Position numbers and translations under genes: made by a program | Shown here: positions 1 to 64,000 of the stretch, piece by piece | Position numbering within the stretch: the first letter of the stretch is position 1 | Layout: each line of letters begins with the position of its first letter | Notes under the pieces: model-generated | Told to the model about the DNA's origin: nothing | Database searches by the model: none | The model's input: the letters and a program-made list of their open reading frames with translations, nothing else | Source of the DNA: Echinicola soli | Lineage (GTDB): Bacteria > Bacteroidota > Bacteroidia > Cytophagales > Cyclobacteriaceae | DNA length: 64,000 bases | Reading direction: 5' to 3' | NCBI RefSeq assembly: GCF_006575665.1 | Contig: NZ_CP041253.1 | Location: forward strand, 1,431,501-1,495,500

Positions 1-877
1 CATAAAAATTCAATACACTATCAAGCGAATGCTCTGCCACTGAAGCCCGCAGTAGTGAAGACTTTAATGGCTCCGCCCCGACCACATTGGCGGCGATCTC
101 ATCAGCATGAAACTCCATCTCTCTGGATAATGCCATATACTGTTTGTTCACCAGCTCATAAAGCTTTCTCAAGACCCACTGGATTGCGTTTACCAATTTC
201 AGTGTTATACCTACAAAAATGGTAAAGTAACCGGTTATGCTCGCCCATTTGTGGACAATTTTCTCGTACGAATCATTTTCATACAACAGATTATAAATTA
301 CTTGGTTAACATGGTGAACATAGCTTCCGACCTTCATGGTATGCTGCGAAAAGTGACCGAATTCATGAGCTAATATCGCTTTAAGCTCATTTTTCGTTAC
401 CGTGTTTACCAGCCCCATTCCAATTTGCAGGTTTTTCTTGATGGGTAAAAACATACTCCAAAAGTTCGAATCATAGAAAACCGCCGCATTTACGTCAGCA
501 GACAGGTAGACTTTTTTTGGAAAGGATGTCTCCACTTCTCTTACGATTTCACCGATCATTTCAAAAAGCATCGGTTCATCTTTTTCTTTCACCTCTATCA
601 GATGAGAGCGGTCAACTTTATGGGATGTAAACATGAATTTCAGTAAGAAAATAAGCACCAAAAAACCTAGACTGGCCAAGCCTGTCCCTAACAGAAACGT
701 GACAAGGTTCGCATAATTGGCCACAAGGGAGAGTCCCAAATAAACACATAGCACGGTTAAGCCAATAGTTAAAGTCAGTAACAGAAAATAGGTGAAGGCA
801 AAAAGCCCAATTGCAACAATTGATTTTATCGTCTGAGTTCTGAACTCAGGCGATAATTTGATTTCGATCTTCCTCAT
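1..877 (-). CDS. M48-family zinc metalloprotease, partial
   Basis: This frame opens with ATG at 877 and runs off the left edge, so only about the first 292 residues are present. It encodes a membrane-bound zinc peptidase. Two hydrophobic segments lie near residues 15-45 and 50-75, followed by a soluble domain with HEFGH at about residues 171-175, the HExxH zinc and catalytic motif. Near residue 250, REMEFHADEIAA matches the downstream Glu-containing third-ligand motif of M48 (Ste24/HtpX-like) enzymes. Such proteases usually take part in membrane-protein quality control; the substrate cannot be read here. The C-terminus is outside the window. No partner gene is visible. Confidence 0.85.
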   Translation of the reverse strand, partial: MRKIEIKLSPEFRTQTIKSIVAIGLFAFTYFLLLTLTIGLTVLCVYLGLSLVANYANLVTFLLGTGLASLGFLVLIFLLKFMFTSHKVDRSHLIEVKEKDEPMLFEMIGEIVREVETSFPKKVYLSADVNAAVFYDSNFWSMFLPIKKNLQIGMGLVNTVTKNELKAILAHEFGHFSQHTMKVGSYVHHVNQVIYNLLYENDSYEKIVHKWASITGYFTIFVGITLKLVNAIQWVLRKLYELVNKQYMALSREMEFHADEIAANVVGAEPLKSSLLRASVAEHSLDSVLNFY

Positions 878-1364
878 GTAGTTTCTTTTTTATCGTAAGC
901 ATTTCCCAGCTTACCGTATCCATCTTTATTCAAAGGTTAAAAAGCAATTTAAATAAAAAGAGGTTGAAAAATATAATTTGATCAAATCTGGATAAGAAAT
1001 CAATATAGCTACTTGCTACAGACAGGTCTGCCTGGAGACGGGCTCAATGTGAACCGTCCCGTGAAATTCCGATGAATGCGGGACGGAACAAGTGCGAACG
1101 CTCTTTGGTTTTGGCGGCAGCCTGTATGCTCTATTGACATCTTTGCGGCCAAAGCCATTCTCCAAGCCTACATTGCTGAAATTGGCTTACTACACAGTCT
1201 CTTATGTTCAGTATCTAAAGTTTACAGCGCATGGACACGTGCATGATCCCACTTAAATCGCTGCGCTCTCCGTGTCTCTGCGGTTTGTCTAAAATCTAAT
1301 ATCTCACATCTAAAGTATTTTCTTGGTTTCGCCTTGATACTTACATCCAGCTACTTGCTACTCC
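878..1364. other. Intergenic region with small inverted repeats
   Basis: No convincing gene is seen in these 487 bases. They hold small palindromes such as CCGTCCCG (1054-1061) facing CGGGACGG (1079-1086). The phrase agctacttgctac occurs near 1009 and again near 1350. The look is that of repeat-derived filler common in this genome. No promoter or terminator could be assigned confidently. Confidence 0.5.
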
Positions 1365-2423
1365 CTACTCTTTTTCTTTTTTCTTAAAAAACACCTGACG
1401 GATCCACCTTGGCAGGAAAATAGCACCTAATAGCAGGTAAGGATAGTAGGAAAACATCCTCCACAGGATACTGGTCACGAAGGTGTAGTTTGACAGGAAC
1501 TCATAGAAAAACTGGGCAAAGAAAAACTCTGCTGTGCCGCTGCTGCCAGGAGTAGGGGAAATCATCATCACGACCCACATGATGATCTGTCTGGCAAAGA
1601 CCAGAATATGTTCTGTAAAGCTCAGATCCACATAAGCTGTCATCAGGGCATTGAGCATCAGGTAACGGGATGACCAGATAAAAACAGTGGCTACGGCAAT
1701 GGTAATCCAATACTTTGCCTTTTTGCCTTGTAGCTCCTTACTCGATTCGATGATCTGATTGCCGTATTCACTGGCATGGTGTTTCCACTTGCGGATCCAG
1801 CGAATACTGAAAAGCTTCAGCAGCACCCACTTAAAGACCCTCGGGCGGTAAAATAATGCTGCGGCCATAATCAGGGAATACAGCGCATAGAGGGAGTAGC
1901 TCACCCAAAAGATATAGGTTAAACTCTTGCCTAGCCTAAGCTCCAGTACATGGCTTTCGGGAAAGATGCTTCCTTGTGCAAAATACAACACGATGGGAGC
2001 TCCAATCACAAAAAACAGATTGTCCAGAATAGCGGTCACCATCACAAAGGCGATTGCTTTTCCCAGCTTGATGCCCTCCTTGTGGAGAATAAATACCGCT
2101 ACGGCTGTCCCCCCTACGATGGAAGGCGTCACGGCTGAGGCGAATTCCCAGAGAATGATCACATAAATGGCCCTCGTCCATGTAAGCCGCTTGTCAGTGA
2201 TCTCCCTTATCCGAAAGACATATCCTGCATCGCGCATAAAGATCACCAAAACAGCCAGCAAAATAGGTGGCCAGGAAGCATCGAAAACACTGCGGAGGTT
2301 TTCGCGTGTGATGGAGGGGTCAGAGTAGAACATCACAAAGACAATCCCTATCCCTAAGAGCACAGGTATCCATACCTTGTTAGGGTTAAGTGTCTTGAAG
2401 ATCTCTTTATTGTCTAACTTCAT
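1365..2423 (-). CDS. Flippase-like (LPG synthase TM / UPF0104) membrane protein
   Basis: About 352 residues with eight or so hydrophobic helices and little soluble sequence, resembling the lysylphosphatidylglycerol synthase transmembrane region / AglD-like flippase-like superfamily. Typical features include a GGTAVAVFIL segment after a helix with SIVGG and a C-terminal PTPGSSGTAEFFF motif, which is the best conserved signature of the family. The ATG at 2423 (MKLDNKEIF) is preferred over an upstream in-frame codon at 2465 because it starts 6 bases after the scpA stop, whereas the longer form would overlap scpA by 37 bases. The lipid or glycan substrate is unknown. It is probably co-transcribed with scpA. 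Confidence 0.8.
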   Translation of the reverse strand: MKLDNKEIFKTLNPNKVWIPVLLGIGIVFVMFYSDPSITRENLRSVFDASWPPILLAVLVIFMRDAGYVFRIREITDKRLTWTRAIYVIILWEFASAVTPSIVGGTAVAVFILHKEGIKLGKAIAFVMVTAILDNLFFVIGAPIVLYFAQGSIFPESHVLELRLGKSLTYIFWVSYSLYALYSLIMAAALFYRPRVFKWVLLKLFSIRWIRKWKHHASEYGNQIIESSKELQGKKAKYWITIAVATVFIWSSRYLMLNALMTAYVDLSFTEHILVFARQIIMWVVMMISPTPGSSGTAEFFFAQFFYEFLSNYTFVTSILWRMFSYYPYLLLGAIFLPRWIRQVFFKKKEKE

Positions 2424-2428
2424 AAAAT

Positions 2429-3178
2429 TTATACTGCTGGGATTTCCTCTAATTTCTCTACCCAAAAATTATTGAAGCCTTCTCCCAGCTTGATGGTCAC
2501 CAACGAAAGTTGAAGGAGTTCCAAAATGGCCAAAAATGTATAGATCACAAAGATCTTGTCAGGCTTATACTCAATAAACTCCGTGAAAGGCATTCGCTTT
2601 TTAAAACTGATCTTGTCCAGGACGAAATTTTTTTGTTGGTCAATAGTGTAGGGGTATTGCACCACTGTGTGTTTGGTTTCATCAGTCCTGGCTGCATATC
2701 GGGCCATGACGCGCTGAAAGACCTTGAGAATTTTGTACAGATCCAAGTCCTGGATTTCGCTTTCCACATCATCGGCCTTACTGAGTTCTTTAAGTTCTGA
2801 GGCGATATTGCCCCTTTTCTCCCTGGTCATGCGGGCAGCTTCCATCTCTGTGAGCTCACTGATGACGGATTTATACTTCTTGTATTCCAGCAGGTGCTTG
2901 ATGAGCTCCTCTCTGGGGTCGATCTCTTCACCATTCTCATCCAGTTCAGGCCTGGGGATCAGTAGTTTTGATTTGATCTTCATTAGCGTGGCAGCAACGA
3001 GGATAAATTCACTGGCCACTTCGATCTCCATTTGTTCCAGGTGTTTGAGGTAATCCAGGAAATCATGGGTGATTTTGGAAATAGGAATATCGTAAATATC
3101 CAGCTCATCCCGCTCGATAAAGAACAGAAGCAAATCGAAAGGCCCCTCAAATAGCGGTAATTTGATCTCGAAACTCAC
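2429..3178 (-). CDS. scpA: Segregation and condensation protein A
   Basis: A 249-residue ScpA, the kleisin subunit bridging SMC heads with ScpB in chromosome condensation and segregation. The N-terminus FEIKLPLFEGPFDLLLFFIE is diagnostic of the family. DIPISKITHDFLDYL and the helix with EFILVAATLMKIKSKLLIP follow, and a winged-helix C-terminus (FTEFIEYKPDKIFVIYTFLAILEL) binds the SMC head. Length is normal. No scpB or smc gene is in the window. A TATCTTTG -7-like motif lies on the minus strand at 3224-3231, 46 bases before the start. The flippase-like gene follows closely downstream. Confidence 0.95.
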   Translation of the reverse strand: MSFEIKLPLFEGPFDLLLFFIERDELDIYDIPISKITHDFLDYLKHLEQMEIEVASEFILVAATLMKIKSKLLIPRPELDENGEEIDPREELIKHLLEYKKYKSVISELTEMEAARMTREKRGNIASELKELSKADDVESEIQDLDLYKILKVFQRVMARYAARTDETKHTVVQYPYTIDQQKNFVLDKISFKKRMPFTEFIEYKPDKIFVIYTFLAILELLQLSLVTIKLGEGFNNFWVEKLEEIPAV

Positions 3179-3371
3179 TGGATACTATTAAATTTCTCTT
3201 AATTTTGCGATCAGATTGAATATCAAAGATATTACATTAATACAAAATTCTATATGCGACGGTTCAAAATCGGCAAGAAAACTTGCAGATAAAAAATTTG
3301 GCTGAATTTTGGCTATATTAAAACAATCATTTACCGTCACAGTTACTTGTTAAGAAGGGATATAAACCGCA

Positions 3372-5288
3372 ATGCTAATAGAACCAGGAAAATTACTTGC
3401 CCAAATCAACTCTCCTGCTGACCTGAAGCAGTTTAGAAAAGACCAGCTCGTTCAGATTTGTGAAGAGTTACGTCAATATATCATTGACAGTGTCTCTGTG
3501 TATGGAGGCCATTTTGGAGCGAGCCTGGGCGTAGTGGAATTGACTGTGGCATTGCACTATGTGCTCAACACCCCTTCGGACCAGCTTGTCTGGGATGTCG
3601 GCCACCAAGCATACGGCCACAAAATCCTCACCGGAAGAAGGGATAAATTCTATACCAATAGGCTTTACAAAGGGATTTCGGGGTTTCCCAAAAGAAAGGA
3701 AAGCGAATACGATGCTTTTGGAGTAGGACATTCCAGTACGTCGATTTCTGCTGCCTTGGGAATGGCTATGGCGTCTAAATACAAAGGCGATGGACTTAAG
3801 CAGCACGTGGCCGTCATTGGTGATGGCTCCATGACGGGCGGAATGGCGTTTGAGGCCATGAACCACGCGGGTGTTTCGGATACCAATATGATCATTGTCC
3901 TAAATGACAATTGCATGTCCATTGACCCTAATGTGGGAGCGCTCAGGGATTACCTGACAGACATCACCACTTCCCAGACTTATAACAGGTTCAAGGATGA
4001 CCTTTGGAGGATTTTGGGTAAATTCAGCAAATTCGGATCCAGTGCCCAAGAGGTGATTTCCAAAGTGGAGGGAGCCGTAAAATCGGCCCTTTTGCACCAG
4101 AGTAATTTGTTCGAATCGCTTAACCTACGCTATTTTGGCCCAGTGGATGGCCATGATGTCAACCATCTGGTGGAAGTGATGAATGATCTCAAAAAAATTC
4201 CTGGCCCCAAGATTTTACATTGCCTGACAGTGAAGGGCAAGGGCTATGACCTGGCCGAAAAAGACCAAACAAAATGGCATGCACCCGGTAAATTTGATAA
4301 GATTACCGGTGAGATAGCTAAGAAAGTATACGATACCCCGCAGCCCCCGAAATACCAAGATGTGTTTGGGCATACATTGGTGGAGCTGGCGGAGGAAAAT
4401 GATAAAATCCTGGGCATTACGCCTGCCATGCCTTCCGGATCATCCATGAATATCATGATGAAAGCCATGCCGGACAGGGCTTTTGATGTAGGTATCGCCG
4501 AGCAGCATGCCGTGACTTTTTCTGCGGGACTGGCCACGCAGGGCATGAAGCCTTTTTGTAATATTTACAGCACCTTTATGCAGCGTGCCTATGACCAAGT
4601 GGTGCATGATGTCTGTTTGCAGAATTTGCCAGTAGTATTTTGTCTGGACAGGGCAGGATTTGCCGGTGCTGATGGCCCCACGCACCATGGTGCCTATGAT
4701 CTGGCCTATTTCAGATGTATCCCCAATTTGGTGGTGGCAGCGCCAATGAACGAAGAGGAGCTCCGAAACATGATGTACTCTGCATCTGTTTATGATGGGC
4801 CGTATTCCATTCGTTATCCCCGTGGCCAAGGAGTCATGCCTGACTGGAGGAAGCCTATGCGTGAGATTGCCGCTGGGCAAGGGCGCATTGTCCGGGAAGG
4901 GGATGATGTGGCGATTTTGACCTTGGGGCATATTGGAAATTATGCAGTAGATTCCTGCGATATGCTCGCCAAAGAAGGATTGAACCCCGCTCATTATGAC
5001 ATGCGGTTTGTAAAACCACTGGATGATGAGCTGCTGCATGAAGTTTTTGGAAAATTCAAGAAAGTCATCACCTTGGAAGACGGTTGTCTCATGGGAGGTT
5101 TTGGAAGTGCTGTCCTGGAATGGATGATGGATCATGATTACCAAGCGCAAGTCAAGCGACTGGGGATTCCAGATGCGGTTATCGAGCACGGTACCCAGCT
5201 GGAACTGCACAGGGAATGCGGAATGGATCCTGACGGTATTGCCGCAGCAGTAAGGACACTCGCAGCGCCTGTTTCGGCCAAACACTGA
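3372..5288 (+). CDS. dxs: 1-deoxy-D-xylulose-5-phosphate synthase
   Basis: A full-length 638-residue DXS, a thiamin-diphosphate enzyme that condenses pyruvate with glyceraldehyde-3-phosphate in the first step of the MEP isoprenoid pathway. The N-terminal domain has VWDVGHQAYGHKILTGR and the ThDP-binding GDGSMTGGMAFEAMN motif at about residues 150-165. The middle domain holds the catalytic Glu region (DVGIAEQHAVTFSAG) and LDRAGFAGADGPTHHGAYD, and the C-terminal transketolase domain begins near residue 500. It stands alone, divergent from scpA. The cofactor dependence is worth noting because a TPP riboswitch lies 6 kb downstream. Confidence 0.97.
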   Translation: MLIEPGKLLAQINSPADLKQFRKDQLVQICEELRQYIIDSVSVYGGHFGASLGVVELTVALHYVLNTPSDQLVWDVGHQAYGHKILTGRRDKFYTNRLYKGISGFPKRKESEYDAFGVGHSSTSISAALGMAMASKYKGDGLKQHVAVIGDGSMTGGMAFEAMNHAGVSDTNMIIVLNDNCMSIDPNVGALRDYLTDITTSQTYNRFKDDLWRILGKFSKFGSSAQEVISKVEGAVKSALLHQSNLFESLNLRYFGPVDGHDVNHLVEVMNDLKKIPGPKILHCLTVKGKGYDLAEKDQTKWHAPGKFDKITGEIAKKVYDTPQPPKYQDVFGHTLVELAEENDKILGITPAMPSGSSMNIMMKAMPDRAFDVGIAEQHAVTFSAGLATQGMKPFCNIYSTFMQRAYDQVVHDVCLQNLPVVFCLDRAGFAGADGPTHHGAYDLAYFRCIPNLVVAAPMNEEELRNMMYSASVYDGPYSIRYPRGQGVMPDWRKPMREIAAGQGRIVREGDDVAILTLGHIGNYAVDSCDMLAKEGLNPAHYDMRFVKPLDDELLHEVFGKFKKVITLEDGCLMGGFGSAVLEWMMDHDYQAQVKRLGIPDAVIEHGTQLELHRECGMDPDGIAAAVRTLAAPVSAKH

Positions 5289-5539
5289 TGTGGGGTGGGG
5301 GAAGCGTTACTTCTACAGGTAATCACCCCGAAATCATCCCGCTGGTACTATTGTAAAATACTCCGACTCTGTCATCGTATACACATGGTTTTGCAAGATC
5401 CCTTCCCGATGTATCGGGACGGCAGGCGTTTTGTCCTCAATATCCATCGGGCAGGTTATCTCGCTGCGACGAGGGAATTTTGGGAATTAACGATAAGCTG
5501 ATAAAGTAGGTAACCATACTTTATCATTAACTTCATTTT
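5289..5539. other. Intergenic region with a short REP-like fragment
   Basis: Around 5402-5424 the bases cttcccgatgtatcgggac form a small hairpin seen in variant forms elsewhere (for example near 25090). No credible gene or terminator with a T-tract was found between dxs and the hydrolase. Confidence 0.4.
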
Positions 5540-6307
5540 ATGACTGCTACGATTGAATACACCGACCAAGGGCACGGCAAGGCCGTCATTTTTATACATG
5601 GTTTCTGTGAGACCAAGGAAATGTGGGGGAAATTCATCGAGGCCTTTTCCGGTGAATACCGGGTGCTCTGCCCTGACCTGCCTGGTTTTGGCGAATCCCG
5701 CTGGTTTGAAGAAACCATTTCCATGGAGCAAGCAGCCGATATGTTAAGGGACTGGATCAAGGATCTTGGGTTGGAAAAACCAGTCGTCATTGGACATTCG
5801 CTTGGCGGTTATGTGGCCTTGGCCATGGCGGCGTTGATGGGAGATGAGCTCGGAGGATTGGGGCTTTTTCATTCTACCGCTTTTGCAGATGATGAGGAAA
5901 AAATCGGTGTCAGAAACCGCACACTTACCTTTGTAAAGAAACATGGTGTAAGGGTATTTGTGGACTCCTTTGTTCCTCCGCTGTTTACCGAAGCGCACCG
6001 TGCATCCATGGATGATACCATTCAGGAAGTGGTTCAACTGGCGCGCAAAACCACTTATGAGGGGTTGGTGTCCTTTACTAAGGCCATGCGGGACCGAAAA
6101 GACCGAATGGATATACTCCGTGGTTTTAGTGCAAAAAAGTTGATGATTGCGGGTGTGCTTGACGGTGCTGTCAAAATAGATTCCAGCAGAAAACATCAGG
6201 TTTATGTGGATTATTACCACGAACTCCCAAACGCAGGTCACATGGGGATGTTTGAGGAAGAAAAAGAAACCCTAAAAATGGTAAGGGAGTTTTTGGAGAT
6301 TGGATAA
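5540..6307 (+). CDS. Alpha/beta-fold hydrolase
   Basis: A 255-residue alpha/beta hydrolase without signal peptide, probably cytoplasmic. An oxyanion-hole HGF motif lies in VIFIHGFCETKEMW near residue 20, CPDLPGFGES follows, and the nucleophile elbow GHSLGGYVALAMA is near residue 89. The catalytic His is expected in LPNAGHMGMFEEE close to the C-terminus. Length and motifs fit small esterases, peptidases and dehalogenase-like relatives; the substrate cannot be deduced. The gene ends about 70 bases before arsR and has its own orientation-matched start, so it could be transcribed with or just upstream of the arsenic operon, but it is not a known arsenic gene. Confidence 0.85.
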   Translation: MTATIEYTDQGHGKAVIFIHGFCETKEMWGKFIEAFSGEYRVLCPDLPGFGESRWFEETISMEQAADMLRDWIKDLGLEKPVVIGHSLGGYVALAMAALMGDELGGLGLFHSTAFADDEEKIGVRNRTLTFVKKHGVRVFVDSFVPPLFTEAHRASMDDTIQEVVQLARKTTYEGLVSFTKAMRDRKDRMDILRGFSAKKLMIAGVLDGAVKIDSSRKHQVYVDYYHELPNAGHMGMFEEEKETLKMVREFLEIG

Positions 6308-6327
6308 TCATTACATCATTCGCTAGC

Positions 6328-6359
6328 CTTGGATTTGGAATTTATTTATCGTAATATTG
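6328..6359 (+). promoter_or_regulatory. Predicted promoter of the arsenic operon
   Basis: CTTG at 6328-6331, a 20-base spacer, then TAATATTG at 6352-6359 approximates the Bacteroidota consensus TTTG-N19-21-TAnnTTTG with one mismatch in each box. The -7 box lies inside the ArsR-type operator at 6348-6363, which would explain repression by occlusion. Confidence 0.5.
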
Positions 6360-6363
6360 CGAT
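6348..6363. promoter_or_regulatory. ArsR-type operator 1
   Basis: ATCGTAATATTGCGAT is an inverted repeat of the ArsR/SmtB operator type, 16 bases before the arsR start. A near copy, ATCGTTATATCGCAAT, precedes the second gene at 6728-6743. The two share ATCG at the left, ATAT at the centre and GC-AT on the right. Direct binding is inferred. Confidence 0.65.
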
Positions 6364-6379
6364 GTAACAATAAATAAAA

Positions 6380-6709
6380 ATGGGACTAGCTAAAACAGAT
6401 ATCTTTTCAGCAGAGCAAAATGGCATCGCTGCTTATGCCAAGGTATTCGGGCATCCAGCCAGGGTCGCCATTTTGCAGCACCTATTTAATATGAATGCCT
6501 GCGTATGTGGTGACCTGGTCTTGGAGATCGGATTGGCGCAGCCTACCATTTCCCAGCACCTAAAGGAACTCAAGCAACTTGGCTTGATCAAGGGAAACGT
6601 GGAAGGCACGAGTGTTTGCTATTGCATCGACAAGGAAAACTGGCTTAAAATGAAGGAAACCATGATGGCGTTTTTGGATCAGGATGTCGCTAGTTTGGAT
6701 TGTTGTTAA
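6380..6709 (+). CDS. arsR: ArsR/SmtB-family metalloregulator
   Basis: A 109-residue winged-helix repressor expected to release DNA on binding arsenite or a related thiophilic metal. The helix-turn-helix is in IGLAQPTISQHLKELKQLGL. Cys41 and Cys43 (ACVCGDLV) lie in the helix position used by ArsR-type As(III)/Cd(II) sensors, and further Cys pairs occur at 80/82 (SVCYC) and at the extreme C-terminus (DCC), giving several possible metal thiols. It is the first gene of an arsenic cassette and has matching operators before itself and before the next gene, so autoregulation is likely. Confidence 0.92.
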   Translation: MGLAKTDIFSAEQNGIAAYAKVFGHPARVAILQHLFNMNACVCGDLVLEIGLAQPTISQHLKELKQLGLIKGNVEGTSVCYCIDKENWLKMKETMMAFLDQDVASLDCC

Positions 6710-6727
6710 AAAAAATTGCCTTCTTTT

Positions 6728-6743
6728 ATCGTTATATCGCAAT
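6728..6743. promoter_or_regulatory. ArsR-type operator 2
   Basis: ATCGTTATATCGCAAT, a near copy of the site at 6348-6363, lies between arsR and the DUF6428 gene. It suggests a second internal promoter under the same repressor, so the resistance genes may be induced separately from arsR. Confidence 0.6.
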
Positions 6744-6757
6744 AAACAAATTAAGCT

Positions 6758-7222
6758 ATGAAACTATCAGAAGTAAAATCAGTATTAAACAACTTGGAGA
6801 GAATTGGTTTTCAGCTTCCGGACGGGAGCTTGGTGCCAGGCCATTTTCACGTAACAGAAGTTGGAAAAGTGACCAAGCATTTTATTGATTGCGGGGGAAC
6901 AATCCGTGATGAGGAGGTGGTGAACTTTCAGCTTTGGAATGCAGATGACTACGACCACCGGCTACATCCTGGAAAGCTGGTGCATATTATTGAACTTTCT
7001 GAGAAAACCCTTGGCCTCCCGGACGCAGAAATAGAGGTGGAATACCAAGGAGAAACCATTGGGAAGTTCGGACTGGACTTTGATGGCACAAATTTCCTTC
7101 TGACCACCAAGCAAACCGATTGCTTGGCCAAAGATCAATGCGGTATTCCTTCCCAAAAGCCCAAGGTCAGAATTTCTGGCGGACAGTCCAATACATGTAC
7201 TCCAGGCGGAAACTGTTGCTAA
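6758..7222 (+). CDS. DUF6428 family protein of the arsenic operon
   Basis: A 154-residue cytoplasmic protein matching the family I recognise as DUF6428, commonly found beside arsR in Bacteroidota. The N-terminal part contains PDGSLVPGHFHVTEVG, with conserved His residues that could coordinate metal, then DCGGTIRDEEVVNFQLW and DYDHRLHPGKL. The C-terminus is Cys-rich (TDCLAKDQCG, then SNTCTPGGNCC), which fits thiol binding of arsenite, although the biochemical role is not known to me. It is separated from arsR by an operator-bearing gap and from the arsC-like gene by about 18 bases, so it is probably co-transcribed with arsC and ACR3. Confidence 0.8.
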   Translation: MKLSEVKSVLNNLERIGFQLPDGSLVPGHFHVTEVGKVTKHFIDCGGTIRDEEVVNFQLWNADDYDHRLHPGKLVHIIELSEKTLGLPDAEIEVEYQGETIGKFGLDFDGTNFLLTTKQTDCLAKDQCGIPSQKPKVRISGGQSNTCTPGGNCC

Positions 7223-7240
7223 TGTCCTAAAATTATGATC

Positions 7241-7870
7241 ATGAAAAAAACATTATTTCAAGACCTGGTATCCACCATTAATGAATTAGAGAGCGATAAT
7301 ATTGCGGAAGATCGCAAGTTAAGGCTTCAGCCATTGGTGGACTATATTCAGGGAAAGGTAGATAGAAATGAACCGATCTTACTGAACTTTATCTGCACCC
7401 ATAATTCTCGAAGGAGTCATTTAGCGCAAGTATGGGCGCAGTGTATGGCTTATTTTTGGGGGATCGATCAGGTCAAAAGTTACTCTGGAGGTACGGAGGC
7501 TACTGCCTTATTCCCCAAAGTAGCCGAAACCCTATCCAATCAGGGATTTAAGGTAGTAATACTACAAGAAGAAGCAAATCCAGTTTACAGCATAAAATAT
7601 GCTGGCAATACGCATCCAGTGATTGGTTTTTCCAAGAAGTGGGATGATGGGTTTAATCCAGGTTCAGGTTTTGCAGCAATCATGACTTGCTCCCAAGCCG
7701 ATGAAGATTGTCCTTTTATTGCTGGCGCTGAGCAGCGAATCGCCATTACCTATGATGATCCCAAAGCCTTTGACGGCACACCGCAACAGTCAGAAAAATA
7801 CTTGGAGAGAAGCCTTCAGATCGCTTCGGAAATGTACTATGTATTTTCGAAAATTAACAGCCCATCATGA
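7241..7870 (+). CDS. Arsenate reductase-like, low-MW phosphatase fold
   Basis: About 209 residues. After a helical N-terminal extension of roughly 45 residues comes [20 protein letters not shown], whose C52-x5-R58 P-loop is the anion-binding and catalytic signature of low-molecular-weight phosphatase / thioredoxin-linked arsenate reductases. Downstream [16 protein letters not shown] and [20 protein letters not shown] match the relatives, with Cys residues available for a disulfide relay. It should reduce arsenate to arsenite for export by ACR3. An ATG two codons upstream (7235) is an equally possible start. Its stop overlaps the ACR3 start by 4 bases, so translation is probably coupled. A role as a protein phosphatase is less likely in this context. 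Confidence 0.85.
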
Positions 7871-8910
7871 AAGCAGGTAAAAAATTGAGTTTTCTGGACA
7901 AAAACCTCACTGTGTGGATATTTGTAGCTATGGCTGTGGGTGTCGGTCTTGGATACTACATCCCCGCGATACCTGCCAATGTGGAAGCGCTCAGTCATGG
8001 CAGCACGAATATCCCCATTGCTATTGGGCTGATCCTGATGATGTACCCACCACTGGCCAAAGTGAACTATTCATTACTGCCCAAAGTCTTCAAGAACACT
8101 AAAATTTTATCCGTATCGCTGTTGTTAAACTGGGTGATTGGTCCGGTGCTCATGTTTCTCCTGGCGATATTTTTTCTAAGGGATTATCCAGAATATATGG
8201 TCGGACTGATCCTGATTGGTTTGGCTCGCTGTATTGCCATGGTTTTGGTCTGGAATGACCTGGCAGAGGGAAGTAGCGAGTATGGTGCTGGATTGGTGGC
8301 ACTGAACAGTATTTTCCAAGTCTTTTTTTATAGCTTTTATGCTTGGATATTTATTACAGTGCTCCCTCCGTATTTTGGCTTTGATGGTGTCTTGGTGGAT
8401 ATTTCCATTCAGACGATTGCTGAGAGCGTGGCCATTTATCTGGGGATTCCGTTCTTGATGGGAATATTGAGCAGGTACTTCCTGATCCGGGCCAAGGGAG
8501 AAGATTGGTACACCAACACATTTATTCCGGCTATTTCTCCCATGACACTAGTTGCCTTGCTATTTACGATCGTGGTCATGTTTTCGTTAAAAGGTGAACT
8601 GATCATGGAAATCCCGGCTGATGTGGTGATCATTGCTATTCCTTTGATGGTGTATTTTACTGTGATGTTTATCATCGGTTTCTTTGTCACCAAAGCGATG
8701 GGCGCCACCTATGACAAGACTGCTGCGGTGGCTTTTACCGCTGCAGGAAATAACTTTGAGTTGGCGATAGCTGTGGCCATAGCCGTTTTTGGCTTAAATT
8801 CAGGCCAGGCATTCGCAGGTGTCGTTGGTCCTTTGATAGAGGTGCCGGCCTTGATCCTGTTGGTACGAGTGGCTTTCTGGCTACGCAAAAAGTACTTCAC
8901 GTTCACGTAA
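7867..8910 (+). CDS. ACR3-family arsenite efflux transporter
   Basis: A 347-residue integral membrane protein with about ten helices, matching ACR3 arsenite/proton antiporters (often called arsB, but unrelated to ArsB). The signature [18 protein letters not shown] near residue 120 carries the family's conserved Cys, and [19 protein letters not shown] near residue 290 is the other conserved block. It is the last gene of the cassette and is translationally coupled to the arsC-like gene. It would expel arsenite produced by that enzyme across the inner membrane. No ArsA-type ATPase gene is present. Confidence 0.95.
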
Positions 8911-8920
8911 GAAAGTGATA

Positions 8921-9002
8921 GCACGCAGACGACGCAGCATTAGCAGATATTACACAGAAAATTATCAGTGATAATCTCTTTAATCAGCGTTCATCTGCGT
9001 GC
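8921..9002. repeat. Short inverted repeat of the gcacgcaga type
   Basis: GCACGCAGA at 8921-8929 faces TCTGCGTGC at 8994-9002 directly after the ACR3 gene. The left arm with its preceding bases (gatagcacgcaga) is shared with the left interior of the family-A elements at 12103, 19701 and 50455, suggesting a common ancestral repeat. It may also serve as a weak stem-loop at the operon end. Confidence 0.5.
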
Positions 9003-9017
9003 CATTAAACCTTCTTA

Positions 9018-9233
9018 AACCTGGATTATGCATTAGTCTATTTATTACGACCTGAAACTACTTTAAAATCACACGCTTTGCTCTATTTTTCAACATCACC
9101 ATAGCGGTGCTATGCTTCTGTCTCCAAACTAACTGATTTTCTTGCATTTTCAGGCCTTCCCGACATCCACCAGCCTGTCCCGAAGGATTTCGGGAGGACA
9201 GGCTACTACAATTCCTAATGTATAATCCAGGTT
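9018..9233 (-). repeat. Family-B element, 216 bp with 19-bp inverted ends
   Basis: The outer ends AACCTGGATTATGCATTAG (9018-9036) and CTAATGTATAATCCAGGTT (9215-9233) are inverted repeats with a single mismatch. The interior, read on the minus strand, aligns along most of its length with 49416-49656 and with 63804 to the window end, including a hairpin built on GCCTGTCCTCCCGAAATCC. No coding capacity is seen. The minus-strand left end supplies part of the stop codon of the TonB receptor gene (9232-9234). It may be a miniature inverted-repeat element or a structured extragenic repeat; no clean target duplication was found. Confidence 0.7.
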
Positions 9234-11619
9234 AAAACTTCACATTTACCCCTGCCATAAAATTGGTTCCGGCCATGGGGTAGTAGTAATTTTCGGTAAC
9301 AAGCTCCCTATTTGTATCACCCGGAACAAAATAGCTAAAGGTGTACCCATTGGGTTCGTACATGACATCAAAGACATTGTTGACTTTTACACTAAATTCC
9401 AGTGCTCTCAGGAACCTTGGACGAAGGGTATAAGCAAATCGGATGTCATTGGTAAAGAAGGCATCCAGTTTACGGCCATCATTCTGGGTATTGTCCAGGT
9501 ATTGGTCGTCCACGTACTTGGCCATCCAGCTGATCTCCATGTTTTTTATTGGATAAAAGTCCACCATGGCCGAACCCACGATATTTGGAGAAAAGGCAAT
9601 GTCCGTATCTTCATAGGTAAATTCTTCCTGCTGGAATACTTCGGTGGAGTAATCATCGACGTATTCTGTAAAGGCATTGATCTTATTGCGACTGAAGGCA
9701 ATGTTTCCTCCAAGGGTCCATTTTGGAGATAGCTTCACGGCTCCATCCAGTTCGATGCCGGCGCGGTAAGAATTGTCCACATTTTCCCGAATGTAAGCAC
9801 CGACGTCGTTGATCTGTCCTGTCAGGATCAATTGGTCCTTATAGCCCATATAGTAGAAATTGGCATTATAGCTGAAGTTGCCTTTTTGGGCCCTGATGCC
9901 TGCTTCTATATTATGCAGCCGTTCGGGACGTGGAACTTCCGTAATAGGGTTGTCAGTAAAGTCACTTCTGACAGGCTCCCGATTGGCCACTGCAAAGGAG
10001 GCATACCAGGTTTCACCTTTTCCGCTTTCGTAGCTAATGCCGAATTTTGGATTGAAGAAATTGTAATGCTGTGCACCATCCACCACTCGCTGGTCGTCAT
10101 TGACACCTTCAAAGCGGTAGTCAATCTGCCTAAACTGCAAGTCACCAAACAAGTAAAGGCGATTCGCGACTTCGTAGGTGGCCTTAGCATAGATGTTACG
10201 ATCATCTTTCACCGCATTATTATCGTAATAGCGATCACGGATATCGGTGTTTCCAGCGACCCTGGCCCAGATGATCTCACCAAAATGGTCGCCATCATAG
10301 CGGTTGGCACCACCGCCCAGGATCAGGTCCCAGTGACCATCGTCAGACACGTAATTCACGGAGAATACACCACCGAAGAAGTCGTTGTCAAGCCATCTCC
10401 TGCGGATAATGTCAGTGCTCTCGATGGTCTCATCACCGATTACCACTGGGGCTAGGCCGTAGCTTGCAAAATCATCATCCTCGCGGTATTGTTCATAATA
10501 CCCTCGACCATAGGTGTAATGCAAGGCAGCATGGGTTTTCCAGTTTTGGCCGTATTTTCCGGTATAGATAAACTGGTAATGGTCTTGCTGGTAATTATCG
10601 GTTTCGTTGTCGTAGCTGTAATAATTAAATGTCCGGTCCGTTTGCAATTTGTCTTCAGGTAGGCCATACCATGCTTGGTAGGTTTTTTCTTTGCCAGAAA
10701 ATACGTTGACTTTAAAGACGTGGTCATCACCGTAATAACCACCCGAGAGGAAATAGGATTTGAGATCAGATGTAGCACGGTCCACATACCCGTCAGACTT
10801 AATCTGCGAAAGACGCGCATCTACGGCCCAGCGATCGTTCAGTAGCCCTGATCCAGCTTGTACGGTATATTTTTGTGAATTAAAAGAACCGAATGAGGTG
10901 GCTACCTCACCATATGCTTCTTCCTTCTTGGTATCCGTCTGGATATTCATGCTTGCACCAAATGTCGCGGCGCCATTGGTGGAGGTGCCGACTCCGCGTT
11001 GGATTTGGATATTCTCCACCGAACTGGCGAAGTCCGGCATGTTTACCCAAAAGACTCCATGGGATTCGGCGTCGTTCATAGGGATTCCATTTACCGTCAC
11101 ATTGATCCTTGTCTGGTCAGATCCTCTGATCCGAAGTCCTGTATATCCGATCCCTGCACCTGCATCTGAATTGGTGACCACAGATGGAGTATAATTCAGC
11201 AAAATAGGCATGTCCTGGCCCAGGTTGTTTTTGGCAAGGTCTTCCTTGGAGACCGACGTGAAGGTGGTAGGGGTGGTTTCTGAGGCCCTAGTGGCTGACA
11301 CGATGAATTCCTCTGTAAGCAGGGAATTCTGTTTCAGGATGATTTTGAGTTCAGGAGACGGGACTTGCAATGCTTCCACATGTGACTCATAACCTACAAA
11401 GGACACCTTCAGCTGGTAATGGCCTTCGGGAACATTTTTAATGGCAAAGGCTCCATCGAAATCTACTGTACTGCCTCGGCCTGTACCTTCCAGAATTACA
11501 TTGGCACCGATCAATGATTCCCCGGTAGTGGCATCTACGACCTTTCCGGTAACTTGGTTTTGTGCCATAGCACAAACTCCGACCAGCAGCATTGCTGCGG
11601 TCAAAAACATACGTTTCAT
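9232..11619 (-). CDS. TonB-dependent receptor, probable thiamin-compound uptake
   Basis: A 795-residue outer-membrane active transporter. A signal peptide (about residues 1-19, ending CAMAQ) is followed by a carboxypeptidase-regulatory-like domain (VTGKVVDATTGESLIGANV, residues 22-95), a plug domain (residues about 105-230, with GLRIRGSDQTRINVTVNGIP) and a 22-strand-type barrel ending in an aromatic-terminated strand (AGVNVKF). The leader contains a TPP riboswitch, so the ligand is inferred to be thiamin, its phosphate or a precursor; the protein alone does not show this. No thiamin biosynthesis or inner-membrane transporter gene lies nearby. The stop codon overlaps the inverted end of a family-B repeat. 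Confidence 0.9.
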   Translation of the reverse strand: MKRMFLTAAMLLVGVCAMAQNQVTGKVVDATTGESLIGANVILEGTGRGSTVDFDGAFAIKNVPEGHYQLKVSFVGYESHVEALQVPSPELKIILKQNSLLTEEFIVSATRASETTPTTFTSVSKEDLAKNNLGQDMPILLNYTPSVVTNSDAGAGIGYTGLRIRGSDQTRINVTVNGIPMNDAESHGVFWVNMPDFASSVENIQIQRGVGTSTNGAATFGASMNIQTDTKKEEAYGEVATSFGSFNSQKYTVQAGSGLLNDRWAVDARLSQIKSDGYVDRATSDLKSYFLSGGYYGDDHVFKVNVFSGKEKTYQAWYGLPEDKLQTDRTFNYYSYDNETDNYQQDHYQFIYTGKYGQNWKTHAALHYTYGRGYYEQYREDDDFASYGLAPVVIGDETIESTDIIRRRWLDNDFFGGVFSVNYVSDDGHWDLILGGGANRYDGDHFGEIIWARVAGNTDIRDRYYDNNAVKDDRNIYAKATYEVANRLYLFGDLQFRQIDYRFEGVNDDQRVVDGAQHYNFFNPKFGISYESGKGETWYASFAVANREPVRSDFTDNPITEVPRPERLHNIEAGIRAQKGNFSYNANFYYMGYKDQLILTGQINDVGAYIRENVDNSYRAGIELDGAVKLSPKWTLGGNIAFSRNKINAFTEYVDDYSTEVFQQEEFTYEDTDIAFSPNIVGSAMVDFYPIKNMEISWMAKYVDDQYLDNTQNDGRKLDAFFTNDIRFAYTLRPRFLRALEFSVKVNNVFDVMYEPNGYTFSYFVPGDTNRELVTENYYYPMAGTNFMAGVNVKF

Positions 11620-11710
11620 TATTTAAATAGGTTAAGCTTGGTTAAACATCAGAGCCATCCAGGGGCGATTGCTCCACTTGTTGTTTACCCGATTGTTCCA
11701 TATATCATGG

Positions 11711-11800
11711 AAATCGCATTTCCCTTCGCCGGCACTACCCGGATCAGGTAATATGGGTATGATCTCAGCCCGTGATTTTTGGGCACCCCTAATTCGATCT
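11711..11800 (-). ncRNA. TPP riboswitch (THI element)
   Basis: Read on the minus strand, the leader contains the conserved blocks of the thiamin pyrophosphate aptamer in order: GGGGTGCCC, GGGCTGAGATCATACCC, then ACCTGATCCGGGTAGTGCC and GGCGAAGGGAAA. The closing helix P1 can form between ATCGAATT at the 5' side and AAATGCGAT at the 3' side. It ends about 91 bases before the TonB receptor start. A TTCCAT/ATGGAA inverted repeat just after it (about 11698-11714) could be part of the expression platform. Repression by intracellular TPP is the expected action. Confidence 0.92.
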
Positions 11801-11810
11801 ATTCTTGCAG

Positions 11811-11842
11811 CAAAGGTAGAAGGATTATTGGAGAATGAAAAA
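11811..11842 (-). promoter_or_regulatory. Predicted promoter of the riboswitch-TonB transcript
   Basis: On the minus strand TTTT (11839-11842), a 20-base spacer and a perfect TACCTTTG (11811-11818) fit the Bacteroidota TTTG-N20-TAnnTTTG pattern. Transcription would then begin near 11805, almost exactly at the 5' end of the aptamer, which supports both calls. Confidence 0.6.
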
Positions 11843-11953
11843 ATGTTGTATAAATCACAATTTCTAATTCGTTGTCATCCCGACTTGAGGAGGGGGCTTA
11901 ATTTTAAATAGGAGATTCCTTCCCGCTGTATCGGTGATCGGAATAGCCTGCCC

Positions 11954-12015
11954 TCCCTATATCCACCAGCCTGTCCCGAAGGATTTCGGGAGGACAGGCT
12001 GGTGGATATAGGGGA
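11954..12015. repeat. Long near-perfect palindrome (REP-like)
   Basis: Arms of about 21 bases, TATATCCACCAGCCTGTCC on the left and GGACAGGCTGGTGGATATA on the right, enclose a loop that is itself palindromic (CCGAAGGATTTCGG). The hairpin core recurs inside the family-B copies at 9018, 49416 and 63804. Function is unknown; a very stable RNA or cruciform structure is possible. Confidence 0.8.
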
Positions 12016-12094
12016 CAAAGACATTGTTAGAATGGCGTAGCTAGTGGAATACGCAGCCGCTCATCTAAAAGCGATTTCCCTGGTATTCAATAGG

Positions 12095-12642
12095 CAGTTT
12101 GGGGATCAAGCGGAAAAGTTGGGGGGATTAGGGTTGGTTTCGATAGCACGCAGATGATGCAGATTAATAAGATTTACGCTGAATTTTTATAATAAACGCG
12201 ATTTAAAATACCGTCCTTGCGAATGCAGAGCAACGGAGTGAAGCAATCTCGTTTTCTTAATACGGGATTGCCACGTCGCAAGCTCCTCGCGATGACGGAT
12301 TTATACTGATTTTATAATCTACACATTCCTATTGCTACATTAAAGAGAAATATGCTTGCCAAAACCACTTGGAAATCTCTCATCTTCCAGAAATATTACT
12401 TGGTCCTCAAAATGTGCTAAAAAGGAGGCAAACGAAAAAGTTGAGGGCATGAATCCCTTTATTTTAAAAGGATTTCTTTTTTGTTTTTTTGCCACAAAGA
12501 TTCTAAGACCCAAAGCTGTTTGTTTTCCATGAAATTTGGAATCCGCCTACAAAACACTTCGTGTCTTGGCGACTTCGTGGCGACATACCAAATGAATATA
12601 AATCTTCTCCCGCCCCAGAAATATTGATTGATCCCAGTTTGG
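12095..12642 (+). mobile_element. Family-A miniature element, copy 1, with target duplication
   Basis: The element spans 12103-12634 (532 bases). Its ends are GGATCAAGC and GATTGATCC, a 9-bp terminal inverted repeat with one mismatch. Immediately outside lies a perfect 8-bp direct duplication, CAGTTTGG at 12095-12102 and 12635-12642. The interior matches copies at 50455 and 57141 almost throughout. A vestigial end-like sequence, CCAGAAATATTACTTGGTCC, lies inside at 12387-12406. No transposase is encoded, so it must be mobilised in trans. GG ends with 8-bp duplications are compatible with the ISL3 or IS1595 type, which is only a suggestion. Confidence 0.88.
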
Positions 12643-12697
12643 TGGGCGGTGATCAGTTGAGTACTGCCAATTTAGAATTTTATGATCCTCAGTCCCG

Positions 12698-12745
12698 AAA
12701 TAAAACAGCCCTTTCCGGCTTAAGCCGGAAAGGGCTGTTTTATTT
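12698..12745. terminator. Bidirectional terminator, 48-bp perfect palindrome
   Basis: A perfect 24+24 palindrome centred at 12721/12722 with arms AACAGCCCTTTCCGGCTT and AAGCCGGAAAGGGCTGTT extended by AAATAA and TTATTT. The T-rich flanks on both strands make it a factor-independent terminator in either direction. It lies just beyond the 3' end of the sigma-factor operon (12759) and next to mobile-element copy 1. Confidence 0.85.
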
Positions 12746-12758
12746 CTATGGTGTGCGT

Positions 12759-12995
12759 TTAGACTTTTTCGAGTCCGGAAGACCTGGCTTTCTTAAGGAT
12801 AGACTCTACGGTTTTTTCAGATGGTTCCATTACCACCTCATTGAGCCGGCCAAGCATATCCAGTGTATCCAAATATTCTTGCAATAAGCATTCATCTTTT
12901 TGCAAAATCTGCTCAAAGGCAATGCTTTCCATTTCGCTCATTTCCTGATAGACATATTGTATCAGTTGTTCACTTGGGGTAAAATATTTTGTCAT
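12759..12995 (-). CDS. Small protein coupled to the ECF sigma factor
   Basis: A 78-residue acidic, mostly helical protein without membrane segment, starting MTKYFTPSEQ. An in-frame start three codons upstream (13004) is possible. It overlaps the last 26 bases of the sigma-factor gene in another frame, suggesting coupled translation. Small proteins of this kind often follow such sigma genes in Bacteroidota. A role as a modulator of the sigma factor is inferred from position only; no zinc-binding anti-sigma motif (HxxxCxxC) is present. It ends just before a strong bidirectional terminator. Confidence 0.75.
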   Translation of the reverse strand: MTKYFTPSEQLIQYVYQEMSEMESIAFEQILQKDECLLQEYLDTLDMLGRLNEVVMEPSEKTVESILKKARSSGLEKV

Positions 12996-13572
12996 AGGCA
13001 ACATTTATTTGTTTCAACTTTTTCCGCATGTTGATAAGCGCATACCGCATTCTTCCAAGTGCCGTGTTGATGCTTACACCCGTCTGGTCGGCAATTTCCT
13101 GAAAACTCAAATCCATGTAATGCCGCATGATCAACACCTGCTTTTGGCTTTCAGGCAGTTCATCGATGAGGTCCCTTACCAGGGCATGAGTTTCGTCCTT
13201 GACCTTTTGGTCTTCGACATTGGAATCAGCAAATTTTAGTGTATTGAACAGATTCGAACCGTCTTCCATCATGATGAATGGATAACGCTTCATTTTTCTG
13301 AAATAGTCCACCGCTAAGTTGTGCGCAATCCGCATCAACCAAGGCTGAAATTTTCCTTCTTCGTTATATCGGTCAGAGTTAAGGGTTTGAATTACTTTCA
13401 CAAACACGTCTTGCAGTAAATCCTCTGCTAAACCCTGATCTTTTACTATCATATAAATCGTCGTGAACACACGGGATTTATATTTATCTACCAACACTTC
13501 GAAAGCAGCTTCACTCCCATTTCTGTACTGAGCGATCAATTCGCTGTCTTTCGGTCTTAACCTTTTACTCAT
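12970..13572 (-). CDS. RNA polymerase sigma factor, ECF (sigma-70) family
   Basis: A 200-residue ECF sigma factor. Region 2 (about residues 25-95) has AFEVLVDKYKSRVFTTIYMI, AEDLLQDVFVKVIQTL and FQPWLMRIAHNLAVDYFRK. Region 4 (about 135-190) has LPESQKQVLIMRHYMDLSFQ followed by EIADQTGVSINTALGRMRYA. No region 3 is present, as expected. It is a soluble core-RNA-polymerase partner directing a regulon not identifiable here. No transmembrane anti-sigma gene adjoins it; only the 78-residue overlapping protein follows, so control is probably at transcription level or through that protein. Confidence 0.93.
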   Translation of the reverse strand: MSKRLRPKDSELIAQYRNGSEAAFEVLVDKYKSRVFTTIYMIVKDQGLAEDLLQDVFVKVIQTLNSDRYNEEGKFQPWLMRIAHNLAVDYFRKMKRYPFIMMEDGSNLFNTLKFADSNVEDQKVKDETHALVRDLIDELPESQKQVLIMRHYMDLSFQEIADQTGVSINTALGRMRYALINMRKKLKQINVAYDKIFYPK

Positions 13573-14125
13573 AAATTCTGACGTTTAAATAACGTAGAAG
13601 TCTACTTCATATTGCGGGATTTGGGGTTGAAACAAATTCTGTCAAAGTCAAATGTATATATTTGAAATACACAATGCAATGAAATAACTGATTTTTTTGT
13701 TTAAATTATACGTAACATTAGCCTGTGATCAAAATATAAATTCGATTATTTCCTGTATACCAAATTATAAATTGATTATATTTTTGACAAAAATAATCCT
13801 CATATAGGTCAATTTTTGTACCAATATATCAGAACCATAGAGTATACATGGAGGTTTAATAAAAAATCTTTTTAAAGTAATAAAATTTAATATATTTCGT
13901 AATAAGCGGGTCACGCTTATTGTGGAACTGTCTGTGTTTCTGTGGAAATTTTCAACAATCTAGATTTAATGTTACATGTATCAATTGTTTATAACAAAGA
14001 TTTATCCAAAAAGGAGTAGTTGAAGGCCCGTTTGATGAAGGATTGAGCCATGAGGGAACTTTTCTAGTGAATTCAGCTTTAAACAAATTACCAATTCACA
14101 GGTTGACTTGGTATCTTTGTAAGCT
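13573..14125. other. AT-rich intergenic region between divergent genes
   Basis: These 553 bases separate the divergent sigma factor and uvrA genes and carry no credible frame. A small hairpin AATAAGCG/CGCTTATT lies at 13901-13921 without T-tract. A perfect TATCTTTG -7 motif at 14111-14118 ends only 7 bases before the uvrA start. Confidence 0.5.
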
Positions 14126-16942
14126 ATGAATGAGACAACTGCCTTGAATCCATCATCGATAGAGAATTTAGACCCTAAATCATATATCATCATCAAAAAC
14201 GCCCGGGTAAACAACCTGAAAAACCTGAGTGTGGCCATTCCCAGAAATAAACTGGTGGTCGTAACAGGACTGTCAGGTTCCGGAAAGTCCAGTTTGGCCT
14301 TTGATACCTTGTTTGCTGAGGGCCAGCGGATGTATGTGGAGAGCCTGAGTTCCTATGCCCGTCAATTTTTGGGGAGAATGGAAAAGCCGGATGTAGAATA
14401 CATCAAGGGCGTTTCTCCGGCCATTGCCATTCAGCAAAAGGTAACCACCAAAAATCCCAGGTCTACAGTAGGCACCACCACAGAGATCTATGATTATCTC
14501 AAGCTCCTGTTTAGCAGAATCGGCCATACGATATCCCCCATCAGTGGGGAAGAAGTAAAGCACCATACCGTTACGGATGTGGTGGATTTTATCCATAGCT
14601 TCGAAGAGGGCAAAAAAGTAATGATCAGCTGTCCTTTACAGACCAATGCCTCCCGAAGCATGGAAAAAGAACTGGAAATTCTATTACAAAAAGGATTTAC
14701 ACGGATTATTATTGATGGAGAGGTGTATTATGTGGAGGAGCTGCTGGAGGAAAAAAGTATTCCTGAAGGTGACATAGAAATCCTGATCGATAGGGCTGTA
14801 GTCAGGAAAGAAGACGAAGACAATCATTTCCGTATAGCAGATAGTGTGCAGACGGCTTTCTTTGAGGGACACGGCGATTGTTTTGTGGTAGTTCCTGGAA
14901 AAGAATCGAGAAAATTCAGTGACCGTTTTGAGCTGGATGGAATTTCTTTCGAGCTTCCATCAGTCAATTTCTTTAGCTTTAACAATCCCTACGGCGCCTG
15001 TAGGACCTGTGAGGGTTTTGGTTCGGTGCTGGGCATCGATCCGGATTTGGTGGTTCCTGATAAGTCCCTTTCCGTTTATGAAGGTGCCATCGCCCCTTGG
15101 CGGGGAGAGACCACCAAAAAATGGGCTACTCCACTGATCAAAAACGGCATTCACTTTGATTTTCCCATTCATAGACCTTATGAAGAGCTCGATGAGGAGC
15201 ACAAAGAACTGATCTGGAAAGGCAATAGTCATTTCAAAGGGCTCGATGCATTTTTTGAGCATTTGCAGAGTAAGACCCACAAAATCCAGTATAGGGTGAT
15301 GCTATCACGCTTCCGTGGGAGAACTACATGCCCTGACTGTAAGGGGACCAGGCTCCGAAAAGATGCTGCCTATGTCAAAGTCGACGGCCATTCCATCACC
15401 GACATTGTGCTGATGCCGATCGACAGGGCACTGGAATTTTTCCAAACTATCCAACTTACTGAAGGAGAGAAAAAAACGGCCAATCGACTTCTCAAGGAAA
15501 TCTTAAACCGACTGGAGTATATCGATAAAGTTGGTCTGGGCTATTTGACGCTAAATCGCCTTACCTCCAGCCTCTCGGGCGGGGAATATCAGCGGATCAA
15601 GCTGGCCACTTCACTGGGAAGTGCTTTGGTAGGATCAATGTATATACTGGATGAGCCGAGCATTGGCCTGCATCCCAGGGATACCGATCGGCTGATATCG
15701 GTGCTCAAATCCCTTCGGGACATGGGCAATACGGTAATTGTGGTAGAGCATGAGGAAAAAATCATGAAGGCTGCCGATGAAATTGTGGACATTGGGCCGG
15801 ATGCTGGCGTCAATGGCGGGGAACTGGTTTTTCAAGGTGATTTGGAAAACCTTATTGCCCATGGAGAAACCTACACCGCAAAATACCTGAAGGGAGTAGA
15901 AAAAATAGATATCAAGCAGGGAAACAGAAAGTGGAAGGATAAAATCCTGATCAATGGAGCTCGTGAAAACAACCTTAAAAACATCAATGTTCAGGTTCCG
16001 CTACATGCCCTTACAGTGATCACTGGGGTCAGTGGCTCTGGCAAGTCTACTTTGATCAAGAAAGTATTGTACCCAGCATTGGGCAAAATGCTGGGCACGG
16101 TAATCGATGAGACGGGAAAATTTGATAAGTTGGGCGGAGACTATAAATCCATTAGCCAAGTGGAATTTGTGGACCAAAACCCAATCGGAAAGTCTTCCCG
16201 GTCCAATCCCGTAACGTATGTGAAAGCCTATGATGCTATTAGAAGCTTATTTGCTGATCAGCCAGTGGCCAAACAGCGGGGCTATAAACCAGCCTTCTTT
16301 AGCTTTAATGTGGACGGCGGTCGCTGCGAAGCTTGCCAAGGGGAAGGCACGCAGAAAATAGAGATGCAGTTTATGGCCGATATTTTTCTTACCTGTGAAT
16401 CCTGTAAGGGAAAGCGCTTCAAAAACGAGATCCTTGACATCACTTATAAAGACAAAAACATAGCCGATGTGCTTGGGATGACCATTGATGAAGCCATGAC
16501 ATTCTTCCAGGAGAAAAATGCCATCATCTCCCGTTTGCAGCCGCTGCAGGAGGTTGGTCTGGGCTATATTGGTCTTGGGCAGTCATCAAACACTCTCAGT
16601 GGAGGCGAAGCCCAGCGGGTAAAGCTGGCTTCCTTTCTGGGCAAAGGAGGCAACAAAGCCAAAGACCATGTACTGTTTATCTTTGACGAACCCACCACTG
16701 GTCTACACTTTCATGACATTAAGAAACTGTTGTATTCCATCAATGCCTTGATAGAGGAAGGGCATTCGGTGATCATTATTGAGCACAACACTGAAGTCAT
16801 CAAATCTGCCGACTGGGTGATTGATCTAGGACCGGAAGGTGGTGAACGCGGAGGAAACGTGACCTTTGAAGGTACACCGGAAGCACTGGGGGAGGTAGAG
16901 GACAATTATACCGCAAAATACCTAAGAGAGTCGTTTTCTTAA
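14126..16942 (+). CDS. uvrA: Excinuclease ABC subunit A
   Basis: A 938-residue UvrA, the damage-recognition ATPase of nucleotide excision repair. Two ABC modules are complete: Walker [10 protein letters not shown] near residue 48 and GVSGSGKST near 633, and signature [12 protein letters not shown] near 482 and [12 protein letters not shown] near 823. The zinc modules show CRTCEGFG near 291 and CPDCKG near 402, then CEACQGEG near 733 and CESCKG near 756. Length and motifs are of the canonical type rather than the shorter drug-resistance paralogues. The gene stands alone. It may have a very short leader, because the promoter-like TATCTTTG ends 7 bases before the ATG. Confidence 0.97.
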
Positions 16943-17137
16943 TGGAATGTTAGATAATAATTGTCAATCGATGTGAAAGAAACTTTTCCGATGGTTTTTG
17001 GGTTGAAAAACTTAAGTCCGGAAGATGTATGTTTGGGCTAATTGGCTGCAAACCATCATGTCAAGAAATGCAGATTGAAGATTTATGCGAAATCAATTTA
17101 TAATCATATAGGTTGTTAAGATTTTTATCGAGAAGAA

Positions 17138-18184
17138 ATGAAACATCAAATTTATCATCAAGTCCTTGTATGGGCATTTTTAGGTCTCTTTTTTTCATGT
17201 AATACTCCGCAGGCTACAGAGCGTCCTTCTCCCATGGGCTGGAAGGAGATCACCACTCCCACCGAAGCGTCCCTAAGGGGTCTTTCCCCCTTGACAGCGG
17301 ACATTGTGTGGGCGACGGGCAGTAATGGGTGCTGGATGCTAACCATGGATGGTGGCGAGCATTGGGAAAAGGGTGTGATCGCTGGACTGGACACTGTGGA
17401 TTTTAGGGATATTGAAGCCTTTAATGCCAAAACGGCGGTTGCTGTTTCCGCAGGGCAGCCGGCGGTTATTTATAAAACTACCGATGGCGGGAAGTCATGG
17501 GAGAAGAAATACCAAGGGCCTGAAGAAGCCTTTTTGGACGGATTGGCCTTTGTGGATGAAAGAAGAGGGTATGCATATGGTGATCCTGTAGATGGAAAAT
17601 GGATGGTGCTGCTCACCCTAAATGGCGGGGATTCTTGGGAGCCGCTTAGCCGGACACCTGAAGTCCCTGATGGAGAAGCCGGCTTTGCGGCAAGTGGTTC
17701 GGGGATTTTGGCCAAAGGCCATGAAATCTGGATCGCCAGTGGTGGTATTAAGAGCAATATTTATTATTCGGAAAATGGCGGTATCGATTGGGATACCATT
17801 CCGGCACCATTTATTCAGGGGAAGCCTTCTCAAGGCATCTTCTCCCTCACTTTTATGAACAAAAGGCATATTGTCGCTGTCGGCGGGGATTATCTTGATC
17901 CCGATCGTGCTTCCGGGAACAGTGCTTTTTCACTCGATCATGGCAAAACGTGGAAGTCCACGGAAGGCAAACCTCCCGCTGGCTATCGATCAGGAGTGGC
18001 TTATTTTCCAGAAAGGAGTTGGCTGATAGCAGTGGGCCCTAATGGTAGTGATTATTCCTCCGATGGCGGGGAGAATTGGACGAAATTTTCCGATTATGGC
18101 CTCCATGCCATAAAATTGGCCAAGAATGGGGAGACCATTTGGGCTTCTGGTGCTGAAGGTAAAATTGCCAAACTGGAGTATTAA
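17138..18184 (+). CDS. YCF48/BNR-type beta-propeller lipoprotein
   Basis: A 348-residue exported protein. The N-terminus ends in a lipobox-like LGLFFSC, so it is probably a lipoprotein anchored after Cys22. The mature part has repeated blocks of the form TxDGGxxWE (TMDGGEHWEKG, TTDGGKSWEKK, TLNGGDSWEPL, SENGGIDWDT, SLDHGKTWKS, SSDGGENWTK), six or seven propeller blades like those of YCF48/HCF136 and BNR/sortilin-type proteins. Bacteroidota relatives are often labelled oxidoreductase without support. The function is unknown; no partner gene adjoins. Confidence 0.8.
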   Translation: MKHQIYHQVLVWAFLGLFFSCNTPQATERPSPMGWKEITTPTEASLRGLSPLTADIVWATGSNGCWMLTMDGGEHWEKGVIAGLDTVDFRDIEAFNAKTAVAVSAGQPAVIYKTTDGGKSWEKKYQGPEEAFLDGLAFVDERRGYAYGDPVDGKWMVLLTLNGGDSWEPLSRTPEVPDGEAGFAASGSGILAKGHEIWIASGGIKSNIYYSENGGIDWDTIPAPFIQGKPSQGIFSLTFMNKRHIVAVGGDYLDPDRASGNSAFSLDHGKTWKSTEGKPPAGYRSGVAYFPERSWLIAVGPNGSDYSSDGGENWTKFSDYGLHAIKLAKNGETIWASGAEGKIAKLEY

Positions 18185-18378
18185 AGGGTACTGTCTGGCT
18201 GGTATCTTACTAATTCTACCAGAATCACTTGCTTAAAAATAATTATAGGGATTAATTATTAAATCAGGTGGTTTAATATTATATTAGGAAAGGCTTGACT
18301 AGAAACAGTAGCTTTTTATCTTACTTGGAGCAGTATAAGGCTAAGTCATGCTATTTAATCCTATAACCTTGACGCAAA

Positions 18379-19125
18379 ATGTTTGAAATAATTCCATCTA
18401 TATGGATCATGAACGGAAAGTGTGTCCGTCTCGAAAAAGGTGACTTTAGCACCGAGCAGGTGATATCTGATAACCCCTTGGAAATTGCCCAGGAGTTTGA
18501 GAACTGCGGTATTGAGCGGGTTCATTTGGTGGATCTGGACGGTGCTAGGAGGGGAAGTCCAAAAAACTATCATATTTTACATACTATTTCTGCTTATACT
18601 TCGCTAAGTGTCGATTTCACGGGAGGTGTAGGTACAGATGGAGATATTATCAAGGTTTTTGAACATGGAGCCAAAACCATTACTGCTGCTACTGTAGCGG
18701 CCAATTCACCCGAAAAGTTTGCCCAATGGTTGATTTCATACGGAAGGGAAAAAATCAACATGGCGGCAGATACTGATCCCAGAGACCATCTGATCAAGAT
18801 CAGAGGTTGGCAAAAAAAGACCGATATCCATCTTTTTGATCAGATTTCCTATTTTTACGATAGAGGATTAAAATATCTGAAATGTTCTGATATTACCAGA
18901 GAAGGTGTCATGGAAGGGCCAAACTTTGAGCTATATGGAGAAATTGTGGAGCGATTTCCAAATCTCCATGTCGTCGCCAGTGGTGGTGTCCGAAATGTGG
19001 AGGATTTTAAGCGGTTAAAGGATTTGGGTTTGAGAGGTGTGGTTTTTGGGAAAGCTTATTATGCTGGAAAAATTACTGCAGAAGAGCTGAAGACCTTTAT
19101 CGCCAGCTGCAAGGCGCCCCTTTAA
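18379..19125 (+). CDS. HisA-like TIM barrel with altered active site
   Basis: A 248-residue phosphoribosyl-ribonucleotide isomerase (HisA/HisF) family protein. The outline is HisA: GKCVRLEKGDFS, VHLVDLDGARRGSP, and C-terminal phosphate-loop motifs VVASGGVRNVEDF and GVVFGKAYYAGKI. However, the strand-1 motif, usually PAID with catalytic Asp8, reads PSIW (Trp9). The first phosphate loop reads FTGGVGT instead of GGGIR, and the TDIxRDG block reads SDITREG. The second catalytic Asp region (AADTDPR) keeps an Asp. It lies outside any his operon. It may be a HisA paralogue with another substrate or no isomerase activity; a divergent true HisA cannot be excluded. Confidence 0.8.
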   Translation: MFEIIPSIWIMNGKCVRLEKGDFSTEQVISDNPLEIAQEFENCGIERVHLVDLDGARRGSPKNYHILHTISAYTSLSVDFTGGVGTDGDIIKVFEHGAKTITAATVAANSPEKFAQWLISYGREKINMAADTDPRDHLIKIRGWQKKTDIHLFDQISYFYDRGLKYLKCSDITREGVMEGPNFELYGEIVERFPNLHVVASGGVRNVEDFKRLKDLGLRGVVFGKAYYAGKITAEELKTFIASCKAPL

Positions 19126-19692
19126 GAGGAAGGAAAATTGATCGGTATTGTGTCTATTGAAATAGATTGGACAGGTTACTGCTGTAATTTGTAATTCCGA
19201 ATTATATTTTAAATCTACTGACGTCCGACTAAATTTAAAATAAGATCAAAAACTGTCTTTAAATAGAAATTTGAGGGTTTTTATCCCAATCCCTAAAATG
19301 ACCCCCATCCCCTTTAGGGGGATTTAGGGGTGAGAACAGTTGATTTTTTCAATTTAACGATTGTTTTCTCGGACGCTAGTATTTTAAAACCTTCATTTCG
19401 CGCCTGCCTTTGGCTGTAGACAGGCCTGTCTGGTGCCAAAGGCAGGCTTGTCTGGTGCCATAAGCAGGGAGAATGCGGCGTGGAAATCTCGGATTCAAAA
19501 GAATAGATTGCTTCACTCCGCTACCGCTGTGTTCGCAATGACGGTTTATTTTCGACCTTACGAGGAGCCTGCGACGTGGCAATCCCGTATTAAGAAAACG
19601 AGATTGCTTCACTCCATTACCAATGACGGCTTGATATCTATTTCATTTTCGAAATCAGGTTTATACTTCTTTACCAACTGTCATTATCCTCA
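19126..19692. repeat. Intergenic region built from dispersed repeats
   Basis: No gene is seen. Near 19300-19336 there is a hairpin on ccccatccccttta/tagggggattta. From 19410, caggcctgtctggtgcca occurs in near-tandem form with caggcttgtctggtgcca. AGATTGCTTCACTCC occurs twice (from 19505 and from 19601), and the second unit, with GTGGCAATCCCGTATTAAG before it, is the same repeat found inside the long family-A elements (for example 57529-57560). The region acts as a nest for repeats. Confidence 0.6.
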
Positions 19693-19848
19693 GAAATTAG
19701 GGGGCAAGCGAAAAAGTTGGGGGGATTAGGATTGGTTTCGATAGCACGCAGATGGCGCAGATTAATAAGATTTGCGCTGATTTTTTTATGATGGAGCACG
19801 CATTCCTATTGCTGAATTAAAGAGAAATATTGCTTGATCTGAAATTAG
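19693..19848 (+). mobile_element. Family-A miniature element, 140-bp minimal copy, with target duplication
   Basis: The element is 19701-19840, with ends GGGGCAAGC and GCTTGATCT. A perfect 8-bp duplication, GAAATTAG, flanks it at 19693-19700 and 19841-19848. The left 85 bases match the left part of the long copies, and the right 40 match their internal segment ATTCCTATTGCT..AGAGAAATAT. It lacks the dispersed repeat and the terminal extension found in the ~540-bp copies. It is non-coding and needs a transposase in trans. Confidence 0.85.
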
Positions 19849-19888
19849 TGCACAAAAATAATCCTGGCGTTCTTTGAGACTTTTTAGG

Positions 19889-20944
19889 TTAGCCTGAGGT
19901 AATCGCTGCGGCCAATTGTACGAGGTCTTCTTTGGTGTGGTAGGCGGATAAAATAATCCGGTCCACAGGCGCATCTTCCGACCTTGGATAGGAAAAAGAG
20001 GAAATCATAATTCCTGCTTCCAGCAATTTGGGAGACCAACCGTTATTTTTGAAGGTGACCACAGGGAAACGAGGATTGAACCTTAGCTTATCCGAGGAGT
20101 CTTTGATCAGGTGAAAAAAATACGCCATGTTTGCTCGAAGTAGCGATTGCTGCTGTTCGTAGAGTTTGTCAGCCTGCAAGAAGGCCTGACAGTAACCTGG
20201 TGCTGCTGGAGAGGCCCCTCTGAAGATAGCGCTGCTTTTCACCTTTTCTATAAAGTAGGCATCCCCCAAAATAATTCCCGCAGGAATGGCCAAGGCTTTG
20301 CCAAGCGAGCCTGCTACAATCAAACGGACAGGGAGGCTCTTCCACTGATGATAGGTGCCGTATATTCCTTTTCCAAGCAATCCCAAAGCATGACTGTCGT
20401 CTATCAGCAGGTAATAATTATTTTGTTCCGAGAGCTGTCTTACCCAGCTAAAATCATGCACGGCCGGTAAAATGGTATCCACCGCATTGGAGAGGATAGC
20501 GATGGTGTGGCCTGTTACTTGATGGCTCTTTTGGATACAGTCCTCAGCAAAATTGCGGAAAGACAGGATTGGATCAGGCTGGAATTGGGCGGGAAGGATG
20601 GCTGGATGGGCATCCGGAGCTGGCCACACATCATCCGCATGTGCATACAAAAGCGTCTGGGCGAGATATCCGGCCATAAATCCACTGCTGAGCAAAGCTC
20701 CAAATGGAGCTCCTGCTTCATGGGCAAATTTCTCTTCCAAGGCGTCAAATACTTCCAGCTGGACATTGCTAAATCTACTGGCTCCGTGATTGGAGCCGTA
20801 CTGTTGGATGCCTTGAAGAATCAGCTGCTCGAATTTCGGCACACTGCCCATCCCTAAATAAGCAGTGCCGCTGAAATAGAGGTAGTCCTTTCCTTTCCAG
20901 GGAATAAGTCTACCGATTTTATGGTTTATAGGGTGGTGCTGCAT
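19889..20944 (-). CDS. AONS-like PLP enzyme (alpha-oxoamine synthase family)
   Basis: A 351-residue fold-type I pyridoxal-phosphate enzyme resembling 8-amino-7-oxononanoate synthase (BioF) and 2-amino-3-ketobutyrate ligase. Family landmarks are NYLG-like SGTAYLGMG, YGSNHGASRFSNVQ near residue 50, LIDDSHALGLLGKGIYG (PLP-ring Asp and His) and VAGSLGKALAIPAG with the Schiff-base Lys. It is somewhat shorter than BioF (about 380-400) and divergent, and no other biotin gene is nearby, so the acyl-CoA and amino-acid substrates are unknown. It lies 200 bases downstream of a dipeptide epimerase gene on the same strand and may be transcribed with it. Confidence 0.8.
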   Translation of the reverse strand: MQHHPINHKIGRLIPWKGKDYLYFSGTAYLGMGSVPKFEQLILQGIQQYGSNHGASRFSNVQLEVFDALEEKFAHEAGAPFGALLSSGFMAGYLAQTLLYAHADDVWPAPDAHPAILPAQFQPDPILSFRNFAEDCIQKSHQVTGHTIAILSNAVDTILPAVHDFSWVRQLSEQNNYYLLIDDSHALGLLGKGIYGTYHQWKSLPVRLIVAGSLGKALAIPAGIILGDAYFIEKVKSSAIFRGASPAAPGYCQAFLQADKLYEQQQSLLRANMAYFFHLIKDSSDKLRFNPRFPVVTFKNNGWSPKLLEAGIMISSFSYPRSEDAPVDRIILSAYHTKEDLVQLAAAITSG

Positions 20945-21141
20945 GTAGATCTTTTCAGGGTGTTTTTGGTGTTTGCGGAAGGCGATAAGACACAGAAAAT
21001 TTCTGTTTTTACTGTTGAACCGGCCGTTTTTTTATTGTTCTAAACATTTTTTGCTAAAAGCGATAAGGTAAAACACGATAGAAATTCGAAATCCTTCAGC
21101 TGACAATATAGTCCTCCAATCATCCAACAACAGAAAAGAAA

Positions 21142-22152
21142 TCAAATTAACTCTGCGCCGATGCCTGGTCCATCTGGGAAAGTGACTTTTCCGGGTTCGA
21201 TATGGACGCCTTTGGCAATGTCCTTGGCGAGCAGCATAGCTCCGTCCATATCCACATAATCCAGTAGCGGTGCAATATGGGCAATCGCCGTTACGCCCAC
21301 AGAAGATTCCGTCATACAGCCCACCATGGTCTGCATGCCCAGTTCCTTGGCTTCATAGAGCATGCGCAATCCAGGTGTAATGCCACCCGCTTTGACCAAC
21401 TTGACATTGATGCCATGGAAGAGACCATGGCATTTTTTGACATCTGATTCCACGATGCAGCTTTCGTCCGCAATGACGGGCAATTTGCTATGTTTATACA
21501 CTTCCTTCATGCCTTCCAGGTCGTCTTTGGCCAGTGGCTGCTCCATAAATTCCACTTGGAGTTTCTTCAGTTCATGGGAATATTCAATGGCCTGCTCTGC
21601 GTTCCATGCACAATTTGCATCGATGCGGAAGATGGCTTTGGTGTGTTTGCGCAGCTCGCGTACGATCTCCAGGTCATGGTCTGTGCCCAGCTTGATTTTA
21701 TAAAGTGGCCAGTCCAGCTCCCTCATCTTTTCCACCATTTTGCTCGTTTCGGCTATACCTATGGTGAAGTTGGTCGTCGGGATGTTTAATGGATCCAGCT
21801 TGAGGTACTCGTAGAGCTTTACGTCCATCTTTTTGGTGAACAGGTCCCAAGCGGCCAAATCCAGTGCACACTGGGCAAATGGATTGTGGGCAAAAATCCC
21901 TTTACATTGTTCCCAAAGCTTCTCAGGCGTTTCCCAATTACCTGCTTCGACGATCGGACGGGCATTTTCCAGGGACTCGGTCATGTTTTCGACCGTCATC
22001 CCATAGAAGGGATTGGTGGTGGACTCCCCAAGGCCATAAAACTCACCATCCGTAAGGCGGACGATGAGTGTTTCCTGCACATCACGACTTTGGTGGGCGA
22101 TGGTGAAGGTGTGTTTCAGTGGCAATTGTTTGATCAATATCTCTAGTTTCAT
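21142..22152 (-). CDS. Dipeptide epimerase (L-Ala-D/L-Glu epimerase type)
   Basis: A 336-residue enolase-superfamily enzyme of the muconate lactonizing subgroup. The catalytic KxK is at 152/154 (YKIKLG), metal ligands are D178 (RIDAN), E204 (MEQPL) and D229 (ADES), and the opposite base is K251 (VKLVKAGG). The DMD motif at 301-303 is the hallmark of dipeptide epimerases, binding the substrate ammonium. Such enzymes usually invert L-Ala-D-Glu from murein peptides; other dipeptides are possible. It is cytoplasmic. A peptidase gene diverges upstream and an AONS-like gene follows, but a murein-recycling role is inference. Confidence 0.88.
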   Translation of the reverse strand: MKLEILIKQLPLKHTFTIAHQSRDVQETLIVRLTDGEFYGLGESTTNPFYGMTVENMTESLENARPIVEAGNWETPEKLWEQCKGIFAHNPFAQCALDLAAWDLFTKKMDVKLYEYLKLDPLNIPTTNFTIGIAETSKMVEKMRELDWPLYKIKLGTDHDLEIVRELRKHTKAIFRIDANCAWNAEQAIEYSHELKKLQVEFMEQPLAKDDLEGMKEVYKHSKLPVIADESCIVESDVKKCHGLFHGINVKLVKAGGITPGLRMLYEAKELGMQTMVGCMTESSVGVTAIAHIAPLLDYVDMDGAMLLAKDIAKGVHIEPGKVTFPDGPGIGAELI

Positions 22153-22549
22153 TGGGCTGTGGGGTTTTATGTCGGTTTGCTAAGGTGCTAAGAACATTCT
22201 GCGGTAAAATGGTTATTGTCTTTTGTCATATTTTATGAAATCTACTGGATTCACCAATTAAAATATGCCTTGGTCAATGGATTTACAGGTTCTCCCGACA
22301 GAAATCGGTTCGGAGAAACTGTATGCCGGTCCGCTGCAAATGGTAAATTTAGGTATGCCCAAGTTGTTATTTCTGCATTCGAACCAAAATATCCCTGAAG
22401 TTTATTATTTTGATTGACATTAAAAAGTGAATGGTGATTTCTAACAGAGGTTTCCGTACTTAGGAAAAGAAAAATCCCTGAAATCAGTGAGCAATGCTCG
22501 TGAATTGAAAGCCAATTTTGGGCAAGGATAATTTTAATAGGCGAAAGAT
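22153..22549. other. Intergenic region between divergent genes
   Basis: These 397 bases lie between the divergent epimerase and M14 peptidase genes. A weak promoter candidate for the peptidase, ATTG-N21-TAATTTTA, lies around 22505-22538. Nothing else was recognised. Confidence 0.4.
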
Positions 22550-24043
22550 ATGGAGCAATTATACAAGAAACGATGGAGCACTATCGCAGTGGCAAGCATA
22601 GGGCTGTCCTTTTGTTTGTTTTCATGTACACAACCCCAAGAGCGTACAAAAAATCTCCAACCGGCGGTGCTAGAAGCGGCTTATGAGCAATACAAGGAGT
22701 CGGCTATCACCCATCGTCGGTTTACGCATGCAGATTTGCAGCCGCTGATAGAGGATCATACGGAGGGCTTTGAAGTGACTGCTCTTGGAAAGTCCGTGGA
22801 AGGGCGTCCTATCAGGCAGTTGGCATATGGAAAGGGGGAAACAAAGGTGCTGCTTTGGTCGCAGATGCACGGGGATGAAAGCACGGCCACAATGGCGCTT
22901 TTTGACCTGTTTAACTTTCTGGAAGGCAGTGGGGATGATTTTGGCCAAATACGAAAGGCCATTCATGATCAATTGACGCTGCATTTTATCCCAATGGTCA
23001 ATCCCGATGGCGCAGAAAGGTTTACCCGCCGAAATGCCTATGGCATTGACCTGAACCGAGATGCCATCAAGGAAGTATCTCCAGAGGCCAACATCCTAAA
23101 AACCGCTAGAGAGGAATTTCAGGCTGATATTGGCTTTAACCTCCATGACCAGCAGATTTATTATAATGTGGAACAAACTCCCAAACCCGCCACGATCTCC
23201 GTGCTGGCACCGGCATTCAATTATAAAACGGAAGTAAATGACGTGCGGGCAAAAGCCATGCAGGTGATTGTGGGCATGAACCGTGTCCTGCAAGAGGTGA
23301 CCCCTGGCCAAGTAGGCAAGTACAATGATGCCTTTGAGCCGAGGGCGTTTGGTGATAATTTCCAAAAATGGGGAACCAGTACCATCCTGATCGAGTCAGG
23401 CGGTTATCCGGGAGACCCTGACAAACAGTACATTCGCCAGTTGAATTTTATGATTATCCTGAACGCCCTCTATGAAATCGCTACAGGAAATTATGAACGC
23501 TATGCCGTGGAGGATTACTTTCGCATTCCGGACAATGATAACATGCTGATGGACCTGCTCCTGAAAAATGTAACGATCGATGACTCTAATGGCCAATATC
23601 AGCTGGATTTAGGGATCAAGCGGCGTAATGTGGAGATAGGCAAAGGAGATTTTTATGTAAGGGGCAGCTTGGATGATGTGGGAGATCTATCGGTGTACTA
23701 TGCATATAAGGAATTTGATGCCAGCGGGATGATGCTGAAAAAAGGGAAAGTGGCCGAGGAGACCTTGGATTCACTTAGCAGTATTACCCCTGATATGGCC
23801 CTTGAGCTGCTGAGAGAAGGAAACTTGGCCGTTAAGGTAAAGCATGCACCAGAAGAGGCTCTGCATGAGTTGCCGATCCTCGTCTTTACTGATCAGGACA
23901 GCATTCCCGGCGGTACCACGACAGGCAGCTCGGCCAATTTTTTCTTGGAAAGCAATGGCCAACTGACACATGCCGTAGTCAATGGCTACCTGATCAATTT
24001 ACAAAAACCAGTGATGGAGGGACTGAAGCAAAGGGTGTGGTAG
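22550..24043 (+). CDS. M14-family zinc carboxypeptidase-like protein
   Basis: A 497-residue exported peptidase. The N-terminus has a basic stretch, a hydrophobic segment and a lipobox-like CLFSC26, so it is probably lipid-anchored. The M14 domain spans about residues 55-310. Zinc ligands are H107 and E110 (QMHGDES) and H199 (FNLHDQ), substrate residues N169/R170 are in GIDLNRD, and the catalytic Glu is E282 (ILIESGG). A further 190-residue C-terminal region without recognised domain follows. It is divergent from the dipeptide epimerase gene, so the pair could process peptides sequentially across the envelope, which is conjecture. Confidence 0.87.
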   Translation: MEQLYKKRWSTIAVASIGLSFCLFSCTQPQERTKNLQPAVLEAAYEQYKESAITHRRFTHADLQPLIEDHTEGFEVTALGKSVEGRPIRQLAYGKGETKVLLWSQMHGDESTATMALFDLFNFLEGSGDDFGQIRKAIHDQLTLHFIPMVNPDGAERFTRRNAYGIDLNRDAIKEVSPEANILKTAREEFQADIGFNLHDQQIYYNVEQTPKPATISVLAPAFNYKTEVNDVRAKAMQVIVGMNRVLQEVTPGQVGKYNDAFEPRAFGDNFQKWGTSTILIESGGYPGDPDKQYIRQLNFMIILNALYEIATGNYERYAVEDYFRIPDNDNMLMDLLLKNVTIDDSNGQYQLDLGIKRRNVEIGKGDFYVRGSLDDVGDLSVYYAYKEFDASGMMLKKGKVAEETLDSLSSITPDMALELLREGNLAVKVKHAPEEALHELPILVFTDQDSIPGGTTTGSSANFFLESNGQLTHAVVNGYLINLQKPVMEGLKQRVW

Positions 24044-24072
24044 TGGTCATGAATTAATGATGTCATTTCTAT

Positions 24073-24519
24073 ATGATAAATCTAACGGGGACGTGGGAAG
24101 GTGAGTATTCCATTAATGAAGGTACAGAAGCAGCACCTGAAATTCATTATTTCACTTTTCGGATGGAGCTATATGATGACAATGGGCAGTTAGGTGGAAA
24201 AGCCTATGACCTTGCACTTTCGGATGAACCGTCAGTTATCAGCGGATTTGTGGAAGGAAATAATATAAGTTTCATAAAAAAATACCAACGATTGGTATTT
24301 GAAGATAATGGAGTCTGTTTTGGGGATGATTCCAAAGAGCATCCGGATATACATTATCATGGAGAATATAACTTGAAAGATAATTGTTACCAAGGAACTT
24401 GGGAAATGCTCGAAGAAGAAGAGCGTGTCGGAAATCAAGAAGCTTACGACGAACACTATTTTTCTGGAAATTGGTTAATGTGTAAAGTGGAATATAAATA
24501 TCAACGCCCAGGCGTATGA
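24073..24519 (+). CDS. Hypothetical protein, probable beta-barrel
   Basis: A 148-residue acidic protein without signal peptide. I do not recognise the family. It opens LTGTWEGEYSINEG and later has a second NLKDNCYQGTWEM strand, a pattern of repeated GxW strands that suggests an avidin- or lipocalin-like barrel. It begins 30 bases after the M14 peptidase gene and on the same strand, so co-transcription is possible. It resembles short cytoplasmic Bacteroidota proteins of unknown role. Codon use looks like its neighbours. Confidence 0.65.
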   Translation: MINLTGTWEGEYSINEGTEAAPEIHYFTFRMELYDDNGQLGGKAYDLALSDEPSVISGFVEGNNISFIKKYQRLVFEDNGVCFGDDSKEHPDIHYHGEYNLKDNCYQGTWEMLEEEERVGNQEAYDEHYFSGNWLMCKVEYKYQRPGV

Positions 24520-24638
24520 CGCTATTGAACCTGAGCTGTATACAGAATGATATTCCTGTTTTATCCTAAGGTATAGCGGTTATGGAAGCTGGTTTTAACT
24601 ATAACACCTTGATTTTTAAGTAAAAATAGCCTCTAAAA

Positions 24639-24670
24639 TTTGCGCAGTTAAATGATTGCGCTTATATTAG
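24639..24670 (+). promoter_or_regulatory. Predicted promoter of the ArsR-like regulator
   Basis: TTTG at 24639-24642, a 20-base spacer and TATATTAG at 24663-24670 match the Bacteroidota consensus with one mismatch. Transcription would begin close to 24676, 14 bases before the start codon, within the second operator. Confidence 0.65.
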
Positions 24671-24687
24671 CAGTCAAATAGCTGCGT
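24642..24687. promoter_or_regulatory. Tandem operators for the ArsR/SRPBCC regulator
   Basis: GCGCAGTTAAATGATTGCGC (24642-24661) and TAGCAGTCAAATAGCTGCGT (24668-24687) are two versions of one 20-bp site, spaced 26 bases start to start. Both carry GCAGTYAAAT followed by a GC-rich half. The first fills the promoter spacer and the second covers the start site, which fits autorepression by the gene that begins at 24690. Confidence 0.7.
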
Positions 24688-24689
24688 TT

Positions 24690-25022
24690 ATGGAACTACG
24701 AAGAGATGTATTTCAGGCCATTGCCGATCCCACGCGGAGGGCAATCATTACTTTGGTGGCCATTCAGTCCATGACCCCCAGTGCCATTGCGGGAAATTTT
24801 GACTCCTCCAGACAGACAATTTCTAAACATATCCAGATTCTTACCGAGTGCGAGTTGCTCGAGCAGGAACAGTCCGGAAGGGAAATTTACTACCAGCTGA
24901 ACCCTGAAAAGCTGAAGACCATTGCCGATTTCATCGAGCCCTTTCGGCAGTTTTGGGATGAGAAGTTCAATAAGCTGGAGGCGGTGATGAAAAACTATAA
25001 GTCAAAAAAAGATGGTGACTGA
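24690..25022 (+). CDS. ArsR-family regulator of the SRPBCC-linked (SdpR-like) type
   Basis: A 110-residue winged-helix regulator. It starts [20 protein letters not shown], has the recognition helix in [20 protein letters not shown] and lacks the metal-binding Cys motifs of true ArsR. The IADPTRRAI signature marks the subgroup normally paired with SRPBCC (AHSA1-like) proteins, and such a gene follows 200 bases downstream. It most likely represses its own promoter through the tandem sites just upstream. The inducing signal is unknown. Confidence 0.88.
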
Positions 25023-25077
25023 TTTAGCCAGTTGGACAATTGTACCTAATCCTACTTTGTCATGTTGTGATTATTTT

Positions 25078-25185
25078 AGGAGATTACTTCCTGATGTATC
25101 GGGACAGGCTATTCGTCGGAATGACAAAACACCCTGTCATCCCGAGGAACGAGGGATCTCTTTAAGGTACTTTCTTAATCTGATA
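25078..25185. repeat. Dispersed repeat between the regulator and SRPBCC gene
   Basis: Contains cttcctgatgtatcgggacagg, a REP-like half, and gtcatcccgaggaacgaggg, a unit repeated in variant form at 11873-11893 (gtcatcccgacttgagga). It is non-coding. Confidence 0.5.
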
Positions 25186-25224
25186 AAGCAGGACTAATCA
25201 TAAAACTTAACGACTAAACTTACC

Positions 25225-25689
25225 ATGGAACTCAAGACAAAAGTACATGCAGAAGATGGCAAGCAGGAAATTCTTATTACACGGGAATTTGACCTTCCAC
25301 TGGACTTGCTTTTCAAGGCATACATGGAACCGGAAATCGTGGAACAATGGATGGGCACCAAAGTGCTAAAGCTCGAAAACAAAACGCACGGCAGCTACCA
25401 TTTTGAGACGACAGATCCAAAAGGTAACAAGCACGGCTTTCATGGAACGGTCCATGATGTTGTTATGAATAAAAAGATCACGCGAACCTTTGAGATGGAG
25501 AATGCGGATTTTGGCGCTCAGCTGGAGTTTTTGGAGTTTGAATCACTTAATGAGGATACCAGCAAACTCAGCATGCATGTCATCTATCGCTCGGTGGCCA
25601 TCAGGGATCAAATCCTCCAGCTCCCCTTTGTCCAAGGTATCAATATGGCGCACGATCGATTGGAAGAAATTCAAAAAAGTATCAAGTAA
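25225..25689 (+). CDS. SRPBCC (AHSA1-like) domain protein
   Basis: A 154-residue START/Bet v1-like protein, one domain covering almost the whole length. The motifs ITREFDLPLDLLFKAYMEPE, IVEQWMGTK, GSYHFETTDPKGNKHGFHGT and a C-terminal helix (INMAHDRLEEIQKSI) are typical of activator of Hsp90 homologue 1-like proteins. These bind hydrophobic ligands and commonly form a two-gene module with an ArsR-type regulator, as here. Ligand and purpose are unknown. It is cytoplasmic. Confidence 0.88.
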   Translation: MELKTKVHAEDGKQEILITREFDLPLDLLFKAYMEPEIVEQWMGTKVLKLENKTHGSYHFETTDPKGNKHGFHGTVHDVVMNKKITRTFEMENADFGAQLEFLEFESLNEDTSKLSMHVIYRSVAIRDQILQLPFVQGINMAHDRLEEIQKSIK

Positions 25690-26153
25690 TGAGATATGAG
25701 ACCTGAGCATAACGTCCCCGAAAGTATCGAGGCAGGCTATTGCGAACGCATAGCAACGGAGTGAAGCAATCTCCTTCTCTTTAGACGAGACTGCCTCGTT
25801 CCCGATAGCCTCCGGGACAAGCTGTTCCTCCAGGCCTGGAGCAGGCAATTCGTCAAGCTTGGTCACAGCTCTCGTTATAGCAAAAAGGAGCAAAAATCCG
25901 GAGGAGTTTGAAAGGAATTGGTTTAAAATTCCATCCGGGGAAAGACCAATTATTACGATGTTTGACAATGAAATCTAATAATTAATCCGGTCAACTATAA
26001 TCAGGGAAGTACACTCGCATGGAGTCGGGAGACTCAGTCTTCGTGCTCCTGCGTCAGAGACGGCGGGACAACGCTAAGACGTGGTTGTGGTTCTCTGCCC
26101 CGGTACTAAGAAATATTGAGTCCCTGACAAAAAAATATAAGGATAAAATAAGC
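25690..26153. repeat. Repeat-rich intergenic region
   Basis: These 464 bases carry GCAACGGAGTGAAGCAATCT (25753-25772), which is also in the interior of the long family-A elements. A REP-like hairpin, cccgatagcctccggga, lies at 25801-25817, and a G+C-rich stretch at 26030-26100 reads like part of another dispersed repeat. No gene is evident; upstream extension of the DoxX frame into this region is rejected. Confidence 0.5.
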
Positions 26154-26549
26154 ATGAAAAAGCGTAATAAGATTATCTATTGGATTGCCACCGTTTGGTT
26201 GGCATTGGGGATGGTGTCGACAGGCATTGTCCAGTTGATACAGATGGAAGAGGAGGTGCAGATGATGGGCCATTTGGGCTATCCTGTGTATTTGCTTACT
26301 TTATTGGGAGTATGGAAAATACTGGGCACAGTGGCCGTTTTAGTCCCTAAATTCCCATTGGTGAAAGAATGGGCATATGCGGGCTTTTTCTTTGTGATGT
26401 CGGGTGCGGTGTGTTCGCACCTTGCCGTTGGTGACGAACCTATAACACTGTTTGGACCACTACTCTTGATCGTATTAACGGTTATTTCCTGGTATTTTAG
26501 GCCAGCGGAAAGAAAGGCCGAAAAAGTTTTTGGTGAACCGATGAAATAA
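26154..26549 (+). CDS. DoxX-like membrane protein
   Basis: About 131 residues with four hydrophobic helices (roughly residues 6-28, 45-65, 70-92 and 96-116), the arrangement of DoxX family proteins. Helix 2 contains LLGVWKILGTVAVLVPKFP and helix 3 has WAYAGFFFVMSGAVCSHLAVGD, both typical. The ATG at 26154 (MKKRNKI) is chosen because the upstream open frame back to 26019 is repeat-derived. Members are inner-membrane proteins of uncertain redox or stress role and often sit beside SRPBCC and ArsR genes, as here. Confidence 0.85.
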   Translation: MKKRNKIIYWIATVWLALGMVSTGIVQLIQMEEEVQMMGHLGYPVYLLTLLGVWKILGTVAVLVPKFPLVKEWAYAGFFFVMSGAVCSHLAVGDEPITLFGPLLLIVLTVISWYFRPAERKAEKVFGEPMK

Positions 26550-26558
26550 AATATAGGC

Positions 26559-26921
26559 ATGGAAAAGGTAAAAAATGTAGCGGCTTATATCGCGAATGCG
26601 CTCGATGAGGCAAAGCCGATCATGGAGGAGCTCAGGAAGATCATCACAGACACTGTTCCCCAGGCGGATGAAGGAATCAGCTGGAATGTACCCATATACA
26701 AATACCATGGAATATTGGTGGGATTTGATGTGGCCAAGTACCATGTAAGCTTCGGGGTGGATTCCCTACAGGAAGAGGATCGAAAAATCCTTAAAGAAAA
26801 GGGTTACAAAACTGGCAAAAAGACGATACAGATTAAGTTTGACCAAGAGGTGCCTTCAGAAGTAATAAAGAAGCTTATTCTCGCTCAAGCAGAAATTAAT
26901 GAACTAAATAGCAAGGGCTGA
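26559..26921 (+). CDS. DUF1801 domain protein (YdhG-like)
   Basis: A 120-residue protein of the DUF1801 family. Motifs are LDEAKPIMEELRKIITDTVP, EGISWNVPIYKYHGILVGFD, the conserved YHVSFGVD core, and the C-terminal KKTIQIKFDQEVP strand. Relatives include an iron-chaperone-like fold related to frataxin, but function in this subgroup is unproved. The stop overlaps the start of the next gene by one base (TGATG), and it begins 10 bases after the DoxX gene, so the set 26154-27517 is one operon. Confidence 0.85.
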   Translation: MEKVKNVAAYIANALDEAKPIMEELRKIITDTVPQADEGISWNVPIYKYHGILVGFDVAKYHVSFGVDSLQEEDRKILKEKGYKTGKKTIQIKFDQEVPSEVIKKLILAQAEINELNSKG

Positions 26922-27517
26922 TGAACCCAAAAGTTGATTCTTTCTTTGAGAAAGACAGTAGATGGCAGGAAGAATATCGCCTAATGCGGAAGCTGATGAT
27001 GGAATGTGGGCTGACCGAGGAACTCAAATGGGGAGTGCCCTGCTATACTTATCCATCAGGAAGAACAGGCAAGCCCGCTAATGTGGTATTGATCCATGGA
27101 TTTAAAGATTACTGTGCCCTGCTGTTTCATAAGGGAGCCTTGCTTAAGGATACCGAAGGTCTGCTGATCCAGCAGACAGAGAATGTACAGGCGGCCAGAC
27201 AGGTCCGGTTTACCAATGTTGTGGAAATCCTGGACCGTCGATCAGTATTGAAAGCATATATCTACGAAGCCATCGAGGTAGAAAAGGCAGGTTTGGAGGT
27301 GAAGCTCAAGAAAACCAAAGAGTTTGACATGTCCGATGAGTTTAAGGAATATTTGGATGGGAGCCCGGAGTTAAAGACGGCCTTTGAGAAGCTTACGCCG
27401 GGGAGGCAGCGAGGTTACTTACTCCATTTTTCCCAGCCCAAGCAGCCTAAGACCAAAGTATCCCGAATTGAGAAAGCCATACCAAGGATCTTTGAAGGCT
27501 TGGGGTTAAATGACTAA
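26921..27517 (+). CDS. YdeI/OmpD-associated family protein
   Basis: A 198-residue two-part protein. The N-terminal 110 residues resemble DUF1801 (LTEELKWGVPCYTYPSGRTG, LIHGFKDYCALLFHKGALLK), and the C-terminal part has the bacteriocin-protection YdeI helix pair (ELKTAFEKLTPGRQRGYLLH, then SRIEKAIPRIFEG). It is cytoplasmic. Its start codon overlaps the stop of the preceding DUF1801 gene, so translation is coupled. Family members are linked with antimicrobial-peptide tolerance in enterobacteria, but this has not been shown here. Confidence 0.85.
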   Translation: MNPKVDSFFEKDSRWQEEYRLMRKLMMECGLTEELKWGVPCYTYPSGRTGKPANVVLIHGFKDYCALLFHKGALLKDTEGLLIQQTENVQAARQVRFTNVVEILDRRSVLKAYIYEAIEVEKAGLEVKLKKTKEFDMSDEFKEYLDGSPELKTAFEKLTPGRQRGYLLHFSQPKQPKTKVSRIEKAIPRIFEGLGLND

Positions 27518-27544
27518 GATGGAATACTCCACAAATTATAAAAT

Positions 27545-28108
27545 ATGAGCACTAACAGAAAGTTAGAAACAGAAGAAGCAAAGGCGTTTTTGGAAATCCT
27601 AAAGGACCGTTTTGAGCAAAATCCATCACGACACAAAGGGTTGAAGTGGGGGCCAATAGAGGCCAAATTGGAAGCGAAGCCCCTAAAGATTTGGGCCATT
27701 TCCCAGATGGAGGAAACAGGTGGGGAGCCTGATGTGATTGGCCATGATACGGAAACGGATCAATATGTTTTTTGCGATTGCTCAGTAGAAAGCCCAAAAG
27801 GGAGAAGGAGTCTTTGCTATGATCATGAGGCTTTAATGGCACGAAAGAAGTATCCGCCATCAAACAGTGTGCTGGAAGTGGCTGCTGACATGGGCATCGA
27901 ATTACTGGATGAAGCCCAATATCGCTCACTGCAGGAGCTGGGTGCATTTGACCTTAAAACATCCAGCTGGATACAGACGCCCACCTCCATACGTGAGCTA
28001 GGCGGAGCACTGTTTTGTGACCGCCGCTACGATACTGTTTTTCTCTACCATAATGGAGCTGATTCTTATTATGGAGCACGTGGATTTAGAGGCTTGGTAC
28101 GCGTATAA
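27545..28108 (+). CDS. DUF4256 domain protein
   Basis: A 187-residue cytoplasmic protein matching DUF4256, one domain for the full length. Characteristic blocks are FLEILKDRFEQNPSRHKGL, WAISQMEETGGEPDVIGHD, YVFCDCSVESPKGRRSLCYD and the C-terminal LFCDRRYDTVFLYHNGADSY. Function is unknown. It follows the DUF1801/YdeI pair by 28 bases on the same strand and is likely the last gene of that operon. A similar association of such small stress-type genes is common in Bacteroidota and Firmicutes. Confidence 0.88.
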   Translation: MSTNRKLETEEAKAFLEILKDRFEQNPSRHKGLKWGPIEAKLEAKPLKIWAISQMEETGGEPDVIGHDTETDQYVFCDCSVESPKGRRSLCYDHEALMARKKYPPSNSVLEVAADMGIELLDEAQYRSLQELGAFDLKTSSWIQTPTSIRELGGALFCDRRYDTVFLYHNGADSYYGARGFRGLVRV

Positions 28109-28216
28109 GGTTTTCTGGAAGTTAAAAAGGGTGGATTATACTTATTTTAGCGTTCTGATCAGTATGTTTGGGGAGCCATGATTACAAGGCACATTGTTTT
28201 CAGTAAAAACCATCCC

Positions 28217-29677
28217 ATGAAACGCGTACTTTCCATCATCAGTTGTCTGATTGCCTTTTTCTCCTGCCAAGACGTGCAAAAATCCAAGATCAATATATCT
28301 GATCAGGCGCAGCTCCTGCACAATGGGAAAATCGTCAATGTAAAAGATGGCAACGTGCTGGAAAACCAGGCCATTTTGGTGGACAGTGCCAGGATAGTCA
28401 CGATCTCAACTTATGGTGATCTCAGTGAGATGGTGCCTGCTGAAAGACAAATTGACGCGAAGGGAAAGTACATTATTCCTGGTCTATGGGATATGCACGT
28501 ACATTTCGAGGGCGAGGATCTGGTGGAAGATAACCTTGCTCTTTTCCCGGTTTTTGTAGCTTATGGCATCACCACCGTCAGGGATATGGCCAGTGACCTT
28601 GGTGAGCAGGTGTTGCAGTGGCGTGAGGAAATAGCTGCTGACAAATTCCTGGGACCTCAGATTTTTACGGCCGGGAGGAAGTTGGAGGGTATCGACTCCT
28701 TCTGGAAAGGTGATCTGGAGATTGCCAATGAAGAAGAGCTACAGCAAATGCTGGATAAGCTGGAGGATTACGAAGTGGATATGGTAAAAGTGACAGAAAA
28801 TGCCCTTTCGGGTGAACTCTTCCTGCAAAGTGTAAAACAGGCCCATGAAAGGGGTTTTTTGGTTTCAGCGCATGTGCCGTTGGATTTGAGTATGGAAGAC
28901 TTGGCAGCTGCGGGGCTCTCCAGCATTGAGCATGCGAGTTATTTGCTGCGACTGGGCACTGACGAATACCGCATTGCACATGAAGTCGCCAATGGCAGAA
29001 TGTCCCCATCCGAAGCCAATACCTATTATGCAGGGCATTTTGACCAGGACACGGCAATGCTGCATTACCAAAAGCTGGCCGACTCGGGCTTGGCCATTAC
29101 GCCCACACTTATCGGTGGCAAGCAGTTGGCCTACTATGATGTGGATAACCATGCCGATGATGATTTTAGGAAATACCTTACCGATCGTTTTACTTCCAAC
29201 TACCAATGGCGGATCGACCGTATCGCCGATTCCTCCCCCGAGCAGTGGCAAGCCCGAAAGGAGCGGTACCAGCAGATAGCAGCACAGCTTCCCTATCTCC
29301 AGCGGGCAGGGATGACGATTTTGGCAGGAAGTGATGCGGCAGCCTTGAATACGTTTGTGTACCCTGCCTTGTCATTGCACCAAGAGCTGGAGCTTTTTCA
29401 GGAGGCTGGCCTGAGTCCGCTACAGGTGCTACAGACTGCTACCATTAATGGCGCTGCATTTATGGGTAAATCCTCCACCATGGGAACTGTAGAAACGGGC
29501 AAACAGGCGGATTTGGTCTTATTGAACAGTAATCCACTGAAAGATGTAGGGGCTACCCAAGATATCTTTGCCGTGATGAATGATGGCCAATATTTTGATC
29601 GAAGGGCGCTGGATGCGCTGCTCGAACATGCTTCCCAAAGGAAAACTCAGCTGGATCAGGAGCGTTTGACACGTTAG
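28217..29677 (+). CDS. Exported amidohydrolase-family lipoprotein
   Basis: About 486 residues from ATG 28217 (MKRVLSIISCLIAFFSC), whose SP plus Cys implies a lipoprotein; an upstream in-frame ATG at 28178 would spoil the signal peptide. The TIM-barrel metal site is seen as MHVHFEG (HxH), the candidate bridging Lys in MVKVTENA, a His in SAHVPLD, another in IEHASYL and the final Asp in AGSDAAAL. This is the pattern of imidazolonepropionase-like/prolidase-like members of COG1228. The substrate is unknown. The 3' end overlaps the convergent ccsBA gene by 4 bases. Confidence 0.87.
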   Translation: MKRVLSIISCLIAFFSCQDVQKSKINISDQAQLLHNGKIVNVKDGNVLENQAILVDSARIVTISTYGDLSEMVPAERQIDAKGKYIIPGLWDMHVHFEGEDLVEDNLALFPVFVAYGITTVRDMASDLGEQVLQWREEIAADKFLGPQIFTAGRKLEGIDSFWKGDLEIANEEELQQMLDKLEDYEVDMVKVTENALSGELFLQSVKQAHERGFLVSAHVPLDLSMEDLAAAGLSSIEHASYLLRLGTDEYRIAHEVANGRMSPSEANTYYAGHFDQDTAMLHYQKLADSGLAITPTLIGGKQLAYYDVDNHADDDFRKYLTDRFTSNYQWRIDRIADSSPEQWQARKERYQQIAAQLPYLQRAGMTILAGSDAAALNTFVYPALSLHQELELFQEAGLSPLQVLQTATINGAAFMGKSSTMGTVETGKQADLVLLNSNPLKDVGATQDIFAVMNDGQYFDRRALDALLEHASQRKTQLDQERLTR

Positions 29678-32600
29678 ACTTTAAGATAGGCTTTGATGGA
29701 AGCGGGGAAGTTTTTGTAACGTAACATGGCTCCGATGGAGATGGCCAGCAAAATGGCTACGCACCAGTACACCCATGACGGAATGGGCACAGGATCACCC
29801 TTGGCGTAGGAATGCAGGCCGGATAGGTAGTAGTTGACCCCAAAGGATGTCATGATGATGGAAGCAAATGCCCAGAGGCTGGCAAGCTGATAGACCATAA
29901 AGTTTTTTAGCCCTGGAATCAACCTCAAGTGAAGCACACTGGCATATACTAGAATGGAAATCAGCGCCCAAGTCTCCTTTGGATCCCAAGCCCAGTAGCG
30001 TCCCCAGCTTTCATTGGCCCAGACACCGCCCAGAAATGTGCCGATGGTGAGTAAAAACAGCCCGATGGTAATGGCCATTTCATTGACAATGGCCAGTTCC
30101 AATAAGCTCTTCCACCAATTGACAAGAGGTCTTTTGGGTGAGAAGATCAGTAGAATCATGCTGAGCAAAGCCATGACGGCAGCCAGTGCCAAAGGTGCAT
30201 AGCTGCTCACAATAATGGCGACATGGATCTTAAGCCAGTAGGAGTGCAGCACGGGCATGAGGTTGGTGATCTCCGGATTGAGCCATTCCAGAAATGCCAC
30301 GAAGAGCAAGGTGCCCGAAAATATCAGTCCGAGCGGGACCGTAAACCTGGACTTGCGTGAAAAGAGCAGCCCAAAAAGCAATACCCCCCAGCCCACAAAC
30401 ACCAGCATTTCAAACCCATCACTCCAGGGAGGATGCTGCGCTATGTACCAACGAAGGCCAAGATGAAACGTGAAGGCAAGCATGCCCAATCCGCTCAATA
30501 CCATTCCTGCCCTCCAGAGCCATTTGGTCCACTTGTTTTCTGTAAATGTCTGCCAGATCGCTATTACCAGCATGAAAATCCCCAGCAACCAGAATACTCC
30601 AAAAAGCCGATTGCCAAGATTAAGTTTATTATAAAACCTTTCGGCCTGTAGCCGCCGGTCGGTGGGATAGACAGCTTCGCCAGCTTTGCGCTGATACAAG
30701 TCAATGTATTCGAGTGACTCATTGGCTTTTTGCCAATTATCAGTTTCCAGCCCTTGCTGTAGGCCCTGTAGATAAATGCCCGTAATATGTCGGACAAATT
30801 TAATATCCTCTTCCGGGAAGTTTTGGGTGGAATTTTCCCTTGTAAACCAGGTGTGGTTTTCATCCAGTCGGTTGGGGAAGAGTTTGAGGAAATCACCTGA
30901 GAGCAATCCAAAGAAAATATTAAATCGCTCGTCTACTTTGAGGAGTTCATTGTCGCCTTCGTTCCGCTCGGCAGGTTTGAGCAGATTGGCTTTTTCTACC
31001 ATAGACTGCAATTTATACCGGCCTTCATCATCCACAAAATCCAAGAAACTCACTTTGCCTGAAGGGGGCAATTCCAACGTCTCATAGATATGAAGGCCTT
31101 TTTGCGCATCTATTTTGATGATCGGAAGACTTCCCATCATTTCTGGATACATCTGCATGGCCAGCAGAAATTGCTCCGGGCTTAGCATTAATTGTCCCTC
31201 ATCCAGTGCGATGGAGGATTTGCCATTCAGTTTACGGATGATTTCATTGGCCAGGGTTCCCAAAGGTTTCATCCTGCCATCCAGGTCCTGGACGACCAAT
31301 TGCCCATAGCGATTGGCCTGCATTTCTGGCACCACCCAAGCGGCCGTTTTGGACATTTCCTGAGCGATACTGGCACTACTTAGTAGGACCAGCATCAGGG
31401 TCGCAACGTTTTTGATTTTTTGGAGGTGCTTGTTAAGGTACTGAAAGCGGCTGTTGAGTGTAAAAAGGGTAAAGAACATCCCCAAGCCAAGCAAGAGGTA
31501 GCCGATATAGGTCAGCGTACTTCCCAGTTTGTCCTGATTGATGGAGAGTACTGTTCCCTGTTCATCCGTGTCGTAAGAGGCTTGGTAGAAGCGGTAACCA
31601 CCATGGTCCAGCACATTGTTCATATAAATCCTAAAATCAAAGGATTGCTGTCCATCTTCTACGGTCACCTCACTGGCATAGCTGGAGGGGCTCTGGCTGC
31701 CGGGGTAGCGCTGCATCTCAAAATCTTTCAAGTACAGGGAAAAAGGCAGCTGCTGTGCTTTTGGTCCATAGGTAAACCGATAATTTTTGCCCTTATAGGA
31801 GACGAGGTTCCATGTTGGGTTGAGCTTTACCAGCTGTACGTGGTTTTTTTGGAGGACATTTCCGGTCTTGTCCAGCACTTCCAAAGCGACCACATCCGGA
31901 AGCTGATCGGCCAATTTCGGGTCTTTTTCTTCTACATAGGCCAATTGACTGTCTTCGTGAGTAGCTTTGATGAGGAAAGCGCCGTTTTCCCATTGATAGA
32001 GACTTCGGAGTTTAAGGGGCTTGGTTTCTCCTGCATGGATCACGCCTAGGTTCTGATTGCTCATCTGCATGACTTGGAGATGGACCTTGCTGCTGATCAT
32101 CCAGCTGCTGTCATCTTTATATATTTTGATGGGGTGGGCCGCTTGTTTTTGCGTGGCCAGGTGGAGCTCTTTCATGGGGAGACTTTTGCCAATGGGCAAG
32201 ATGACATCTTCTCGGCCGTCTCCCAGGGTGAGTGCAATATCCAGGTAATCCACTTCCCCTTTTTGAAATGCAGGGCGGCCGTGCGGAATAAAATCGCTGA
32301 TCCGGATTTTCAGCCCATCACTATTGGGTAAGGCCACTTCCTGTGGATGGAATGTTTGACTGGTGAGTTTGATGGGTTTTTGGAAATGCTGAAGCTTGTT
32401 TTGATCGCTTTGTTGTACCTGTAAGTACTTTTCTGCTGTAAAATAGACATGTTGGGATTGCCCTTCCCGGATATGGATCGTGCCAGCATGGCTGAAATAC
32501 CGGGTAATGCCCGCTGCAATGATGATTACTATAAAAGCCACATGGAAGAGGCCAATGGGCCATTTTTGACGGCTAAATAAGTGATACCTTTTGATATTGG

Positions 32601-32784
32601 CGATGAAGTTGATGGCGAGCAAGACCATGATCATCTCAAACCACCACGATTCGTAGATGACAGCCCAGGCCACTGCCGTGCCAAAGTCATTTTCCAGAAA
32701 TGTGGCCACTGCCATGGCGATAGCAAAGGTAAGCAGTAAAAAAAGCATGAATTTGCTTGAAACCAGCAATTTTAACAACCGCAT
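29674..32784 (-). CDS. ccsA: Cytochrome c biogenesis protein, ResB-CcsA fusion
   Basis: A 1036-residue fusion of the two system II heme-lyase subunits. The N-terminal ResB (CcsB) part has three helices near residues 10-100 and a large periplasmic region, with a fourth helix near 435-455. The C-terminal CcsA part has several helices and the heme-handling motif WAWDPKETWALI near residue 935, plus HPPWSDGFEMLVFVGW. It transports heme and attaches it to CxxCH or CxxCK sites. It lies 72 bases downstream of nrfA, so it probably matures NrfA and NrfH, perhaps including the unusual CxxCK heme. The fused form is typical of Bacteroidota and Epsilonproteobacteria. Confidence 0.92.
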   Translation of the reverse strand: MRLLKLLVSSKFMLFLLLTFAIAMAVATFLENDFGTAVAWAVIYESWWFEMIMVLLAINFIANIKRYHLFSRQKWPIGLFHVAFIVIIIAAGITRYFSHAGTIHIREGQSQHVYFTAEKYLQVQQSDQNKLQHFQKPIKLTSQTFHPQEVALPNSDGLKIRISDFIPHGRPAFQKGEVDYLDIALTLGDGREDVILPIGKSLPMKELHLATQKQAAHPIKIYKDDSSWMISSKVHLQVMQMSNQNLGVIHAGETKPLKLRSLYQWENGAFLIKATHEDSQLAYVEEKDPKLADQLPDVVALEVLDKTGNVLQKNHVQLVKLNPTWNLVSYKGKNYRFTYGPKAQQLPFSLYLKDFEMQRYPGSQSPSSYASEVTVEDGQQSFDFRIYMNNVLDHGGYRFYQASYDTDEQGTVLSINQDKLGSTLTYIGYLLLGLGMFFTLFTLNSRFQYLNKHLQKIKNVATLMLVLLSSASIAQEMSKTAAWVVPEMQANRYGQLVVQDLDGRMKPLGTLANEIIRKLNGKSSIALDEGQLMLSPEQFLLAMQMYPEMMGSLPIIKIDAQKGLHIYETLELPPSGKVSFLDFVDDEGRYKLQSMVEKANLLKPAERNEGDNELLKVDERFNIFFGLLSGDFLKLFPNRLDENHTWFTRENSTQNFPEEDIKFVRHITGIYLQGLQQGLETDNWQKANESLEYIDLYQRKAGEAVYPTDRRLQAERFYNKLNLGNRLFGVFWLLGIFMLVIAIWQTFTENKWTKWLWRAGMVLSGLGMLAFTFHLGLRWYIAQHPPWSDGFEMLVFVGWGVLLFGLLFSRKSRFTVPLGLIFSGTLLFVAFLEWLNPEITNLMPVLHSYWLKIHVAIIVSSYAPLALAAVMALLSMILLIFSPKRPLVNWWKSLLELAIVNEMAITIGLFLLTIGTFLGGVWANESWGRYWAWDPKETWALISILVYASVLHLRLIPGLKNFMVYQLASLWAFASIIMTSFGVNYYLSGLHSYAKGDPVPIPSWVYWCVAILLAISIGAMLRYKNFPASIKAYLKV

Positions 32785-32856
32785 AGAAAAGGAATTATTT
32801 TCGTAATGGTGAAAAGGATATAGGCAACGAAGCGTGGATTGTGTACCAACTTACGG

Positions 32857-34350
32857 TTATTCATTGGAGATCATTTCTATTGTGTAGCCGGCCTCTCTTT
32901 TTTTACCTTCTTCGAGCCATTCGGGAATCACCTCTTGAAGAAACCGTGATTTGTCTGCCCGCTCCTTCTCCATGTCCAAGCCGATGTATGCTTGCAGGGC
33001 TTCGGTGTCATTAAAATCAGGCATCTCCACCGGTTTATTGTGTCCTAAGTCGGCCAAGAGCCTAGCCAGCTGGAGCCGTGCTTCCTCAATGATGGAAGTT
33101 CCAGAGGTTACGATGCTGCTGGTAGGCAGTGGGGCATGGAAGGCGGCTCCGTGAGAGGCCACGGCGTAATCCCATCGCCACTGGGCATGCCGGATCCCTT
33201 CTTGGATGGGCTGCATCTGCTGCTCGGTTGCGCCTAGTTCCCAAGCTTTACCGGCTTCGATATGGGCTTTGGCAATGAGTCTCATGAGTGTTTCGGAGCC
33301 TTTTTTGATGGTTCGCTGCCGGTCATAGACATCGGTAATGAGGTCTTCCTTCTTCTCCCGGTGGCAGACGAAGCAGGAGTTTTCCACATTGCTCAGCGGT
33401 GAGCCGATGTGGTGATCGGTGAATTTCTGGCCGCCCTCGGTCTTGTAGGGCATATGGCAATCGGCACAGGAAACGCCCCGTTTAGCATGCACACCGAGGG
33501 AAAAGAGTTCATAATCAGGGTGCTGGGCTTTCAGCATGCGGGTTTTGCTGATCGGGTGCACCCAGTCAGCGAAATCCAATTTGTCGTAATAGGCCTCGAC
33601 GGATTCGACGTCCATGCCATCTTTCCAAGGGAAGGTCAGGTATTGGGCTCCTTTTTTATCCGGAGCGTCTTTAGCGAAATAATATTCCACGTGACATTGG
33701 GCACATACCAGACTTCGCATTTGCTGGTGACTGGCCGCATTGATGTCTTTGCCCATGGCTTCAAAAGCTTCCACGAGGGCCGGCCGTGTGATGGTCAGGT
33801 TCATGGTTTCGGGGTTGTGACAATCTGCACAGCCGATCGGGTTGATCATTTCTGCTCCTAAATCGGACCATTTTTTACTGTAAAATTCTGTCACGCCAAT
33901 TTCTTTCATCAGTCGGGGCACATCAGGACTTTTGCAGGTCCAGCAAGTGCTGGGCATAGGGCCTTCCCCCGGTTCCAAAGGAGCTCCGGTTCGGAGTATC
34001 TGACGGATGTCCTCTACCGCATGGGCGTGTCCTTTGGGTTGGTTGTATTCCTTGCTGAAGGCATATCCTGCCCACAGGATCACGAGTTCTGGATCTTCTT
34101 CCAATACAGCGATATGTCCAGAAGTATTGTACATGCTACGAAAACTGGTGTCCTTGGTTTTTATGTATGACTGGTATTGCCTGGGGTAGTTTAGCCCCCA
34201 GATGGAATCTCGGGGTTCGATATTCCCAATTTCCACTTTTGGCTGATAGGCGTACTTGGCTTCGTTTTTTCTGTCCATGATGGAATAGGCCAACATGGCC
34301 AATAAGAAGACCACTACAGCCGTGATTAAAAAGAGAATCCAGTTTTTCAT
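32857..34350 (-). CDS. nrfA: Ammonia-forming cytochrome c nitrite reductase
   Basis: A 497-residue periplasmic penta-heme nitrite reductase catalysing six-electron reduction of nitrite to ammonium. The active-site heme motif CWTCK is at 136-140, and four ordinary motifs follow: CADCH (174-178), CAQCH (216-220), CADCH (295-299) and CFVCH (326-330). The uncleaved-type N-terminal hydrophobic segment (residues 5-25) acts as signal or anchor. The VEYYF and KAQHPDYELFSLGVHAKRG regions match the family. It is preceded by nrfH with a 4-base gap and followed by ccsBA, so electron donor, enzyme and maturation machinery form one operon. Confidence 0.97.
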   Translation of the reverse strand: MKNWILFLITAVVVFLLAMLAYSIMDRKNEAKYAYQPKVEIGNIEPRDSIWGLNYPRQYQSYIKTKDTSFRSMYNTSGHIAVLEEDPELVILWAGYAFSKEYNQPKGHAHAVEDIRQILRTGAPLEPGEGPMPSTCWTCKSPDVPRLMKEIGVTEFYSKKWSDLGAEMINPIGCADCHNPETMNLTITRPALVEAFEAMGKDINAASHQQMRSLVCAQCHVEYYFAKDAPDKKGAQYLTFPWKDGMDVESVEAYYDKLDFADWVHPISKTRMLKAQHPDYELFSLGVHAKRGVSCADCHMPYKTEGGQKFTDHHIGSPLSNVENSCFVCHREKKEDLITDVYDRQRTIKKGSETLMRLIAKAHIEAGKAWELGATEQQMQPIQEGIRHAQWRWDYAVASHGAAFHAPLPTSSIVTSGTSIIEEARLQLARLLADLGHNKPVEMPDFNDTEALQAYIGLDMEKERADKSRFLQEVIPEWLEEGKKREAGYTIEMISNE

Positions 34351-34354
34351 AGCC

Positions 34355-35005
34355 TTATTCGTTTGATTCGTGTTGATCGATTTGTTGTTGCATTGAGGAT
34401 TTTAGCCAAGCAGGAATTACCTCCAGGTCTTTTGGAGCGTATTCTTTGATGGGCTCGATTTGATAGCCCACAGAAGAGAGGCTTTTTACCTTGCCATGGG
34501 GTACATCCCTGTGGCATTCCCAGCAAGTGCGGTCTGTGCGCATTTCTTGGTGATTTGTGATGGTGGCCGTCATTTTAGCGTCGGTGATCTGGTCTTGGTG
34601 GCATCGGATGCAGTTGCTTTGGATCACGGCCTGAGAAGGTGCCAAGGCCCTAATCACCTCAGGTTCCTTTCTTAGTGTAAAGATGGACGCGTGGTAAAGC
34701 CCGTCTTTGGCCTTGAAGAAGTACTTGTTGAAGACATTGTCATGGGGCACATGGCAATCATTACAATGGGCCACTTCCCGGTGGGAGCTGTGGGTCCAAG
34801 TGATGTATTGAGGTGTCATCAGGTGGCAATTGACGCAGGCTTGGGGATCATCCGAAAGGTAAGAGGCTGCATTGCTCAGCTTGAGTACATAGATTCCCAG
34901 CCCCACGATGGCAGCTACCAGCACAATGGCCGGTTTTCGCCAACGATGCGGTGGAATGAGCTTCCACCGAAACATGGTCCGTTTTGTGGTCTGCCAAAAA
35001 CCCAT
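34355..35005 (-). CDS. nrfH: Cytochrome c nitrite reductase, membrane subunit NrfH
   Basis: A 216-residue NapC/NirT-family quinol oxidase that passes electrons from the menaquinol pool to NrfA. It has one N-terminal membrane anchor (about residues 25-45) and four heme motifs: CVNCHLM (57-63, where the Met supplies the unusual ligation in NrfH), CNDCH (81-85), CIRCH (132-136) and CWECH (161-165). It is the first gene of the nrfHA-ccsBA operon. A CRP/FNR-like palindrome lies 146 bases upstream, consistent with anaerobic or nitrite-responsive control. Confidence 0.95.
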   Translation of the reverse strand: MGFWQTTKRTMFRWKLIPPHRWRKPAIVLVAAIVGLGIYVLKLSNAASYLSDDPQACVNCHLMTPQYITWTHSSHREVAHCNDCHVPHDNVFNKYFFKAKDGLYHASIFTLRKEPEVIRALAPSQAVIQSNCIRCHQDQITDAKMTATITNHQEMRTDRTCWECHRDVPHGKVKSLSSVGYQIEPIKEYAPKDLEVIPAWLKSSMQQQIDQHESNE

Positions 35006-35320
35006 GGTTCCTGTTTTATGTTAAAAAAAATAATCTTACCCGATGTGATCCGGTAGTTGACATAATAGCCTTATCAAGATAATAAAACTATACTGCAAAT
35101 AGTAAAAGTTATTGGTAATAATTGGTTAGAATTTGGTAAAAAAGGGCAGATATGATATAAATCATATGATAATAATTATATATGACCCCGTTTTGCGTAT
35201 GAAGATAATAGAAGTATTAAAGTGGCTTTCATGGCTATATACCAGGATTCCAAGCAACGGAAGGTGGGCCGCCTCTTGGCGATAGGAAAAGCAGATGTAA
35301 TGGATGCAGATTAAGGGAAT
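35006..35320. other. Upstream region of the nrf operon
   Basis: AT-rich region of 315 bases between nrfH and the barrel gene, which is also on the minus strand. It carries the FNR-like palindrome at 35151-35166. No further gene or terminator was seen. Confidence 0.5.
35151..35166. promoter_or_regulatory. FNR/CRP-like palindrome upstream of nrfH
   Basis: TATGATATAAATCATA has perfect 6-base arms (TATGAT/ATCATA) around a 4-base centre and resembles TTGAT-N4-ATCAA sites bound by CRP/FNR-family regulators. It lies 146 bases upstream of the nrfH start. The regulator is not in the window. Confidence 0.45.
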
Positions 35321-36403
35321 TTAAAAAGACTCTCCTATTCGGAAATAAACTCCCCAGTCGTCCTTGCCTACGGCCGCATCCAGACCGATGTTAAACTTGA
35401 CGGTTTTGAAGGCGCGGTAACGGTAGCCTACGCCTGCGCCAGGATAGAGTTTCCAATTGAAGCTTTCGGTGTCCGAACCATAAATGGTAGCCATACCCGC
35501 GAAGCCAACCAAGCCCATTTTATGATTAAAATTATACCTGTACTCTCCCTGGAGTGCCATGAGCCCATCGCCACGGTATTTTCCCTGGGAATAGCCGCGG
35601 ATATCTTTACCGCCAAGCGTCACTTGTTGTTCAAAGGCAATATCTCCCAAGCCAAATTTCCCAGCAAATCGAGCGGCAAAAACATCCCTGTCATCATGTA
35701 CAGAAAAGTAATGGTTGTATTCTGATAGGATCTTATTGGCATCTATATCATTGCCCAGTCCCTCAGGATAAGTGATCCATCGTAACCGTGTCCTCCGGCC
35801 TTTCGTGGGATAGTAAACAGCATCCCTGGTGTCGAGGAGGAGGTTTATTTCGAGTCCGTTGGTTTTGGTGGTAGAAGGAGGTTGTACATCGTCTTCGTAT
35901 TGGGTGTCATAGTGGGAGTAGGTGTAAGTCAGGCCACCATATAGCCTGTTGACAATTTCTCTTTGAATGCCCGCACTCACGATCGTGGTCTTGGTGCCAT
36001 AATCGTAAAACCCTGGCGCATCGATATCATCCATGTAAAATTGTGAGTTGTTATCTCCGGTCAAAGCAAAAAAACTGGCCCTCCATGTATCTTCTTTAAA
36101 ATACCATCTGTTAAATCCTGCCACAAAATAGGAATGGTTCGTGGTATAGATGGCCGATAGACCTGAAAGCGACTTTGGGGAGATGCTGTCGCTTGGGTCT
36201 AGCTTGTACATCATCATCGGGATGGCGCCAAACATCAGTTTCAAATTCCTGTTATAACTTAAAAAAGGCATCAAGGTGAAATCCATCTTTTTGATGCTGT
36301 CTTTCTCAGCGGGCTTGGAGGTCGATCCTCCCTGTCCGAAAAGTGGACCATAGCCAATCAGGATAAAAAATAGTAGAAGCAATAGGGGCAAGGATTTTTT
36401 CAT
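35321..36403 (-). CDS. BamA/TamA-like outer-membrane barrel protein
   Basis: A 360-residue exported protein with signal peptide (about 1-23, ending GYGPLFGQ). The rest consists of alternating amphipathic strands ending in aromatic YFRIGESF, a barrel terminus. The D-IRGYSQGKYRGD block is the lock motif of the Omp85 (surface-antigen, BamA/TamA) family, whose usual form is VRGF/Y. No POTRA domains precede it, so it is a POTRA-less member of the kind frequent in Bacteroidota, with unknown cargo. There are no clear operon partners. Confidence 0.82.
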   Translation of the reverse strand: MKKSLPLLLLLFFILIGYGPLFGQGGSTSKPAEKDSIKKMDFTLMPFLSYNRNLKLMFGAIPMMMYKLDPSDSISPKSLSGLSAIYTTNHSYFVAGFNRWYFKEDTWRASFFALTGDNNSQFYMDDIDAPGFYDYGTKTTIVSAGIQREIVNRLYGGLTYTYSHYDTQYEDDVQPPSTTKTNGLEINLLLDTRDAVYYPTKGRRTRLRWITYPEGLGNDIDANKILSEYNHYFSVHDDRDVFAARFAGKFGLGDIAFEQQVTLGGKDIRGYSQGKYRGDGLMALQGEYRYNFNHKMGLVGFAGMATIYGSDTESFNWKLYPGAGVGYRYRAFKTVKFNIGLDAAVGKDDWGVYFRIGESF

Positions 36404-36481
36404 AAAAAATCATTAATACATTTAAGATTGTCATTGACTAAATATAGGCAAAAATCACCATAAGAAGGATTTAATAGCTTC

Positions 36482-39001
36482 CTACTTCCATTCCAATTTT
36501 ACCTCATTGATCATGGTGGGCGAGCCTCCGTTATATTCCAGCCCAAAACCACCATAAGGATCAGGGGATATATTGCTGGAAAGCTCCACTCGGTCTTTTA
36601 CTTCTACTGGATAGTCAGCAGGATCGTAGTCAGCACCGCTGGATAGCGTGGCACAGAGGCAATTTTCTTTTACTGAAAGTGAGATGTAGACCGGAGCGCG
36701 AAAGCAACTCGTCGATACCGGTTCAGTAAGGGGCGTGACCTGATTATGATCATACCGTATCAGGAAACAGTCTACCGAGTTGGCAAATTTTGTGGTACGC
36801 ATGATCCGGAGGCCATAGCCGGTTTTGGTTTTGGCGTCGTATTTGATCAGTACATCCATATAGAGAGGAGCTACGCTAAAGCCTTGGCCAGCCGTTTTAT
36901 GGGGTGAAACGACCATATTGAGCACCATATCCGCTTCCATTTTCATTGGGGGCGTGTAGCTCATCGAGCCCGTTCTGGCGGATTGCAGCAGGCCCACCAT
37001 CCCATCTGATCCACCAGTTCCTTTACCATAGATCCAAGCATCAGCGGGCTGAAAGGACGGACGGTAGGCAGAAGATTGCAAGGTGTCAAAGGTCCAATGA
37101 CCAGGGATTATCTCAGGCTGGTTCGCTACTGCCAATGTACTGAAGTCTGTTTCTAATCGGTGGCTATCTGTTTTTACATCCGCTGCTTCGATGGGTGTTT
37201 TCAGTGAATACCTTTCTTCTGGCCCTGCATCACTTCGAAGATGTTTGGGGGCGATACCCACCGTGATGTACCTACCAATGTCACTTGCCGAAAGTTGATA
37301 TTGCCGAAGCGGTTTGCCCTCCCTGGAGACGGCGATTTTGATGGCTTGCGTTCCATTTGGATCGATGCTGCGGTACCACGAAATTTCGGACTGATCGGTA
37401 AGTTTCCCTTCCTTAAGCGAATAATCCACGCTGAGGTAGCCATCTTTAGTGCGGTGAATTTTGGGAAGGTCGGAAAACCGGGGAGGAGGTAGTTGGGCTG
37501 GGAGGATTTCCAGTTCACAAGCGGCTTCCAGTCCAGCTTCGGTATGTGCCGTGAGTACCACCTTTTGGGCGGTATTGGTCATGTTGGTGGGAATGATCTC
37601 TACGCGGTTTCCATCTTCATAGGGTGTGATGGCCACCAAGGCCTTGTCTTCTTCGGGGATTTGCCACTGAACAGGTCGCGTTGCTGCTGGATAGTTCCCG
37701 AATCTGAAAAATGATGTTTCGAGCCAAGCGGTATCCTTTTTCGTCTCTAGCTGGTTGGTGGGTGGACTTATCCTTAGCTGCACGGGAATGTCGGTAAAGT
37801 CCTCCATTTGGGAAGATGCAGCAGCTTTTACGCTTTCCTTGATCCCCTCGGGATCCCAGTTGTCATCTCCTTTGAGGAGATTGTAAGTATTATAAAGGGT
37901 GTCGTCGCTTATTTCAATCCGGTAAGCATTCAGTAAAGGTTTGTCGGCAAGTATAACGGTGTTTTCGGGGTTGTTGCTGCTGATCGTTATCGGTTTATTG
38001 TTTACTTCGACATTGTGCTGGTAGTTTTTCATGGAAGCAGGGGGCTCATCCCTCCAGCTGAGGGCGGTCATTTTGGGGCCTTTAAATCGCGTATCAATGA
38101 CGGCTATTTGGCCATTGGCTTTGGTAAAATACTGCTCACCACCCGTAAAAGATCGGATGTCACAGTTTAAAAATACCGCACCTGTTCCGGTGGTATGGTA
38201 AAAAGGCTTGGAGCTGTAAAAATCCAAGGAGCTGTTTTTGTAAACGGCAGTACCACAGAGGGCGTCATCAGTGGATTCGAAGTGACATTGATCAAAGAAC
38301 ACTCTTTTTCCTCCCACGAAGGGACAAAGGTTCAGGCGACTGATAAAATGAGTGTTGCGGGCCACGATCTTGTCTCCATTACAGTGGATCAGCTGGGCTT
38401 GGACAATGGCATCAGCGCGACGTGTTCTATTGAGAGCTGGTTTTAAGGGGAATTCCAGGTCGACATTGCAATAATTGCCAAAGGTGATGTTTTCGGCCGA
38501 AGTCCCTTGGCCGTCAAAACGGAACATGGTAAAGTTGCCTTTAGCACCCAGTGTTTGTCCACGGTTACAGGCCAAAATAACATTTCCAGGATGCTTGTTC
38601 AGCCCAAAAAACCGAAGCCATTCACATTTGATTTCCATACCATAAGGGACGGGACGGCCATCTTGCGGCACCCTAATCTCAGGATCATCAGGATCATCTA
38701 TCCAATACACATATGGAGCGATATAAAGTACCATGGGGGAATTTTCGCTGCCATCTTTAACTTCTGCCGCAGCGTCTTGGATGGAATTGAACACAAATGG
38801 CCATTTACCTGCTTCTTCATCACTGAGCTGGCCGTCCACAAAGAAGGCTTTTGGTCCCAGCACAATGCGCTCATGTTGGTAAATGATATGGTCTCCGCCG
38901 AAAGTGACAGGGTCAGTGAAATCCAAAGGAGCATAAGCTTTTTGGGCCCAGCCCAATAGTGGTAAAAATAATAGCAGCCAAATGCACAAGTACTTTTTCA
39001 T
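36482..39001 (-). CDS. Secreted right-handed beta-helix protein
   Basis: About 839 residues from ATG 39001 (MKKYLCIWLLLF, signal peptide ending LGWAQ); upstream in-frame starts at 39088 and 39064 would bury the signal peptide. Residues 30-400 resemble a pectin-lyase-like beta-helix such as pectinesterases (ENITFGNYCNVDLEF, RADAIVQAQLIHCNGDKIVA, NTHFISRLNLCPFVGGKRVF, FDQCHFESTDDALCGTAVYK). Residues 430-600 look like two Ig-like domains. The last 180 residues resemble a concanavalin-like lectin domain. It could be a polysaccharide-acting surface enzyme; the catalytic residues are not certain. No sus-type genes flank it. Confidence 0.7.
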   Translation of the reverse strand: MKKYLCIWLLLFLPLLGWAQKAYAPLDFTDPVTFGGDHIIYQHERIVLGPKAFFVDGQLSDEEAGKWPFVFNSIQDAAAEVKDGSENSPMVLYIAPYVYWIDDPDDPEIRVPQDGRPVPYGMEIKCEWLRFFGLNKHPGNVILACNRGQTLGAKGNFTMFRFDGQGTSAENITFGNYCNVDLEFPLKPALNRTRRADAIVQAQLIHCNGDKIVARNTHFISRLNLCPFVGGKRVFFDQCHFESTDDALCGTAVYKNSSLDFYSSKPFYHTTGTGAVFLNCDIRSFTGGEQYFTKANGQIAVIDTRFKGPKMTALSWRDEPPASMKNYQHNVEVNNKPITISSNNPENTVILADKPLLNAYRIEISDDTLYNTYNLLKGDDNWDPEGIKESVKAAASSQMEDFTDIPVQLRISPPTNQLETKKDTAWLETSFFRFGNYPAATRPVQWQIPEEDKALVAITPYEDGNRVEIIPTNMTNTAQKVVLTAHTEAGLEAACELEILPAQLPPPRFSDLPKIHRTKDGYLSVDYSLKEGKLTDQSEISWYRSIDPNGTQAIKIAVSREGKPLRQYQLSASDIGRYITVGIAPKHLRSDAGPEERYSLKTPIEAADVKTDSHRLETDFSTLAVANQPEIIPGHWTFDTLQSSAYRPSFQPADAWIYGKGTGGSDGMVGLLQSARTGSMSYTPPMKMEADMVLNMVVSPHKTAGQGFSVAPLYMDVLIKYDAKTKTGYGLRIMRTTKFANSVDCFLIRYDHNQVTPLTEPVSTSCFRAPVYISLSVKENCLCATLSSGADYDPADYPVEVKDRVELSSNISPDPYGGFGLEYNGGSPTMINEVKLEWK

Positions 39002-39062
39002 ACTATGAAGATAAAAATTACCTACGAAGAAACCTGTTTTGGACTTTATATTATATTTGGGC

Positions 39063-40820
39063 ATGAAACTAGATCTTCGCACCACCAATACTACTCAAGA
39101 GCTACGGACCTGCAAGCGGAAAATCGCCAGTTTGGCACTGTCAAGGATGATCTTGTTTTTGGGCATCGTAGCACTGACCATCATCGGTCTCACAGAAATC
39201 AGGTGGTTATTGCTTTTCTTTTTCCCCTTAGCGGGGCTTTTTATTTACCTGATATTGCTTTTTAACCTTCAAAAGGACCGTCAGGCATTTTTGCAGGCGA
39301 TCGCCAATATGGAAAATGAACGGCAATTGAGAAAGGAAAGGAAACTGGCTGACTTTGATGGAGGGGAATCCTTTAAGGATAAAAAACATCCTTTTTCCAA
39401 CGACTTGGACTTATTTGGAGAACATTCCCTTTTTCAACTGCTGAATCACACCATCGGTGATGGCGGTAAGAAGTTGCTGGCAAATTGGATGAAGGCACCG
39501 ATCGATCCTGAAAAAGCGAAGAAACGATATTCTGCAATAAAAGAGTTGGCACTTCATACGGGTTTTATCAGGAATTTTGAGGCAACGGGAAAGGCATTTA
39601 TCAAGGAGGAAAAATCGAAGAAACCTTTTTATGCTTGGCTTAAGACGCCAAGTGCCTGGAAGTCGTTTTATTGGTTTCCCCTCATTGGCGGGCCTCTTGG
39701 TGGGCTTGCTTTGTTGGGTGGATGGCTTTATTTGGGGTGGCCTTTAGCTTACCTTTTGATCTGGGTGTTAGCAGGGACAGCTTTGTTGGGGTTGATTTTT
39801 CGGCCGTTACTTGTAGCCTTTAAAAATATGCCCGATGAGGGAGATTTAAAAACCTACAGCATCTGGGCCAGGGAACTGGAACAGCTGGATTTTAAAGATG
39901 GGTATCTGAAAGAACTTCAATTGCCCATTTTGGAAGGAGAATACCGTGCTTCTGACGCACTAAGGTCCCTAGAGCAGCGCAGCTTTATGGTGCAGAACCG
40001 CGCCAATATGATGTATATGATCTTTGATTTACTCTTTTGGGTAGATTTTGGGGTGCTGTTTTCATTGGAACAGTGGAAAAAGAAACATGCCAGCAAAGTC
40101 GAACGGTGGGAAGATATTTTTCAGGAATTGCAGGTCTTGGTGTCACTGGCAGCCTTTACGCATGATGAAGGCTTAGAGTGTCCGGTGATATGGTCTGATA
40201 AAATGGTGTTAAAAGTCGCTGACCTAAAGCATCCATTATTGCCACAATCGGTATGTGTTGGGAATGATTTTGAGGTCTCAAGCGATCAGAAAACCATTCT
40301 ACTGACCGGTTCCAACATGTCGGGTAAGACCACATTTATGCGTACTGTAGGGATCAATATGGTGTTGGCCAACCTTGGACTGAGTCCCTATGCCACCTCC
40401 TATGAAAGTGGCGCTTTTTGGCTGTTTACCAGTATGCGCAATACCGATAACCTCGGAGAAAGCGTCAGTTCCTTTTATGCAGAACTGGCCAGAATCAAAA
40501 GCCTTTTGGATCAAGCGGAAAAGCAGTATCCAGTGTTTTATCTCCTTGATGAAATCCTTAAAGGAACCAATACTACCGATCGTGTGATGGGCAGTGAGGC
40601 GCTGATCAGGCAGCTAGCCGAGAGTCACAGTAAGGGCATCATCAGTACCCATGATATCGAATTAGCTGAATTATCTGACAAAATCCCTGGTTTAGTTAAT
40701 TATAGTTTTCATAGCGATATAAAAGACAATGAAATCCTCTTTGATTATAAAATAAAAAATGGACCCTGTCCTAGTTTTAACGCTCATAAATTAATGGAAT
40801 TGATGGGGATTCGCTTTTAA
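39063..40820 (+). CDS. Membrane-anchored MutS-like ATPase
   Basis: A 585-residue protein with four predicted membrane helices in two hairpins (about residues 30-70 and 205-245) followed by a soluble lever region. The C-terminal MutS-type ATPase domain has Walker A GSNMSGKTTFMRTVGIN near residue 416, Walker B PVFYLLDEILKGTNTTDR near 494 and H-loop GIISTHDIELAELS. It lacks the MutS mismatch-binding domain and the MutS2 Smr nuclease domain. ATG 39063 is favoured because TATATTTG, a -7-like box, ends 3 bases before it. The activity is unknown; a role in DNA handling at the membrane is inferred from domains. Confidence 0.85.
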   Translation: MKLDLRTTNTTQELRTCKRKIASLALSRMILFLGIVALTIIGLTEIRWLLLFFFPLAGLFIYLILLFNLQKDRQAFLQAIANMENERQLRKERKLADFDGGESFKDKKHPFSNDLDLFGEHSLFQLLNHTIGDGGKKLLANWMKAPIDPEKAKKRYSAIKELALHTGFIRNFEATGKAFIKEEKSKKPFYAWLKTPSAWKSFYWFPLIGGPLGGLALLGGWLYLGWPLAYLLIWVLAGTALLGLIFRPLLVAFKNMPDEGDLKTYSIWARELEQLDFKDGYLKELQLPILEGEYRASDALRSLEQRSFMVQNRANMMYMIFDLLFWVDFGVLFSLEQWKKKHASKVERWEDIFQELQVLVSLAAFTHDEGLECPVIWSDKMVLKVADLKHPLLPQSVCVGNDFEVSSDQKTILLTGSNMSGKTTFMRTVGINMVLANLGLSPYATSYESGAFWLFTSMRNTDNLGESVSSFYAELARIKSLLDQAEKQYPVFYLLDEILKGTNTTDRVMGSEALIRQLAESHSKGIISTHDIELAELSDKIPGLVNYSFHSDIKDNEILFDYKIKNGPCPSFNAHKLMELMGIRF

Positions 40821-40903
40821 TAAATACAAATTTTAGGCGGGTTTGGCATAGCAATTGTTTATAAATACCTATAAACCAATTGTTTCACTAAACAACCATA
40901 GTT

Positions 40904-41056
40904 ATGAGCTCTTTATTATATTTGATCGCATTGATTCTAATTATAGGATGGATATTTGGTGCCTTCGTTTACAGTGTCGGAGGATTAATACATATTTTAC
41001 TGGTACTTGCCGTTATTGCTATTTTGTTCCGACTAATTGGTGGTAGGGCAGTTTAG
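40904..41056 (+). CDS. Small membrane protein, lmo0937 family
   Basis: A 50-residue protein, MSSLLYLIALILIIGWI at the start and ILFRLIGGRAV at the end, with two hydrophobic helices joined by a short loop. The shape and the opening match the lmo0937-type family of tiny membrane proteins seen in stress contexts in many bacteria. A stem-loop with T-tract follows 25 bases later, marking a short transcript. Function is unknown. Confidence 0.8.
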   Translation: MSSLLYLIALILIIGWIFGAFVYSVGGLIHILLVLAVIAILFRLIGGRAV

Positions 41057-41080
41057 CAACAACTAATAATAGTACCTAAG

Positions 41081-41114
41081 AAGTGCCAGTCTCATGGAGG
41101 TTGGCACTTTTTTT
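41081..41114 (+). terminator. Rho-independent terminator after the small membrane gene
   Basis: AAGTGCCA (41081-41088) pairs with TGGCACTT (41102-41109), followed by a run of T to 41114. Confidence 0.85.
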
Positions 41115-41236
41115 ATTTTGTAGGGTTAAAGAATAAGTAAACCAAGGGGATTACTGGGACAAATTATGCGTTGAAGGTACGTGGTACGGAGAATTTGTTT
41201 TAATTTTGAGGCATTATTTCTAAAAAAAGTATAAAA

Positions 41237-42376
41237 GTGCAAGATAACTATCAGCAAAAGATACTAGGAATTATAGGTGGCGGTCAGCTGGGGAGAATGG
41301 TCATCCAATCCGCCATCAATTATAACATCGATATTCACATCCTAGATCCAGATGAAAATGCGCCCTGTAGACACATTTGTCATGATTTTAGTCATGGGAA
41401 ATTGACAGACTATGATACGGTGTATGCATTTGGCAAGGGCTGTGATGTGATCACTATAGAGATTGAGAATGTAAATACCGAGGCATTGGAGCAGTTGGCA
41501 AAAGAGGGCAAGAAGGTCTTTCCCCAGCCTGAGATCATCCGATTGATCCAGGATAAGCGAGAGCAGAAGCAGTTTTATAAAGAAAACAATATTCCTACGG
41601 CTGATTTTATCCTGACCGATAGCAAAGCAGATGTATTGGCGAATGCGGATTTTTTACCGGCTGTCAATAAGCTGGGCAAGGAAGGCTATGATGGAAGAGG
41701 TGTCCAAGTGCTTAAATCCGAGGAGGACTTGGATAAGGCTTTCGAAGCCCCTGGTTTATTGGAGAAGTTGATCGATTTTGATAAGGAAATTGCCGTAATT
41801 GTTTCCAGGAATGAGCACGGGGAATTGGTGGCTTTTCCACCTGTAGAATGTGCCTTTCACCCCACCGCCAATTTGGTGGAGTTCTTATTTGCTCCTGCGC
41901 AGATATCTGATGAGATCGGTGAGGAAGCCATTAAAGTGGCCAAGGATGTCATTATCAAATTAGACATGATCGGGATCCTGGCGGTGGAGATGTTTGTGAC
42001 CAAATCGGGGGAAATACTGGTCAATGAAATAGCACCAAGACCGCATAACAGTGGTCACCACACAATAGAAGCTAATTTCACTTCTCAGTTTGAGCAGCAC
42101 CTAAGGGCCGTAATGGGAATGCCTCTGGGCAATACAGGACTTCGGATGCCAGCAGCCATGGTCAATCTTCTTGGTGAGGATGGGTTTACAGGTGATGCTG
42201 TGGTGGAAGGAATGGATGAGGCGATGAAGGAAAAAGGGATTTTCATCCACCTTTATGGCAAGAAAATCACCAAACCTTTCCGAAAAATGGGGCATGTGAC
42301 TATTTTGGAAGAAAATGTGGAGGCTTTGAAAGCCAAAGCTCTTAAAGTCAAAGACAGCATAAAGATAAAAGCATAA
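41237..42376 (+). CDS. purK: N5-carboxyaminoimidazole ribonucleotide synthase
   Basis: A 379-residue ATP-grasp enzyme that carboxylates AIR using bicarbonate and ATP in purine synthesis. The N-terminal Rossmann part has LGIIGGGQLGRMV, then IHILDPDENAPC. The ATP-grasp core shows AVNKLGKEGYDGRGVQVL and VEMFVTKSGEILVNEIAPRP, with NSGHHTIEA. GTG at 41237 is the start; a TAATTTTG -7-like box ends 29 bases earlier. purE begins 3 bases after the stop, so the pair is co-translated. Confidence 0.96.
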   Translation: MQDNYQQKILGIIGGGQLGRMVIQSAINYNIDIHILDPDENAPCRHICHDFSHGKLTDYDTVYAFGKGCDVITIEIENVNTEALEQLAKEGKKVFPQPEIIRLIQDKREQKQFYKENNIPTADFILTDSKADVLANADFLPAVNKLGKEGYDGRGVQVLKSEEDLDKAFEAPGLLEKLIDFDKEIAVIVSRNEHGELVAFPPVECAFHPTANLVEFLFAPAQISDEIGEEAIKVAKDVIIKLDMIGILAVEMFVTKSGEILVNEIAPRPHNSGHHTIEANFTSQFEQHLRAVMGMPLGNTGLRMPAAMVNLLGEDGFTGDAVVEGMDEAMKEKGIFIHLYGKKITKPFRKMGHVTILEENVEALKAKALKVKDSIKIKA

Positions 42377-42379
42377 ATC

Positions 42380-42895
42380 ATGAGCAAACAGGTAGGAATC
42401 ATCATGGGGAGCAAGTCCGATCTTCCCATCATGTCAGAAGCAGCGAAGGCGCTGGAAGAATTAGGCGTAAATTATGAACTTACCATTGTCTCGGCCCACC
42501 GTACTCCGAGAAGAATGATCGACTATGCTGAAAGTGCACGCCAGCGCGGCATAAAAGTGATCATCGCCGGTGCAGGAGGAGCAGCACACCTTCCCGGAAT
42601 GGTGGCCTCACTTACCTCTCTGCCTGTCATCGGTGTACCGATCAAATCTTCCAATAGCATCGATGGTTGGGACAGTATCCTTTCTATCCTGCAGATGCCT
42701 GCCGGTATCCCTGTGGCCACAGTCGCTTTAAATGGGGCAAAGAATGCAGGAATTCTGGCCGCCTCTATGGTAGGAGCTTATGATGCTAAGGTAGCCGAAA
42801 ATATGGATAACTTTAAGAAAGAATTACGCGAAAAGGTAGAGGAGAATGCGCGTGATGTGGAATTGAAGGGGTGGAGAGATACCTTGGATGATTGA
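42380..42895 (+). CDS. purE: N5-CAIR mutase
   Basis: A 171-residue class I PurE that rearranges N5-CAIR to CAIR, the step after PurK. Family motifs are VGIIMGSKSDLPIMSEA, VSAHRTPRRMIDYA and IIAGAGGAAHLPGMVASLT, with PVIGVP and the QMPAGIPVATVAL loop. The class I form matches the presence of purK. A strong terminator follows 30 bases later, so purK-purE is a two-gene operon. Confidence 0.97.
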   Translation: MSKQVGIIMGSKSDLPIMSEAAKALEELGVNYELTIVSAHRTPRRMIDYAESARQRGIKVIIAGAGGAAHLPGMVASLTSLPVIGVPIKSSNSIDGWDSILSILQMPAGIPVATVALNGAKNAGILAASMVGAYDAKVAENMDNFKKELREKVEENARDVELKGWRDTLDD

Positions 42896-42924
42896 TACAC
42901 AAGGGGTTGTCTCCAGTGATTAAT

Positions 42925-42966
42925 AAAAAAGCCATCCATTGGAATTATTCAATGGATGGCTTTTTT
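42925..42966 (+). terminator. Rho-independent terminator after purE
   Basis: 17-base arms, AAAAAAGCCATCCATTG (42925-42941) and CAATGGATGGCTTTTTT (42950-42966), enclose an 8-base loop. It is symmetrical and could act on both strands. Confidence 0.93.
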
Positions 42967-43172
42967 TGGTTTAATGCACAACCTTATGCTTTAAAAATAT
43001 ACTTTTTTGTCGAAAATGCTTTTTTAGATGTTATAATTTTTACAGTTTGGTTATGGAAAATGTTATCATTTGTGTTTGAAGTTGTTTTTTGTTCTGGAAG
43101 CATTAATATTAGAACTAAGGTTCTATTTTTAGAAAAAGGATAACTTTGCACTTTGATTCAGTGATTAAAGCT

Positions 43173-43970
43173 ATGGAAAGAGGTATAAGTAATTTGATAG
43201 ATTTGTGGAAGGAGGGATACTCGGAGCATATCAAGAGGTACCAGCCATATCAAGCGATGCAACAAATAAGGCATATTGCCTCACTGTTCAGTCCAGGAGA
43301 TTTTTTCTACTTTATCTTAAATATGCATAACCTGGAGTTAGAGTACGTTCATCCCACGGTTAAAAATTTTATGAATGTCGACCCTGTTCACGTTACTATT
43401 CGTGAGCTGCTAAAATGTGTGGAGCCACAGGATCTGGAATCTGTCAAACGGAAGGAAATGGTGCTTCAGGATTTTCTGGAGAAATTTAAAGATCCATATG
43501 AGCTTCCTTTCTACAAAATTCTGTACATGTACAGGATGAAGGATCGATATGGCCGCTATCGCACAATGCTCCTTCAGGTCAATGTGCTTTCCGTGTCAGA
43601 TACCGGAACCATAGAGCATATCCTCAGTGTCCACACGGATATTTCTTATCTTGGAGTCACTAAGAGTGATCACATTTCCTTTATCAGCCTCAATGGCCAA
43701 AAGTCATACTATAATGTGAATTGTGAAAAAGGGGGATTTGATGAGGCCCTTTTTGATATTCCTTTTGTTGGTTTTGGGTCGGATCTTACTAAAAGAGAAC
43801 AGGAAATCATCTTTTATTTCTCAAAGGGTCTTGGTGCCAAGGAAATTGGTGAGGCTTTGAATATTTCAGAATATACCGTAAGGACACATCGGAAGAATAT
43901 TTTAAAAAAGACCAAGCAAACCAATATGGCACAGTTGGTTTCATTGTGTGTCATGGAAGGGTTGATATAA
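43173..43970 (+). CDS. LuxR-type transcription factor with PAS-like sensor
   Basis: About 265 residues. The C-terminal 60 residues form a LuxR/GerE helix-turn-helix (TKREQEIIFYFSKGLGAKEI followed by ALNISEYTVRTHRKNILKKT). The N-terminal 200 residues look like a PAS-type sensor (YFILNMHNLELEYVHPTVKN, then VNVLSVSDTGTIEHILSVHT). The ATG at 43173 is chosen; upstream TTG at 43146 lies within TAACTTTG (43141-43148), a perfect -7 box, so it would be in the promoter. The signal is unknown. It is followed by a K+ channel gene 120 bases later. Confidence 0.85.
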   Translation: MERGISNLIDLWKEGYSEHIKRYQPYQAMQQIRHIASLFSPGDFFYFILNMHNLELEYVHPTVKNFMNVDPVHVTIRELLKCVEPQDLESVKRKEMVLQDFLEKFKDPYELPFYKILYMYRMKDRYGRYRTMLLQVNVLSVSDTGTIEHILSVHTDISYLGVTKSDHISFISLNGQKSYYNVNCEKGGFDEALFDIPFVGFGSDLTKREQEIIFYFSKGLGAKEIGEALNISEYTVRTHRKNILKKTKQTNMAQLVSLCVMEGLI

Positions 43971-44089
43971 TAAGGTGTAGATGGTGAGTTTGAAAAGTAT
44001 TTTATAATCGTGCAAATATCCATTAAACCGTAGCATATTATACAGGATGAGTTTTTAACCTTGCGCTGTAAGCCCAAAATATAATTCCA

Positions 44090-44776
44090 ATGTTTCAGAT
44101 AAAGAATTTGCCGTTCCTTTTAGAAAGGAAAAAGTACGAGGTCTTGATATTTGCCCTGATTGTACATTTGTATGCGGGGGTGTTTTTTGAAAATTTAAAT
44201 CTGTATATCATTTACTTTTGGCCCTTAAGTATTTTATTTCTAGGTCTTTCCAGTGTAGGGGTCTTTAGGGAAAAAGGAAGATGGAAGATCATTACTAAAA
44301 ATACCTTGTTGGTAGTGGTGATCATATTGCCAGTTTCGCATCCTTTTTTAAAGGATCATGTTTTATTTATGCAGGTCCTCAGCTTACTATATGTGTCTTT
44401 TTTTTCATTGATCTTTTGGGAAGTGATGAAATTTTTGATACGCCCTAGCTACGTCAATGCAGACATAATTTTTGCGGCTGGGTGCGGTTACTTTTTATTG
44501 GTGGAGATCAGTGTCTTTCTGCTGCAGTTTATGTATTATAACCACCCGGGATCGATCGCCAATGTAGATGCGAGCAAGTTGGCCAGTACCTATATTGACT
44601 TGGTCTACTTTGCCAGCGTAATTCAGACCTCTATCGGTTTTGGAGACATCACACCGAGTTTTCATACCACTAAGCTGGCTACATCTTTTTTGGGAGTTCT
44701 GAGCCAATTGTATAATGTGCTATTGGTCGGGATTCTGATCAGCAAGTTCTCCTCGAGAATCAATTCCAAAAGTTGA
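44090..44776 (+). CDS. Potassium channel-like membrane protein
   Basis: A 228-residue membrane protein with about six hydrophobic helices. The last two flank a pore loop whose selectivity filter reads TSIGFGD at residues 180-186, the K+ channel signature T-x-G-Y/F-G-D, and the final helix is LGVLSQLYNVLLVGILISKF. No RCK or cyclic-nucleotide domain follows. It resembles the ion_trans_2 type of two-helix pore preceded by extra helices. It likely conducts K+ across the inner membrane, but gating is unknown. Confidence 0.85.
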   Translation: MFQIKNLPFLLERKKYEVLIFALIVHLYAGVFFENLNLYIIYFWPLSILFLGLSSVGVFREKGRWKIITKNTLLVVVIILPVSHPFLKDHVLFMQVLSLLYVSFFSLIFWEVMKFLIRPSYVNADIIFAAGCGYFLLVEISVFLLQFMYYNHPGSIANVDASKLASTYIDLVYFASVIQTSIGFGDITPSFHTTKLATSFLGVLSQLYNVLLVGILISKFSSRINSKS

Positions 44777-45085
44777 TATTGATAACCTTTACCGGATCTG
44801 GGGAATGTTCTTACTGGTAGGCATGAACAATAATTGTTTAATTTATCGATTATGGCAACTTATTTTTACTACATTGAATAAGAGTGGCATTTCAAACACC
44901 CTAAATTACACCAATTGTTGATTGTGTTTGATTTTGAGCTGGTGTTTTTGTTATATTAGATAGAAGTCATTGGTTTTTGGTTGTTATTGAAAGCTGTTGC
45001 TTTTATTGAGAAGAGTGTTTAGATTTTGCATAATCACGGATTGGATTCAAAGCGGAAGAGCAGTTTTATATTTTGCCTTGCATGA
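44777..45085. other. Intergenic region without recognised elements
   Basis: These 309 AT-rich bases precede the histidine kinase gene. Apart from TATATTTTG at 45067-45075, which resembles a -7 box with one extra base, nothing was identified. Confidence 0.4.
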
Positions 45086-46375
45086 ATGGAAACCATCATT
45101 ATAAATTTAAGAGAGATAAAGCGCACATTGCTATTTGTCATTTTAGTAATCATTTTCGCTTTGTTCGTTGACAGTTTAGTGGAGTGGAGATTGGGTAACC
45201 ATCCAGTCCTGTATATTAAAAACCTTATCAATATTGCGATCATTCTTATAGCTGTTTTTTTTTATCGGCTTGGCCGAATGAAGCTAAAGTTTGTTTTGGG
45301 CATAGCGGTATATTCGATATTTTTAAATATCTATTTTTCGATTCCTATCCGGATGGAGATCGCTTCTTTTGTAATGGAAGCCTATTTTGTCAAAGTGGAA
45401 CTGATTACGATCTTACTTATGCTAGTGGCGGGGATACTTATCCATCGCCACCATATGATGTTTATTTCGTTCGTTAACACCGCCTTTATTATCACTAGCA
45501 TTGTACTCTTTCCAGGGGATTATCCGGTATTCAAGTATTTATTTTACTTCGTGTTGATAACTGGGACAGGTCTAACTGGCCATATGCTGAAAAAAACATT
45601 GACGAAATTGAGAGAGAATTTGGAATACGCCAATGCTGAAATAGCAAGGAATAACCAAAAGCTGGTTGAAATAAATGAGCAAAAAGACCAGCTGTTTCGG
45701 ATTATAGGCCATGATATCAGGACGCCATTTAACCAGATCAGCATGATACTAAGTATAATGTCCAAGGATCTCGATAAGGCTAGCTTTGAAGAAATGAAAA
45801 ATATCATGGAGACTGCCGTGGAGAATGGCAACCGTCTGCTCCATGACCTCATGACCTGGGCAAAAGCCCAGGCGACAGACTCCAGAGCGGTAAAGGAACA
45901 GGTCTCCCTATATCCAATCATTCAAAAGGAAGTCCACTTCTTTGAAGAACAGGCAAAAGGCAAGTCCATAAAAATCAATAATCAAATTATGGAGAATATA
46001 GAAATCATAGCGGATCCCAATATGACAGCCACGATCATGAGAAACTTTATTTCCAATGCCCTGAAATTTTCCCACCGCGATTCTTCAATCGATATTTTTA
46101 TGGAAAATAATGAAGAATATAGCTGTATAGCTGTACGGGATCACGGTACAGGGATGAAGAAGGATAGATTGGAAAGGTTGAAATTTTCTGAGAAAAATGT
46201 GGTCTCCAATGAAGGCACAGAAAAGGAAGCAGGATCAGGTTTTGGTATCAGAATATGCCAAAAATTAGCCGAACATCAATGTGGAAGGGTAGAAATCACC
46301 AGTAAATGGGGGCAAGGAAGTACATTTAGCTTAATCCTGCCAAATGATCCAGTGTCGCAAGACTCCCAAAAGTGA
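45086..46375 (+). CDS. Sensor histidine kinase with membrane domain
   Basis: A 429-residue kinase. Six hydrophobic helices fill about residues 10-165, followed by a short coiled coil (ENLEYANAEIARNNQKLVEI). A HisKA domain has the phospho-acceptor in RIIGHDIRTPF (His209), and a HATPase_c domain has N box ATIMRNFISNALKFS, G1 VRDHGTGMKKD and G2 GSGFGIRI. It is an inner-membrane sensor; no response-regulator gene is adjacent, so it is an orphan within this window. A second ATG at 45082 is out of frame. Confidence 0.9.
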   Translation: METIIINLREIKRTLLFVILVIIFALFVDSLVEWRLGNHPVLYIKNLINIAIILIAVFFYRLGRMKLKFVLGIAVYSIFLNIYFSIPIRMEIASFVMEAYFVKVELITILLMLVAGILIHRHHMMFISFVNTAFIITSIVLFPGDYPVFKYLFYFVLITGTGLTGHMLKKTLTKLRENLEYANAEIARNNQKLVEINEQKDQLFRIIGHDIRTPFNQISMILSIMSKDLDKASFEEMKNIMETAVENGNRLLHDLMTWAKAQATDSRAVKEQVSLYPIIQKEVHFFEEQAKGKSIKINNQIMENIEIIADPNMTATIMRNFISNALKFSHRDSSIDIFMENNEEYSCIAVRDHGTGMKKDRLERLKFSEKNVVSNEGTEKEAGSGFGIRICQKLAEHQCGRVEITSKWGQGSTFSLILPNDPVSQDSQK

Positions 46376-46431
46376 GAACCCTGATGGAATAACTGCGTAC
46401 ACTTTTGTGTCCCGACCAATTATATGACGAT

Positions 46432-47478
46432 ATGCACCGAGTTTTTTTTATCTTGATTCTGGCAGCTAGTATCATTAGTCCTTCTTTTGCCCAAGATGGT
46501 GGATACACCATTGATGGAAAGTTTGATGTAGATTATGAAGGGTTTGTGTATCTCCATTATGATGGGAAAGTGGATAGCGCGTTAGTGCAGGAAAATGGGT
46601 TTTCCTTTTCTGGTAAGGTGCCTTATGTGATGGAAGCTTATTTTACGGCAAATACCCGTATGACCAATGGGGATTTTTATTTGGAGAACAGTGAGATGAA
46701 AGTCTTGCTGGGGAGGACAGATGAAATTACTTTTATCTCCGATGTGAAAGGCTGTCATACGCTTAAGGAAATGGAAAAGCTGGGCAGATTCTATGAGAAA
46801 TCTTCCGAAGGTCCAGACTTCCATCGTGATCTTTATCAATGGGTACTGGAGCTGGTGAAAGCCGATCCCCGAAGCCAATTTTCGGGCATGTTGGTAGCTG
46901 CTTTGATTAGCAATGAACAATATGATTTACAGGATGTCAATGATTTGGTGACCGCTATGGATACCACTACCCAAGTGGCAGCGACGATGAGAGAGATTCG
47001 ATTGACCATGGGGAGAAGAAGTACTGCCTGGGTAGGGAATGCGCTTCTTCCTTTACGCTTCCCGGATGATAGTGGAAAAGTGCGCAGTACAACAGAATTT
47101 TCAGGGCAGTATCTGTTGGTCACTTTTTGGGCATCCAACTGTGGTTATTGTAGGAAAGAAAATCCTGCTATGGTAAAGGTCTATGAAAAATACCATGCGA
47201 AGGGACTGGAAGTGTTTGGAGTTTCCGTTGATTCGCAGCGGGAGCAATGGCTTGCGGCAATAAAAGAGGATCAGCTACCTTGGGTAGATACGCTGGCAGA
47301 AGGAGGAATAAACCATCCGGATATAAAGAGCCTTGGAATATACTTTATACCCAGTAATTATCTCCTTGATCCTAGCGGGATTATCATTGGCGTTAATCTC
47401 TCTCCGGAGGAATTGGACCGTCAACTGGCTTCAATTATGAGTGATATTTCCCCGGAACAATCTATTACCTTAAACTAA
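46432..47478 (+). CDS. TlpA/ResA-like thioredoxin-fold protein with DUF4369
   Basis: About 348 residues from ATG 46432, with signal peptide MHRVFFILILAASIISPSFA; the in-frame TTG at 46405 is less likely. An N-terminal DUF4369-like beta domain covers residues 20-120 (YTIDGKFDVDYEGFVYLHYD). The C-terminal thioredoxin domain (about 210-340) has FWASNCGYCRKENPA with Cys-Gly-Tyr-Cys and the cis-Pro in IYFIPSNYLLD. The usual Trp before the CxxC is Asn here. It is a periplasmic thiol-disulfide protein. It precedes a peroxiredoxin-like gene by 5 bases, so the two are probably co-expressed. Confidence 0.88.
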   Translation: MHRVFFILILAASIISPSFAQDGGYTIDGKFDVDYEGFVYLHYDGKVDSALVQENGFSFSGKVPYVMEAYFTANTRMTNGDFYLENSEMKVLLGRTDEITFISDVKGCHTLKEMEKLGRFYEKSSEGPDFHRDLYQWVLELVKADPRSQFSGMLVAALISNEQYDLQDVNDLVTAMDTTTQVAATMREIRLTMGRRSTAWVGNALLPLRFPDDSGKVRSTTEFSGQYLLVTFWASNCGYCRKENPAMVKVYEKYHAKGLEVFGVSVDSQREQWLAAIKEDQLPWVDTLAEGGINHPDIKSLGIYFIPSNYLLDPSGIIIGVNLSPEELDRQLASIMSDISPEQSITLN

Positions 47479-47483
47479 ATTAT

Positions 47484-48095
47484 ATGCTTCAATTAAAAAT
47501 GTTGTTGGTGGCGGTGAGTTTCGCTACATTGTTGTTCTCGTCAGTTTATGCGCAGGAAGTCCCTGCGGATCCCACGGATATTTCTCCCTTACTGATCGGT
47601 GAAAAGATTCCAGAAAGTATGGTGAAGGATCCAGATGGCAATGCCCGGTCGCTTCTGGAGGAAATTGGCAAGAAGCCTACTGTCTTGATCTTTTACCGTG
47701 GAGGCTGGTGTCCTTATTGTAATAAGCATCTTGCCGAACTACAAGCGGTGGAGCAGGATATTTTGGACATGGGATATCAGATCCTGGCGGTAAGTCCCGA
47801 TGCTCCTGAGCAGTTAAAGACTACCGTAGATAAAAACGAGCTGACATACAGGCTTTTTTCTGATAGTGACCTGAAAGTGACCAAGGAATTTGGACTGGCT
47901 TTTCAAGCACCTGACCGTTATAAGAAAATGCTTTTCAATGCTTCAGCTGAGCAAAACCCCGGCGAACTTCCCGTGCCAGCCGTATTTGTGCTTAACCAAG
48001 AAGGAACGATCCTCTTTGAATATATCAATCCCAACTACGACAGCCGTATGAGCGGTAAAATGCTGACGGCAGTACTGGGAAGTCTAGAGGACTAG
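47484..48095 (+). CDS. Exported peroxiredoxin-like (AhpC/TSA) protein
   Basis: A 203-residue exported thioredoxin-fold protein with signal peptide (about 1-23, ending SSVYAQ). The catalytic block is FYRGGWCPYCNKHLAEL, where the first Cys replaces the peroxidatic site and a second Cys three residues later gives a CxxC, as in the peroxiredoxin-like family. The cis-Pro lies in ELPVPAVFVLNQEG. It most likely reduces peroxides or thiols in the periplasm. The gene follows the TlpA-like gene with a 5-base gap and ends just before a strong terminator. Confidence 0.88.
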   Translation: MLQLKMLLVAVSFATLLFSSVYAQEVPADPTDISPLLIGEKIPESMVKDPDGNARSLLEEIGKKPTVLIFYRGGWCPYCNKHLAELQAVEQDILDMGYQILAVSPDAPEQLKTTVDKNELTYRLFSDSDLKVTKEFGLAFQAPDRYKKMLFNASAEQNPGELPVPAVFVLNQEGTILFEYINPNYDSRMSGKMLTAVLGSLED

Positions 48096-48114
48096 GATTT
48101 TAAGTTTATAATTG

Positions 48115-48165
48115 AAAAAGGTTGTTTCATGAATGGAGCATTTCATTTGGGAAACAACCTTTTTT
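48115..48165 (+). terminator. Rho-independent terminator
   Basis: Arms AAAAAGGTTGTTTC (48115-48128) and GAAACAACCTTTTT (48151-48164) with a T-run ending at 48165. It may serve both the peroxiredoxin-like gene and the convergent HxlR gene at 48194. Confidence 0.9.
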
Positions 48166-48193
48166 GTGGATGATTGGAGTGAGGTTTTTAGGT

Positions 48194-48562
48194 TCATTCA
48201 GCACTCATCACTGCTTCGCGATGCTGTAGTCCCCAAGTGACCATGGCATCCAGTAGTTCACGAATTTTCTTGCCGGAGGGGGTGAGCTCATATTCGACCG
48301 TTACGGGTGTGGTGTCATAGACTGTTCTGGTCACAATGCTGTTCAGTTCGAGCTCTTTGAGTTCTTTGGAGAGCATGCGCGGGGTGATTTTTGGGATATC
48401 ACTTTCCAAGTCTTTAAACCGTTTTTTACCATAGCAGAGCGATCCAATGATGGGAAGTTTCCATTTTCCACTGATTACATTTAGCGTGTCCCGCACGGCT
48501 ACCACAAATTCACCTGAGCAAATGTGAACTTTTTCCTTGTCTTTTGTCGTTGATGTGTCCAT
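48194..48562 (-). CDS. HxlR-family transcriptional regulator
   Basis: A 122-residue winged-helix regulator. Near the N-terminus CSGEFVVAVRDTLNVISGKW carries the Cys found in redox-sensing members, and the wing/recognition region reads LCYGKKRFKDLESDIPKITP then RMLSKELKELELN. It is divergent from a nitroreductase gene with 114 bases between the starts, the common arrangement for redox- or electrophile-responsive HxlR proteins. Paired CTATAC-type sites in that gap are its likely operators, so it probably represses both genes. Confidence 0.92.
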   Translation of the reverse strand: MDTSTTKDKEKVHICSGEFVVAVRDTLNVISGKWKLPIIGSLCYGKKRFKDLESDIPKITPRMLSKELKELELNSIVTRTVYDTTPVTVEYELTPSGKKIRELLDAMVTWGLQHREAVMSAE

Positions 48563-48578
48563 AATGGCTATAGAGATT

Positions 48579-48631
48579 GCTATACAAAAGTATAGTAGTT
48601 TATTTTAGTATGTTACTTCTTTTTGTATAGC
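48579..48631. promoter_or_regulatory. Candidate HxlR operators
   Basis: CTATACAAAAGTATAG (48580-48595) is a palindrome with 6-base arms. GCTATACAAAA (48579-48589) is also repeated in inverse orientation as TTTTGTATAGC (48621-48631), 42 bases away, about four helical turns. The second site lies just before a perfect TAATTTTG -7-like box (48641-48648) for the nitroreductase gene. Confidence 0.7.
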
Positions 48632-48676
48632 AAATATAGTTAATTTTGAACATCAAAAAAACTAAAGAACCAGATC

Positions 48677-49324
48677 ATGAGCTTATTAGAGAATCTAACG
48701 TGGAGATATGCCACTAAAAAAATGAACGGAAAGGCTGTTCCCCAAGAAAAAGTGGATTACATCCTGGAAGCAGCGAGGCTTTCCCCTTCTTCTTCCGGAT
48801 TGCAGCCCTACAGGATCATTGTGGTAACTGATCCTGAGATAAAGGAAAAAATCAAACCGATCGCTTGGGATCAGAGCCAGATCACCGATGCTTCCCATAT
48901 TCTGGTATTTGCTGCCTGGGAAAAGTACACAGAAGATAGAATTAAAGAGGTTTTTCATAATACATTAACAGCCAGAGGTCTTCCTTTGGACAAGATGGAT
49001 GCTTACAGAGAGCGTTTGTGGGGTATGTACAGCCAGCTTCCTGAGGAGTGGCATGCGCATCACGCGGCTAAGCAGGCGTATATAGCCTTCGGTACGGCCA
49101 TCGTTGCGGCGGCCGAGCAGAAGGTAGATGCCACACCGATGGAAGGCTTTGATCCAGCTGCTTTGGATGAGTTGCTTGGGCTGAAAGAGCTAGGGCTGAA
49201 AAGCGCTGTTGTTTTACCTTTGGGCTATAGGGACGAAGAAAATGACTGGCTGTCAGGTATGAAAAAATTCCGTACTCCAAAAGAAGAATTTGTGATTTCA
49301 TCAGCTGAGATCTTGGAGAAATAA
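48677..49324 (+). CDS. Nitroreductase-family NAD(P)H oxidoreductase
   Basis: A 215-residue FMN-dependent oxidoreductase of the nitroreductase fold. The N-terminus LLENLTWRYATKKMNGK, FMN-contact region ARLSPSSSGLQPYRIIVV, and C-terminal GLKSAVVLPLGYRDEENDWL are typical of the NfsB/YdgI-like type. It likely reduces quinones, nitro-compounds or similar electrophiles. The adjacent divergent HxlR regulator suggests induction by such compounds. It is cytoplasmic and monocistronic, ending at a terminator. Confidence 0.92.
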   Translation: MSLLENLTWRYATKKMNGKAVPQEKVDYILEAARLSPSSSGLQPYRIIVVTDPEIKEKIKPIAWDQSQITDASHILVFAAWEKYTEDRIKEVFHNTLTARGLPLDKMDAYRERLWGMYSQLPEEWHAHHAAKQAYIAFGTAIVAAAEQKVDATPMEGFDPAALDELLGLKELGLKSAVVLPLGYRDEENDWLSGMKKFRTPKEEFVISSAEILEK

Positions 49325-49368
49325 GTACTAGTCACGCTAAATTGCTGGCTATTTTCAAGTAAAATAGG

Positions 49369-49407
49369 AAAAGCTGTATCCTGAGTTTTGGGGTACGGCT
49401 TTTTTTA
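49369..49407 (+). terminator. Terminator after the nitroreductase gene
   Basis: AAAGCTGTATCC pairs with GGGTACGGCTTT allowing G-U pairs and is followed by a run of T (49400-49407). Confidence 0.75.
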
Positions 49408-49415
49408 TTCAATTT

Positions 49416-49656
49416 AACTCGGATTATACATTAGGAATCGTCGTAGCCTGTCCTCCCGAAATCCTTCGGGACAGGCTGACGGATATCGGGAAGAGCTGAA
49501 AGTGTAATAAAATCAGCTAGTTTGGAGGAGTGAGTGTAGCACCGCTACGGTGTACCCTGTCTGGCCGCCAGGTAAAACCGAAAAGCGTAGCGGCTGATTT
49601 TGAAGCAATTTCAGGTCGCAACACTTGTGCGCCGCGGCGTAGATAGGCTAATGCTT
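49416..49656 (+). repeat. Family-B element, copy 2
   Basis: The left end AACTCGGATTATACATTAGG and the following 200 bases match the copies at 9018-9233 (reversed) and 63804 onward, including the GTCCTCCCGAAATCC hairpin and the shared phrase AGCACCGCTACGGTG. The right end (TAATGCTTAAAGTT) is diverged, so the inverted ends are less exact. It is non-coding. Confidence 0.75.
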
Positions 49657-49681
49657 AAAGTTCACTTTTAAACTATGACGT

Positions 49682-50272
49682 ATGAATGATGCTAATATGC
49701 ATGATGTACCGGCCAATTATCCGAAAGTCCTAGCTAAGTGCCAAGAAATAGGTTTTAGTATGCCTTCAGACCAGTATATCGGTGCATTGCTGAAGACCTT
49801 GATGTTGTCAAAGTTCGGTGGTAATTTTCTGGAAATAGGTACGGGAATTGGCCTTTCATTGGCTTGGATGGTGGATGGGCTCAGTGAAAAGGCCACATTG
49901 ACCACCGTGGATAATGATCCAGCCCTAACTGCGATAGCAGCAGACTTTTTTGGTCACGATAAGCGTGTAAAGGTGGTTTGTGCAGATGGGGGTGAATGGA
50001 TCAGAAGCTATTCGGGTGATGCTTTTGATTTGATTTTTGCTGATGCCTGGCCAGGTAAGTACAGCCATCTGGACGAAACGCTGGCCATGTTAAAAGTAGG
50101 AGGCTTTTATATTATCGACGATATGGATACCCAGCCAAACTGGCCAGCAGGTCATGAAGAAAATGTGGAAAAGCTTATTGCTACATTGGAGTCTCGCTCT
50201 GATTTGTCTTTATGTAAGATGAATTGGTCCACGGGGCTGGTAGTGGCGGTGAAGACGGAAGATTATAAGTAG
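49682..50272 (+). CDS. Class I SAM-dependent methyltransferase, O-methyltransferase-like
   Basis: A 196-residue methyltransferase. The SAM-binding motif I is NFLEIGTGIGLS, motif II TVDNDPA, and the acidic DLIFADAWPGK block and IIDDMDTQ follow. These fit the catechol-O-methyltransferase-like / class I family, where Asp residues also bind a divalent metal. It begins 26 bases after the end of a family-B repeat. The substrate is not recognisable and no pathway neighbour is present. Confidence 0.82.
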   Translation: MNDANMHDVPANYPKVLAKCQEIGFSMPSDQYIGALLKTLMLSKFGGNFLEIGTGIGLSLAWMVDGLSEKATLTTVDNDPALTAIAADFFGHDKRVKVVCADGGEWIRSYSGDAFDLIFADAWPGKYSHLDETLAMLKVGGFYIIDDMDTQPNWPAGHEENVEKLIATLESRSDLSLCKMNWSTGLVVAVKTEDYK

Positions 50273-50438
50273 TGAGATATGAGACTTGAGACAAATTGTT
50301 TCTCTCCGCTGCGGCAGCGTGCTCAGGTGGGATGCTTTGGCATAAAGAGAAACCCTAGAGGGCTTGTCTTGTTTCAGACAGGATTCCAGCTAAATCTTCC
50401 AAATGCCAACGCAGCGCCTTTGTCAGAAAGAATTTGAT
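50273..50438. other. Intergenic segment with repeat fragments
   Basis: The stretch gagatatgagacttgagac after the methyltransferase stop resembles 25690-25705. No gene is seen. Confidence 0.4.
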
Positions 50439-51187
50439 ATGAATTGGAAAAGAAGGATCAAGCTGAAAAGTTGGGGGGGTTAGGGTTGGTTTCGATAGCA
50501 CGCAGATGATGCAGATTAATAAGATTTACGCTGATTTTTTATAATAAACGCGATTTAAAATACCGTCCTTGCGAATGCAGAGCAACGGAGTGAAGCAATC
50601 TCGTTTTCTTAATACGGGATTGCCACGTTCCCGATAGGTCGGGACAGGCTATACTTCCTCGCTATGACGGATTTATACTGATTTTATAATCTACACATTC
50701 CTATTGCTAAATTAAAGAGAAATATGCTTACCAAAACCATCTGGAAATCTCTCATCTTCCAGAAATATTGCTTGGTCCTCAAAATGTGCGAAAAAGTTGA
50801 GGGCATGAATCCCTTTATTTCAATAGGATTTCTTTTTTGTTTTTTTGCCACAAAGATTCTAAGGCCCAAAGCTGTTTGTTTTCCATGAAATTTGGAATCC
50901 GCCTACAAAACACTTCGTGTCTTGGCGACTTCGTGGCGACATACCAAATGAATATAAATCTTCTCCCGCCCCCAGAAATATTGCTTGATCCGAAAAGAAT
51001 AGAAACTGCTTTTGAGGACTTCGCTAAGCACCATAAAGTCTCTTTAAGGGATGATCAGAAGTACTATTTCTATGGTGTGAAAGTTACTTATAGTGTTTTA
51101 TTTGAAACCGAATATGGGTATTGTGATCTTAAAAGTGTTTATTATAAAAAGTTGAATCCCCATAATTTTAATGAAACTACCATTTAA
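50439..51187 (+). pseudogene. Small gene split by miniature element copy 2
   Basis: The start ATG at 50439 followed by AATTGGAAAAGA encodes MNWKR; the element then interrupts codon 6 at 50454. Removing 50455-50991 together with one GAAAAGAA duplication joins codon 6 as ATA and continues IETAFEDFAKHHKVSLRDD and KYYFYGVKVTYSVLFETEYG to a stop at 51185-51187. That gives a 67-codon frame that stays open throughout. As it stands, the reading frame is entered from inside the element instead. I do not recognise the product. The next small frame starts directly after its stop codon (TAAATG). Confidence 0.75.
50447..50999 (+). mobile_element. Family-A miniature element, copy 2, with target duplication
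   Basis: The element is 50455-50991 (537 bases), with ends GGATCAAGC and GCTTGATCC. A perfect 8-bp duplication GAAAAGAA lies at 50447-50454 and 50992-50999. The interior is nearly identical to copies 1 and 3 apart from small indels. It includes the internal vestigial end CCAGAAATATTGCTTGGTCC (50759-50778) and a cgttcccgataggtcgggac hairpin also in copy 3. It sits inside the small gene at 50439-51187. Confidence 0.9.
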
Positions 51188-51438
51188 ATGGCATTGAGTA
51201 AATCTTTACGAATTAAGGGTGATTCAGTAAAACGTAAAAGTTCCTTTTGGGGATTTGGAAAAAAGGAAATAAACAGACTCCTCTTTTAGAACTACTTGAA
51301 AAAACCAATTCAGAAGAAGTCACCTACAGTGATGATTTGCTTGAAATTAGGTTAAGGGAAATTCCAGAAACAATGGAGCGTTTGATTTTTTTGGAAGAAT
51401 CAATTATGAGGTGGCTCACTGACCTGGAGACTTTCTAA
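51188..51438 (+). pseudogene. Small frame with a frameshift, possibly programmed
   Basis: ATG 51188 (MALSKSLRIKGDSVKRKSSF) follows the preceding stop directly and reaches TAG at 51287 after 33 codons. A second frame, shifted by -1, continues GNKQTPLLELLEKTNSEEVT to a stop at 51436-51438. The only sensible junction is at A-AAA-AAG (51259-51265), a known -1 slippery heptamer in exactly the right phase; a shift there gives about 83 residues. Either the gene is decayed by a one-base indel or the shift is functional. The family is not recognised. Its upstream partner is broken by a mobile element, which favours decay. Confidence 0.5.
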
Positions 51439-51465
51439 ATAAATTATTGATCATTAATATCTGGA

Positions 51466-51879
51466 TCACTGCCCATTCACCGGTAACTCCCGATTATCTG
51501 ATCCGTCGTTTTGTTTGCCGACTTGGAGGACTTCATAGACGACGTGTTTGCTCGCGCCTCGCCAAGGCAGCTTGCCAAGGTATTCCCGGTAGCGGACTTC
51601 CACAAATTTGCCACTGGCCCTTTCCAGTTTTTCGGAAACATCCCCGTCGACACCGCTAAAGCGGAATTCATTGCTTTGCAGCGCCCCGGCAGTAGGGCTT
51701 TGAAAGCCTTCCTGTACCAAGCGTCCTTCCCAGGTTTTAAAGATAAAGCCTTTCTTTTCGTAATAATTTAAAGTTCCACCCTTAACACCTTCCGCAAAAA
51801 CAAAGAAGTACCTCCAATAGATAAATCCTGCCATTATGATTAGCAGCGAAAAAATAGCAATCTTAACGTACTTGTTCAT
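51466..51879 (-). CDS. Hypothetical membrane-anchored protein
   Basis: A 137-residue protein with one N-terminal hydrophobic helix (about residues 6-28) and a soluble domain beginning EGVKGGTLNYYEKKGFIFKT and containing GFQSPTAGALQSNEFRFS. This resembles a small Bacteroidota family sometimes mislabelled 6-phosphogluconate dehydrogenase; there is no nucleotide-binding fold and no support for that name. The domain is probably an all-beta periplasmic module. It is convergent with the frameshifted small frame. Confidence 0.7.
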   Translation of the reverse strand: MNKYVKIAIFSLLIIMAGFIYWRYFFVFAEGVKGGTLNYYEKKGFIFKTWEGRLVQEGFQSPTAGALQSNEFRFSGVDGDVSEKLERASGKFVEVRYREYLGKLPWRGASKHVVYEVLQVGKQNDGSDNRELPVNGQ

Positions 51880-52208
51880 GGTAAAATCAGCTAGTCAGCA
51901 GTAAAATCTTCAATAGTAGTTTTTTTGATGGTCTAAAACCTTCAAATGACGATTTTAAGTTCTGACTATTTGGGGAATAAAACAATAGTAGATGTCATTA
52001 ATATATAAGAACCCACTGAAATAGCCTATTGTTGGATAAGGAAAATCGATTATGGTAATTCTACTAAAAACCACATTACATTTACAGAAAGGGTACATTT
52101 GACATAATTATTTGTATTTTTGTTTACCCATTTATTTTTGGTGTGTGCAATCAAACTCTTTTTATAGGATTGATTTTTTGGTGGATAGAAGGGGAGCATT
52201 AAAAATTT
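51880..52208. other. AT-rich intergenic region
   Basis: No gene, repeat or terminator was recognised in these 329 bases between two divergent genes. Confidence 0.4.
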
Positions 52209-52937
52209 TTGGGGTTGTTTAACGTAACTACTGCTCATTTGGAAATACGACCTAATCAAAAAAGGGCCAAATTGGCTCAGCTGTTTGTCTATTTGGTAAT
52301 GGCCCTTCATGCTGTCAGTATTATTTCAGGCTATATGCAGTATGACCTCCTGATTCGTGCGGAGGAAATGGGCATCACTGATCAAGAGGCCGAAGTAAAT
52401 GACTTAAGAGAGCAGGTGATAGCGATTTTGATCATCGCGACCTACATCGTATCCGCCATCGTTTTTCTTAATTGGTTTCGCAGGGCCTACTTTAACTTGC
52501 ATACGTTGATGCCAAACCGGCTGGACTTTTCAGAAGGATGGGCTGTAGGCGCTTGGTTTGTTCCTTTCATAAACCTCTACAGGCCTTATCGAATCATGAA
52601 GGAGCTGTTTGACGAGACCGAGTCTTATTTGAGAAGGAAGAAGGTGGCTTTTGATTCCCAGCATCAGGATGGTTTAGTGATCAGTTGGTGGGTAGTCTGG
52701 ATTTTGGGTGGATTTATCGATAGAATATCCTGGAGAATTTATGCCAATGCCGAAACGATTGACGAACTACTGGAAATGACAATCATGGACATGGTTTCCT
52801 CCGGAATCATTATCGTATGCGGAGTGTTGGTGGCCAGGCTTATCAAAGATTACAGTCAGCTGGAACAGATATTGGCCAATGAAAGCAACTACGAAAACGC
52901 ACTAAACCCAACTGAGGAAATAGCCTTGTTAGATTGA
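52209..52937 (+). CDS. DUF4328 domain membrane protein
   Basis: A 242-residue protein with about four hydrophobic helices (near residues 28-50, 73-95, 150-175 and 195-215). The block FLNWFRRAYFNLHTL followed by FSEGWAVGAWFVPFINLYRP is the recognisable core of DUF4328. It may start at TTG 52209; no in-frame ATG is available until residue 31, after the predicted first strand, so a non-ATG start is likely. It is followed 26 bases later by a DUF805 gene. The functions of both are unknown. Confidence 0.82.
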   Translation: MGLFNVTTAHLEIRPNQKRAKLAQLFVYLVMALHAVSIISGYMQYDLLIRAEEMGITDQEAEVNDLREQVIAILIIATYIVSAIVFLNWFRRAYFNLHTLMPNRLDFSEGWAVGAWFVPFINLYRPYRIMKELFDETESYLRRKKVAFDSQHQDGLVISWWVVWILGGFIDRISWRIYANAETIDELLEMTIMDMVSSGIIIVCGVLVARLIKDYSQLEQILANESNYENALNPTEEIALLD

Positions 52938-52963
52938 ATCTTTTACCAACTAAAAAATAGATC

Positions 52964-53344
52964 ATGGAATACTACAAAAAAGTACTTAGCCAATACGCTG
53001 ATTTTAACGGGCGTGCACGACGAAAAGAATACTGGATGTTTGCGCTATTTAATTTATTAGTATTAATCGTTTTGAGCATAGTGGCTGTTATGCTTTCAAT
53101 GGTGCTCTCAAGTGAGCTCCCTTATATCTTATTATTTGGTGCCTATACTTTGGCCATTATCATTCCTTCTCTGGCCGTAGCTGTGCGCAGGCTCCATGAT
53201 ATTGGTAAAAGCGGATGGATGTACTTGGTTGGCTTGATTCCGATGATTGGTGGGATATGGCTACTAGTACTTTTGGTTACAGAAGGTGAGCACGGAGCCA
53301 ATCAATACGGCGAAGATCCTAAAGAAGGGGAGAAAAGCTTTTAA
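52964..53344 (+). CDS. DUF805 domain membrane protein
   Basis: A 126-residue protein with three or four helices. It opens YYKKVLSQYADFNGRARRKE, then has the YWMFALFNLLVL helix and VAVRRLHDIGKSGWMYLVGL, which is the diagnostic RRLHDxGxSGW motif of DUF805, and ends GEHGANQYGEDPK. It is an inner-membrane protein of unknown function, transcribed with the DUF4328 gene. Confidence 0.92.
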   Translation: MEYYKKVLSQYADFNGRARRKEYWMFALFNLLVLIVLSIVAVMLSMVLSSELPYILLFGAYTLAIIIPSLAVAVRRLHDIGKSGWMYLVGLIPMIGGIWLLVLLVTEGEHGANQYGEDPKEGEKSF

Positions 53345-53566
53345 ATCTCCGGTGATTATCGGTCAAGACAAGGAGGCTGCTCATACGTCAACGTCATTAC
53401 CAATTCAATGAATTTCGTATAAGGCAACCTCTCGATATTTTCTTATACTTTGGCCTATTTGATTATGATGCTAAGCTGTACCGGGGCGTAGTCCTCGGTA
53501 CCACTTTCCATTTCTCGAGTCTTTTCTCTTGGGACTTTGTACCTCGTACTCCATTTTACCCCACCC

Positions 53567-54169
53567 TTACCTTATCATACGCTTCACCTCCTGGTGGCGA
53601 AAGCACTGCATCAGATGGTCATTGACGAGTCCGGTGGCCTGCATGTGGGCATAGATCGTGGTGCTGCCAAGAAATTTAAATCCTCGCTTTTTGAGGTCTT
53701 TGGCAAGTTTGTCGGATTCTGGAGTGGTGGCCTTGGCATCCGTCATGTTTTTTAACTGGCCATCTATGGGCTTGCCGTTTACAAAATCCCAGATATAACT
53801 CGTAAAACTGCCCACTTCCGCTTGTACTTCCATAAAGCGTTTGGCATTATTGATGGCAGCAGCGATTTTCAGCCTGTTGCGGATGATGCCAGCATCCAGG
53901 AGCAGCTCTTCTACCATGCTGTCTGGATAATCCGCCACCTTCTTATAGTCGAAGTCTGCAAAAGCCTTTCGATAGCCTTCGCGTTTCTTTAGAATGGTGG
54001 CCCAGCTCAGTCCGGCCTGGGCACTTTCCAATACCAAAAACTCAAAATGGACCCGGTCACTATACACGGGTACGCCCCACTCTTCATCATGGTATTTGAT
54101 ATAATCTTCAAACCCGAGGCACCATGGGCATCGAATTTTTTCACTTTGGTTGATTAGGAAATTGGCCAT
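53567..54169 (-). CDS. tag: DNA-3-methyladenine glycosylase I
   Basis: A 200-residue helix-hairpin-helix glycosylase that excises 3-methyladenine from alkylated DNA. Motifs are RCPWCLGFEDYIKYHDEEWG (with zinc-type Cys and His), FEFLVLESAQAGLSWATILK and RKAFADFDYKKVADY, and the C-terminal zinc ligands in STTIYAHMQATGLVNDHLMQ then CFRHQEV. Length is normal. The gene stands alone between two intergenic regions of about 200 bases. No adaptive-response regulator is nearby. Confidence 0.95.
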   Translation of the reverse strand: MANFLINQSEKIRCPWCLGFEDYIKYHDEEWGVPVYSDRVHFEFLVLESAQAGLSWATILKKREGYRKAFADFDYKKVADYPDSMVEELLLDAGIIRNRLKIAAAINNAKRFMEVQAEVGSFTSYIWDFVNGKPIDGQLKNMTDAKATTPESDKLAKDLKKRGFKFLGSTTIYAHMQATGLVNDHLMQCFRHQEVKRMIR

Positions 54170-54379
54170 CTAAAAACTATCTGTGGTTATCACTTATAGA
54201 AAATCTTTTACCTGGACAATTTAGCGTTTTGCCAATAGTTACCCAAGGAAAGCACCAAACTAGTGTGCGGCCGATGGAAATATTATCCATCGATGGATAC
54301 ATAAAAATAATGGAAAATGAGTTTATCTGTGGGAAAGTGGCCCATTTACCACTATTAAGTCGACATTAGCTTACCTTTA

Positions 54380-55444
54380 TCACTCTCGCCATATTTTGCT
54401 GTCTTCGGTTATAAACCAAGTTTGATCACTGTTGAGGGAAGATGCTGAAAGCTTAAAGCGTGTGGCACTCACCTCGAATTGAGGATGGAATTTCTTGAAG
54501 TCACCAGCATCTGGCAATTGGGAAAGCTGGGTGGCAAACGTTCCATGGTTTTTGAAATAGCGGTGCTGTTTATGATAAAGCGAGCGTAGTGCATCCTTGA
54601 CGGCTTCATCTTTTGCGAGCTGGAAAGGGACTTTTTCTGTACCTGCTGGTCTGGCCGCAAATTGGACGTAGCCCCAGTTTTCAGGAATGTGCATGTTAAT
54701 ATGCCCTTGGGGAGACCACACCCAGTTGTATTCGGGATAGTGTTTGCCCGTTTCAGGATTGGTTTTTTTGATGTATTGCCCGTCCTTGGTGTCCAGCTGC
54801 CACTGTACCCTGGAAAAATTGATCCGCCACTGCTGGCCATCGGCTGGTGGGGAATAGGCAGGTCCCTTTTGGGAAAGTGCTTTCCAGGGAATGGCCATTT
54901 CTACGGTCCAGGCGCTGTCCTTGTCAGTGGGATCATTAACAGTGCCTTGGAGGGAAAGGCCTTTTTGGAATCCATTTATATTCCAGCCGTTAATGGGAGC
55001 GCCGCCATTACGGTAAGGCTTGGTCATAAGCAGGTCCCACTCGGTGCCAAGTGCATTGATCTCCAGCTCATAGTAATTATGGGTATCACCATCGGGATCG
55101 ATAAACACTTCAATGTCATTTTGGTGAAATATCACGGATTCCCTTTCAGTGTAGGTGGCCCATAAGTCCGGCTCTTCCATCCATACCGCGATGTAGAGGT
55201 TTTCCTCATCCCAAAGCATCTTTAGCTTGGTGTCGAAAAGTGGTGTAGGCTTGACTTCTCCCTCGATATCCACAAATAAATCGGACCATGCTGCGTTTTG
55301 CCAATCCTTCTCCTCCATTCTTCCGTCCATTTTTAGGGGAGCGGTGGCTTGGTAGGCGACATAATGTCTCCTGTCTTTCAATTGCTGCCCAGAAAGCAAA
55401 AAGGGAAACATCAGCAAGAGGAGTAGCAATCTAGGAATAACCAT
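54380..55444 (-). CDS. Carbohydrate-binding family 9-like exported protein
   Basis: A 354-residue exported protein with signal peptide MVIPRLLLLLLMFPFLLSGQ from the ATG at 55444; a TTG two codons earlier (55450) is less likely. The domain (about residues 28-260) resembles CBM9-like/DOMON proteins, with PLKMDGRMEEKDWQNAAWSD, LKMLWDEENLYIAVWMEEPD, NDIEVFIDPDGDTHNYYELE and WTVEMAIPWKAL, all family landmarks. A C-terminal helical region follows. It probably binds sugars or a ligand at the cell surface, without catalytic motif. No polysaccharide-utilisation genes adjoin. Confidence 0.85.
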   Translation of the reverse strand: MVIPRLLLLLLMFPFLLSGQQLKDRRHYVAYQATAPLKMDGRMEEKDWQNAAWSDLFVDIEGEVKPTPLFDTKLKMLWDEENLYIAVWMEEPDLWATYTERESVIFHQNDIEVFIDPDGDTHNYYELEINALGTEWDLLMTKPYRNGGAPINGWNINGFQKGLSLQGTVNDPTDKDSAWTVEMAIPWKALSQKGPAYSPPADGQQWRINFSRVQWQLDTKDGQYIKKTNPETGKHYPEYNWVWSPQGHINMHIPENWGYVQFAARPAGTEKVPFQLAKDEAVKDALRSLYHKQHRYFKNHGTFATQLSQLPDAGDFKKFHPQFEVSATRFKLSASSLNSDQTWFITEDSKIWRE

Positions 55445-55646
55445 TGTCAAATAATTTTAGTAATAATAATATCTTTACAAAGATATTTAAATATGTAGGG
55501 GCTACCGTGATGGGAAGTGATATTTTACCGGAATCTTCCACCAGTGGTTCAGCTATCGCAATGGAGAAAGATGTCGAATCACCGTAAAAATTAGATTTTG
55601 TAGGTGGATTTATCCATTAATTTAGGAGGGATGCTTATTTTTGGGC

Positions 55647-56993
55647 ATGATGAAATGGGAAAAGCTGCTAAGTGCAGGTCGCGCAGATTTTAAAAACAAG
55701 GCCAATCAAAGCCAAGAGCAATACCGAAGTGAGTTTGAAAGGGACTATGACCGGATTATCTTTTCGGCACCGTTCCGGAATTTACAGGATAAGACACAGG
55801 TATTTCCATTACCTGAGTTGGATTTTGTGCACACCAGGCTTACCCACAGTTTAGAAGTGTCCAGCGTGGGCAGATCGCTGGGTAAATCGGCAGGAGAGTA
55901 TTTGCTCAAAAAATACCCTTCTCTTTCTGAGATGTGTATTGGGTCCAGTGATATTGGTGCGATTGTGGCGGCGGCGGCACTTACCCATGATCTCGGCAAC
56001 CCTCCTTTTGGCCATGCCGGAGAAGACGCCATTTCTGACTTTTTTAGGTTTCACCCTTCCGGGCAGTGTTGGAGAGACCATTTGCGGGATGAAGAATGGG
56101 CAGACATGACTCATTTTGAAGGCAATGCCCAAGGATTCAGGATGCTTCTTGACAAAAACAATGGCCTTCAGGTTTGCTACGCTACATTGGCAGCATTCAC
56201 CAAATACCCCAGGCCTGCTGCTGTGGAGAAGATAGATCCCAGAAGACGAAGCCAAAAGAAGTTCGGATTTTTCGCTGACCAGTTATCGCTTTTTAAGCAA
56301 TTGGCAGATACGCTGGGGATTCCTTCATCTGGTAAAAATACCTGGTTCAGGCATCCATTGGCATTTTTGGTAGAGGCGGCAGATGATATTTGTTATAGCA
56401 TTATTGACTTGGAGGATGGTTGTACGCTTGGGCTGGTACAGTTGGAGGAGGCAATTCCACTTTTGGCAGAGATCATCGGGGAGAAATTTCAGGAAGAAAA
56501 GCTCCATTCTATCAAAACTTCTGCACAAAAATTGGCTATTTTGAGGGCCATGGCCATCAGTAGATTGGTAGAGGAGACGGTTGCAGCTTTTAGAACCCAT
56601 GAAGAAGCCATGCTTTCCGGAGAATTTGATCAAGCCCTGACCGATTGCATTCCTTCTTCAAAGGCTTTGGACAAAATCACCAAATTGTCCGTAAAGAAGA
56701 TATATCGCTCGCAGCCTGTACTGGAAAAAGAGGCGGCAGGGTTCCAAGTGTTGGAGGGGCTGCTGGAAGTTTTCTCCAGTGCTCTCTATAACCAATATTT
56801 CGATACGGAGAGATTTTCCGGTAAGGACAAGAGCATATTGAGGCTTTTGCCTGAAGTGTTTAAGCCTGATAATGAACTTCAGATGCCCTACTTATTGCTC
56901 CGAAATTTGGTGGATTTTATTGCCGGAATGACAGATAAGTATGCGCTTTCACTTTACCGGAAAGTCAAAGGAATTGCCCTTCCCGGTGCTTGA
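55647..56993 (+). CDS. dgt: Deoxyguanosinetriphosphate triphosphohydrolase
   Basis: A 448-residue HD-domain dNTP triphosphohydrolase that releases triphosphate from dGTP or other dNTPs. The opening RNLQDKTQVFPLPELDFVHT then RLTHSLEVSSVGRSLG supplies His ligands and the substrate loop. The HD pair is in ALTHDLGNPPFGHAGEDAI. Later EAADDICYSIIDLEDG carries the third Asp. Starts at 55647 and 55650 are adjacent ATGs; a TATTTTTG -7-like box (55636-55643) ends 3 bases before, implying a leaderless or almost leaderless transcript. The gene stands alone. Confidence 0.94.
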   Translation: MMKWEKLLSAGRADFKNKANQSQEQYRSEFERDYDRIIFSAPFRNLQDKTQVFPLPELDFVHTRLTHSLEVSSVGRSLGKSAGEYLLKKYPSLSEMCIGSSDIGAIVAAAALTHDLGNPPFGHAGEDAISDFFRFHPSGQCWRDHLRDEEWADMTHFEGNAQGFRMLLDKNNGLQVCYATLAAFTKYPRPAAVEKIDPRRRSQKKFGFFADQLSLFKQLADTLGIPSSGKNTWFRHPLAFLVEAADDICYSIIDLEDGCTLGLVQLEEAIPLLAEIIGEKFQEEKLHSIKTSAQKLAILRAMAISRLVEETVAAFRTHEEAMLSGEFDQALTDCIPSSKALDKITKLSVKKIYRSQPVLEKEAAGFQVLEGLLEVFSSALYNQYFDTERFSGKDKSILRLLPEVFKPDNELQMPYLLLRNLVDFIAGMTDKYALSLYRKVKGIALPGA

Positions 56994-57132
56994 TTTGGTC
57001 TAATTACTGAAGCGTGTAAGATGCTGTTTTTACAGTGTTTGTGGGTATGGATATTTCTATCCGGACGTTTATACTTTTAAGGCTGGAGCTGCGCTATATG
57101 ATTCGCTGTGTTCTTCTTATTCGTTGAACCGG

Positions 57133-57706
57133 CATTGCAGGGATCAAGCAATATTTCTGGGGGTGGGAGAAGATTTATATTCATTTGGTATGTCGCCACG
57201 AAGCCGCCAAGACACGAAGTGTTTTGTAGTTGTAGGCGGATTCCAAATTTCATGGAAAACAAACAGCTTTGGGTCTTGGAATCTTTGTGGCAAAAAAACA
57301 AAAAAGAAATCCTATTAAAATAAAGGGATTCATGCCCTCAACTTTTTCGTTTGTCTCCTTTTTAGCACATTTTGAGGACCAGGCAATATTTCTGGAAGAT
57401 GAGAGATTTCCAGGTGGTTTTGGTAAGCATATTTCTCTTTAATTTAGCAATAGGAATGTGTAGATTATAAAATCAGTATAAATCCGTCATAGCGAGGAAG
57501 TATAGCCTGTCCCGACCTATCGGGAACGTGGCAATCCCGTATTAAGAAAACGAGATTGCTTCACTCCGTTGCTCTGCATTCGCAAGGACGGTATTTTAAA
57601 TCGCGTTTATTATAAAAAATCAGCGTAAATCTTATTAATCTGCATCATCTGCGTGCTATCGAAACCAACCCTAATCCCCCAACTTTTCCGCTTGATCCCA
57701 TTGCAG
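57133..57706 (-). mobile_element. Family-A miniature element, copy 3, with target duplication
   Basis: The element is 57141-57698 (558 bases), inverted relative to copies 1 and 2. Its ends are GGATCAAGC and GCTTGATCC exactly. A perfect 8-bp duplication CATTGCAG lies at 57133-57140 and 57699-57706. The interior contains the AACGAGATTGCTTCACTCCG repeat and the hairpin gtcccgacctatcgggaac seen in copy 2. Non-coding frames that read outward from its end are treated as incidental. Confidence 0.9.
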
Positions 57707-57868
57707 GCAGTTTATGGGTTTTGGCTGGTTAATTTTAGATTAAATTATTGTTTTTTATAATTTTTCAGCGGTATATAATCATAAATAAAACGAAACATTC
57801 GCTTAATCAGATTGATTGGTGCTCCGTGTAAATTTGTGGAAACACAAACAACTTTAAAGAGACCAATT

Positions 57869-59317
57869 ATGAAAAAATTATTGACCATTCAGGCCATTGC
57901 CAGCGCCTTATTTTTGGCTGGTTGTAATGATGATAAGGAAGGGGATACTCCTGTGCCCCCGAGTGCAGAGGTGGAACTTACAAACCACTCTAAGACTCCT
58001 GTATTTTTAAAATTAAAATCAGGCTTTGAGGACGTCGAGATCTATAATTTATTGACCTCCGAAGATCAATTGGAAAATACACCAGCCTTTGTTTATGGCA
58101 GTATGGCGGATGGTGCAGGATTAATGAAAAATGATGATGGCACATTTACCTTGCTAAATAATATCGAGGCGGATTATTCTGTAGCCCGGATTGCCTTTGA
58201 CGAAACATTTAAGCCTGTGGGCGGAGAGTATATCCTAAATGCTGAAGCCACAGCCGCCACGGCCCAATGTTCGGGGTCCTTGATCACGTTGGAGGAGCAC
58301 GGTTTTGGGCCGTTATACCTTTCAGGTGGGGAATGGGGAGGAAACTCCAAGGGGGTTTTTATGACGGATCCCAGCAAAGATCCTGCTGATGCCCAAACGG
58401 CCACCATGCTGCCGGCATTAGGGCAATGGTCAGTAGAAAATGCCGTGGCTATCGGGAAAGAAGCCTACCCTGGCAAAACGGTGGTTTTCGTCGGTGATGA
58501 TACCAGTGATAATGAAACCCCTTCTGGCCAAGTGGCCATGTATGTAGGGGACCAAGGAGACTTATCCAATGGCAAACTTTATGGTATGAAAGTGACCAGC
58601 CCTGGTATCACGTATGAAATGGACATGGAAGAAGGAGAAGAGTACGAGGTGGAATTCAGCGAATACCAAGAGCGTACCTATGATGAACTGGAGCAGGAAT
58701 CCAGAGAAAAAGGCTTTATGGGTTTTTCCAGAGTGGAGGATATCGACTGGAGAAGAGGTTCCGCAGAGAATAACCGTGAAATTTACTTTGCAGTGACCGG
58801 CAGAAAAAACGATGCGTTGCTGAACAAAGGTACTTTTTACGGACGTGTGTATAAATTGGTGTTGGACAGTGAAGACCCTACCAAGGCGACCATTTCCTGT
58901 GTACTGGATGGTGACAAACCCGATGGAAAAGCCAAGGCATTCCATAGCCCTGACAATATTCTGGTGACCGAAAACTATGTGTATATCCAAGAGGATCCAA
59001 ACGGGTATTTTGACCAGTCCGACAAGATGCACTTTGCGCAGTTGTACCAGTATGACATCAATTCCGGTGATCTGAAAACTGTCTTGGAGTGTGACCAAGA
59101 AGCAGCTGCTGCGCAAAACTATGGTACGGATGAGGACATTTGGGAAATCACCGGGATGATCGATGTATCTGACATCCTGGGCGTAGATGAGACCTTCCTG
59201 ATGATTACCCAAAATCACGGCTGGGAAGACGAAGCATTTACCGATCCCAATGCCAATGCCAACACTGATTCAAATGAAGGAAGTATGCTTTTCGTTTTGA
59301 AAGGTCTAAACCGCTAA
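57869..59317 (+). CDS. PhoX-like (DUF839) lipoprotein
   Basis: About 482 residues from ATG 57869 (MKKLLTIQAIASALFLAGC), a lipoprotein signal with Cys19; an earlier in-frame start at 57812 would lie in the element-flanking leader. The mature protein is predicted beta-propeller. It contains LITLEEHGFGPLYLSGGEWG, KGFMGFSRVEDIDWRRGSAE, GRVYKLVLDSEDPT, AFHSPDNILVTENYVYIQED and FLMITQNHGWEDEAFTDPNA, resembling PhoX-type calcium/iron phosphatases and their relatives. Whether the phosphatase residues are complete cannot be settled by eye. It precedes a peroxidase-type gene by 4 bases, so the two form an operon. Confidence 0.65.
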   Translation: MKKLLTIQAIASALFLAGCNDDKEGDTPVPPSAEVELTNHSKTPVFLKLKSGFEDVEIYNLLTSEDQLENTPAFVYGSMADGAGLMKNDDGTFTLLNNIEADYSVARIAFDETFKPVGGEYILNAEATAATAQCSGSLITLEEHGFGPLYLSGGEWGGNSKGVFMTDPSKDPADAQTATMLPALGQWSVENAVAIGKEAYPGKTVVFVGDDTSDNETPSGQVAMYVGDQGDLSNGKLYGMKVTSPGITYEMDMEEGEEYEVEFSEYQERTYDELEQESREKGFMGFSRVEDIDWRRGSAENNREIYFAVTGRKNDALLNKGTFYGRVYKLVLDSEDPTKATISCVLDGDKPDGKAKAFHSPDNILVTENYVYIQEDPNGYFDQSDKMHFAQLYQYDINSGDLKTVLECDQEAAAAQNYGTDEDIWEITGMIDVSDILGVDETFLMITQNHGWEDEAFTDPNANANTDSNEGSMLFVLKGLNR

Positions 59318-59321
59318 CAGT

Positions 59322-61157
59322 ATGCGTAACATATTATCCCAAAAGGCTTATGTTTTCATAGGCCTTTTGCTTTTATCACCCTGTTTTTTTTCTTGCAAGA
59401 AGCAAGCTGAATCCAAAAATGATTCTTCACCGATCGATCAACTGGCAGAGCAGTACTATGGTCATTTAAGAAAATCGTATTTGTATTTGGACAGTATTAC
59501 TGGAGAGAGGAGCCAACGTAAAGTGGAAAGCTATTTTTTGCAGTCCCGGAAACATTTTAAGATGGCTGAGCCCATCTTGGCCTTTATGGATTCGGAAAAC
59601 TATAAATTTCTGAACCAGCCCAATATTTCCAAGATCGAAGAGGAGGATTTTACAGATATCAAAATAAAATCTCCAAAGGGCTTTCAGGTGTTGGAGGAGA
59701 CCATTTTTGTGGAAGACCCTGATTGGAAATCCATAGGAAAAACAGCACAACTGACCGCTGGAAGGCTTAAACTGTTACATAGAAACACTTCTTTTGACTT
59801 TGTGCAGCCCTATCATGTCCTGTGGATGGTGCGAGATGGTTTTGTACGGGTAGCCCTGACGGGAATTACGGGCTTCGACTCGCCGGTATTGGAAAATTCA
59901 CTGACAGAGGCGCGTTATGTGTATGCCGGGCTACAAGAGACTTTGGTCCTGTTTAAAGACCAATTTCAGAATGAGGCCGTTTATGAAAAAGCCTTTCAGG
60001 AGCTGGAAAAAAGTATCCATGCGCTTGAAGGCGATTTTGGCACGTTTGACCGTTATGGCTTTATCAAGGAGCATACCCAACCCATGCTCGGTATTTGGAA
60101 TGAGGTCGTGGCAGATTGGGGAGTGACTTTTCCTTTTGAAGAGGCCATCCGAAATGATGCGACTTCATTGTTTTCGGACCAGACGTTCAATATCAGCTAT
60201 TTTTCATCCGAGAGCTTTGAGGATTTGGATGAAGAGAAAGTGGCCTTGGGCAAGCGGTTATTTAACGAAAAGGCATTTTCCCTTCATGGGGATATGAGCT
60301 GTGCCACTTGCCACCTTCCGGAGAAGCAGTTTACCGATGGACGAAAGACGGCTATGGGAAATCCCCGAAACAGCCCGACCCTAGTATATGCCGCACTACA
60401 AAAGGGATTTTTCTATGACAATAGGTCTGGCAGTCTGGAAGGGCAGATCGTGGACGTGACCACCAATGAAAATGAATTCCATACCGACCTGGATCATCTC
60501 CAAACTATTGCAGCCAATAACCCTTCCTATGCCAAGGCCTTTCGAGCACTTTATGAAAGCGAGGAGGTGTTGGAAGGGGATATTCGGAATGCCATTGCCA
60601 GCTATATCAGAAGCTTGGTCCCGTTTTATTCCAAGTTTGATCGAAATATGAATGGGCTCGAAGAAACGCTTACCGCAGATGAAAGAGAAGGGTTTAATCT
60701 CTTCATGGGCAAAGCCAAATGCGCCACCTGTCATTTTCCTCCGATATTTAACGGCACAGTGCCCGTTACCTTTAAGGAATCTGAAATGGAGCTGATCGGC
60801 GTACCAGGTGCCAACGATACCATCAATGCGACCATAGATGATGACTTGGGCAGGTATGAGGTTTATCACACCGAAGAAAGGAAACATTTCTTCAAAACAC
60901 CCACTGTCCGAAATGCTGCCCACACGGCTCCGTTTATGCACAATGGCGTTTATAATACCTTGGAGGAAGTGATTGACTTTTATGATCGCGGAGGAGGTGC
61001 CGGCATTGGTATTGCATTGGAAAACCAAACTTTGCCCACGGATAAGCTGGAGTTGACAGCATCAGAGAAAAATGCCTTGGTGGCATTTATAGAGGCCCTA
61101 AGTGATGGTGCCCCTGGCAACCAAGAAGGTGATGTCAAGCAAATGGCTGTGAAATAG
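59322..61157 (+). CDS. Di-heme cytochrome c peroxidase-like lipoprotein with N-terminal extension
   Basis: A 611-residue exported protein. The N-terminus ends in LLLLSPCFFSC, so it is a probable lipoprotein. Residues 30-285 are helical and of unknown fold, distantly like imelysin-type proteins. The C-terminal 320 residues form a di-heme peroxidase (MauG/CcpA) domain with CATCHLPEKQFTDG (327-331) and CATCHFPP (467-471), plus NRSGSLEGQIVDVTTNENEF and PTVRNAAHTAPFMHNGVY. It probably oxidises or detoxifies peroxide or modifies a partner in the periplasm. It is 4 bases after the PhoX-like gene, so the two likely work together; the partner relation is inferred. Confidence 0.85.
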   Translation: MRNILSQKAYVFIGLLLLSPCFFSCKKQAESKNDSSPIDQLAEQYYGHLRKSYLYLDSITGERSQRKVESYFLQSRKHFKMAEPILAFMDSENYKFLNQPNISKIEEEDFTDIKIKSPKGFQVLEETIFVEDPDWKSIGKTAQLTAGRLKLLHRNTSFDFVQPYHVLWMVRDGFVRVALTGITGFDSPVLENSLTEARYVYAGLQETLVLFKDQFQNEAVYEKAFQELEKSIHALEGDFGTFDRYGFIKEHTQPMLGIWNEVVADWGVTFPFEEAIRNDATSLFSDQTFNISYFSSESFEDLDEEKVALGKRLFNEKAFSLHGDMSCATCHLPEKQFTDGRKTAMGNPRNSPTLVYAALQKGFFYDNRSGSLEGQIVDVTTNENEFHTDLDHLQTIAANNPSYAKAFRALYESEEVLEGDIRNAIASYIRSLVPFYSKFDRNMNGLEETLTADEREGFNLFMGKAKCATCHFPPIFNGTVPVTFKESEMELIGVPGANDTINATIDDDLGRYEVYHTEERKHFFKTPTVRNAAHTAPFMHNGVYNTLEEVIDFYDRGGGAGIGIALENQTLPTDKLELTASEKNALVAFIEALSDGAPGNQEGDVKQMAVK

Positions 61158-61174
61158 CTGGTAAGGAGACCCTC

Positions 61175-61206
61175 AGAGGGGCTATGTCGTGAGGAATAGC
61201 CCCTCT
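61175..61206 (+). terminator. Stem-loop after the peroxidase gene
   Basis: AGAGGGGCTAT (61175-61185) pairs perfectly with ATAGCCCCTCT (61196-61206) across a 10-base loop. There is no T-tract after it, so termination is probable but not certain. Confidence 0.55.
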
Positions 61207-61292
61207 GGGATAAAAGAGAAGTAATCTTTATTTCGGATATAATTAGTCCTCTTTTGTCTTGATATGGTTACTTAATGATTGACCAAACGCTA

Positions 61293-61775
61293 TTAGATAA
61301 ATTTTTCTATTATCCGCATTAGCTTCTCCAGGTAATCGGCATCGCTTTGGTCAAAATCATTGAGCTGATCGCTGTCAATGTCGAGTACCAAGGCTACGTT
61401 GTTGTCTTTGAAGGCAGGAAGGACGATTTCGGACTTGGAGGCGGAGCTGCAGACAATATGGCCTGGAAATGCTTCCACGTCCGGGACAAGCTGGGTTTTG
61501 CCTTCTTTCCAAGCTGCCCCACAGACGCCTTTTCCAAACTGGATTCTGGTACAGGCGACCGGCCCTTGAAACGGCCCCAAAACCAGTTGGTCGTTTTTTA
61601 CCAAGTAAAATCCCACCCAGAAGAAGCCAAAAGCTTCTTTAAGAGCAGCACTGATATTGGCAAGGTTGGCGGTGAGGTCAACTTCACCTGCGGTGAGGGC
61701 CTCTATTTGCGGAAGCAGGGCTTCATATTTTTCTGCTTTGGTTGCGTTTTGGGGAAGGAATAGTGATTCAGCCAT
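61293..61775 (-). CDS. msrC: Free methionine-(R)-sulfoxide reductase (GAF domain)
   Basis: About 160 residues from ATG 61775 (MAESLFLPQN); an upstream in-frame start at 61856 would overlap ribD. One GAF domain carries the three conserved Cys of free-Met-(R)-SO reductases: Cys75 in VACTRIQ, Cys85 in GKGVCGAAW and Cys109 in HIVCSSASKSEIVLP, where the last region binds substrate. It repairs oxidised free methionine using thioredoxin. The gene follows ribD by 10 bases and is likely the third gene of the DUF4382-ribD-msrC set. Confidence 0.9.
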   Translation of the reverse strand: MAESLFLPQNATKAEKYEALLPQIEALTAGEVDLTANLANISAALKEAFGFFWVGFYLVKNDQLVLGPFQGPVACTRIQFGKGVCGAAWKEGKTQLVPDVEAFPGHIVCSSASKSEIVLPAFKDNNVALVLDIDSDQLNDFDQSDADYLEKLMRIIEKFI

Positions 61776-61785
61776 TTGTCGTATT

Positions 61786-62829
61786 TTAAGAGTGCGGTTT
61801 GTTTTGCTCGAAGATTTCCAAGCAGTCGCCCATGATATTAAGCGTTTCAGAGGCACGTTGTTTCAGCTTGGGTGCCACAATTCCGCTTTCAAAGGTATCG
61901 TTGCCAGTAAACACCCTTGCTTCGTCCCAAAGTTCACTTTGAATAAACTTTTGTAGCAAATAACTCCCGCCTTCGATGATCACGCTTTGCACTTTACGAT
62001 GGTGGAGATCGTTCAGGATGTCTTCGATGTCAAAGTGGTCTTTTAGTTTTACGTACGTGAGGTTTTTTTCAGATTCGTCTTTGAGGAGGTTATAGCAAAG
62101 TGTAGGGATGCTATGGTCAAATAAGTGTAGGTTCTTGTCCAGTGTGAGCTGCTTGTCCAGAACGATTCTTAGCGGATTTTCACCATGCCAATCACGGACA
62201 TTTAGCTTGGGGTCATCGAAGTGGGCGGTTTTGGTACCTACCATGATGGCGTCTTCTTCAGCGCGCCATTTGTGTACCAGTTGCCTGCAGTAGCTATTGG
62301 AAATCCATTTGCTGTCATAGTTGGCACGGGCGATAAACCCGTCCTTGGTCTGCGCCCATTTGAGGATGACATAAGGTCGTTTTTTTTCTATGGTGGTAAA
62401 GAAGCGTTTATTTAGCTGTCTTGCATGTCTTTCTAACACTCCCGTGACCACTTCTATGCCGGCATCTTGGAGGATTTTTATGCCTTTTCCTCCTACGAGC
62501 GGATTACTGTCCGCGACTGCGATGACCACTTTTTCAACTTGTTTTTCGACCAGCAGGTTGGCACAAGGTGGTGTTTTGCCAAAATGCGCACAAGGCTCCA
62601 GTGTAACGTAAACGGTCGACTCTTTGAGCAGGGCTTGCTCTTTCACGCTGTTCACTGCGTTGGGCTCGGCATGAGGACCGCCATATTTCATGTGATAGCC
62701 TTCACCAATGATAGCGTCATTGTGGACGATAACACAGCCGACCATGGGATTGGGGCTGACATTTCCCCTGCCCAGTTCAGCTAGTTCCAGTGCACGCAGC
62801 ATGTATTTTTCGTCTGCAGTCAGGGTCAT
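61786..62829 (-). CDS. ribD: Bifunctional riboflavin biosynthesis protein RibD
   Basis: A 347-residue enzyme with deaminase and reductase activities in riboflavin synthesis. The N-terminal zinc deaminase has HAEPNAV (His53, Glu55) and PCAHFGKTPPC (Cys80, Cys89). The C-terminal reductase begins near residue 150 with RPYVILKWAQTKDGFIA and contains NPLRIVLDKQ. Start and length are normal. It lies between a DUF4382 gene (9 bases upstream) and msrC (10 bases downstream). No other rib gene or FMN riboswitch is seen near it. Confidence 0.95.
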   Translation of the reverse strand: MTLTADEKYMLRALELAELGRGNVSPNPMVGCVIVHNDAIIGEGYHMKYGGPHAEPNAVNSVKEQALLKESTVYVTLEPCAHFGKTPPCANLLVEKQVEKVVIAVADSNPLVGGKGIKILQDAGIEVVTGVLERHARQLNKRFFTTIEKKRPYVILKWAQTKDGFIARANYDSKWISNSYCRQLVHKWRAEEDAIMVGTKTAHFDDPKLNVRDWHGENPLRIVLDKQLTLDKNLHLFDHSIPTLCYNLLKDESEKNLTYVKLKDHFDIEDILNDLHHRKVQSVIIEGGSYLLQKFIQSELWDEARVFTGNDTFESGIVAPKLKQRASETLNIMGDCLEIFEQNKPHS

Positions 62830-62838
62830 TTGGCAGGA

Positions 62839-63654
62839 TTATTCTTCAGGGTTTTCAGGTACTTGTAGGATGATGGGCTCCATTTTAGAAGTGGAGTCCA
62901 GTTTGGTAATCACAGTGGTCAGGCTGTCCAGGTAGGGAGCCCTTGGCTCAAAATAAACCTGATACTCGGCTGCTTCCAAGCCGATAAAAGTAAAATTGCC
63001 CAAGCTGTCAGTAAGGGTGCCCAGTGTGTCCTGTCCGATAATGGCATATACGTATGGTTTGGCATTTATGGGGGTTACTTTACCTTGTATTTCAGTGGAG
63101 GTTGTTTTCTCAAAGACACGTACGACGGGATCAAAAAGAAAGCTGCCTTCCTCACTGGGACTTGCCAGAATGGAACGGCTCAGATCGATGTCCATGATCA
63201 GATCATAGGACATTCCACCCTCTAGGGGATAGTTTACCTCATGCTCATAGGCTTCATCCTCAGGGTCTGCAAATTGGAGCACCAGCTCTTGATTTTCCTG
63301 CACCAAGTATTGCCCATCGCCAAAAACCAGCTTGACCTGACTGATTTTTCCCAATGGCAATTCACCCCTGCCCAAGATCAACCTGGAGTCATTTACCAGC
63401 GCACTCACATTTACGATATTGCTGAGTGGTAGGTAATCCAAGGGAATCCACTCTTTGGTTCCTGCACTGTTTCCACTTTCGACGAATACCTCTACCCGCT
63501 CGATATCCAGAAACACTTGGTCCCAATCTCCGGGAGCATCCATCAGGTAGACATTGACCAATGCGTGGGTTTGATTGGAAGCATCATCCAAACAGCTGAA
63601 GGTAAGGAGAAGAATTGGCAGGAATAGCCCAAGAGATCTTTTAAGTTTATGCAT
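62839..63654 (-). CDS. DUF4382 domain lipoprotein
   Basis: A 271-residue exported protein with a lipobox-like LLTFSC near residue 21, so it is probably anchored. Residues 30-170 form the DUF4382 domain (ALVNVYLMDAPGDWDQVFLD, IERVEVFVESG, VSALVNDSRLILGRGELPLG, KISQVKLVFG). The C-terminal 90 residues look like a carboxypeptidase-regulatory domain (IQGKVTPINAKPYVYAIIGQ, FTFIGLEAAEYQVYFEPR). Function is unknown. It is the first gene of the short operon with ribD and msrC, an odd pairing for a surface protein. Confidence 0.85.
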   Translation of the reverse strand: MHKLKRSLGLFLPILLLTFSCLDDASNQTHALVNVYLMDAPGDWDQVFLDIERVEVFVESGNSAGTKEWIPLDYLPLSNIVNVSALVNDSRLILGRGELPLGKISQVKLVFGDGQYLVQENQELVLQFADPEDEAYEHEVNYPLEGGMSYDLIMDIDLSRSILASPSEEGSFLFDPVVRVFEKTTSTEIQGKVTPINAKPYVYAIIGQDTLGTLTDSLGNFTFIGLEAAEYQVYFEPRAPYLDSLTTVITKLDSTSKMEPIILQVPENPEE

Positions 63655-63803
63655 TACCTGGATGGTTGGTTTTAGGTAAACAACGCAAAATTACTGCATT
63701 ATGGTTTTGAAAGAAAGTTATTTGTCAATACCCAAAGCAAATGTAGTGATTTCGATGCAGTTTCTGACGGGTAAAGGCGGTTTAGTCAGAAATATCACTT
63801 TTT

Positions 63804-64000
63804 AACCCGGATTATACATTAGGAATCGTTGTAGCCTGTCCTCCCGAAATCCTTCGGGACAGGCTGGTGGATATCGGGAAGAGCTGAATGTGCAATAAAA
63901 TCAGCTAGGTTGGAGGAGTGAGCGTAGCACCGCTGGCCGCAAGGTAAAGCCGAAAACTAAAGCGTAGCGGCTGATTTTGAAGCAATTTCAGGTCACAACA
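63804..64000 (+). repeat. Family-B element, copy 3, cut by the window edge
   Basis: AACCCGGATTATACATTAGG and the sequence to the window end match copy 2 (49416-49656) closely, including the GCCTGTCCTCCCGAAATCC hairpin and the GTAGCGGCTGATTTTGAAGC phrase. The right inverted end lies beyond the window. Confidence 0.75.

Follow-up and report, generated by a model that had tools for sequence, protein, structure and literature searches.

Full insertion sequences of the ISAon1 family (NCBIfam NF049916 and NF049917) in a relative of the same genus, G003, and, with a diverged right end, in Chitinophagaceae bacterium DXS share terminal sequences and 8-bp target duplications with four short elements in the 64-kb stretch of DNA analyzed here (the window). 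Unlike these insertion sequences, however, the window elements lack a transposase frame and have only their ends in common with the insertion sequence (IS) of G003. The ISL3 family (PF01610, NF033550) has a DDE transposase related to that of ISAon1; the host's own ISL3 element, which also carries an 8-bp duplication, consists of one ORF of 405 aa between GGTTCTATATGG ends. The window family resembles MITEs in being short, non-coding and multi-copy, with inverted ends, a duplication of fixed length and the ends of an autonomous element, but differs from them in its asymmetric ends and in a modular interior that occurs in several length classes. One internal module is palindromic and also occurs alone, a likeness to REP-type palindromic intergenic repeats, whereas the whole element has transposon ends and target duplications. 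Based on sequence comparison, we propose, with a probability of roughly 0.92, that the window elements belong to a MITE family moved in trans by the ISL3-related, two-ORF transposase of the ISAon1 family.

Four elements and their asymmetric ends

The earlier note had described four elements with inverted-repeat ends, each flanked by a different perfect 8-bp duplication, and the flanking repeats are indeed identical within all four pairs at the positions it gave. The elements and their parts are as follows.

12095..12102 and 12635..12642, no strand: target duplication CAGTTTGG, left and right, read from the sequence
12103..12634, + strand: MITE copy 1, 532 bp, long class (core, REP-like module and 3' extension)
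12211..12298, + strand: REP-like palindromic module (CCGTC...GACGG) in copy 1, from the sequence and repeat families D6/I10, limits by eye
12407..12634, + strand: 3' extension of copy 1, following an internal right-end-like sequence at 304 bp
19693..19700 and 19841..19848, no strand: target duplication GAAATTAG, left and right, read from the sequence
19701..19840, + strand: MITE copy 2, 140 bp, short, without module and without extension
50447..50454 and 50992..50999, no strand: target duplication GAAAAGAA, left and right, read from the sequence
50455..50991, + strand: MITE copy 3, 537 bp, long class
50563..50670, + strand: REP-like palindromic module in copy 3, limits by eye
50779..50991, + strand: 3' extension of copy 3 (internal right end at 324 bp)
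57133..57140 and 57699..57706, no strand: target duplication CATTGCAG, left and right, read from the sequence
57141..57698, - strand: MITE copy 4, 558 bp, long class, reverse orientation
57141..57375, - strand: 3' extension of copy 4 (internal right end at 323 bp)
57484..57591, - strand: REP-like palindromic module in copy 4, limits by eye

The 3' extension of copy 1 starts with the constant sequence TCAAAATG. In copy 3, the stretch 50540-50690 folds better than its shuffles (z -2.2), with 5 of 200 shuffles equally good. The ORF lists contain no transposase gene within the four elements, in agreement with the earlier description of a miniature family that encodes none: ORFs of at least 90 aa that touch elements 1 and 2 cross the element ends, and no ORF of at least 120 aa touches element 3 or 4.

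The ends form an asymmetric pair, GGATCAAGC-GGAAAAGTTGGGG on the left and, read inwards, GGATCAAGC-AATATTTCTGGGG on the right. The clear inverted repeat is limited to the outer 9 bp (GGATCAAGC) and becomes imperfect further in. Element 2 has GGGGCAAGC as its left end, and the right-hand 9 bp carry one changed base in element 1 and one in element 2.

Copy number and target duplications in the host genome

A genome-wide search with the element ends and a tabulation of the flanking 8-mers, as the earlier note had suggested, extended the family well beyond the window. The host genome, which we place in the genus Echinicola, is a single contig of 5.55 Mb and contains 121 left ends at up to 3 mismatches. 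Left and right ends were matched on their sequence, without regard to the flanks, and duplications were scored only then. Within the host segments examined, a downstream right end was present for 78 of 103 left ends, and the other 25 had none at the same stringency. A perfect 8/8 duplication flanks 34 of the 78 end-defined pairs, and all 34 8-mers are different. The earlier note's reading of the insertions as independent, drawn from the four different duplications in the window, is supported. A further 10 pairs match at 7/8. Copies without duplications, named in the earlier note as evidence against it, do exist in part: 34 pairs match at 6/8 or less (10 at 6/8 and 24 at 4/8 or less), which we read as decayed or rearranged copies.

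In only 8 of the 34 perfect pairs is the right-hand 8-mer followed by G, the base with which the element usually begins, and the duplication is therefore 8 bp rather than 9 bp long. The target 8-mers are richer in AT (68%) than the examined host DNA (57%).

Mosaic interiors and the lack of a duplication in some copies could suggest that, in a genome rich in repeats, recombination or chance produced the shared ends and flanking 8-mers. We consider this extremely improbable and reject it as an origin on the basis of flank shuffling: 1000 shuffles gave a mean of 0.49 perfect duplications against the 34 observed, and we ascribe most of the perfect matches in the shuffles to elements that had received their own flanks again. 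In addition, a reversed-pattern control for the left end gave 0 matches in all 59 genomes searched, and unoccupied sites were found in the relative G005 for 3 of 6 host copies queried. None of these three readable sites was an empty site holding both 8-mers, the other observation that the earlier note had listed as adverse; in the two aligned base by base, the single 8-mer is not exactly conserved.

A 1196-bp host element (1196641-1197836) with a 7/8 duplication was considered as a possible autonomous copy and rejected, as it contains a tandem array of repeats and showed no transposase on inspection. Likewise, reading by eye of the available DNA flanking six left ends that lack a partner with a duplication revealed no transposase.

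ISAon1 elements with the same ends in relatives

The earlier note had pointed to ISL3- or IS1595-like enzymes acting in trans and had proposed looking for a full-length IS with the same ends and a transposase. Such an element is present in G003, a genome of the same genus: a 1412-bp IS with a 331-aa ISAon1-family transposase, ends AGATCAAGCGGAAAAGTTGGGG and GGATCAAGCAATATTTCTGGGG, and ACTATTAT on both sides as an 8-bp duplication. Its 331-aa open frame scores 520 bits against ISAon1_downstr (cut-off 250). This copy may be inactive, as its upstream ISAon1 frame (89 aa) is interrupted. In blastn searches (E <= 0.01), its matches to the host segments were limited to the first 20-28 and last 20-37 bases, and tblastn of its two frames against these segments gave one chance-level match (E 0.66). 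We thus rejected the host elements as simple deletion derivatives of the G003 IS, because the ends alone match and no interior is shared.

The ISAon1 transposase has its own NCBIfam family, yet also scores as ISL3/PF01610. In G029, downstream ISAon1 transposases reach 541 and 525 bits (cut-off 250), and pieces of an element with ends as in the MITEs match ISAon1_downstr (2.5e-62 and 3.7e-50) and ISAon1_upstream (NF049916; 4e-41); against the ISL3 profile NF033550, ISAon1 pieces score 1e-14 and 7e-20. Two G029 copies have a right-type end on both sides. Elements of the ISAon1 family with similar ends are also present in other Bacteroidota. Chitinophagaceae bacterium DXS (CP128386.1) carries a 1430-bp ISAon1 element with left end GGATCAAGCCGAAAAGTTGGGG, a diverged right end, the duplication GAAAAATG and both frames open, and G055 a 1436-bp element with GGGTCAATTGTAATTACTGGGG at both ends and the duplication AAAAAAGC. 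The upstream frame is open in DXS, in G055 and in the G029 element L202, whose matching 8-mers are displaced from the ends by 2 bp. An 8-bp duplication is absent at four ISAon1 elements: L203 (G022), L121 and L210 (G029) and L201 (G046), with L121 and L201 judged by eye. Overall, the left-end pattern was found in 3 of 5 genomes with an above-cut-off ISAon1 gene, the other two having similar but different ends. A 744-bp element of G007, at a locus in an Echinicola arenosa record, looks like an internal-deletion derivative, because it combines the same ends and an 8-bp duplication with a remnant of the ISAon1 upstream frame.

In the host itself, no ISAon1 transposase was detected, and only two ISL3-gene stretches score (52 and 43 bits; cut-off 250). 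The host does encode other candidate mobilizers, two complete IS1595-type elements and one intact ISL3 gene, and both types produce 8-bp duplications (TAAAAAAT for ISL3). Mobilization by either one is nevertheless very improbable: the IS1595-type elements end in TATGACTATTCGG and TATGATTATACGC (TATGA...) and the ISL3 element in GGTTCTATATGG, not in GGATCAAGC, whereas matching ends are found on ISAon1 elements. Neither an IS1595 nor an ISL3 transposase lies between GGATCAAGC ends in the host, where two further partial IS1595 matches have no clear ends, and these host copies were rejected as the source of the MITE ends. The ISL3 lead was therefore close, because ISAon1 is related to ISL3, and the IS1595 lead found no support.

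As the search of the host genome detected no ISAon1 gene, we infer the mobilizing partner from relatives. Recognition by the ISAon1 enzyme would rest mostly on the outermost ~22 bp of either end, and the enzyme would insert the element into an 8-bp target, repair of which would yield the duplication. As only the ends would matter, interiors could be freely replaced, which would explain both the modular length classes and the unrelated interiors in other genera. The copies would then be stranded after loss of the autonomous element from the host lineage. The shared ends link a repeat family that is abundant but orphaned with one specific family of transposases, and they are exact enough to trace family members across Bacteroidota. 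They also provide a testable system of MITEs and the defined two-ORF transposase of relatives, in a host with 121 left ends and an undetected engine.

Modular interiors and genomic placement

The host copies fall into modular length classes of about 183, 324, 412 and 553 bp, and eight long copies are 94-97% identical to copy 3. The REP-like module of the long copies is palindromic, measures 88-108 bp, occurs in both orientations and is also found alone elsewhere in the genome; it is present in folded form in 25 of 60 core-bearing pairs.

Placement was assessed for 40 perfect-duplication copies out of 41 rows, leaving out 729803, whose ends were misregistered. All 40 lie outside ORFs of at least 130 aa. 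Judged by eye, the nearest ORFs are convergent for 21 copies, divergent for 4, in the same direction for 14 and undefined for 1. The excess of convergent over divergent positions (21/25; two-sided binomial p 0.0009) is a lead only, because the ORFs there are mechanical.

Beyond the host, the same ISAon1-type ends of ~22 bp surround unrelated interiors in Echinicola, Taibaiella, Desertivirga and further Bacteroidota genera, and no interior matches between genera among 18 elements. From this pattern we put forward, as a speculative possibility, that such MITEs arise repeatedly when new DNA is captured by a pair of ends, and not by deletion of one parent. If true, the host family would be a clear case of serial capture, with a core of 183 bp, a palindromic module that occurs in either orientation, and a degenerate second element joined on in tandem. 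The convergent-gene bias would, in the same tentative proposal, suggest that copies are kept as transcription-end signals.

A related explanation, which concerns the present role of the copies and is compatible with an ISAon1 origin, holds that they have lost the ability to transpose and are retained between genes as structured repeats of a REP-like or terminator-like kind, with the duplications as old scars. The undetected ISAon1 gene in the host, the folded module in 25/60 core-bearing pairs and the position of 21/40 perfect copies between convergent ORFs against 4/40 between divergent ones (by eye) are consistent with it. We nonetheless regard it as unlikely, as the 34 different perfect duplications and the near-identity of the eight long copies to copy 3 show spread by transposition, the module is absent from short copies, and selection against insertions into promoters can account for the placement.

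Elements, target duplications and empty sites

The earlier note had described four elements in the window, each lying between copies of a perfect 8-bp direct repeat, and re-checking the coordinates in the sequence returned exactly the same positions.

Window elements and the start positions of their 8-bp duplications
532 bp; duplication at 12095 and 12635
140 bp; duplication at 19693 and 19841
537 bp (50455..50991, +); duplication at 50447 and 50992
558 bp, reverse orientation; duplication at 57133 and 57699

The left end reads GGATCAAGC-GGAAAAGTTGGGG and the right end, read inward, GGATCAAGC-AATATTTCTGGGG. The two form an asymmetric pair and not a mirror image, the inverted repeat comprising the outer nine bases. 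Miniature inverted-repeat elements (MITEs) are a well-known kind of element, and the window family is a MITE family by kind.

Using the 537-bp element as query, we found at least 81 matching pieces in the host genome (one contig, 5.55 Mb), a lower bound because 40 of 284 candidates were scored. Genome-wide searches allowing three mismatches located 121 left ends and 175 right ends, the latter total including internal right-end-like sequences in long copies; reversed-pattern controls gave 0 matches. Each left end was paired by end sequence alone with a right end 100–1300 bp downstream, and the flanks were scored later, which avoids selection on the duplication. In the host stretches examined, 78 of 103 left ends had such a partner. 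Tabulation of the flanking 8-mers, the check proposed in the earlier note, bore out independent insertion: 34 of the 78 pairs carried perfect duplications, all 34 being different 8-mers, and a further 10 matched at 7/8 positions, while flank shuffling gave a mean of 0.49 perfect duplications. The evidence is not uniform, however. Copies without duplications, which that note had named as a point against the family, do occur, with 6/8 matches in 10 pairs and ≤4/8 in 24, so that the 34 perfect pairs stand beside 34 at 6/8 or below. Among the 34 perfect targets, A occupied position 4 in 22 and T position 5 in 20, and AT content was 68% vs 57% in the host DNA examined. At one 183-bp copy (L084, G000:C1:4153023-4153205), the target duplication GGTCAAGC resembles the end of another copy, and this is apparently one element inserted in another's end.

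The two flanks of host elements were joined and used as queries against ten genomes of the same genus, with six sites queried whole. At three of the six, G005 reads through without the element.

Empty sites in G005
Host 2632785: 81% over 459 bases
Host 1755351: 75% over 460 bases, alignment gapped around the junction
Host 1539574: 70% over ~390 bases, junction crossed by 40

Base-by-base alignment at 2632785 and 1755351 showed a single, inexactly conserved 8-mer in G005. In G010 and G008 the flanks of 2632785 are likewise close neighbours with no element between them, as are those of 1755351 in G003 and G010. For the other three sites, the matches listed were either one-sided or to repeats. 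In G003, the gap corresponding to 2632785 (L380, G003:C1:2638700-2640300) holds other DNA with a family-type left end; as this DNA and the host element have only a 27-base end in common, the gap may have been hit twice.

Anatomy of the host copies

Grouped by eye, 24 of the 34 perfect copies cluster near four lengths, and the other 10 have assorted lengths from 140 to 646 bp.

Length classes of perfect copies
182-185 bp: 7
324 bp: 1
411-412 bp: 3
530-558 bp: 13

A 183-bp core may carry two optional additions, a palindromic REP-like module (~+141 bp) and a 3' extension (~+229 bp). The extension comes after an internal right-end-like sequence and begins with TCAAAATG in most long copies; a degenerate left end, read by eye, lies soon after its start, which gives it the appearance of another element joined on in tandem. 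Of the 60 pairs that bear the core, 11 have the module in forward orientation and 14 have it inverted; it was undetected in 35. The module stretch of the 537-bp window element has a somewhat more stable predicted fold than shuffled sequences (z -2.2). Ten of 37 module probes in the host stretches examined fall outside paired elements.

Stand-alone REP-like modules in the window
19468-19525
19564-19621
25740-25808

Other host elements, for example those of 386, 510, 646 and 1196 bp, have the same ends with partly or wholly different interiors. The 1196-bp element (L144, G000:C1:1196641-1197836) has ends of this kind and a duplication matching at 7/8 positions, and its interior is filled with TGCCACAAAGG...-type units arrayed in tandem. 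The MITEs at G000:C1:860586-861231 and 5005814-5006323 have a common unexplained interior (TTAAAATAGTG.AGGG.CCGGAAAGCCGACTAGCTGAATT...), perhaps another captured element.

Shared ends and candidate transposases

The left-end pattern (≤2 mismatches) was present in 15 of 59 genomes: the host, 7 of 10 others of its genus, 6 of 26 from other genera of the family and one of the 22 from the rest of the order; single matches in some of the 15 may be due to chance. An exact search of GTDB r220 genomes with the 22-base left end, whose listing may omit records near the host genome, returned 106 stretches. The 80 listed include Pedobacter, Taibaiella, Desertivirga, Echinicola arenosa, Chitinophagaceae and others. 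ISAon1, a two-ORF transposase family related to ISL3, matched inside the end in 22 of these and gave no match in 23; the remaining 35 stop ≤130 bp from the end, too short to judge.

MITE-like elements with perfect 8-bp duplications outside the host
Taibaiella: 560 and 623 bp
Desertivirga: 192-193 bp, three loci
E. arenosa: 744 bp
G005: 347 and 348 bp
G012: 223 bp
G026: 200 bp (three) and 675 bp (one)
G047: 214 bp

Two elements were excluded: in L308 (181 bp) the 8-mer belongs to the terminal sequence itself, and L276 (1045 bp) has one mismatch. After removal of 30 bp from each end, interiors of 18 elements (11 from relatives, 7 from the host) gave no match between genera at E ≤ 0.001, each match being to an element of the same genus. 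The host core found no match in G026 or G047 and only partial matches (70-96%) in G003, G005, G007 and G010.

The earlier note had suggested IS1595- or ISL3-like enzymes. Within the host, both were ruled out as sources by their ends: TATGA... stands at the ends of both complete IS1595-type elements and GGTTCTATATGG at those of the single ISL3 element, neither matching the family. The IS1595-type elements (L091, L092) have perfect 8-bp duplications, TTTCTTTA and TTTTAAAG. The ISAon1 downstream model gave no host match above its cut-off of 250; only two ISL3-gene stretches scored, at 52 and 43 bits.

That model exceeded the cut-off in five of the 59 genomes (G003, G022, G029, G046, G055), the G022 match containing one stop. 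In G029, family-type ends surround a transposase in two frames, matched by NCBIfam ISAon1_upstream (4e-41) and ISAon1_downstr (2.5e-62, 3.7e-50). Although the host ISL3 ends differ, the ISL3 lead survives as kinship: ISL3 is the second-best NCBIfam family for these pieces, and Pfam assigns DDE_Tnp_ISL3 to both downstream pieces, with no match to the upstream piece.

ISAon1 elements compared
G003 (same genus): 1412 bp; ends AGATCAAGCGGAAAAGTTGGGG and GGATCAAGCAATATTTCTGGGG; ACTATTAT on both sides; downstream frame open (331 aa), upstream interrupted
Chitinophagaceae bacterium DXS: complete, 1430 bp; GAAAAATG on each side; both frames open
G055: 1436 bp; GGGTCAATTGTAATTACTGGGG at each end; duplication AAAAAAGC
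G046: ends GGATCAATTCCAAAATTTGTGGAG and GGATCAAGACCAAAAGTTGTGGAG (read by eye); no duplication
G022 (L203) and G029 (L121, L210): no 8-bp duplication
G029 (L202): matching 8-mers 2 bp off the element ends

Against the host segments examined (nucleotide, E ≤ 0.01), only the first 20-28 and last 20-37 bases of the G003 element match. In the open elements L290, L205 and L202 the frames overlap with the downstream frame one base ahead (+1 or -2), and they may thus be joined by frameshifting or a coupled start.

We infer that a full element would supply the ISAon1 transposase, which would recognize the MITE ends in trans and insert the piece at an 8-bp site. Because only the ends would be needed, the interior could drift, be swapped or be extended. 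The host would have lost the full element or failed to retain it; without the arrival of a new ISAon1 element, its present copies can probably no longer move.

Other features of the window

The window's only Rfam hit to reach the gathering threshold is a TPP riboswitch (RF00059, 67 bits); it lies just upstream of a TonB-dependent receptor-like gene, which may therefore be thiamine-related. A second dispersed repeat of ~140 bp, 85-94% alike and containing AGCCTGTCCTCCCGAAATCCTTCGGGACAGGCTG, occurs three times.

11704-11800 (-): TPP riboswitch
9232-11619 (-): TonB-dependent receptor-like gene
9097-9247, 49413-49552 and 63790-63934: second dispersed repeat
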